DNA from: Saccoglossus kowalevskii
Taxonomy: Eukaryota; Hemichordata; Enteropneusta; Harrimaniidae
Direction: 5' to 3'
DNA length: 43,311 nucleotides
Assembly (NCBI RefSeq): GCF_000003605.2
Contig: NW_003144288.1
Span: forward strand, 520,763 to 564,073
Part shown: piece after piece, positions 1 through 43,311 of the stretch
Numbering within the stretch: position 1 is the stretch's first letter
Layout of the letters: every line of letters begins with the position of its first letter
Made by a program: the position numbers and the translations under genes
Notes under the pieces: generated by a model
Told to the model about the DNA's origin: nothing
The model's input: only the letters and a program-made list of their open reading frames with translations
Database searches by the model: none

Positions 1-470
1 GTTATTACAAGTTTCATCTACAACAAATGACTTTGAAATGAAGTGGGCACGGCTACAAATACAACAAACTCTTCAACAGCGGTGCTAAGGAATTTGCATA
101 GATTTTGGTTAATTTTGAGTACCCATGTACAATTTCATGAATGAAATCATCTGAGACGCAGACTGACATTCAAAGATGATTTGACACATAAACAATGAGA
201 ATCTTTCCACACAGTTGAAAAGCAGTAGAATTGCTTGCAGTCATTGGTGCGCATTCTACTATGTTACAGAGATATGTTAGTAGTAGTTTTGCTTAGTCTT
301 TGACAGTGACAGTATATGCTATAGTAACAATGGAAAAGAATTAGTGATAATTATCAGTATTAGAATTAATTGACTAGGCAAGGCAGCGACAGTACAATGA
401 TGACAGGTGAATTGATTCCTGCAATTAGTTAAGTATTGCATCAGTATACACACTTATCCATTAGACTGTT
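1..470 (-). other. Probable SRRM2 3'UTR or further intron
   Basis: Downstream of the exon 13 stop. No AATAAA or ATTAAA was seen on the minus strand here, so the 3' end probably lies left of the window. No further RS coding sequence is visible. Confidence 0.5.
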
Positions 471-576
471 CTACCGTTGATGGTGACTGGGACTGCGGGA
501 ACGGTGTCTGCTGCTTCTGTGATGATATGGCGATCTGGAGCGGTGGCGGTAATAATCATGTCTTCTGTCTTGTGAA
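471..576 (-). CDS. SRRM2: SRRM2 exon 13 (RS-rich C-terminus, stop)
   Basis: 106 nt: one base completing Ser505 (AG|T), 34 codons and TAG at 473-471. It encodes SQDRRHDYYRHRSRSPYHHR and SSRHRSRSPSHHQR, unmistakably the RS style of the gene. The acceptor (CATTCTCATGGTCAAG) is moderate. The next AG downstream would put a stop in frame, so this AG is the only one that works. The stop codon lies inside a possible donor (ACG|GTAGAA), which would also be phase 2, so the gene may continue to the left. Confidence 0.82.
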
Positions 577-3500
577 CTTGACCATGAGAATGGAAGTAAG
601 ATTGGAGAATAAACAACAAACGGACAAGAAACACAGATAGTACAACAAAATAGATCAATAAATACATGATACTAATAATACCAATAAATAACATCTACTA
701 CTATACATGTATAACTGATTTGTCTCAGCCCCTCTTACAAGTATACCGATAAATTTAATTTGCACCTTAATTTTGAACATTTTGATGATTTTGCTCATTT
801 TTCCTGTAATATCGCAAGAACTGTATTCCCTGTGTTTGAATGCATGATATTTTTCCATTTTCAGAAGATTTAAGTGCGTTTGTCTCACACTGAAGGTTGT
901 ATTCAGAGAAAAAAACTTGGCTATTGCACTTCAAACAGAGGAAATACTGTTAATTTAGAGACTATCAGAGGGGTGAGCAAACTGTACACCTGAAAAAGAA
1001 AATGTAATATATATAATATTGGTCAACAGACATAATAATAAAACAAAGATTCCTTTTCAGTATTCCAGGCAGCATGTTCACGAAAATGAATCAATTATTA
1101 AGTTTACTGACTATATACAATGTATGAGATAAAATGTCATGTGTTCACAGAAAAAAATTTAAATGAAATATCAAAAAAAAGACAACAGTGAGGGTTCTCG
1201 CTCACAACTTGTCAAAAATTACCTTGTTATTCGCCTGGGTTCCAGATGACTTGGTGAATCTCGCCTTTTCCTTGGTGGTGACCAACTTTTCTCATCTTTT
1301 GGTGAAGTGGAGCTCTTTCTTGTCTTTTCGTGCACCCTAGATGGGCTGTAATTTGAGTAACTGGGACTTCGTCGATATCCACTATTTTGGGAGCGTGAAC
1401 GGCGATGTGGTGAATAACTTGATGAATGGCGTCTCTTTGAGGAGTGACTTCGTGATCTAGAACGTCTACGTGAATAACTGCGGGATCGTGATCGTCGTTT
1501 TGGACTGTGTGACCTATGTATAAGAAGTAGATTATTTCATGCTGAATGACACTCAACTCTGCTGTATTCACAACCTAAGCTTAATACTACAGAATCCTCA
1601 CTAAAAGTCACAACTTTGCAGCATACCAACCAAACAAGTCTTAGTGCATGCCTCTACTTAGTTTTCCAATTTGCGCATTTTCTTGGCTTGCTTAACACTG
1701 CATATTTCTATTTATTATGTCCAACTGTGAGTACTCCTAAATACTCTACTAACTTTCCACAACCTTACTTGTGTACCTAACTATGTTGCACTTAGTATGC
1801 TTAGCTCTCACATTCCTGCCTTTCTAACTCTGCGCATTATTTTACTTGCCTAACTTTGTGCATTCTTACATAGTACGCCTAACTCTACAGACTCCTACCT
1901 ATTTTGCGTAAATTAAGCAATTCTATAGAAATACTGTACCTCCTTCTCGGTGAGCGACTTCTGTCAGGAGATGACGATCGGCTGTAGCGTCGTCGTCTTG
2001 GTGAGGAGGACACTCTTGATTTCCTAGTCGACGATCTGGACTTTTTCTCCGGACTGCTACTCTTATGGTGCCTAAAAACAAAATAGTTTTATAATGTAGC
2101 GAGATCATTTGTTTATTGAATAGGTACATGTAAATCATTTTATTTATTCTCTCAGTTTCTCACTAACCTTTTTGGTGATCCATTACGTGATCGTCTGACT
2201 TCTGGTGATCGGCTTCTCGAGTGTGACCTGTCAGATTCAGAGCATGATCTGCGTCCTTTACCTTTTGATGATTTAGACTTGTGCCTTCTAACAGGACTGT
2301 GGGATCTATCAGAAGAAGATGACCGACTATCTCGTCTGCTTTTCTTTTTTGACGACCCCCTCGACTTTCTATGTCGAGAAGATGACCTGTGAATGTATGA
2401 ACATATTACTTGAAAGCAACAGGAAGGGGAATACTGTTGGGGTATTTTACTTCAGTATATTTGTAACACCCATTATCATATCATTTTGCATGTAAACCAC
2501 TAAATTACATGTAACATAAATTGAAATCTTGCAATAAAAAGGGGTATCCTGGACAAGAATGCTGCATATTCATAAGGAAGGCCATTGCCATTGGCCATTA
2601 TTCCTTCTTTAATGGTTGCAACTCTGGGAGGATATTTTGTGTTATTTTTCATACAAAATTTCGTGAAGATTATAGATAGAACCTAAATTCCTGATCCGAA
2701 AACCATAAATATCATTGTAGGAGTCAGTAAGAGGACAACTCAAGACTTACCCACTGGAGACATCACTGTTTGAGTCGTAGCTACTATCTGTTCCACTTCC
2801 AGATCCCGATGATTCATTCTTTCTATGATGCCTGTGTTTTCTGGCAGGAGAATAGCTGGGAGACCTAGAAAAAAAAATTGAAATTTTTACAAACTTCAGT
2901 TAAAAGTCAAAATTGTGTGAAGCAAGAGAATTCAAAGTAAATACTGAATAAAACTAGAACTGTAGTACAATACGAATGCAGCGTAACAATTACCTTTCAG
3001 CTGACTTTGCCTTTTCAGAAATACTTAATTTTTAAAGCTAATATCATTGTCATCAATTTATTTGTAGTACATTGTATTTACATAATTTAAGCTATTGATA
3101 TGACATATTTCGACAGATTACTTTGGTGGTTTTGAAAACAAGCTAAGTTAGCTTTTAAAAAAACCTGAAATTTAAAGCGAACGGGTTGTCATCAGTGTAC
3201 ACGTGGGAAGTCAGCCCCATTCGACGATAACAACACACGCTAAAAATGCAAAGGCTCATGGGTAGATGCTTATTTGTAAACAATGACATGCTATGGCCAT
3301 CTGACGCATGCGCAGGTGACGACTCCCGGCTTTAAGCTAAACGTTAAGTTTATCAACAGTACTGTTAATAAATCCGAAACTAGACTTACCTTTTGAGAAC
3401 TATATGGAAATACTGAATTAAATGCTCAGACAAATAAATCTGTCTTTAAAACGTGACAGTCTATTATCACAATTAAAATTGTTTTGAAACTTCAAAATTG

Positions 3501-6500
3501 TCATTACATAATTTTTTAATGTACAGTTTATTTCAAGAAATCTCACCTTTTGCGATGCTTGCGTTTTTCCTTATGCCGGCGTCTGGATGGACTGGATGAT
3601 CTAAGAACACACAGTATTGATAAGTGTCAGTATGCACTCGTTTTTTCACAATAAGATGATGTACTATTTGAAAGATGATGATAGCGTATTAAATACAACT
3701 GTATCATTAGCTACCATGTGGCATTTTAATGGGTAGTGCATGCACAAAGCAATAAAGTAACATGTACATATAATTATAGCTTTGATACAGGCATGCCCTT
3801 TATTACATCATACGGTTATATCAGCTTATCTTAAACAATGTTTGTGTACTTCCATATACAGATATATATTATTATTTTCTCTTTTTTTAAACTGCATATA
3901 CAGTTGAATGTTTGAAACTATTCAAAGACAAGCAACAAGGAAGGAATACGGTAGATGCAAGCTACTCACCGATGTTTTTTTCTTTTTCGAGAAGACTCCG
4001 ACGATCTATCATGAGAATCAACGAAATGATATGTACATTATATACCATGCTTGTAAAATGATATATAACTGAAAATGTCTCAAATCATAGTTTTAGCTTG
4101 TAGACATAACAGAAGTAACCATATACCACCAGGTTTGATAAGTAAAAGATGAGAACACCCAAAACGAGAGGCACACATATTTTAATACAAGGTGAACAAT
4201 GGAGTACATACAATGCGCCCCACTGCATATGTAGCCAAATGCATGTACTGATCTGAACAAAAAAATAAAATGAAGAGAGCACCAAAGCACCTAATTTAAT
4301 TTTAATGACATGAGCTGTATGTGGGGAAAACACAACAGGAAATGGTAAGGTTAACATAAGATCTAGTTGCATTGTCAGTAATGCGAGAATTCTTCTATTT
4401 TATTATTTTGTTTTTTATAAAAAGTCGCTACACATACGTGTACAATTACGAAAGGACTTTAACAGCATCAACAGCACAAAGCATAGCAATGCAACAGACA
4501 GAAATGGAACAACTAAAAAATTTATAATAATCATAATAATAAAGTGAAACCAAGAAAAGCATATGGGTGTGGTAGTGGGGATAAGGAGAGCCGAGATGCT
4601 ACCTAGCATGCAAGGATAGAATGAAAATGCGAGGACGGAGGGGTTTCATGGTGTTAGTCACAGGAGAGGTCAACTGCACGACCTTAAACAGTCAAATTTG
4701 AACAGGACAGCAGGATATGAGTGGTCAAATAAACAACAGGATAGACGATGACAAAGTTGAGTAGTAGTGAAAGAGGGAAAACATGCTACTGGCAGGGTTA
4801 TTTTTTTCTCTCTTTTTTTTTTTTTTTCAAATGCATTCCCGTCCTTTTCTTGATATGATGCTATGAATTAACACAGATTACATGATATGGTACCTGGATT
4901 TGGTAAATCACAAACACTTAGAGCATTACCTTGGAAAGAGAAATTAATGCCTGCTAAAATTTAAAGACTAAGCAATGAAGAGAAACGAAAAGAGATATCT
5001 TGGAGTTATTTTGGCTTTGTGGTTCAATTCCCTGATGTATATTTAAGAAAAAAAAATAAACACTTCTGTTGCTCCATGTGCAAGCAGATTTCATGAAATC
5101 AACATTAGTACATTGTTGCGGAACATGGAAAAAAAAAATTATGAAAACATACGGCTGAAGTACGGCTGCATAAAAAAATAACTTAGAAAAATAAACAAAA
5201 AGATAATCATGAGATGTATGTTATAGTTTGTTACATGTATGTAATGATTGGGAAAGAAATTAAATAAAGAATTGAGCAACAGTCTACATGCAGTGCTATT
5301 TTATACGTAAAATTCATTGTTTTGTTTTCTTGTCGACAAGGAAACCAGTATTTATGTAAAGCAGAACATTGATAGTAAAGTCTCACCATCAGCAGGCGGA
5401 AGGGTTGGTACACAAGTATATAGCAGAGGACACAAACTACAGAGGTTAGTGCTTACTTTTACCAATCCGCAGTCGTATTTCAACTTACCGGTCACGTTTG
5501 CGTTTGTGCGATTTTTTCTTCTTCTCTTTTCTGACTGGCGACTCACTAGCGGATCTGCGAGAGAACATTAATAGATCCTCAGCAGAGTCGGTTTTATAGA
5601 CGATACAGGACCACATAACAAAGATGATGACGTTAGAGAAAACAACTTAAATGTACAAGGCTAGAATAAATGATACCGTATAACATGCTTCTTTTCTGAC
5701 TCAATAAATTGACTATTCACCATAATAACAACAATTTGTACTGTTAAAAAAATAAATTTAACTTGAAGTTTGTCCTCTTGAATCAATAAAATTTCATTAA
5801 ATGGCACACACTGAGTTTGGTGTTTTGAAATGAGTAGAACTCGTGGCAAAAAACATACCAGGCTTACAGATATCATGAAAAAAAAGGCCTTAAAATCGAT
5901 TTAATAGAAGGTTTCACAAAAATAATGACAGAACAGTACATTTTTTTTCTTAAATAACAAGTTGAACAAATAAAGCCATTTTTACAGAGCCAGTATAAAC
6001 TACACAAGAACCATATACATACACAGTTAAAAATAACAGAACAACTGATCATTAGAATTATTATAATTATATCCACTTTATTTTTTTCTCCAGAATTCAT
6101 ATCCAAATGGTTTTCACCACAGTGGAAGGTAGTCCTTACCTAAGGCCTAGGTAGGCATTGGACGTATGTTAAAAAATAATCGCAGAATTAATAAAAAAAA
6201 TGTTATAACATATATTGGGTAAGTAGACAATGGTTGTGGAGTTAGAACATTTTTTTTTTAATAATAAGGGGATACATTGTGTGACCCTGGGTAATGTATT
6301 GGATATGTTGCCGGCAGAGGCTGAGGGGTTGAAAGTTGGCCATGTACAAGCAGTTAATCATAAAGAAATGTATTGCAACTTTTCATGGAAATAATCTCTA
6401 ACATGAAGAAACAACAACTCGAGAGATACAGTCGATATCATGGTATTTGTTGAGTCTAGTCACTAAAGGGATAAGTGTTGAAATGTTCTGTTTTGTAGTA

Positions 6501-9500
6501 ACAGTTTAAAGTCACATTTTGTAGTTGTTCACATAATAAATCCACATAATTGTCAATTTTCGACAAAAATTGTAAACAAGATTTGTAGCCAATAGGAAAT
6601 TATGTATTTTGGGTCAAAATTATCAAAAACAATATATAAATATACATGAAATGGGGCAACATTTTGCTTCAAATATTTTACTTAATTTTCATATGTCTAT
6701 GAATTCCAGTCAGTTTTTGCAGCCATGATGAAGCATGGTTCATAACGATTTAATAAATATGGGATCATGAAATTTGTCTTGAAAGAGGCAGGAAATGGAA
6801 TTATACAATTTTGAAAAGCAGAACAAAAATCCGGTTCCAACAATCAAGAAAAGCAGGACTGTGACAAATAAGTCTTTTTCAGTGTTGCTCGTGAAAAGTT
6901 CAAGGAATTTGGTTTGTAACAACTTTTTTAATGCAATTTTCTCTTCTAAGGACCATGATACAGCTGTATCTCAGCACTATAAACTGAAATTATTATTTAG
7001 AGAAATCAAATTTAAACTGGAAATGCAATTGTGTTAAAGCATGTGTAAATATGCAAAATGCTCTGATGGATATAACAGCTAAACCGGAATAAACTGGTTT
7101 AAACCAGCATTTGAAAAGTAAATGTATGTATATTTCAATATATGGAGTTTAGCCAAACCGGAATGAACTGGGACAAACCAGTGCTTGAATGATAAATGCA
7201 AATTTAATCCAACCTAGAATCTAGAGCCAGATTAATAATTAAATGCAGAACTGATGTAAATTTTATTGTTGTTTCTTCAGTTGGGAGACATTTTAACATG
7301 ATAATGAAATACAGAGTTAAAAACTTGGGAAGTACCTGAATGATAGCTGAAATGTACAAATGTATGTGATGTGTGACTGAACCTTTTATTTTAAGCTCCA
7401 AACCCAAGATGCACCAGCCAATATAGCATTAATTCACAGTCCCTCTATCAGGGACTGTGATTAATTCAATACTATGACATTTCGCAAAATATTTTGAATA
7501 TGTTATTGGCTGTTGCATGGTAAGTTCTAAATGAAAGCAAAAGTTACAAATGTATGAATGAGACAGCAAGCTTTAATTTCACTAAATGTGAGGGAAATTT
7601 TTTTCACAAATTTCAAAAATACACAAAGCACTTGTCAGATGTGTATATCAGACTAGCCACACTGGAAATCAACCTGAAATCATAGCTTGCTATCTACACC
7701 ATGTTATCGGCGGTTACACTGCGTAGACGTGTCCTCTACCATGCAGGCTATCCTATGTGAGTGCAAGAAGGCATGCTTGTCGAGTTCACCAGTGAAACAA
7801 ATATACAATACAACTATTTTCAAAACAGCGCTGCAAATTCACAATCTTGAGTGCAAATGAGTGTTAATTTTATTTTTAGAATTGTGAACGTCATCACAAT
7901 ACTTAGTTGAATAATTACACTAGGAATTAATATTTCTTAAGGTTAAAAAGACTGATAAAACTGCAACACTGTCAGATAACCTGTTGTAGTATCCTAGTGA
8001 ATAAAAGCTGTTTCATGCGACCCTGGTGCACTAAAAACACTTGTTGGAAGTTTACACAGGTACAGTATATCAGTCAGATGCTTTATCACAAAATACTTTT
8101 AATGGAGGAAAAAAAAGAAAGGGGGATGGACGATCAGTAAGTAGCAGCCTAGGGGGTACTTTCCGTCATATTCCAACGAATTATAAGAGGTCTTGAAAGA
8201 TTGAGCTACAGATCCTTACCTCTTTCGTATCCTGTTTTTCCGTTTTTTGCTGATTGTAAAATGACAGTCAAAGCAAATAGTATTAGGGCATGCATACTCA
8301 ATGGAGGTGATGCAAGACAAGAAAAAGGTGAAAGTAAAACAAAAAAAAACAAGGGTGTGTTAGTGAAATCGGCATTTTGTTTTATATTGGCATATATACC
8401 TGACCTGCATGTATAATGCCCCCTTGCTGATGCACAGGTCAATATCACTAATTGAAGGTAAATATGATGGGGAACAGGTAAACACAAGAACGATAATAGG
8501 TCAACTTACCGACTACGACCTCTACCAGACTTCTTCTTCTTACGTTTTGGTGGTGGAGATGGAGAATCACTTGGTTCACGGATTATACTACAGAGAAAAT
8601 AGTTCCATGTCAGTACTCGGTTGATAGTTCTAACAAAATACATCATTGTATCATGTTGTGAATTATAAATATCAAATGACAACTAGGAAAGGAAATATAA
8701 AATGTTTGACCTTTATTGGGTCAATGAGACTGTAATTTTATTAATTTTTTCAATCATGAAACTTAAATTCAGCATTTCCAAGTTCAGCAGACCATTGCCC
8801 AGTACCAATCAATTGCCTAGACGAGAGGTCAGACATGGGTCAAATTGCGTGAATATATTAAAATATGAAGACGCGCTAGTCAACATCGCAATGAATGTAC
8901 ATGTAGCGAATACACCACCGGTTGATAAAAGTGGTACTCTTTTTCAGGGACTTGTAAAAAGTCAGTCGTTTTTCGTCTTTTGAAAGGTGAGAACATGTGA
9001 ACAATAGAATTATAATCATGAACAATGAGCATCGGTTTACCCCGGTTAACCCTGGATATGTTGGTGGTGACCTTCAGGCGGCCAAGGAGCTTATCCTGAC
9101 TTCCCAGGTGTTTGCGGAGCCCCACGGAAAACCAAACAGTTTGATTATGGTCACTTCCCTTATATGTAACCACACGTGCGACTTGTACAGAGGCACACAT
9201 ATGACTTGTATGGAATCACACACGTGACAATGAAAGTGTGTTGTACCTGTACTGTTTCTTCTGCTCCTGTTCATCCTTAGCACGTTTGGATGAATCAAAT
9301 GCACTACCATCTTTGTATTCGTCACTGATTCCAAACGCTTCACGTAGTTTGGCATTCTTTTTCTCATTTGCTTCAGCCAGCTGGTGGGTCTCCGTCACAC
9401 TGCAAGTAACCATATTTAAAACAATATCAGTCATTAAACAGTCATCAAAACTGAAACAGACATTTAAATTATGCAAATCATATGCAAATTGGCTATAGAC

Positions 9501-12500
9501 AAACACAGTAAAGATGAAACAGAAACAAACGTGCATGGTTTTACAGCATGCGTAAAACTTTTGTCGTTGTACATATCAAAATGATGTGTCCTTGGATATT
9601 TTGAAAATAAACAGCTGACAATCGGCTAAAGGGAAACACCGACAGTTGTATACTAGAAGTGGATACACCGTGCTAAAATCACAATAGTTAACAATATAGT
9701 CTTGTGTGGAACAAAATTGTTGGCAGCTATACTATGCTACTGAATAGAACAAACAAATTTTAAAAAGCAAGTCACTAATATAGATACACCACAACCTTAT
9801 AAACTATGATAAATAAATACACCCTTGATGTGTACAAAGAGCACAATGCAGGTACAATATATTCTATTGATTGGATTTCAGGGTGTAACTACGATAATTG
9901 CATTTTTTATTGCCAACGGACGATCAGCGTTATGCATGTATTGCAATGATGATAATTCTTCGAGTTTTGATAAGGATTGCACATCCGATTCAAAGATAAG
10001 CCATGCAGAACTGCCTGATATAAATTACAAATTACACAGAGGTATTCATAAATTCACTCCAACAAACTGCCATATATTGTACCCGACTGTCTACACTCAG
10101 TGAACTCAGTGGAAATAAACATATCAGAATTGTTAATATAAAATACAATAGCAAGTAGTCATGGGACACCGAATGGCTCACCATATGCCTCAATTTGCCT
10201 TTGTGGGAAAGAAAAAAAAAATAGGTATAAAAGGCAAAACGGGAAGACATTAGTATACAATGTCTTTACACCGATTGTCAATATGATGTGGTTCTGTATG
10301 ATGCAAAGAAGACGGGAAAGAAGATGTCTGTCTGTTTGTTTACATGTTCGGAGCATATGATTGGTTAGTATTTTTTGATTTGATAATATAGCATGTTATA
10401 TAATGGATTATTATATATATTCATCATATGCACTTGAATACATGTGTACAATTGATACTGTAAACAGCCAAATTTTCGCTGCTTGGAATTCTCATGATTT
10501 GATAGTATTCAGGAAGAAAATTTCACAACATTTACTATGTTATAGGATCCCAGACAAATTCTGTGATTTTTTTAATGACTTGCAAAAATTGCGAAATTAA
10601 AGCATTTACAGTACCATACTCAAAGATGTTTGTTATAAAAAAAAGAAAAGCAGAAAATAATTATCAAATATTAATACAATTTTTTAACACACAACTGTAT
10701 CTTTCAAAATTTGAGTAGTGAAAATAAAATCCAACGAATATATTCGTTTTTCCCATGTTTTGCACTCTACTCATCAGGAATCAGTGAAAATAAACTCCAT
10801 AAAAAACACCCAAAAAGTCTTCTCAGCGACTATTAATTCCAGCTAAAATAAAGTTCTCACATTATTGCCTAATAGCTGCCTTCCTGACATGAATACCTTC
10901 CATACCCATCAATCATAATCGAACAACCCTTATCAATATCATTAATAACTTCACTGCTAATGGAGAACCATCAAAGAATGTTTTATAAACATGATATTCT
11001 TCAAACCTTTCATTTTAATGAAGAATATTTAGCAACATTAAAAACAATAAAAAAATATTTATTAAATATAAAGGGCACACTCCACATTAAGTGTGTATTG
11101 GTTTATCATTAGATACATACATGTACAAGCGAAAGCCACGTGAATTATTCATTGTTAATATACTGGACACTGAGGGCGCACTCCACACTAAGTGTGTATT
11201 GGTTTATCATTTGGTACATACAAGTGAAAGTTATGTGAATTATTTGATATTGAAATAGTTGACAATGAGGGCGCACTCCATACTGTATAGTTTATCATTT
11301 ACACACTAGTGAAAAATAGCTACAACTGTATTATTCATGACTGCAATAAAAAGATACATGTACATAATTTATCAAAAAAACAGAATGCTTTGATAAACGC
11401 AAGACCTCTGCGAGGAATGGCCGCTTTCTCATTAATTGTAGCAATTTCATTTGTTGATACATGTACATGCATCTCGGGGTCAGTTTGGTGAAATTGAGCA
11501 ATCCATCCGAGACGAAAATATCAAAGATATTAATTATGCCAATCATGTACATATACATGTGTACCTTTAAATATTGCATGAGAACCCTGAGAATGTACTG
11601 AAAAACACTGAATAGCAGAAATTTTCCAATCACTTCAGAAATTTGTATCATTACTTGTCATTGAGGATGAAAACGGGATAGCAATGAGGATGGCATTCCT
11701 CAATACAAGAAACAGACCACAATTAAAAAACAGTATTGAGCTCCATGGCTTCAAAAATTGAACATATACAGTTATAAAAATACCACTACTATGTCAACAC
11801 TGCTAATAATAAACAATATACTAAAGCTTATAATTGCTTTGACCAGCAGAAGTAACATCAGTTATCGTCTAATAGCTGCCACCCCTACTTTGAAATGGAT
11901 TGATCCAATACCACGCAACCATAATGGAATAACCCTGGTCAATATCATCAATAACTCACAACTAATGGAGAGCTGACAAAAGCATTTTATTAACAAGACG
12001 TCATTCTTCAAACCATTCATTTTAATGAAGCATATTTTTTCACACATGAGATGGAGAAGGTACCGCAGCAACAAATTACACGAACAATAAAAAATATTTT
12101 CATTTGCCAAAGGAAGGCATAAAAAAGGATTTTGAGCTTTTACCGGTGGTAAAAACCGAGCTCTTTTCTAAATTAAGTCTCTAGGTTTCAGCATAAAAAT
12201 TAATTCTGCTGTAAAAGTAGCAGTCCTTTCATCAACTACATAAAATCGATGACCATATTACCTGTAAAATGTCAATATTAGAAAAGTAATCACAATTTAT
12301 GTTGTCATAAAACAGACTGTGGATGTTCAATTTTAAAAAATAATTGCACACAGTTTTTAGTTAAATATTGCCACCATCTGGAAATTGGACAAACAAGTTA
12401 ATAGTACCGGAGAAACTAACATGAACAGCACAGCATACTTATTTATCAAAACAGTTGTAATTAACGTTTAAAACAAATTACACTTGTTATCAACATTCCC

Positions 12501-15500
12501 ATCATCTAATTAATGTGTAGTCATGGCAACATCATCACTTTCAATGATGATAAATGTATTTATTCCCTGACAAGAATGACACTGGTCTTTTTACGAATAG
12601 TTTTACATGCATTTTTTCAGGTGCACATCTCCCGAAGTGTGCAGGCAATTACTGTCACATAATGGATTCAACCGAGATGCATTTTATTTGTCGAATAATT
12701 AGTTAGAACTCCATAGCCGATGGGTGTCGCTAGGGCATGTATCTATTAAATTGATGGGAAGCTAACAAAAGAAGGTTGGGAACTTGCAGACAATGGGATA
12801 TTGTGTGAGCCATACACCATAAGCTCCAGGCAAATAACTAGGCATTGTTGCACAACTCACAGGACATCACTCCATTTAAAACATATCCAAATTAAATTAC
12901 ATCCTTTTGAATATGATGCTAGGGTATTAGGATAGCAAACGAATGTCATATGTAGCATCACTAGTTTGAATTAGTAAGTAAGTTTATTAAGTGGAAATTT
13001 CCTGATACATGTGATAGAATGTAGATACTAAATTCTCAACAATAACTCGTATACACACTCAAAAAACAAGGGTTGGTGTGTAATAAGTTTAGTTATCAAC
13101 TCTTTGAGCAACACATTATTTTTCCTTGTTCAAATTTTCTGTGAGTTTTCACTGAATTCAATCTTAATTTTGGAACAAATATACAAAATGTGATATTATT
13201 TCTAGTTTTCGATCAAAATGCGTTCACGACATTTTGTGCGAAAAGAAGAAGACTATATATATAAAAGGAATTTTTAGGGTTGAGCATCATTTTGAAACAT
13301 TTTAAGAGGGGCAGTGGTTGACTGCATGGCGTGAAGTGACATGACGTGTAGCTGGATGATTTTGTCACATTGTCTGTGTGCATTAGTTTGGGTAACGTAA
13401 TGTACAGAACATGTCGACTCTGATTATTTTTTACCCTATTGTGTATTCACTGCTATATACATGTACAGGTACAACACTAATAGCAGAGGAAAAAAAATAA
13501 AACATAGAAAACATAGCTTATGATGGACTACTAATATCAAAATTTCCACAACATTGCAGATCAATAAATAAATATCAGAGACATCTGTCATCAATAGATC
13601 AACACAGTTGCCATGGTTATTTGGGAATAACATTACACCAATCAATGCCTGTTTTCTTAGAATCAATCTACCAATTTGTAAAACTGGAGAAAATTCCTCA
13701 AAATCATTTTGTCCCCACATGGGAATATATTTCCTGCTAGAGTGGGCGATTGTTGATTAGACTAGGAAATAAATAAATGGTCAATTTTCAACTCCATTCC
13801 ATCCAATCAAATAATCCTAACATTACGGTACAGTTATATTAGTGAAATACAGTCAGCTGAAAGATTTTGAACACTATTAATAAAAATCTCTGAATAATGT
13901 TACCACAGTATATTTTTTTTTCCTTTCTCATTTTGTTCGACGACATGGTTTGGGGTTTGACACATTGTTAAGATAACAACTATTTACCAGTGTAATAATA
14001 TTAACCATTTCACCACCACACTTTTTCACCCAAATTTTTTTGCGTTTTTGATTTATATTCTTCAATGTTTCTCGTAATGAATCCTACTTTTGAAACTAAC
14101 AGACAAAATTTGAGTAATTTTGTGGTTTTTACTTAAAAAAATTGGCTATTTTTGTTTAAATTTTTTGAAGGAAAGTGCAGACTATAAAAAACATGACTAT
14201 TTTGTAAATTTGTGATGAAAAAAAGGAACTGGTGGTGAAAAAATGGTAGCATATATTAACTTTGCAGCCATTCTATACTCATTCTACATCATTATAATCA
14301 AGAAAGCTGTTAATTTTTTTGTAAGTACATGTACATACACACACGTACATGGGAGAGTGTGCAATAACATACACTTCAAAATCTAACATTGTATGAATTT
14401 TATTCAGTGAATATTTATTTCAATGAAGAAAAAAAACTCTTTCTTGCCACTAACAGAGCTGTGGTTCTAAATTTCATTTTTTTCTAAAGAGTGTTACATG
14501 TGGTGTCAAAAGTGAAACATCACTGCAAGATGACGCACATTACCAGAAAACACATGTAATGTTCAACTAAATAAAAATGAGTTGGTAATGTGAGAACAGA
14601 AACGTGACTAAAATCAATCAATAGGTAGGTATAGTTCTTTAATATTCAGGAAAACCCCCCACGTTTTTATTTGTAAAGAGGAGACCTTGCACAGCGAGCA
14701 ACTAATTGAATTGAATCACCACACAGACACAGTCAAATGGAGGAAATTTCGCTACCAATTCATTATGATTAAAACCAAAGACAATATCAGGTCAGCTGGT
14801 ACACGTATCCACATGACAATTTTCCATTATCAATGGATGAAGCAGTCATATACTCAATTCCACAAACAAAAATTTCCAAAATGATGGGATCGAATGTAGT
14901 AGCCATTAAAAAAGTGGGCCGATAGTGTTTGAAAAACCATCCACTCAAACAAACGACACACTAAAGTAAACCTCAAACAAAATAAAGTAATCAATCACAC
15001 AACATCTTTGCACTGCAACTACTTGCCCTATATGGCAACAAATAATAAAATGAAAAATGGAGGGAAAAAACGAAAAAGAAACCATATGTTAAAGCAATTA
15101 CAGTCAACACTGGTATAATTATTGGAATAGAGGACGTTTCAATCAATTTGAGTGCAACGTTGATGGATTGTCTATGACTTATCCTTTCAGTTATACAGCT
15201 ATCACAATGTTGTTTTCTGAGGATTATACAGGCACTTTATCATATTTTCCAGGCATTGAGATTTCAATTTGAATGTTCTCTCAAATAACAGCTACAAGGT
15301 TAACAGTGCTTGAAAGCTGTCATATTTACTCTCAGAACATTAGAGGTCGAAGTGCTAAAATACATCAATATTATACTATGTTTGATTCCCAGAAACATTA
15401 CTGAAGAACAAATATATTGATTGTACGGCAGTTGTAAATATTCATGAACCTGACATGTATAATTGTTTGATTTTTGTTTCCTCAATATTTGTGATCAAGT

Positions 15501-18500
15501 GAAGAAGAAAAGAAGCACACCAGCGCATGAAGGTATCAACTAAAATAACCGTTCTGGCAATTGAACATTTGACTGGGGACTTCAACGACGGGGGCGTCTC
15601 TGTGACGACTATAAAATATTATCCACAACTTAACCAAATATAATTCTGATCCACCGACAAAAATATGAATTCAACTCACAAAATAGCTTATAAAAACAAC
15701 ATTAATCGTAATTCTAAAATGTTCCACCAAAACAGCAATATTTTAATTCCCAAATATTTAATAATTTGTTAACAAAAAAATTATTGGTATTAAATATACT
15801 CAAATCATGGCAAACATGGTAGTCATTGCAGTTACAAAATCACACAAGGGAAAGCGAAGTGACACGTCTATACAACACATCACTATCAGGCAAGTGATCT
15901 ATTGTGCTTTACTAGAAATTATTATACTTAGGGATGAAACATTGTTTTCATGACAAAGATGTTCTATAACTAAGACAGATAGCGATAACTGGTGTCACAG
16001 ACATACTGGTAAGATAACCATGCCTATTGTTACACACGTTTTGTTATGATGGTGACGACATTTGAGATTTTCATCTCAAAACTATTGCATACAGAGAGAT
16101 AATAATATCTCGGTGTCTGCAAGTATCAAACAGGAATAAACAGAGATGGAAAACATAGATTGAATAATCTACGAATAAACACTTTCCAATCGCAGCTGCA
16201 ATAGTACGAGTGTGTGATCCGGAAAAAGAAAATAATATGAAATGATGACCAACGATTCACAAGCAAATATGACACATCTAATCCTGGAGTATTTTCCAAA
16301 AATATGTTGGCAATTTTGGACTATCAGTTGAGGCTTTCAGCAGAAAATGTGTTAACAAGACTGAACAAAGTTTACAGAACCGATAGAACCGTAATCCAAA
16401 GCGCATACAGACTAATGCAGCCTGGGTAGGGTGAGCATGATTTAGACATTTTATAACCGAGCATACCTTCTAACAATATATGAATGAATTACTGAATTTA
16501 AAAATAAACGATAGTGGAATCTAGACACCTACATGATAATGCAGTTCTCGGTGTTTGTTGATGCATCCCGCATAATCCTTGGTTGTGACATCGCTCGGAA
16601 CGTTGGCTTCCAGAACCTCTCGAACAGAATGCGGTTTCTCGCCGTGTTAGTAACAGTGGCAGACATTTTTAAATGAAGCCTGCTAGAATATTCATTCGTG
16701 GAAAAGCTCGGCATCGATGCTTGTTTCGTTGTAACGTGGATAATCAGAAGAAATTATTTTCACCACAGCATCACATTTCACACAACTAGCAAGCAATGTG
16801 CTAAAGTTGTATCCATCGTGACTGCAACAATGTTACTATGCACTATCATTGCGACCAGCACAAGGATAAAAAGAGATGTTGAATTTTCTATGAATACTGT
16901 TTCAATATTCTCATTATTTTCCTGTTTCTAGCAATTCATTGATTTCTAAAACACCTGTTAGTTCCCATACGGTACACTATAGGGATTAATACTTTATACA
17001 TAGACTCAATTTACTGAGGACATCATTATCATAATTTATGCAAACCACATGTAAACATTAAGCCAATCAGCATCCAGGTCAATAGACAGCTAGCAGTAAT
17101 TTATTCAGCTAGTTATCGATGAGGGTTTAAAATCAAACTTGCTGGTAGTGTGCAGGCATAAATCAGGCATTTTCCATTTTCATGAACAATCTTTGCTATG
17201 TACAGTAAATGGAGGGAAGGGAAGGGAATAATATTTTTAATTGATTTTATATCATTCATTATCAAATTCATAATAATGTATGCGTAATTTTTTATATAAA
17301 CTCAAGGTCACATTTCAGGGAAAAATTAGATGAATATCTGGCAAATATTTCAAGACAAAATAAAGACTATTAAGTTTAATATCAGAGTTGAAACCATTTT
17401 ATAAGTAATTCATCTATCAATGGCACAGTATGAACAGCGCCCTCTAAATAGTGAATTTAGGACATGCATGAACCGCGGAACAAGTTGAATTCATTGTACA
17501 TGCAGTTTACTGGATTTTAATATCACAATTACCCAAATATTATTGAAAATCTTTGTAAATATTTCAGGGAATACACTGCGACTGAAAAATGTAAAGGAAG
17601 TGAATTTTAATCTTAAAGAGTGATAGTCATAGCAAGCATGTCCTGTTTGATATGCGACAAACATGATGCGAGTAAAATATATATCGTTTGTTTACACAAC
17701 ATTTAGGTGTATGATGTATGACAGCCGCCACACATAAGGTAGGAGTTTCATAGAGAATTTCAACAAAATTGCGTCTCCAGGGACGTTGTAAATTGTTTCA
17801 AACCGCAAATATTACATTACAGCCAATCACATTAAAGTAATAAGACAGTTTTCTGAAAATATTCCAAATAATAAATCAGATATCATCATGGTGATGTACT
17901 CAAAAACATTATATTCAATTCATGGCCCTTTATACGAGTAAATGCACATGAACAGCTTGATAAATTATTGATTAATCTTTTTGACATGGTCATCCTAGTG
18001 TCTGAGATGGCCAATCACAATCCCAAAGGAAAACTTGACAAGGCATCCTGTTTTATTTCACTACATTGCAGTCAGTCTAACAAAAAATTACAACATAGCA
18101 ATCTTTGTTTGTATGCCAGTACAAGATTTTCTGATGTAATTGTATTACCATGCATGCATGTAACATGTAAAGAATGACAAATTTTTACACTTGCCAAAAA
18201 TTAATTTGGATAATTTTTTACAGAATGTTTTCGACCATGGTGTGTGAGAGTTAAAAATGTGGATTTGCTATTTTTGATGATTTTTCATCAGAATTTAAAA
18301 AAAAAAAAATTTATGATAAAAAAATAAAAATAATAAGCACTATTTTAATGGCATTTTAAAAATAGAAATAAAAAAAACATATGCGCATTAATTTCACAGC
18401 AAGCTGATGCAGAAAACAAGACACAAGCTGTACCCACGAATACAGACCACAGATGGGTATTCCAGGTGTTCTCAGCCACGCCAGTCACCAGATTATCCGG

Positions 18501-21500
18501 ACGGTATAAGGTTACAACTTTAATATATTGTTGTTACATGTATATTCTTCATCCTTGCTTCATTCATCAAGAGAAATTAAAAAAAGCGATTCATCATTCT
18601 TTTTTTTAAATTGAAATATTCCACAAAGCAAATAAATATAAAATAAAGATTTTTCTTTTTTCAATTTTAAAGTAATTATTTAGGCAGAATGAAAATTTAA
18701 AAAATTGCCACAACACGTAGAAATAATTACATGCATTATAGATGAGATTTGCTCACATTCTGATTTCATATTCAGATATGTTATCTACTACAGAAGTGAA
18801 AGAGAATGTGGCAGTAAGGAAAACAATGACAGATTTATCAAAACGCATGTGTTACGGATGAACACACTTCATCTAAATCCATTCCCGTGGGCATCTCCTT
18901 TTTCATCAGCGGCGCAGCATTCATACCGTAATCAATCAGCGATATGATGATTGTTTCGATCATCATTCAGAGAGGATGATAACAGCGATATTTTCAAAAG
19001 CAAGCAGACCTCATGGATTTATCAAAAAATAAATAATTTTGATATTTGCTAGAGGGATTCACAAAACAAATACAGTGTTGATATTAATAATTTGTAGTCG
19101 CCATTTTAAGTTATTCTTATTTCTACGGTGACAGCCGGGTAGGAAATCCTACAAGTACTAAATTCGGTGATTTTTTTTTGTTAAACATTTTTATTATTTT
19201 CAACGTTTGGTTTCAATATCAATCAATATGTACTTTTCAATTCTTTGGCCGGGCAACAGCAGTTAATTAAGAAATATCCACCCTACAACCATTGTATGTA
19301 TGTTTTGCCTGAATTATGTGCACCTGTACATATAACATCCAGGGTAGCAACAAAGTACCATTTTGTTTTCCTAAACGCAGAGGTGCTATTAATACAATAT
19401 GCTAGGAAAGCTGCAGATCATCAGTTGAGTAGATGTTGTCACACAAAACCCATGATTGGCAGGAAGGGGTATCAGGGCTGGTACCAAGGGGTGGGTGGGT
19501 GGTTGAACACCGAGTACTAGTATGTTGCCTACTGATTGCCGTCTTTTCACATTCGTTTTGGCCACCTGTGAAGACTTTGAGCAGACAATGTGTTAAATGT
19601 ATAGGTGATTGTGTTTCCAACTGCCATAACGCAATTATGGTCACACAGCCACGTCAAAATATGCTATTTCTTGGTATATGTTTTCTGTGGCAAAATCCAC
19701 TGTACATGTTTATGGTTATAGAACTTGTAATTTGCGTGGAACATTTCACATATATTTAAAAAAAAAACATACATTATGAAAAAATCTTATTGTAGTCACC
19801 TCCACCTAAATATCAAACCAATCAAAAGATAGCAAAAACAGAAATCTTGATTAAAAATCACAAAAACATATACCACAAGTAGAAAATTGTAGCTATCATC
19901 TCAGAATACATAATTCTGAAAGAAAACTGACCCCAATATGGCATAAAAAAAAAACAAATTTCATAAATAACATCCAAATAATACCTAAATAGTTAAGATT
20001 GAACACTTCACATCACATGCATTGCATTTAGTTTCTCTCTAATCTTCTTTTTCACTAAAAATATATAATCTAGACACACTATGCCAATTCACATTGTACA
20101 GTGCTACATGTAGGGGAGGATTATAACTCCACCCGGATGAAGCAAAGATATAATCGCATCAGCTCTGGGGTTGAGCTAGCGTTGGTACCAGCATCACTCT
20201 ACATTTGCTGCTGTTCCACTATACTCAATAAAATGATAGATACGTGTCACATGATTCAGCGACACCAATATGTTTAACGGCTGATATTCAAATTTTATGC
20301 AAATTAACCAGGAGAGTTGTAAATAGTTTGCACAAGTAATACAATAGATGAATGACTACCAAAGAGACATGTTTAAACAATATTAGAGAGTCAAACGTGG
20401 TTTAAATGTGGATAAACTGTAATTGGTTTGTAACACTTTGCTCTGACAACAGACAGGGCTCGAAATTATGGAGGATTCATAGAGGACACCTATAACTTGT
20501 ATACACCTATCACACTGGGCAATGTATAGAAAGACAGTGACATTATTTTGTTAATTTTCTAGTAGTCTCATTAAACCACACCCAGTGATTTCAACGTCAG
20601 TCAGTTTATGAAAATTCACAGTCTACATAATTAGCAAGAAGCAGATGACACAGATATGTCCAAAGCTGTGTCATCTTATTTAAGAACAAGCCATGCATGG
20701 CACAGTCCCTGTTAGTTATAAAATTTAAGATATATAGTTTTTGGAATATAAACATGTCTGGAATATGATTATGATGATTGTTTAACATTTAAACGATTGA
20801 CATTTGTATCTAATCATCAAACGAGTATTGAGAGATATTGCTCTGGAAAAGCATTAATTAAAACAAAATCAGCCATTTTGAATACATGTATAATGAATAT
20901 ATAAAATTTGAAGATAGTCAGTCAAAGCATGTCAGAGATATGGCTTTAGAAGCCCATTCATTAAAACAAAATGGCCACTAGTCAGTCATTCTGAATCCGA
21001 TCTAAAAAATAAAATAATGTGCATCAGGAACCCGTAATGTCTAATGTATATACCAAGTTTGAACAAAATCTATGTATAAATGCCAGAAATGCTTGATATT
21101 TGAAGATTTTTAGCACAAAAATGGCCACCATTCAGCAATTTTTAATACGATCGTCAAATCAATATATCTGTATATCTATGACATGATGTATAATAAATAT
21201 TCAAAATTTGAACATAATCAGTCACAGCAAGTCAGAGATATGAAACTAGAACCACATTCATTAAAACAAAATGGTCGTCAGTCGGCCATTTTGAATCTTA
21301 TTTGGAAAACAAAATGATGTTCATCAAGGTCCTATAATGTCTAGCGTATATACCAAGTTTGAACAAAATCCATGTTCAAACAGCCGAGAAATGCTTGATT
21401 TCGATGATTTTTTAGCACAAAAATGGCCACCATTCAGCCATTTTTAATAGGATCATCAAACCAATATATCTGTATATTTATGACATGATGTATAATGAAT

Positions 21501-24500
21501 ATATAATTTGAACATAATCAGTCAAAGCAAGTCAGAGATATGGCACTAGAACCACATTTATTAAAACAAAATAGCCGCCAGTCGGCCATTTTTAATCTTA
21601 TCTCAAAACAAAATGATGTGCATCAAGGTCCTATAATGCCCAACGTATATATCAAGTTTAAAAAAAATCCATCTGTAAACAGCCGAAAAATGCTTGATTT
21701 TGATGATTTTTAGAATAAAAAAGGCCGCCATTCGGCCATCTTGAATCAGATCGTGAAAACAAATTGATGTGCATATGTATAATATCATGTATGATGTATG
21801 TGTGAAGTTTGATTGTGTTTGGTCCAGGCATTTCCAAGATGCAGGTCTGGACGCACACAAGAACGCACAGAAGCATGGAGGTCAAAACATAAGCCCCCTT
21901 TTCGGACTGCGTCTGAATGGGGACTAAAAACAAATTACCTACTTCAAATTAAGATCCCCTACTAAACATGTCAAAAATTATTTTGTAATTCAGATTCAAT
22001 TTACTACTAACATGCTACAATAACAACCTATATATCATCTGAAAGCTTATATACATGTATAGACGAATACGACAGTGAATATGTCTTACAAATGTTTGTC
22101 TAAGGGCTTATATGATGGCCAATTTTGCTATTGTGAAAAATTTTATATATTTAAAAAAAACTGTTGACAAACAAGCTGCTCTGTCTGTCTGTTTAATATT
22201 TAAATTTTATGCAAATGAAATGCAAATTGCCCAACACATTTCTGATCCAATCATAATCATGTCTGTTCAATATTCAAATCTTATGCAAATCAGTCAATTT
22301 AATTGGATAGCCAAAATGAATGAGGAAACATTCATAGAAACTAAATTGAAGTCAAATTTTACATAAACCGGACATGAAATAAAAGTTGATGGCATCCCAA
22401 AACGCTATATCACAGAGTACTGAGAAGAATTAGAAACAGATTTATTCCCATTGGGAGTTTATATGTATTTATAACCAGACTTAAAACCATTTTCTTAAAT
22501 CAGACAGCACTTTGGGGAAAACAAAGTAAAAGATACTACAAGGACTGAATGTCAACGTAGATCAAAATTTGATTAGCTGTGTCAAGTAATTATCCCTCAG
22601 GGCTTGCTACTTCAGTGGTGAACAATTCAAAAACTGGAATTTGTTTTTCCGACTTTTTCATTCCTGCACTCATTTTAATTCTAAACCACGCATTTGAATC
22701 AATAATAGTTTAATGGGCTCACTATCGATACACTCCGCATAAAAGACAGTTCACTTTTAAATTTTTCCAGATGGCCTGTCAAACAAAACACCACAATTTG
22801 TAAATACTTCATCTAACGAACAAAATACAATACAATTAAATGTATTAAATGCCATGATAATAACTGTATTTTCTAAATAGATTTCTATACTGGAAAACAC
22901 AAGTCACATATGGCGCTAAAGAAAGCAGAAGAGATCCCACACAAATGCATTACTAACCACGAGCAGCATGAATATTTTATAAGTGACAACATCTAATGGG
23001 CTTTGCTCAATTAATTATGCAAGTATTTTTTCAAGATCCAGAATGCAAAATGAATAAAAGTGTTGATATATCTTGGATACAGTCTGAGTCAGATTGGTCT
23101 GAAAGTCACAGTTGAATGAGCTAGGTAGCAAGATGAATACTAAATACAAAGACCACGATACATGACATTAACACTGAGAATGTTAGTCATACTAAAATCA
23201 GCCAGGTTTAATTTTTCTCCAAAATATTGAATACATGTTACGTTATTATTTTTCTATACTTATTTACTGCAAGTTGTTAAGTCTCACAAATAACCGATTC
23301 TATGACGTAAGTGGGCAGATGCGTTCATAATGCTTTGATCTGTTGTCAGTCAATAACAAAACTATTGAGAATTTCGATACCATATTTGCCATTAGTAATG
23401 CATGTGCGTAAATTTGCGGCATTTCTAATGTCAAAAAAGTAATATTTTAATGATTCAATCAACAGCCAATGCAATTTTTGATTTATATGCACGTCTGTAA
23501 GGTACATGTATGCGCTTCTAATGGACATAATGCAGTACTAGTGATCAACGACTACACAGCCAAACAAAATTACCTTCCTGAAAGACTGGGCAGTAAGTAT
23601 CTATATCTAACATCATTTTGGTGTCATAAGGGCTTCGTCGCTCGAGGCTGCAACTTACAAGAACGGTGTCTTCAAACACAAATTTTCATGATTGAATGTA
23701 TCATTGAAGCATAAATTACATAACTCTAGCTCATTTCAGATAACGATCAGCGTCATTTATCGACAGCACGGAATTCAAATATTACAGATAAATCTTCTCA
23801 GCTTTTAATTAATGCCCTCCACTGGATCCATAAATCGATGACGACAGGATTCGCGGATCAAGAAGTTGAGATCAGTGATTAGGCAACAGTACGCAGCAAG
23901 AATACTAATAAGCTTTGACAGTTGACAGCGATGAAATCTGACATGAATACCAAATAAGATAATATGAATCATATATTCATTGAAGTGTGCATCTTTAGGA
24001 TGGATGAGGCTAACGCGTGTTTGTTTTTGAATGAATCTCAATAGTATGTATTTTGATCAATTTTGAATTCACAATGCCCAAATATGGTTGAAGACAGCGC
24101 CAGCTGAAACATTCCACCGACTGCCAAAATTATTGGGAAAAAAAACCCGGCAATGTGTCGCTATGCAGAAATAACTAAGTCACTGTTTCCATAGAAAATA
24201 GTAATTATTTGATGGAAAACTAGAATCAAGAATTTCTATTTTTTTTTTTACGTATTTTTACTAGTACATGTAAGTAGCAGCTATCCATAAGAACTTGTTT
24301 GTACATTGGGAAGAAAGATAGTTGTTACACACCTGAATACTAATGCAAGCAATTAGACTACATGTTCTCTTAATGACTAAATGGACTTTATTATTGGGTC
24401 TGGGATCTACTGACCAACAAATTGCTTTGATTGGAGACGATGTGGAGCGTTCATCGACATAATGATGGGTAGTAATTGACCAAATTCCAAATGGTCATCA

Positions 24501-27500
24501 CGGTGCAAAGAAACCAGGCATACATGTACAATGTACTTTTTGTAGGGAATACATGTACTTTCATTGAGAGCCAAGAAGAATGCTCATTTTGCACACTTCC
24601 ATTTATTTCAGTTGATAAAAGCAGCCCATACTGGCGATAATGATACTGAGGAAATACAAAGTCATTGTTTCCATAGAAACAAATGAATCTGTAGGGCTTG
24701 CCTTCTCTTAAATTTTCTGTATTTTTTTTTAGAACCATCAAGGTCAGGGGTCAGGGCAATACTACATGTAATACTTAGATAATGAATTCAAACATCAACT
24801 AAGACACTTTTTAGTTGCGACTGTCAAATAAATTCAACTTTTCCGTCAATTTGAAAGCAGATTCACATTGGTAATCTACATCATAAGAAATTATTTTTCT
24901 AGAAATTTTCTTAATGACCAGCATAGAAAAATAAAACAAGAAGGCCGACACTACCACTATTCATCATACAGGTAAAAGGGCTGGTTGAGTTTTTAATATC
25001 TAGTAAAATGTGGTAGACCAAATATGCTAATGTTGTATCCATGGAATAAAAATGAAAAATTTATTTCAAACGATGTATTGATTAATTATCTTTCTGTAGG
25101 AAATGTACATTATTGATTGCGAAAACCACTTTTATTCACCAACCTGTGCAATGGACAGGGAACATTAATATTTCATTTCCAACCAATGGCAACAGGGTTG
25201 TACCAGTTATGAATGATGTACAAAAAACAGAAGAAAGGCAGACATAACAAACAAAAAGCTGTGTTCAGAAAACAGAAACACATAGATACAGTTGTAGTGG
25301 AGAGTCATGACCTGCTATTGCTCAGTAAACTGTAATCTGCTTACAACTCCATTAGTAAGTTACTTCCATGAGACAAGTACACTATAATATATGATCTAAT
25401 GACCTGACAGTCTTATCACAAATGTTGTAATATATTACTGGTAAGAACAAAAGTAGAATCACTTGTCATGACAATGGCATATTATCTTGTTTTTCTTACA
25501 TTCAAGTCAAATGCAAAATACAATATCTTTCATATTTTTAATGTAATTTGTAACAAATCAGTTCCATGTATTGGACAAAATGAACCACACGTTACAGTGA
25601 AAATCAAATTAATCAAGAAGATAGAGACGAACCATTGTAATACATTATTATGATTAAATATGATAATAAAGAATGTCAGTGAAAAATATGTAAAATTTAT
25701 AAATATATCGGTGATCACAATAACTTATTTTAATCAACATATCAAATGATCCTCAATCATTTAATAATTTTCATTCATTCATTCATTCATTCATTCATTC
25801 ATTCATTCATTCATTCATTCATTCATTCATTCATTGTGAAATATGACGAGAATTTGTCTTCCCGGATGCCAAATTGCCATGGTTACAGTGGGATGTTTAC
25901 TTACACTGGTCTGCTCTCTTCATCATCTTTCACAACTACACCTTCTTTGTCCATCAGCATCTGCCGAAAGATTGCCACCTTCTCTTTAACTTTGTCTTCC
26001 GGATATCTGATTAAATGAGAAAAAAAAACGTAATCAGTGGTTTGGAAGCACAATCGATAATGTGGTTGACCCCCTGCCAGGCTGAGTATGTCATAGACTG
26101 ATAGGGAGGACCAAAACCATTTATCAAGAATAATTCACTTACATATACAACAGGAAAACCTTACTAAAATCATGCAGGTGGTTATATAAATCCTAGCAAG
26201 GTTGATGCTGGGATAGCACATCACATTGCTACGAATATTCACAATAATAGAAAGATTGTCCCACACATGGAATATGGTTTCCATGGCAAAGTGCACTATT
26301 TGTAAATTTACCATCTGCACACAAAAAATAGAGACAACAATGATGACATTAAAAGTTGGGAATTGTTGCATGTACAAAAATATTAAATTATAAAAAAAAC
26401 CCATAACATATTGGGGAACCTGTGTCTTTAGTTCAATGTGAATCAATCCACGTTATTCTTAAACGCAAATCATCCATGATCTATCATAGGGAGTGAAGGG
26501 ATAATACCGCAAAAGACAAACTGGGTTTACAGACGCCAGAATAGTTGCTTTGATGGTACTCTACTGATAAGCACAGCGGCGCCATGGGGGTAGACACACA
26601 GGAAATACAGATTGCAGGAAATGTCGCCTGGGGAAAATTACATTACTAAGGTTATGATGATATGGCTCTAGGAAGTTGTATCAGTTTATATGACTATGAT
26701 ATTTAGAAGTACAGCAAATTAATCCAGACATACAGGGTATATAGAATTGTACATGTAAACGTGACAAAAAGGTAGCATATAACAGTTTGCATGGCCAAAG
26801 CCCCTGGTGTATCTGGAAGCACCGTGACTATGAATGTGTTAACAGCTACATGTATGGAAAGTTAAAAGCAAAGTGAACAGTACGTCAGCTATGTTTAAGT
26901 TCAATATTTATTTTTTTTCACTGAATAATATTCATTTGTTCTAGATAGTATGAATACTAAAATCCTGTTTGCTCATGGTAATCAAGTTTACGCATCCAGA
27001 CAGACAACTATTTTATCAGTAGAGTAAATCACTGGGAATATCTTTGCTATTTCCGGTAACACTCATTGGAACATTTCAGGAAATTTCTTTTCTTCAGGTG
27101 TTCATGATGAATTCAAATTTATCCATCCTGTAGTATACTGTGAAACAATTTAATTGCACAACAGACAAATTTTTCACAAATTTCAAGTCGATAGCAATGA
27201 AAAAACTAAACAGCATGTCAGCATAATGAGTGAAATCAACAGGACAGAAAATGATTGACAATCAAATTATGAAATTGGAAGTATGATGTATCATATTTGA
27301 CTGCTTCGCTGTGCAAATATTTTTGGCTGGCATTACACTACCGTAGGTTTTTTACACGCATGCCTGAGTTCTGAGCGACAATTTAACCATACTTCCAGCT
27401 ACAGAGCCTTTATTTGCAGAATTGCAAATTGCTTGGAAACGGAACTAAACAAAGCATACATGTAGGGTAGCATTGCAACAGCAACTATCCTAACAGGGTT

Positions 27501-30500
27501 CGTATTGGTATTTAAAGTGATTTCCTCCTGATCAGTTGTGTGTAAAAATGATCTTAAAATGTCCATGTGCATGAAATTTTATGACTGATTGCCATGGCAA
27601 CCAAAAGACACATCAACTAAAAAATGGTTGGAATGTGTGATGAAGCCTGCCTGTCTTCCATTATTTTCCGAAATACAAATGTCATTTAATATCTTTATTT
27701 TAATTGTTACATTTTGCTATTTTTAATATTTTATTCTGAATTAAATGTACTAATTTTCAGATCATGATAATTTATGAGTGAGGAAAGATGCATCAGAACA
27801 AAAAAATAACTTTTTTTACATTTCTCGGAAAGACAGCGAAGTAATAAATCACTGCATTTGAGAGGGCTCTTCAGCTCAAATGAACAGAGAAACAAGAATC
27901 TATTTTCAAAGAACACCAAATTAATACTCAAGAAGAGCAGATAGAAACTGACAGAGGACGCAGAGCCAAATAAAAGTTGTCATGGTTACTTGTAAGTGGG
28001 TCACCTGAAGGCATGTCTGCATCTAAGATCAATAGGGAAATTAGCATACGGCAATAAACTAGTGGATTAACTCAGCATCCCTTTGTGAAAAAACAAGGAT
28101 TACATATTAAAATTGAAATTGAAAAAAACAAATTTCAATCAACACAGGATTTGAGGGTGAAATTACAGAAGCTGAAAATATGAGCAGAAATGTAGGGGGT
28201 CTTTCGATAACATAGTCTTACTGAGAGAGTCCCTAGCCTTTACACCAGGCAAGAAATAATTTGAAATATCACGGTTGACGCTAATAGAGGAAGTAAAGAA
28301 CAGAAATTACACTGTTATAATACATAACACGTACTACTACTGCATTAACTGATCCACACAAAACAACTTAACTAGTGTTCCATTTGGCCATCCACAAAAA
28401 AAAAAATCAAATTTGCATTCCCACTTCTACGTTTTTAGCTTGTTTTGGAGAGTGATGTTACTCAGACATGCAAAGTGGAAACACAACTTTCTTTTTATGC
28501 TGGAATGGTGTAATCAAATGGAACTGATTCAAGATCTGACCCTTCCAAACCAAGCTGTCATGAAAAGGATAGTGAAATATGTTTCAGGTTGACTCAAAAT
28601 CTTTTTTTCAGTGAAACTATTATACCAAGTTGGATATCAAGCAAGTATGTAGTACATGTTTAGCTAAATTACTCTGCGCAATTTAGATATGTACATGCAT
28701 GTGCACATGTCAGTTTTGAAAGCTCGCTTAAATGTTGCGCTGCAGTCATGCAACCCCAATGATGTATACATCAAATACTGCGGATTTGGTGTGGTTATAA
28801 TTAATGACTGAAAGTCATGAATATGCAAAATATTCTAATTAGATGTGCATGGGAAGCAGTAGTTGTACTGCACTAAAATACTACAGGAGAGAGGTAAGAA
28901 TGCGATGAATAGGGCTAGATATTGACAACTTAACAATCTAGCACAACATACAAGTGTTCATGATCATTTCTAATCAATCAGCATTGTACATTCACAAAAA
29001 ACATTTTAACTGTCGTTTGAATCCAAGCATTCCACAAAACAAACATTGTAAAGTCATATGACAAACTGACATGAAAAGGCAATGTCTTAGGGATGAAGAT
29101 AACAACAATCAACCACTTTCGTCAAAGTTCACTGATTTCTACGCCAAGGAAACAGAGTAATAGGCATTGATGGAAACACTTTGTCCTTCAGAGAATTTGT
29201 CTGAATGTTTTTGATGAGTAATTAGCTTGACATCTTTATCATTAGTGTTTGTATATTGAAGCCCCAAGGTGTTATTACTTATAGTTCTGACATCATGAAT
29301 ATTCATGTTGGTTTCAATGATAGCTACAATGTTTCGAACATCATCATGAATATTCATGTTGGTTTCAATGATAGCTACAATGTTTCGAACATCATCATGA
29401 ATATTCATGTTGGTTTCAATGATAGCTACAATGTTTCGAACATCATCATGAATATTCATGTTGGTTTCAATGATAGCTACAATGTTTCGAACATCATCAT
29501 GAATATTCATGTTGGTTTCAATGATAGCTACAATGTTTCGAACATCATCATGAATATTCATGTTGGTTTCAATGATAGCTACAATGTTACNNNNNNNNNN
29601 NNNNNNNNNNNNNNNNNNNNNNNNNNNNNNNNNNNNNNNNNNNNNNNNNNNNNNNNNNNNNNNNNNNNNNNNNNNNNNNNNNNNNNNNNNNNNNNNNNNN
29701 NNNNNNNNNNNNNNNNNNNNNNNNNNNNNNNNNNNNNNNNNNNNNNNNNNNNNNNNNNNNNNNNNNNNNNNNNNNNNNNNNNNNNNNNNNNNNNNNNNNN
29801 NNNNNNNNNNNNNNNNNNNNNNNNNNNNNNNNNNNNNNNNNNNNNNNNNNNNNNNNNNNNNNNNNNNNNNNNNNNNNNNNNNNNNNNNNNNNNNNNNNNN
29901 NNNNNNNNNNNNNNNNNNNNNNNNNNNNNNNNNNNNNNNNNNNNNNNNNNNNNNNNNNNNNNNNNNNNNNNNNNNNNNNNNNNNNNNNNNNNNNNNNNNN
30001 NNNNNNNNNNNNNNNNNNNNNNNNNNNNNNNNNNNNNNNNNNNNNNNNNNNNNNNNNNNNNNNNNNNNNNNNNNNNNNNNNNNNNNNNNNNNNNNNNNNN
30101 NNNNNNNNNNNNNNNNNNNNNNNNNNNNNNNNNNNNNNNNNNNNNNNNNNNNNNNNNNNNNNNNNNNNNNNNNNNNNNNNNNNNNNNNNNNNNNNNNNNN
30201 NNNNNNNNNNNNNNNNNNNNNNNNNNNNNNNNNNNNNNNNNNNNNNNNNNNNNNNNNNNNNNNNNNNNNNNNNNNNNNNNNNNNNNNNNNNNNNNNNNNN
30301 NNNNNNNNNNNNNNNNNNNNNNNNNNNNNNNNNNNNNNNNNNNNNNNNNNNNNNNNNNNNNNNNNNNNNNNNNNNNNNNNNNNNNNNNNNNNNNNNNNNN
30401 NNNNNNNNNNNNNNNNNNNNNNNNNNNNNNNNNNNNNNNNNNNNNNNNNNNNNNNNNNNNNNNNNNNNNNNNNNNNNNNNNTCAGAGATGATATGATTCT

Positions 30501-33500
30501 GACATGCATTCCAAAAAATCAAAAATGTGTCATTTTTTTGTTATCATTCATTATTGATGAATGATACACTATATCAAATACAAAATCTACATATACTACT
30601 AATCCATTATCGAACTGAAGTTGGTGAAATAATTATTTTTACAGAATATCACAAGGTCAGAAATTAATCCATTAATTTTCTTGCTATAATATGAAGTGCA
30701 CAGCAAATTTATTAGCAAATTTATTCATTTTTTCTGGTTGGAGTTTATTTTGAAACAAATCAATAGGACTTGTATTCACATTTGCTTATTAAAAACAGGT
30801 TTAAAGCCAAAAAAAAAAAAAAAACCCTACCCACCCATATTTTAGGAAAAATCAAAAGTTTATTTAATTAGGTAAATAAGTTATTTCTATGCAAATTAGC
30901 TGTGTTAATTATTTTATTAATCCTGATGATTGCCTAAGTAATCATGCTGAAACTACTTATGTAAATTATTTTGTGTACAAGGCATGATGGTGATGTTGAG
31001 TAAATATTAATAACTGTGGAGGTCATAAATGGGGAAAAAAAAAACATACATAAAACCACATGCTTTCTTTGGCCAAATGTGATGTACGATGTAACAGTCT
31101 TGTCTAAATACCCACTGAAAGCCTTAATTGTTCTCCTCATTCTCGATAAGATGACACAAGAAATTAGGAATCGCTATCTTTTCACTGGGGTGGCAAATCT
31201 CTGATGCATTCGTTTCGCGCATAATACGACTAATTCTGTTTACTATCGAGTAAACTGTATGTGACAGCAAATCTCTTGGTAATTGTCACAAAAAGTCAGA
31301 AGGTTATCAACCTCCAGGTAAAGTACTTTAGTACTGACAGGTCTATGAATCTGTGCGTGGACTGTGACGTCAGTATCTGGCGAATGAAAGCTTTTTTTAA
31401 CTACGATAACCTTAAAAAGTTAATGGGTTGTAACATTTGCATAACAAAATAATTAAATCAGACATTTATGTAATTTTCAAAAGAAATTAGAGATTTATAT
31501 CCAATGATTTCAAAGAATTTATAGGTATACATGTGTCATGCAACTTTGATATCTGTATACAGTGATATGCGATAAAGATTCTAATCTGTGTATGCGTCAA
31601 TCAAACATATTTCCAACCAATGGAATCACAGCGAATAATTGTACCAGGGGTAAAAGTTCAATTGCAGAAAGGAGTGAGATTATCACTGTAATACAAAATG
31701 CAATAAGCATTATCTACGTAATACAACTGCACTAATGTTTTGTGAATATGCAAGGACACTAGTAAAACAGCCCAACCCTAACCAGTCTGTCCAAAGAATC
31801 ACTCGTTCGCCGTTGTGTGATTACATCTCAATTTGTGTTAATTAAGCCAATCGCTGACAAAATTTGGCTGAATTCGTCCCTTTTGTGTGGAAAAATTGCT
31901 GTCACTGATTGGCTCCCGAGTTGGATGATGGTTTAGTTTTCAAAAACCTCAGGAAAAAAAATTTTCTTTTGAGAATTATCATCCATGTTTAATATAATTA
32001 TATATACATGACAGGGTTTATTAGGGTTACATCAATGTAATGCATCATGGGAATACAAACTCCTTAGATTATAAATTTCATAATAAAGTTCAAATAGTAT
32101 TCATCAAATCTTTCAGTGCCAGGAGACCCCGTCATTTCACACTAACATAGCTGCGATCAATAAACTAAAACCTATATATTCTCCAGATCTCCTAGACAAT
32201 TTTTAAAAACAAATTGGATCAAGATCAATAGCAGCACATTTTTTGAAATTGAAATTTTTTTCTTGAGAGATATCCCATTAAGCAGCCAATTTACGAAACC
32301 AGTCTCAACTTAGATCTGCCCTCAAGATATTGAAACTGGTGGGAGAATTACATTATTTTAGATGCAATTTACTTTGCTGAAGTGTACAATTTAGGTCAAG
32401 GTGTGCAATTTATTTTTCCTGAATGGTGCAAGAATCCCAATGGAAATGGATTTTATTTGTGCTGACACAAATAACAGATGCATGTTTTTCATTTGATGTG
32501 CACCCTCAGAGTGTGTCCAACTGCTGGTTTGACGCCCTCTGCACACAAAAGACAAACAACTGACTAAATATTTAGTTCACTCATACATGTAACACATAGA
32601 AGGGCACTTCCTCATAACTCATTATTTTAATACCTTTATTCTGATTTTAGCATCATCACAGAAAACTGCGTGTGCGATCAAATTACATATTACTGTTATT
32701 TTCCCTTTAAATTATAACCAAATCTCAGAAAACCAGTCGAAATGGGAAGGGAATAAAACATCATAATTTGTGACTGAAATTTCATTTAATTTGATTGCGA
32801 TGGTAAATCTAATTATTGTTCAAATACAGACTTGCTGAAGATTGAAAACAAATTTGCAGTTTGTCGGCCATTTTGTTAATACAGTGTATTTCACAATAGT
32901 ATTTTGTTTCAGATTGATTGCATAAAGACAGCATAACAATTGATTTATGTTTTGTTCATTTGCATATGTAAAGATATTTATTTCCAGCGCTCCCGCTGCT
33001 ATCCAATTCGAAAAAAGCTCAATTTATATTATGTCGTGATTTTATTTGACATATTAAAGTCTTGTAATTGGTTAAAAGACGAAATTAAATTATTGAATAA
33101 TTAATTTTGAATGACAGCAAAGTAGTACCTGTGTCGTGTAAGAATTTGCAAAAGGTGTCCAGCAGACCAGTCACCACTCTAGGCAGGGAAATTAAAAACA
33201 CAAAAGAATACCATTCCTGTTTGTAACCTTGGTAACTAAGGCAACCATGATGTAACTTAATTTAAAGGACAAGTCAATGCTGTAATTATGTTAGTACACA
33301 TGTGTAGGTGGAATGCACCCTGACAATAGGAGAAAACAGATAATTATTTATACATGTAGATCTCAAACTATTGCTACTTGCTGTACATCGGTACTCCCAC
33401 AGCGCATCCCACTTTTTACATAACTTCCTGGTGTAACTGTGCACTGTTATATTGCCTGTGTAAGTAGTGATGTAATCTTTCTACAGTTCACCATTCACCA

Positions 33501-34373
33501 GGGAGTCCCCCCGAAGTACACAATGGTTCATTTATTGACCTTTTGAGCTGAGCATGAATCGCTCGCCATGTGGGTTTTTAATTCCAATTCACTAAGTGAA
33601 TGGCCCAAAGAAAGTAAAACTAATTTCTAGTCACAACTCACAACATTTTCATACTCGCACATATTGAAATAAAAAATAATAATGAAAAAATTTATTCTGC
33701 TATTCTAATTTCATTGAGACAAAAAGTACCACAGAGAACTTTCACATATTCTCAACAACAAAAATCCTGTCTGGTAAATATCACTAGAGAGGGAAAATAC
33801 AGATTTATGCTTAAATAGATAAGTGTCTATTTTACCAGTTCGTAACCTTTCTCTGTTATTAATGATGGTACGTTAGTCTATTCTCAGAGGTCGTGTACAG
33901 CATGCTAAACCACCCTGCCTTGTTAGTGTACCACTGTGTAAAAACAAACAATTCCTCAAATACCAGTATTTGCGATATTTGAGTGATGACAGGTCACAGT
34001 ATACTGACAGATAAACCAGGTAATCTACATCTATAAAATGATATATATATTGTATATTTTCTAAAATTATTCCTAAATTTTGGAATATGTATTGTTTTCA
34101 GGAACATTTTTGGTGATACATGTATAATACTAACCCTTGTTCCTCCATCAGCTCCTGCAGTTCAATACATTTCAGCTCCACTTTCCTCTTCCGCTCATGG
34201 TCCAATATCTCCTGGTTTGGCTTCTTCAACATCGCTTGGTCCAATTTCTGTAATTCCTCTTCTGACTTGTAGTCTATTTTGTCTTTGTGCTTTTTGACGA
34301 ACGACATATTCCGTGTCACGTAGCCGTTCGTCCCGCTGCCCCGCGGCGTGGTCAGACCAATACCGTTGTACAT
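471..34373 (-). CDS. SRRM2: SRRM2/SRm300 (Cwc21-type) spliceosome protein, 13 coding exons, whole-gene model
   Basis: The spliced product is 539 aa. Residues 1-20 carry the MYNGIGLxTPRGSGTNGY start characteristic of SRRM2/Cwc21, and about 50-110 form the cwf21 domain (KKPN, ILDHERKRKVELK, then VAIFRQML). Residues 114-165 match the VTETHQLAE...KLREAFGIS block of vertebrate SRRM2, and a YSIIRE motif parallels YSLVRE there. The remainder is Lys/Arg-rich, then RS-rich. In this family the N-terminus docks on the spliceosome core (yeast Cwc21 contacts Prp8 and Snu114), and vertebrate SRRM2 scaffolds nuclear speckles. All 12 introns have GT/AG borders, all are phase 2, and the exons sum to 1620 nt with no internal stop. 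The protein is far shorter than vertebrate SRRM2 (about 2,700 aa) because the giant RS expansion is absent, although further 3' exons cannot be excluded. The gene assignment is near certain; the outer RS exon borders are inferred from splice consensus and frame. Confidence 0.95.
577..1222 (-). other. SRRM2 intron 12 (646 bp), or 3' region with an alternative terminal exon
   Basis: GTAATT at 1222 to TCATGGTCAAG at 577. It contains a second, stronger acceptor (TTACATTTTCTTTTTCAG) ending at 990, followed within eight codons by a stop at 967-965. Confidence 0.7.
1223..1513 (-). CDS. SRRM2: SRRM2 exon 12 (long RS exon)
   Basis: A 291-nt exon, 2-2 phase, 96 complete codons. It begins SHSPKRRSRSRSYSRRRSRS and continues with RS, SSYSPHRRSRS and SYSNYSPS motifs. 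It ends in a mixed basic stretch (KSWSPPRKRRDSPSHLEPRR). The longest open frame over this interval is in another frame and is a shadow. Acceptor TTATACATAG; donor ACAAG|GTAATT. Confidence 0.9.
1514..1939 (-). other. SRRM2 intron 11 (426 bp) with degenerate tandem repeat
   Basis: GTACAG at 1939 to TTATACATAG at 1514. From about 1689 to 1905 it is built of degenerate units of roughly 27 bp sharing CCTAACTNTG. Confidence 0.8.
1940..2071 (-). CDS. SRRM2: SRRM2 exon 11 (RS domain)
   Basis: A 132-nt exon, 2-2 phase, separated from exon 10 by only 96 bp, the shortest intron here. It encodes HHKSSSPEKKSRSSTRKSRV, SSSPRRRRYSRSSSPDRSRSP and RR. Acceptor TTTGTTTTTAG; donor AAGGAG|GTACAG. Confidence 0.9.
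2168..2386 (-). CDS. SRRM2: SRRM2 exon 10 (RS domain)
   Basis: A 219-nt exon, 2-2 phase, 72 complete codons of Ser/Arg/Lys-rich sequence. It includes SSSRHRKSRGSSKKKSRR, SSSSDRSHSPVRRHKSKSS and SHSRSRSPEVRRSRNGSP. SP and RS dipeptides are typical SR-protein-kinase and CDK-type phosphosites in this family; individual sites here are inference. Acceptor ACATTCACAG; donor AAAAG|GTTAGTG. Confidence 0.92.
2387..2750 (-). other. SRRM2 intron 9 (364 bp)
   Basis: GTAAGT at 2750 to ACATTCACAG at 2387. Nothing else seen. Confidence 0.85.
2751..2864 (-). CDS. SRRM2: SRRM2 exon 9 (Ser/Gly/Asp-rich linker)
   Basis: A 114-nt exon, 2-2 phase. It starts SPSYSPARKHRHHRKNE and continues with a Ser/Gly/Asp stretch (SGSGSGTDSSYDSNSDVSSG). 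This is the only acidic, non-basic segment between the KR block and the RS block. Acceptor TTTTTTTTCTAG is very strong; donor AGTGG|GTAAGTC. Confidence 0.9.
2865..3546 (-). other. SRRM2 intron 8 (682 bp) with cryptic exon candidates
   Basis: GTGAGA at 3546 to TTTTTTTTCTAG at 2865. It contains two unexplained splice-like segments: a strong donor at 3389-3388 (AAAAG|GTAAGTCT), and a 30-nt in-frame candidate at 2994-3023. Confidence 0.75.
3547..3600 (-). CDS. SRRM2: SRRM2 exon 8 (SR head, basic tail)
   Basis: A 54-nt exon, 2-2 phase, encoding R-SSSPSRRRHKEKRKHRK-R. Acceptor TGTGTTCTTAG; donor AAAAG|GTGAGA. It shares the plan of exons 6 and 7 (Arg-Ser start, basic end), suggesting these exons arose by duplication. 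Confidence 0.86.
3601..3969 (-). other. SRRM2 intron 7 (369 bp)
   Basis: GTGAGT at 3969 to GTGTTCTTAG at 3601. Nothing else seen. Confidence 0.8.
3970..4005 (-). CDS. SRRM2: SRRM2 exon 7: 36-nt Ser/Arg-Lys microexon
   Basis: A 36-nt exon, 2-2 phase, encoding R-SSESSRKRKKH-R. Acceptor GATTCTCATGATAG is moderate; donor CATCG|GTGAGTAG is good. Supported by frame, composition and its position between similar exons. It was too short for ORF detection. Confidence 0.82.
4006..5488 (-). other. SRRM2 intron 6 (1.5 kb)
   Basis: Bounded by GTAAGT at 5488 and TTCTCATGATAG at 4006. It is AT-rich with a poly-T run near 4800-4830. The open frames at 4085-4609 on the minus strand have no family character and are judged chance. 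Confidence 0.8.
5489..5554 (-). CDS. SRRM2: SRRM2 exon 6 (Lys/Arg-rich)
   Basis: A 66-nt exon, 2-2 phase, encoding R-SASESPVRKEKKKKSHKRKRD-R. A short Ser/Glu head is followed by a basic tail, the layout shared by exons 7 and 8. Acceptor TGTTCTCTCGCAG; donor GACCG|GTAAGTTG. Codons at both joins are Arg (CG|A or AG|A at the start, CG at the end). Confidence 0.88.
7076..7199. repeat. Two-copy imperfect direct repeat with a 14-bp palindrome
   Basis: AGCTAAACCGGAATAAACTGG... (7076-7124) recurs as AGCCAAACCGGAATGAACTGG... (7150-7199), about 75 bp apart. The first copy contains the perfect palindrome CTGGTTTAAACCAG (7094-7107), which is degraded in the second. Origin unknown. Confidence 0.8.
7428..7465. 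repeat. Inverted repeat / strong hairpin
   Basis: Arms ATTAATTCACAGTCCCT (7428-7444) and AGGGACTGTGATTAAT (7450-7465) pair along their full length apart from one bulged T, around the 5-nt loop CTATC. It lies inside intron 5 and would form in the transcript. It could be a small structured RNA, a footprint of a mobile element, or chance. Confidence 0.85.
8220..8249 (-). CDS. SRRM2: SRRM2 exon 5: 30-nt basic microexon
   Basis: A 30-nt segment between a good acceptor (GACTGTCATTTTACAATCAG) and a near-consensus donor (AAAGAG|GTAAGGAT). It is open in the required frame, is phase 2 at both ends, and encodes R-KKRKNRIRK-R, the same composition as its neighbours. The joins make Arg codons on both sides (CG|C and AG|A). 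No protein homology can be claimed at this length; the call rests on splice sites, frame and composition. If it is skipped, exon 4 joins exon 6 in frame. Confidence 0.75.
8510..8587 (-). CDS. SRRM2: SRRM2 exon 4 (YSIIRE motif and KR-rich run)
   Basis: A 78-nt exon, 2-2 phase. It completes Ser165 (AG|T), then reads IIREPSDSPSPPPKRKKKKS and GRGRS. The join QYSIIREPSDSPS parallels PYSLVRESSSS of vertebrate SRRM2, which also runs into a poly-Lys block, so the exon is supported by homology as well as by splice sites. Acceptor TTTTCTCTGTAG; donor AGTCG|GTAAGTTG is near-consensus. Confidence 0.93.
8588..9246 (-). other. SRRM2 intron 3 (659 bp)
   Basis: Bounded by GTACAA at 9246 and TTCTCTGTAG at 8588. 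It includes a small imperfect 24-bp tandem repeat around 9171-9229. No other feature seen. Confidence 0.85.
9247..9399 (-). CDS. SRRM2: SRRM2 exon 3 (conserved KLREAFGIS block)
   Basis: A 153-nt exon, phase 2 at both ends. It completes Val114 (GT|T) and encodes VTETHQLAEANEKKNAKLRE, AFGISDEYKDGSAFD, and a charged tail (KRAKDEQEQKKQY). Nearly every position of the first 30 residues matches or is conservative to vertebrate SRRM2. Acceptor TTACTTGCAG; donor TACAG|GTACAAC. It follows the 16.5-kb intron 2. Confidence 0.95.
10456..10613. mobile_element. Short non-autonomous inverted-repeat element, TACTGTAAA ends
   Basis: Starts TACTGTAAACAGCCAAATTT and ends with the reverse complement of TACTGTAAATGCTTTAATTT. 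Both ends then contain TCGC. It is 158 bp with no coding capacity. No flanking duplication is visible. Consistent with a MITE; its superfamily cannot be assigned from this copy. Confidence 0.7.
10714..10857. mobile_element. Truncated relative of the 38877-39089 element
   Basis: The sequence from AATCCAACGAATATATTCG to TTAATTCCAGCTAAAATAAAG parallels 38940-39075, including the shared AAACACCCAAAAAGT block. The TACTGTAAA termini are missing, so this looks like a decayed or truncated copy. Confidence 0.65.
10866..11060. repeat. Dispersed direct repeat, copy A
   Basis: About 195 bp similar to 11867-12100 in the same orientation. Shared words include CTAATAGCTGCC, CAATATCAT, CTAATGGAGA, TTCATTTTAATGAAG and CAATAAAAAATATTT. 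The copies are about 1.0 kb apart and clearly diverged. Family unknown. Confidence 0.75.
11073..11310. repeat. Tandem repeat, about 2.4 units of 95-101 bp
   Basis: GGGC(A/G)CACTCCA recurs at 11073, 11174 and 11269. Each is followed by an AGTGTGTATTGGTTTATCATT-like segment and then GTGAATTATT. The third unit is truncated. Confidence 0.85.
11867..12100. repeat. Dispersed direct repeat, copy B
   Basis: Partner of 10866-11060, carrying the same ordered words with indels. The DNA between the copies (including the 101-bp tandem repeat) might be an insertion or simply inter-repeat sequence. Confidence 0.75.
16533..16682 (-). other. Unrecognised exon-like ORF: possible alternative first or cassette exon
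   Basis: On the minus strand the sequence runs from an acceptor-like AATATTCTAG to a donor-like ATCAT|GTAGGTGTC, 150 nt in all. It is open, comparatively CpG-rich, and contains an ATG with A at -3 (16667-16665). The encoded segment begins MSATVTNTARNRILFERFW and continues with basic and Ser/Thr-rich residues. I do not recognise the protein. Read in the frame demanded by SRRM2 splicing it is phase 2 at both ends, so it could splice into exon 3 in frame. It could instead be the first exon of an unrelated nested gene, or chance. Confidence 0.3.
20829..21925. repeat. Tandem array of 300-bp units with a distinct tail
   Basis: The word GTCAGAGATA ends at 20940, 21240 and 21540, a spacing of exactly 300 bp. 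Each unit repeats ATTAAAACAAAATGGCC, CCAAGTTTGAACAAAATC, AATGCTTGAT and CAATATATCTGTATA in order. The last unit ends in a different tail with a CAGGTCTGGACGCACACAAG motif and CCCCC/GGGG ends near 21890-21925. No ORF of transposase type was found. Confidence 0.88.
25771..25835. repeat. (ATTC)n tetranucleotide microsatellite
   Basis: About 16 uninterrupted copies of TCAT/ATTC, 65 bp, with no visible interruption. It begins 70 bp downstream of the exon 2 donor on the transcribed strand, where it reads as (GAAT)n RNA. Confidence 0.98.
25905..26006 (-). CDS. SRRM2: SRRM2 exon 2 (second half of cwf21 domain)
   Basis: A 102-nt exon, phase 2 at both ends. It completes Gly80 (GG|A) and continues YPEDKVKEKVAIFRQMLMDK, then an acidic linker (DDEESRP). 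This matches the region that follows EEQGY in vertebrate SRRM2 (EKVATFRLML). The acceptor has an eight-T tract and TCAG; the donor is CCAGT|GTAAGTAA. It is too short to stand out as an ORF, but family similarity and both splice sites agree exactly. Confidence 0.95.
29291..29590. repeat. 51-bp minisatellite, six near-identical units, truncated by the gap
   Basis: The word GAATATTCATG recurs at 29297, 29348, 29399, 29450, 29501 and 29552, exactly 51 bp apart. The units look identical to the base until the last four bases before the gap. Each unit contains the perfect 14-bp palindrome CATGAATATTCATG. Since 51 is a multiple of three, frames stay open on both strands and create spurious long ORFs across the gap. 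The array sits inside intron 1. Its true length is unknown because it runs into the N block. Confidence 0.97.
29591..30481. other. Assembly gap (891 N)
   Basis: An unbroken run of N. The left edge is inside the 51-bp array; the right edge (TCAGAGATGATATG) shows no unit of it. The simplest reading is that assembly failed in the tandem array, so the gap length is probably an estimate. Confidence 0.99.
34135..34373 (-). CDS. SRRM2: SRRM2 exon 1 (start codon, Cwc21 N-terminus)
   Basis: The start codon is at 34373-34371, with a G at -3. The exon encodes residues 1-79 plus two bases of Gly80. It contains the invariant MYNGIGLTTPRGSGTNGYV start, a basic stretch (KKHKDK), and the first part of the cwf21 domain with KKPNQEILDHERKRKVEL and a helical ELQELMEEQG end. 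The donor is GG|GTTAGT at 34134-34133. Read past that donor, the frame loses all family similarity, which confirms the boundary. This is the best conserved part of the protein across eukaryotes and the segment that binds the spliceosome. Confidence 0.96.
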
Positions 34374-34414
34374 GACTGATGGCAGAAGACAGCCGACTCG
34401 AGATCAGCGTACAA
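34374..34414 (-). other. 5'UTR part of exon 1 with a likely upstream splice acceptor
   Basis: Immediately upstream of the ATG, the minus strand reads TTCTCTTTTATTCTAG and then TTGTACGC. This is a good pyrimidine tract plus AG, with the AG at 34416-34415. It suggests that 34414-34374 is the end of a 5'UTR carried on a spliced exon, with a non-coding first exon further upstream (higher coordinates). The alternative is that transcription starts nearby and the AG is unused. No promoter was identified. Confidence 0.5.
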
Positions 34415-35683
34415 CTAGAATAAAAGAGAATTAAACGTTGTTCAATACTTGTGCGTAGAAACAAGCTGAGCTAGAGGGGCTCAACATTTAAATGGATGAA
34501 TATAACATTAGAGAAAATAACCACAAAGCTAGGGAGTCCAGCTGTCAATCTTACAACCACACATCATGCATAAAAGAATTGATCACAGTTTCATCCCAAT
34601 TCGTCCGTTAAATAAAGCACTCGCTATTTGAGTAATACAGTTTAGAAATAATTTCCAAGAAAATCAATATTATTACATTATTTCTGCAGGCACATCAGAA
34701 AGTATAGCTACACTGAATAACATTTGAAACGTAATGTTTATTTTGTGTTCTTTATATAGATTTTAACAATTCTCCAGCAGTTCACACATTTAGGTTTAAA
34801 TGAGTGACCTACATGAACATGTTCATACCACTGCAATTATTCATCGTTTTAAATACACAACATGTTACACTGAATTCTTGGCATATTTCATTTCAATAGA
34901 ATCTGTTTGTTATTTAGTGGTGAACAGACAATTGATCATTTAGTCAATACGACATTACAGAGCAGAATTTCTTCCTAGTATATGACTAGTTTGTTTCTTA
35001 CAAATTTTAAATAACGATCTATCATAAAATATAGGAAATTTGTAAATTTATTGACAATGAGACATCTCTATCAAGTCAGCCCAGAATGGAGAAATTATTA
35101 TAATGTGTGCAGTTTGAAATCGAAATAAATAAATACAAATTATTCAAAACTGTTGACTTAACTTAAACATTACTTAAATACAATGATTTTAAAATGTAAA
35201 TCAAAATATTTTATTTTTATGTACATGAACTAAATAACTGATAACTTGTGACCATGGAAAAACATATGTCGTAACAACTGACCACGTACAATGTACCAAA
35301 ACGATAACTGCAGAGTTAAATAATAATTTGCTAATTGGCATAATTTTCATAATCAAATTAAAATAAAAACCACTACCAATGATAGTAGTTGATTCTATTT
35401 GTTTGCGCATCACGTTTGGGCGCCAATTCCATCAAAATTTCATATCACATTTTCATTCAATGCTCATATTACAAATCATATAAAATTCATTAGAAAAAAA
35501 ATAAAATGTTCATAGATACATGTATAAATAACCAATAACGTGCTAGGGGTTGTTTTCAAAAAAATATATAAACACCAACTCAGACATATTATATTTTATT
35601 CATTCATTCATTCATTCTATCTACAAATAACCTAAAACATGGGCTTGTGTGCGGTTACAGGAATTTAAAGGTGCTTTATTTAT

Positions 35684-35828
35684 TACTGTAAAATCTGTAT
35701 TAGAAACAGTGTCTTCTATTAAAATGGTACAATCATGCAACAGAATGGATGCGGCTTCTATTAGAGAACCTACACATATGAGAAATGATGAATTTTTGGT
35801 TCTCATTTCTAATACAGATTTGACGGTA
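35684..35828. mobile_element. MITE-like element, 23-bp terminal inverted repeats
   Basis: The left end TACTGTAAAATCTGTATTAG matches the reverse complement of the right end (TACCGTCAAATCTGTATTAG). The repeat extends to about 23 bp with two mismatches. The 145-bp interior is highly similar, in inverse orientation, to 40580-40692. No flanking duplication is evident. Confidence 0.8.
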
Positions 35829-38800
35829 CTGGTAGCATAAATACAACTTTATTTCATCAAAACTCCCACACTACATAATATTTTTATTGTCATTTCAATT
35901 TATTATTCGTAAAGGTGTTTATTCGAGTATGGGGAATTAGGGGTGTGGTTACAGATTATGCGGATGTATTATTGTGTAAATAAAACTTGACTTCAGTCAA
36001 GCTTACCATCAACTATGACCAAAATTCCAAATTTGTTTTTTCTTTTTTATGACGTGGGCCACACAAAGAAAAAACAATTTCTATTCACTTTATAATGACC
36101 ACAAGCTATAAAAGTTGACAATGCTGGTTGGTTAGATGCTGTTAAAGTTTATTGATTGCATGCATGTATGAGTGTATTAATGTAAACAGCAGTAGGGAAA
36201 CCAAAAGTAAATTACTGATCAGTAACCTTTGTCATTCATAAGTTGAGATGAAGTTCAGTAATGGTTAAGCGGGAAATATTTGACGATTGAGTACATAGAC
36301 ATAAGTGACCTTTGTTGATAGCATGACAGAAAAGGTTTAGTGAAACTTCACCGGCATTCAAGACGACACTTGACCGAAATCACGAGTGAACGCAACAAAA
36401 TCACCTTCACATTTATATACATTTGTATCAGGGAGTTTCTAACAAAACCATTAATGCTATTCAACTAAATGAAAAATGCCAGTCAGAGGCACATGCTTTT
36501 TAGTGTTTATTGCTATGATGGACGTCGATGGGTAGTCAATTGCACGAGCAGCTATAGTACAACATCCACAATCGTTTTTTTGTGTGAATATCACATGACC
36601 AAAGGCAATATATTACCTTGTAAATGATTCCTATTGTTATGAATAAATTAAATAAATTTCAACGACTGCTAAATTCCAGGGTCTAAATGCTGGTACATGT
36701 ATTTGGATCACATCATACAAATATACCGGTACACCTGAATGAAAATCACTTAAAGGAAACATCAATGCAAACAACATAATGACCCCTAAAGAAAAAGCTC
36801 CACAAATGTAGGAGAATGTAATTTACAGTTTTTTTATATCACTTTTCATTCTCTAGATATTCAACTTTTCATTAGTATTATTAGTCAGCCATCTTGATTT
36901 TCAAGCAAAGGATTGTGGGTAAAGTATGACATCATAGAATCTGTTGTCAGAAATTGAGAAAATGATTTCATCTACTAGAAACTGGAGTTGTCTATGCATA
37001 CATGACAAAGAATGCAACTCTGATTCAGTCACTGGTTGGCCACATCTACAGTTGTCACTATAGAGCCAGTGGAAGAGGAATTTACTTCAGGTAAAAAATT
37101 ATACTTCACTTCATTTCAATGAAGCTACACTTATTCTGTCATCTTCTTAATCAAGAATTTATAATCTAAGGGTATGCATATTTCATATGTACATGTACAT
37201 GTATTTACGACGTGATGCGATGAAGATCGTATTCTATTTATACATCAATACCAATCAAGTATTTCTAACCAATGTTATCACAGAACACAGTGGATACTTG
37301 GAAAGGTTGATTGGGAAAACAGAAATGAGGCCAAGAGAAAAAATAACTGGTTCTTTATAACCCTACATGTACATTTGTACAATGTACCTTCTCAGTACCC
37401 TATTTTAACTGCACAACCCTAAATTTGCTTGGCCGTACTCGAGAAAACGTCAATAAATTATTCCAGGCTACATGAAAGAGATTTGCAAAACTGGTTAAAC
37501 ATAAGGAACTTTAAACATAATTTATGATACTCGCATCTACAAAACATATGTAAGAAAAATAAATAAAACACAGTTATACCAAAGTAAAAATATACAGAAA
37601 GATGAAAAAAAAAATTCTGATCCTGTTACAGAAACCACTAACTTTTTTCATTGGCCTGAGTAAGATTATCGCCGTATTGAAAAAAACAAAAAATGCACGC
37701 TATATACCGATAAAAGCAAGGACACTAGAAAAACATTCCAAGACAAACACTAACGAGTTCTTTCACAGACTCATTAGTATTAGTTTATGTTTGTCATGCA
37801 GATTTGTGATGATCTCGCAAGACTCTTCTTCTCGTGAGATCTTCTTCTCATATCACACTTCATGCTTTATCATATCTCAGAAATCCGTGATTTAATATTT
37901 ATAATAATCCCTACCATTTTTTTTAATAACAGAAAACGATCAAAAATGTTACAAGGAAGTAAACGATTTAAACTTGCGTGACAAGATTCCTTGACCAGCT
38001 GTTTCAGAAAACATTCAATGCTTAAGATTTAGATTTGGTTTCTAATTTCTCTTGGATGTAGCTTTAGTCCAATTATAGCACAATACACGTTTCCAACAAA
38101 GCCTATTTCCATCCATTTTGCGACAACACCAAGAAGTTTCTAATTTCATCATTTTGTGCATTTGAGTTTGGCGTTTAATAATCAACAATCTTTTTCACTA
38201 CATTCATGTCGATCGAAGGAATAAATTTGCAGACATGACGGTGAAGCACTAATTAATTTGGTTTTATAGAAACTAATTCAAGTGACATAGCAATGTGACA
38301 ATGTGTAGTGATTGAAATGCTGAATTCATTATAAAACATAAAATGAAGCAATTAATCTTCATAAAATGTGAAAGCTTGACTCTAAATATTAAACAAATAT
38401 TTCTTTTGACGTACAAGATGAATAGTTTGGGGAATGACAGTGAAGAAGAAAGACGTTACAAACCCACACATACATGATGTAGATCCCATTCTGTGTCGTT
38501 AATTAAGTATGAACACCCTGACTGCTAACACATTTTTGATACAGGATTTTCTTGAAATGTTGCTAAATTATTTTTTCAACTACTAATCAAAAGTTTCAAG
38601 AAAACATGGAGTATATAAACTCATTATTATAAACCAGGATTGCATATTAAATAATTTCAAAAGGACCACTACAAAAGTAGGAATTCACGCTGATTATAAT
38701 CCATAGAAATAATTTGGGTACGATCACTGTTTATATGCTGTTTATCATTATCATTTGATGAAACCCATCACTTCATATGGTGCTTCACAATTTCCCACAT

Positions 38801-38876
38801 TTTACTATAAAAAGACAAATAAACGTTGTTATGCAGCAAGTTTGAAATTATGTGTAAACAAACAATATATTTTACA

Positions 38877-39089
38877 TACTGTAAAACACTTTATTTTTGC
38901 TTAGAATTAATTTTCGCTATTTTCGCTAAAGGAATGATTCAGTCAAAATATAATCCAGCGAATATACCTTTTTCCCTATACTTTACATTCAACCTGTCAA
39001 AAACCTGTGAAAATTAATTCCATACAAAACACCCAAAAAGTTTTTTCAACGAAAATTAATTCCAGCTAAAATGAAGTATTTTACAGTCA
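38877..39089. mobile_element. MITE-like element, TACTGTAAAACACTT ends
   Basis: The left end TACTGTAAAACACTTTATTTT pairs with the right end (reverse complement: ACTGTAAAATACTTCATTTT). The interior has TTCGC/GCGAA words and two AATTAATTCCA copies. About 213 bp, non-coding. 10714-10857 is a related truncated copy. Confidence 0.78.
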
Positions 39090-40532
39090 ACAGTATACGT
39101 ACAGGGGACTTGTGTCAAACACAACACATCACAGCAATTCCTAATGCTTTAAAACAGATTTTTTTACAATGCTGTTTTATGATCGTTCTCTTAGTTGTCA
39201 CAAATTATATGGACATTCTGATTGATAACAATTTATTTTTCATGATTTAATGCTTTTAGATAGATTACCATGAAAACGGTTCCAAAATGACAATTTTTTC
39301 CAAGAAATATAAATTTTGTGTCAGGTAAAAATAACGAAAAGCTGTTGACAGGTCCTACGGTAATCAATAATTTAGCAGCACTTTTGAAAAAAAAAATGTT
39401 CGCAATTATTTATAAATAAAATGTAAATGTCAAATATTACATGATAATACATTACAAGATGAATGTAACACATGAAGTGATCTCAATCACCTCATTTTTC
39501 TGTTGATGAATATCTCAGCCTGTGGAACTATTGAAAGAAAGTATTAAATTCAACAGACTCTATCATGAGGCGCCAAATGCATTACGTAAATTAATGAGCC
39601 ACTGACATTACTTGCAGACATGAAGACCTCCTTTTAGCTATCAGGTACTAGTACATGTATGCATTTTTTTTTTCATAACGAATCATAATGGATATTAAAA
39701 AGAAAAAAAGAACAGGAAAAAACTTTTGGTCAATTTTTCCTGCCAAATCTATGTACATGTATGCAGGTGGTTTTTTATTTTTTGATATTTTTATTTTAAA
39801 TTTATCTGTAAATTTGCTTTTGCTTTGATTTTTTATGATAATTTATAAAAACAAGTTATTTTTTTCCTGCACCAATTGCAAAGTACAAGCATTGAAAATA
39901 AAAGGTACAGCTAGTTATTATTACAAGACAGGTTTCATTCAACACCATCTATGAATGACCCCTTCCCCCCAAAAATTCATGCCTATCAGGGGTACTTGAG
40001 ATTGCTTAAGTTATATCAACAATTACTGCACAGTATCATGATTAACAACCACATTAACGTTTCAATAAATTCACTTTTGTTGTCAAAACAGGAGCTTTTC
40101 TCATCTACCAACAGTGCAGGGGGGGAACCGAACCAGCGTACATCATTAATTATTTCAGCACCATCAATGAATAGCGTTATCAAAACACAGGATAGACTCT
40201 AAAGACACCTGTTATGCTGCATGTACATGTACGTGTAGTATAATTGAGCTCAGGAGACACCTGCTCAGCTTTTATAGTTTTTGTTTTTTTCAATCAAAAG
40301 CATTTCAAATTAGTTTGTGGAGATTATTCAGTGGTTTCTTACTACAGGGAAAAAAATCAGTCGATGTATGCAAATGACTGGTTATGATATTTAGAAGAAT
40401 GCATTAAATAATATGTGAACTGCATGGTGAATATTTGTTTAGGTAGTCAGTCTGCATAAAAAATGAAAAAGCCCTCCATTTTCAGAACACTTCACCTTTT
40501 AATAAGTGATATACTAATATTAATGCACAGAC

Positions 40533-40692
40533 TACCGTAAAATTAGAAGTCGCACCCATTCTTTTTGAACAATTGAGAAGCAAAAATTCATCATTTCTCA
40601 TATGTGTAGATGCTCTAATAGAAGCCGCATCCCCTCCATTGCATTGTACCATTTTAATAGAAGCCGCGGTTTCTAATACAGATTTTACAGTA
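40533..40692. mobile_element. MITE-like element, inverted relative of 35684-35828
   Basis: Starts TACCGTAAAATTAGAAG and ends CTAATACAGATTTTACAGTA. Over more than 100 bp it is the reverse complement of 35684-35828 with substitutions. Non-coding. Confidence 0.78.
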
Positions 40693-40699
40693 ATAGGTT

Positions 40700-40723
40700 T
40701 TTTATTTATTTATTTATTTATTT
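40700..40723. repeat. (TTTA)n microsatellite
   Basis: About six copies of TTTA directly beside the right end of the 40533-40692 element. Confidence 0.85.
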
Positions 40724-41984
40724 CATTTCAGTAAAATTCAGCAAATCTTATAGTCATGGAAACACCGCTAACACAACAAAGTAAGCTCGGTTTGAAGGAG
40801 CTGTACAGGCACTTTGTGTGGAATGTTTAGCGTGAGAATCGAATGAAAGGGATTAGCAATGTAATTTTGTTGAAAACGATACAACAAAAACGCAGAATAC
40901 TAAGTTAAACAAACCTCTTCTGGTTAGGTGAAGCCATAATCATCTGTTCATCTTTCTATTGTTTTTTGAGTACATGTATTACTATAAAAGTTTAAGCATT
41001 CACCAAGCGTGCGCGTCACAAATACAACAATTTGTTCAAATTTGCCTGTGGTGGAGACTGTTTCAGTGCGGTCTGTAGGTGCTTGGAAAATGAAGAGTTG
41101 TGTTACAATACTCGTCATTATACATCAAGGGTCAAATGAAACTGAAAAATCACTAGGCCAGCGGCAAAATTGTCAGCAGGGCCCCATGGTTACTCCAGTT
41201 GCATTTCTAATTGTATTCAGAAACTGACATGGTGAGTAGTGCATATAGCTTACGCACACACGACAACGTTTTACAACGGTTATTTCAGAGTACAGTTATG
41301 TATGTTGTGACACATTGACAAGAATTTGGTTTCAAATCCAATAATGGTGATGTATATGGCTTAAACACTCAACATTTACACTACAACAGGTTTTAAGGAG
41401 GGAGGGAGGGTGATCCACACTTAAAAGGCAGACTTTCACCTGTTCGTTCATAGCCATTATTTTGAAAATATCAGACTCAAATGCTAAATCATCAATCAAT
41501 CAATACTTAACATTTAAGAAATGAATTGTTACCATGGCAATCATTAATTAAAACATACGTCAAAATAAGCTTCTAACAGCCGCCAGCGTCAATTCACTTG
41601 AATCAATAAACGACAAACGGCGGACAAAATGAAGAGAAGTGACTCAAAATGACTGCAGCTAAAGGTGACACAGGAAATAAAACGTGCATAATGATCGTTA
41701 ATGGTGTATCTTTTGACAAAAGAGCATTCACTTCCTATGTCTAAATTCTTAAGTTTGTTTAAACGTTTTATGATTCATTTTTACATAACAAAGCAAATTG
41801 CGTTATTGTGTAAACAGACGAATGCAGCCTTGACTAACATTTTAATAACTGCCAAAGAAAGACCATGATATACATGTAGATATTAACGTGGGTAAACATG
41901 TATTGTTTAAGATGTTGTGACCATTAATTTCCTGTCAATGTCTGCTCTGCTCTGCTTCTGCATTTCTTTAGAATAACCAAGCAA

Positions 41985-42195
41985 TACTGTAAAGGGGGTA
42001 ATTATTCACTGGGTTTTAATTTAGCTTATTTCGCTGACTGGAAAATGCGCTAAATTAAAACCCAGTGAATATGTAAAATTTAGCATAGAACACACTATCT
42101 AAATGACGAAACCGTGAATTTAAAACCCACTGAATATGCCTGAAATGGTAAATCAGTGAAATTTAAACCCAGTGAAAATTAGTCATTTTACAGTA
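41985..42195. mobile_element. MITE-like element with 8-bp flanking duplication
   Basis: Starts TACTGTAAAGGGGGTAATTA and ends in GTCATTTTACAGTA. The terminal repeats resume inside with CACTGGGTTT. It is flanked flush on both sides by CCAAGCAA (41977-41984) and CCAAGCAT (42196-42203), seven of eight identical, as expected for an 8-bp target duplication (typical of hAT-type elements). Internally, two perfect 22-bp inverted arms lie at 42004-42025 and 42049-42070. Non-coding, 211 bp. Confidence 0.82.
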
Positions 42196-42363
42196 CCAAG
42201 CATGTCGGTTTCCATATTTTTTTTTTTAATGCGAGTCACTACTCAGGATTTAGAGACACTGTCCTCAATTTTATAAGAGTTTTAATGCCAAAAAAAATAT
42301 TTTTGACAGCATTTGAAGCTTTTGATTGCATAATTATTTTCATGATGACAACCATTTTTTCAG

Positions 42364-42703
42364 AAATTGGTTGGGAAATCAGGCATTGTATACATTTAAT
42401 GATAAGTATCACAGTGACAACTATACACTTTGTACAGATAATACATGGCAAATTTACTATCAACTTTTGCTGCTAAAAAATGACACAATTTCAGAAAGAA
42501 AAGAATTGCAGGAGTCTCTGACACAATTTGCCATAAAACCCAGGAGAAATGTTCACTGCCTTACTTACAAAATTCATGAAAACTCATCTCTTGTGAAAGT
42601 AAAGTTGTTTAGAGTACCTTGCATAACACACCTCCTAAATGATTGTAAACCATACTATAGAAACATTGTGATGGATCACAATACCTCTATACTGCATGGA
42701 TGA
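42364..42703 (+). other. Unrecognised exon-like ORF
   Basis: An acceptor-like ACCATTTTTTCAG (ending 42363) is followed by an open frame to TGA at 42701-42703, about 113 codons. The peptide includes NWLGNQALYTFNDKYHSDNY, two NxT sites and several cysteines. I recognise no family. It could be the last exon of a plus-strand gene, a decayed transposon fragment or chance. Confidence 0.25.
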
Positions 42704-42710
42704 CTGATTT

Positions 42711-42945
42711 CTCTAAGGAATTTTCAATGAATATTTGTTCTTCTTCAGGCATTTCCTTGTGTTAGAATGTTCTCTTGTGACCATGCGTCTTTGGAGAATG
42801 GATATTTTTTCCTTTCAGACATTTCCCTATGTTAGAATGTTCTTTTACAAGCATCCATGTTTTGAGAAAGGATATTTTTTACTATGCAAGCATTTCTTCG
42901 GTATTAAAACACGTTTTTGTGCACATTAATGGTTAGAGAATGGAT
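42711..42945. repeat. Degenerate tandem repeat, about 70-bp period
   Basis: CATTTCC-type starts at 42750, 42820 and 42891, each with TTAGAATGTTCT or a variant following, and GAGAA(T/A)GGATATTTTTT at the end. About three units. Confidence 0.7.
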
Positions 42946-43311
42946 GCACGGTAGCAATGAAATCAAGGAAACCACGCATACTACGAGTCTATGACCTGCA
43001 GTTAGAAAAGGATATGCCACCATTTATCATTATAAATCCACAAATCTTAACAATAATGAAAATGAAAAATTGTACGAACAAATTATTTAAACGAAAAACA
43101 ATTATTGCAAATTATATAATGCAGTAAGATAACCTCAAATGATATTCATGTTTGTTGCCTAGCAACCAACCAACTATTCATTCACATCTAACTTGCTCAT
43201 TTTTGGTAGAGGTACATGTACATTGTAACCACTGTGGTGCCTAGTTGTTAAAGATTGTTAAAGAGGAAGTTGGTATGTGTGTGTGGATCAAAGCTGGTTT
43301 AACAAGTGCAC

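Follow-up and report, generated by a model that had tools for sequence, protein, structure and literature searches.

Twelve phase-2 introns in the SRRM2/3/4 gene of Saccoglossus kowalevskii: a probable outcome of inheritance, codon composition and frame-keeping

All twelve introns of a cwf21/RS-protein gene in the hemichordate Saccoglossus kowalevskii interrupt their codons in phase 2, and this run is probably the joint product of inheritance, codon composition and the keeping of the reading frame, with regulated choice of exons likeliest at the 3′ end of the gene. The gene was followed in a window of 43,311 nucleotides, i.e., the whole stretch of DNA analysed (contig NW_003144288.1, positions 520,763 to 564,073). 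A run of twelve out of twelve provides a clean case for separating the effects of composition, of inheritance and of selection for frame-neutral exons, and a literature search on SRRM2 with “intron phase” led to no earlier report of it that is known to us.

In a preliminary description of the sequence the gene had been named SRRM2, a name supported by the phmmer match of residues 1–184 to residues 1–191 of human SRRM2 (2.8e-64), but too narrow on its own, as human SRRM2, SRRM3 and SRRM4 correspond to a single-copy gene here; SRRM2/3/4 (Srrm234) pro-orthologue is the more fitting name. Its predicted product fits a cwf21/RS protein of the ordinary kind, associated with the spliceosome and carrying the eMIC (microexon-enhancer) domain at least in part. 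The cwf21 domain (PF08312) was placed by profile search at residues 57–100 (57.9 bits against a cut-off of 23.2, 1e-15), the RS part consists of 30% Ser, 23% Arg and 13% Lys, and in the host genome (572 Mb, 4830 contigs) this gene was the one cwf21 match in a search that scores the best candidates only. The eMIC domain was reportedly defined in a 2019 paper. Exon 12 is read as resembling its first part: the whole protein matched the SRRM_C profile with 22.1 bits (2.3e-4) and exon 12 alone with 19.7 bits, both below the cut-off of 27, and the best SRRM_C match genome-wide was again exon 12 (20.8 bits, E 0.33, likewise below the cut-off). Two of the 14 prokaryote genomes that served as controls also gave sub-cut-off matches to the profile, so that the score alone is weak. 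A second SRRM_C-like place, on contig C2559, was set aside, the RS coding there being unconvincing. According to passages of PMC8797185, the eMIC is supplied by Srrm234 through post-transcriptional processing in nonvertebrates and by Srrm3 and Srrm4 in vertebrates.

The gene model was rebuilt from the sequence as 13 exons on the minus strand (34373–471), with a reading frame that stays open for 539 residues and GT-AG borders in 12/12 introns. Its exons are as follows.

Exon 1, 34135..34373, minus strand: 239 nt with the start codon; MYNGIGL...EEQG, where the conserved N-terminal region begins; donor in phase 2 (GG|A).
Exon 2, 25905..26006, minus strand: 102 nt; the cwf21 region ends here; phase 2-2.
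Exon 3, 9247..9399, minus strand: 153 nt; VTETHQLAE..., conserved relative to human SRRM2; phase 2-2.
Exon 4, 8510..8587, minus strand: 78 nt; the basic tract begins; phase 2-2; recovered by the neutral scan.
Exon 5, 8220..8249, minus strand: 30 nt; basic and microexon-sized; phase 2-2; recovered by the neutral scan.
Exon 6, 5489..5554, minus strand: 66 nt; phase 2-2; recovered by the neutral scan.
Exon 7, 3970..4005, minus strand: 36 nt; phase 2-2; split Arg codon at its start, His as its last whole residue; recovered by the neutral scan.
Exon 8, 3547..3600, minus strand: 54 nt; phase 2-2; recovered by the neutral scan.
Exon 9, 2751..2864, minus strand: 114 nt; phase 2-2; recovered by the neutral scan.
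Exon 10, 2168..2386, minus strand: 219 nt; RS-rich; phase 2-2; recovered by the neutral scan.
Exon 11, 1940..2071, minus strand: 132 nt; RS-rich; phase 2-2; missed by the neutral scan.
Exon 12, 1223..1513, minus strand: 291 nt, ending ...RRDSPSHLEPRRIT; partial SRRM_C match (profile 12–55 of 67), below the Pfam cut-off.
Last exon of the preliminary model, 471..576, minus strand: 106 nt with the stop codon; RS-rich; weak acceptor; possibly a diverged second part of the eMIC.

All 12 introns are in phase 2 and all 11 internal exon lengths equal those listed before, which bears out the preliminary description on the phase run, on the lengths and on the frame-neutrality of the internal exons, every one of them being 2-2. 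That all of these exons are multiples of three is a consequence of the introns sharing one phase and carries no separate evidence. The observation that most joins of the basic part fall inside Arg codons was likewise confirmed for junctions 4–12, where the split codon is Arg in 7/9 and Gly and Ser in the remaining two; three joins of the RS part (TCG|C, CCG|A and TCG|A) lie off the AG|G consensus. The neutral scan was an exon-chaining script applied to the range 9600–1 and so set that exon bases next to a splice site carried no information. It recovered eight of the nine exons 4–12 with identical borders and phases, so the phases are not an artefact of picking AG|G sites. The acceptor of the last exon (576) scores 0.2 bits against 3.0–10.3 for the 11 other acceptors; this leaves the phase of intron 12 untouched, as that depends on the donor.

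A scan of the sense strand for further hidden RS exons yielded none that was convincing, whether over 34373–1 (best 45 of 242 candidates) or over 9600–1. Between exons 8 and 9 lies a 24-nt open 2-2 candidate (3329–3306, minus strand), of low script score, that may be due to chance. A search of the window found no tRNA and no RNA family that reaches its gathering score. A tandem repeat at 29226–30540, with a translated unit of about 17 residues (MNIHVGFNDSYNVSNII, plus strand), adjoins a run of N at 29591–30481.

The genome-wide share of phase-2 introns is about 0.22, and at this generic rate twelve out of twelve would have a probability of 1e-8. For an RS protein, however, this rate is the wrong null. 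Phase 2 is expected to be the commonest phase in RS coding because of the Arg (AG|R, CG|N) and Ser (AG|Y) codons, and the passages of PMC4446445 describe phase-2 junction codons biased to AGG=Arg across 91 eukaryotic genomes. A composition null was built in which every possible junction of the coding sequence was weighted by the exon-side splice consensus, using approximate matrices. Under this null, phase 2 should make up 0.51 of the junctions in the RS part and 0.15 of those in the N-terminal part. With a sharpness of 0.5–2 the probability of 12/12 came to 4e-6 to 2e-5 and that of 9/9 in the RS part to 0.0003–0.018, subject to the same approximate matrices, and the three N-terminal junctions stand against their composition, with a phase-2 expectation of 0.06–0.24.

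Other RS genes of the same genome served as controls, i.e., the RS-region introns of an SRRM1-like gene (phases 2,2,2,0,2,0,0) and of two PRP38-like genes (0,2,1,2 and 0,2,2), read by eye from printed frames. Phase 2 was found in 8/14 of these introns, phase 0 in five and phase 1 in one, a phase-2 share that agrees with the composition null (0.51). Against these controls the one-sided Fisher test gave p=0.013 for 12/12 and p=0.030 for 9/9. For two introns of the SRRM1-like gene the reading by eye overrode the script chain, and the script version, with 6/14 in phase 2, lies further from the composition estimate and gave p=0.002 for 12/12 and p=0.006 for 9/9. For four of the 14 control introns the reading comes from a single side; with these left out, the remaining ten, each read from both sides (6/10 in phase 2), gave p=0.029 for 12/12 and p=0.054 for 9/9. 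In an ARGLU1-like gene, kept outside the 14, the intron at the N-terminal-side border is in phase 2 and the two within the R/E-rich part are in phase 0. Adding the border intron (9/15) changed the values to p=0.017 for 12/12 and p=0.037 for 9/9, and adding all three (9/17) to p=0.006 and p=0.016, respectively. Control searches with LUC7 and pinin were uninformative, there being no match here and none in the control genomes either. In the SRRM1-like gene (contig C264) the RS part itself contains a run of phase-2 junctions beside its phase-0 ones.

The phase run had been described as far from expectation, which overstated it, as RS codons make phase 2 the commonest phase (0.51; 8/14), while a residue against the other RS genes is indeed left unexplained (p=0.013). 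RS coding thus accounts for much of the phase pattern and, judged against this small control set, probably not for all of it. A stricter reading holds that the phases are purely a by-product of Arg and Ser codons meeting the splice consensus, with neither history nor selection involved; the expectation for the RS part, the control share and the AGG bias of phase-2 joins (PMC4446445, in the passages on junction codons) all speak for it, yet it appears unlikely, since the full run stays improbable under the very null that grants composition its due and in the comparison with the other RS genes, and since the N-terminal junctions run contrary to their own composition. We infer that the residue is most plausibly due to phase-2 introns that were inherited and to the keeping of the frame.

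Evidence on inheritance came from relatives found by exon 1, of which there was one among the genome contigs (L001) and none in the viral contigs. L001 is a contig from a pond sample that carries a eukaryote-type cwf21 gene (3384–4432) with introns of 24–36 nt; it is filed under a Verrucomicrobiaceae MAG, in which it is probably eukaryotic contamination. Its second intron interrupts, in phase 2, the same Gly codon as intron 1 of Srrm234 here. Its third intron, near TETHQ, may occupy the site of intron 2, phases 0, 1 and 2 scoring 356, 352 and 350, and nothing in the present gene corresponds to its first intron (phase 2) or its fourth (phase 1). On these alignments the N-terminal phase-2 introns appear to be old, the sharing with L001 being established for intron 1 and possible for intron 2.

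For the RS part the comparison consists of two introns of one paralogue, human SRRM4. Its exon 5 is given in passages of PMC13387927 as r.438_464, 27 nt, from which simple arithmetic puts the introns at c.437 and c.464 both in phase 2, and skipping of exon 5 keeps the frame. This exon (27 nt) and exon 7 here (36 nt) are both 2-2, begin with a split Arg codon and have His as the last whole residue, a resemblance that makes homology of the two a lead. For the intron sites and phases of human SRRM2 no source was found in the literature search, and passages of PMC11070786 do not give them. The notion that phase 2 might extend beyond this organism was thus upheld in part, namely by introns 4 and 5 of human SRRM4 (from the same portion of PMC13387927) and by the intron 1 site in L001; the phase-1 fourth intron of L001 counts against it.

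The proposed explanation combines three causes. Old phase-2 introns would have been inherited in the conserved N-terminal part; RS/KR coding would place the splice signal most often within AGR, CGN or AGY codons, i.e., in phase 2; and the basic/RS tract would have been grown or kept as 2-2 exons between phase-2 introns. In a phase-2 chain only 2-2 exons can be gained or skipped without loss of frame, and therefore frame-keeping would favour 2-2 exons.

The preliminary description had suggested growth by exon duplication, in which one or a few 2-2 exons would have been copied in tandem to expand the RS tract, the copies keeping their phase and later diverging. This reading would account for exons 4–12 being all 2-2. 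It was examined by comparing exons 3–13 in 55 pairs with codon-shuffled controls. At the DNA level similarity was near chance (4/55 pairs at p<0.05, the lowest 0.033), and at the protein level there was a mild excess (8/55 pairs against 2.75 expected), with the lowest value, 0.003, for exons 10 and 11, which fails correction for 55 tests and belongs to a pair with p=0.18 in the DNA; no pair at either level survived correction. The nine exons 4–12 furthermore all differ in length, and RS composition by itself makes exons alike. The suggestion therefore did not hold up as an account of the tract, and duplication seems improbable as its main source, though the excess at the protein level leaves room for duplications so old that composition alone remains.

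A related proposal is that the exons are actively used as combinatorial cassettes that set the RS/KR length by tissue. Any exon can be skipped with the frame kept, the 30- and 36-nt exons are near microexon size, and the 27-nt 2-2 exon of human SRRM4 skips in frame (PMC13387927, in the part dealing with exon 5). Skipping of that exon was, however, reported there from splice-donor-mutant cells, the controls giving the expected product only, and in the fly gene the choice of isoform, as passages of PMC8797185 describe it, sits at the 3′ end. The phase chain makes skips harmless to the frame and says nothing on whether skipping is regulated. Combinatorial isoforms, and with them a range of RS lengths, are possible; their active use by tissue is improbable. 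It is a long shot, too, that this gene, whose product promotes microexon splicing, has in its own KR/RS tract old in-frame exons of microexon size (of 30 and 36 nt here and 27 nt in human SRRM4) that have stayed in phase 2 from a time before the vertebrate lineage parted from that of this animal, so that SRRM2/3/4 activity may tune its own RS length.

Under the favoured combination of inheritance, composition and frame-keeping, the likeliest regulated step would lie in the eMIC region, where one donor (1223) would have two partners to choose from, a proximal exon with a stop (989) and a distal exon. Intron 12 measures 646 nt, and exon 12 ends with ...LEPRRIT at position 55 of 67 of the SRRM_C profile. 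Within this intron lies an acceptor at 989 of 12.5 bits, the strongest of 1897 sense-strand AGs; on the antisense strand two acceptors among 2211 are as strong. Two candidate features go with it.

965..989, minus strand: candidate proximal alternative end, RRIT[R]CTVCSPL then stop, read from acceptor 989.
754..759, minus strand: ATTAAA, a possible poly-A signal of the proximal end.

Splicing to 989 adds eight residues, the split codon counted, and then a stop, and would cut the eMIC short. On the distal side, exon 12 joined to the last exon (576–471) extends the SRRM_C match to profile position 66 with 24.0 bits (cut-off 27); 0/19 shuffled tails reached position 66 and 0/19 scored 24.0, the best shuffle scoring 23.9. 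The last exon is also alike at 4 of 11 positions to a stretch of human SRRM4 (p=0.015). Directly to the left of the window, just downstream of the gene end, 19,431 bases read N (contig 501332–520762); no eMIC-like peptide motif was found in the readable 10 kb past this run, and a better eMIC exon may lie within the 19.4 kb of N. ELAV-like TTTNTTT motifs numbered 6 in 1222 nt near the 3′ end versus 5.06 per kb over the gene, i.e., there was no enrichment. In the fly Srrm234, one donor in the first eMIC-coding exon is joined to a proximal non-eMIC or a distal eMIC exon, and the proximal one, which is without eMIC, either ends at a poly-A site of its own or works as a poison exon (both from passages of PMC8797185). 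By analogy, a choice between a proximal and a distal 3′ end like that of the fly gene is probable here, and acceptor 989 is consistent with a predicted neuron-restricted 3′-end choice.

For the moment the result is a modest one on gene structure, in a family already known, and it corrects the duplication reading. If the phase-2 chain were conserved across phyla, a regulator of small exons would itself be made of small frame-neutral exons.

Among known systems, human SRRM2 is alike over the N-terminal 184 residues considered above and has a chain of 2752 residues against 539 here; it is not known to carry an eMIC. Human SRRM4 is, by the passages of PMC8797185, a paralogue that has one. Compared with Drosophila Srrm234, the distal exon here (576–471) resembles the eMIC weakly, and the proximal end is deduced from an acceptor, a stop and a poly-A-like site. 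Drosophila Srrm234 (CG7971) and the present gene nonetheless agree in their cwf21 domain, their RS tract and an intron that divides the eMIC region, and in the fly gene, as in the candidate arrangement here, the alternative ends share a donor and a proximal non-eMIC exon precedes the distal one (PMC8797185, in the passages on the fly gene).
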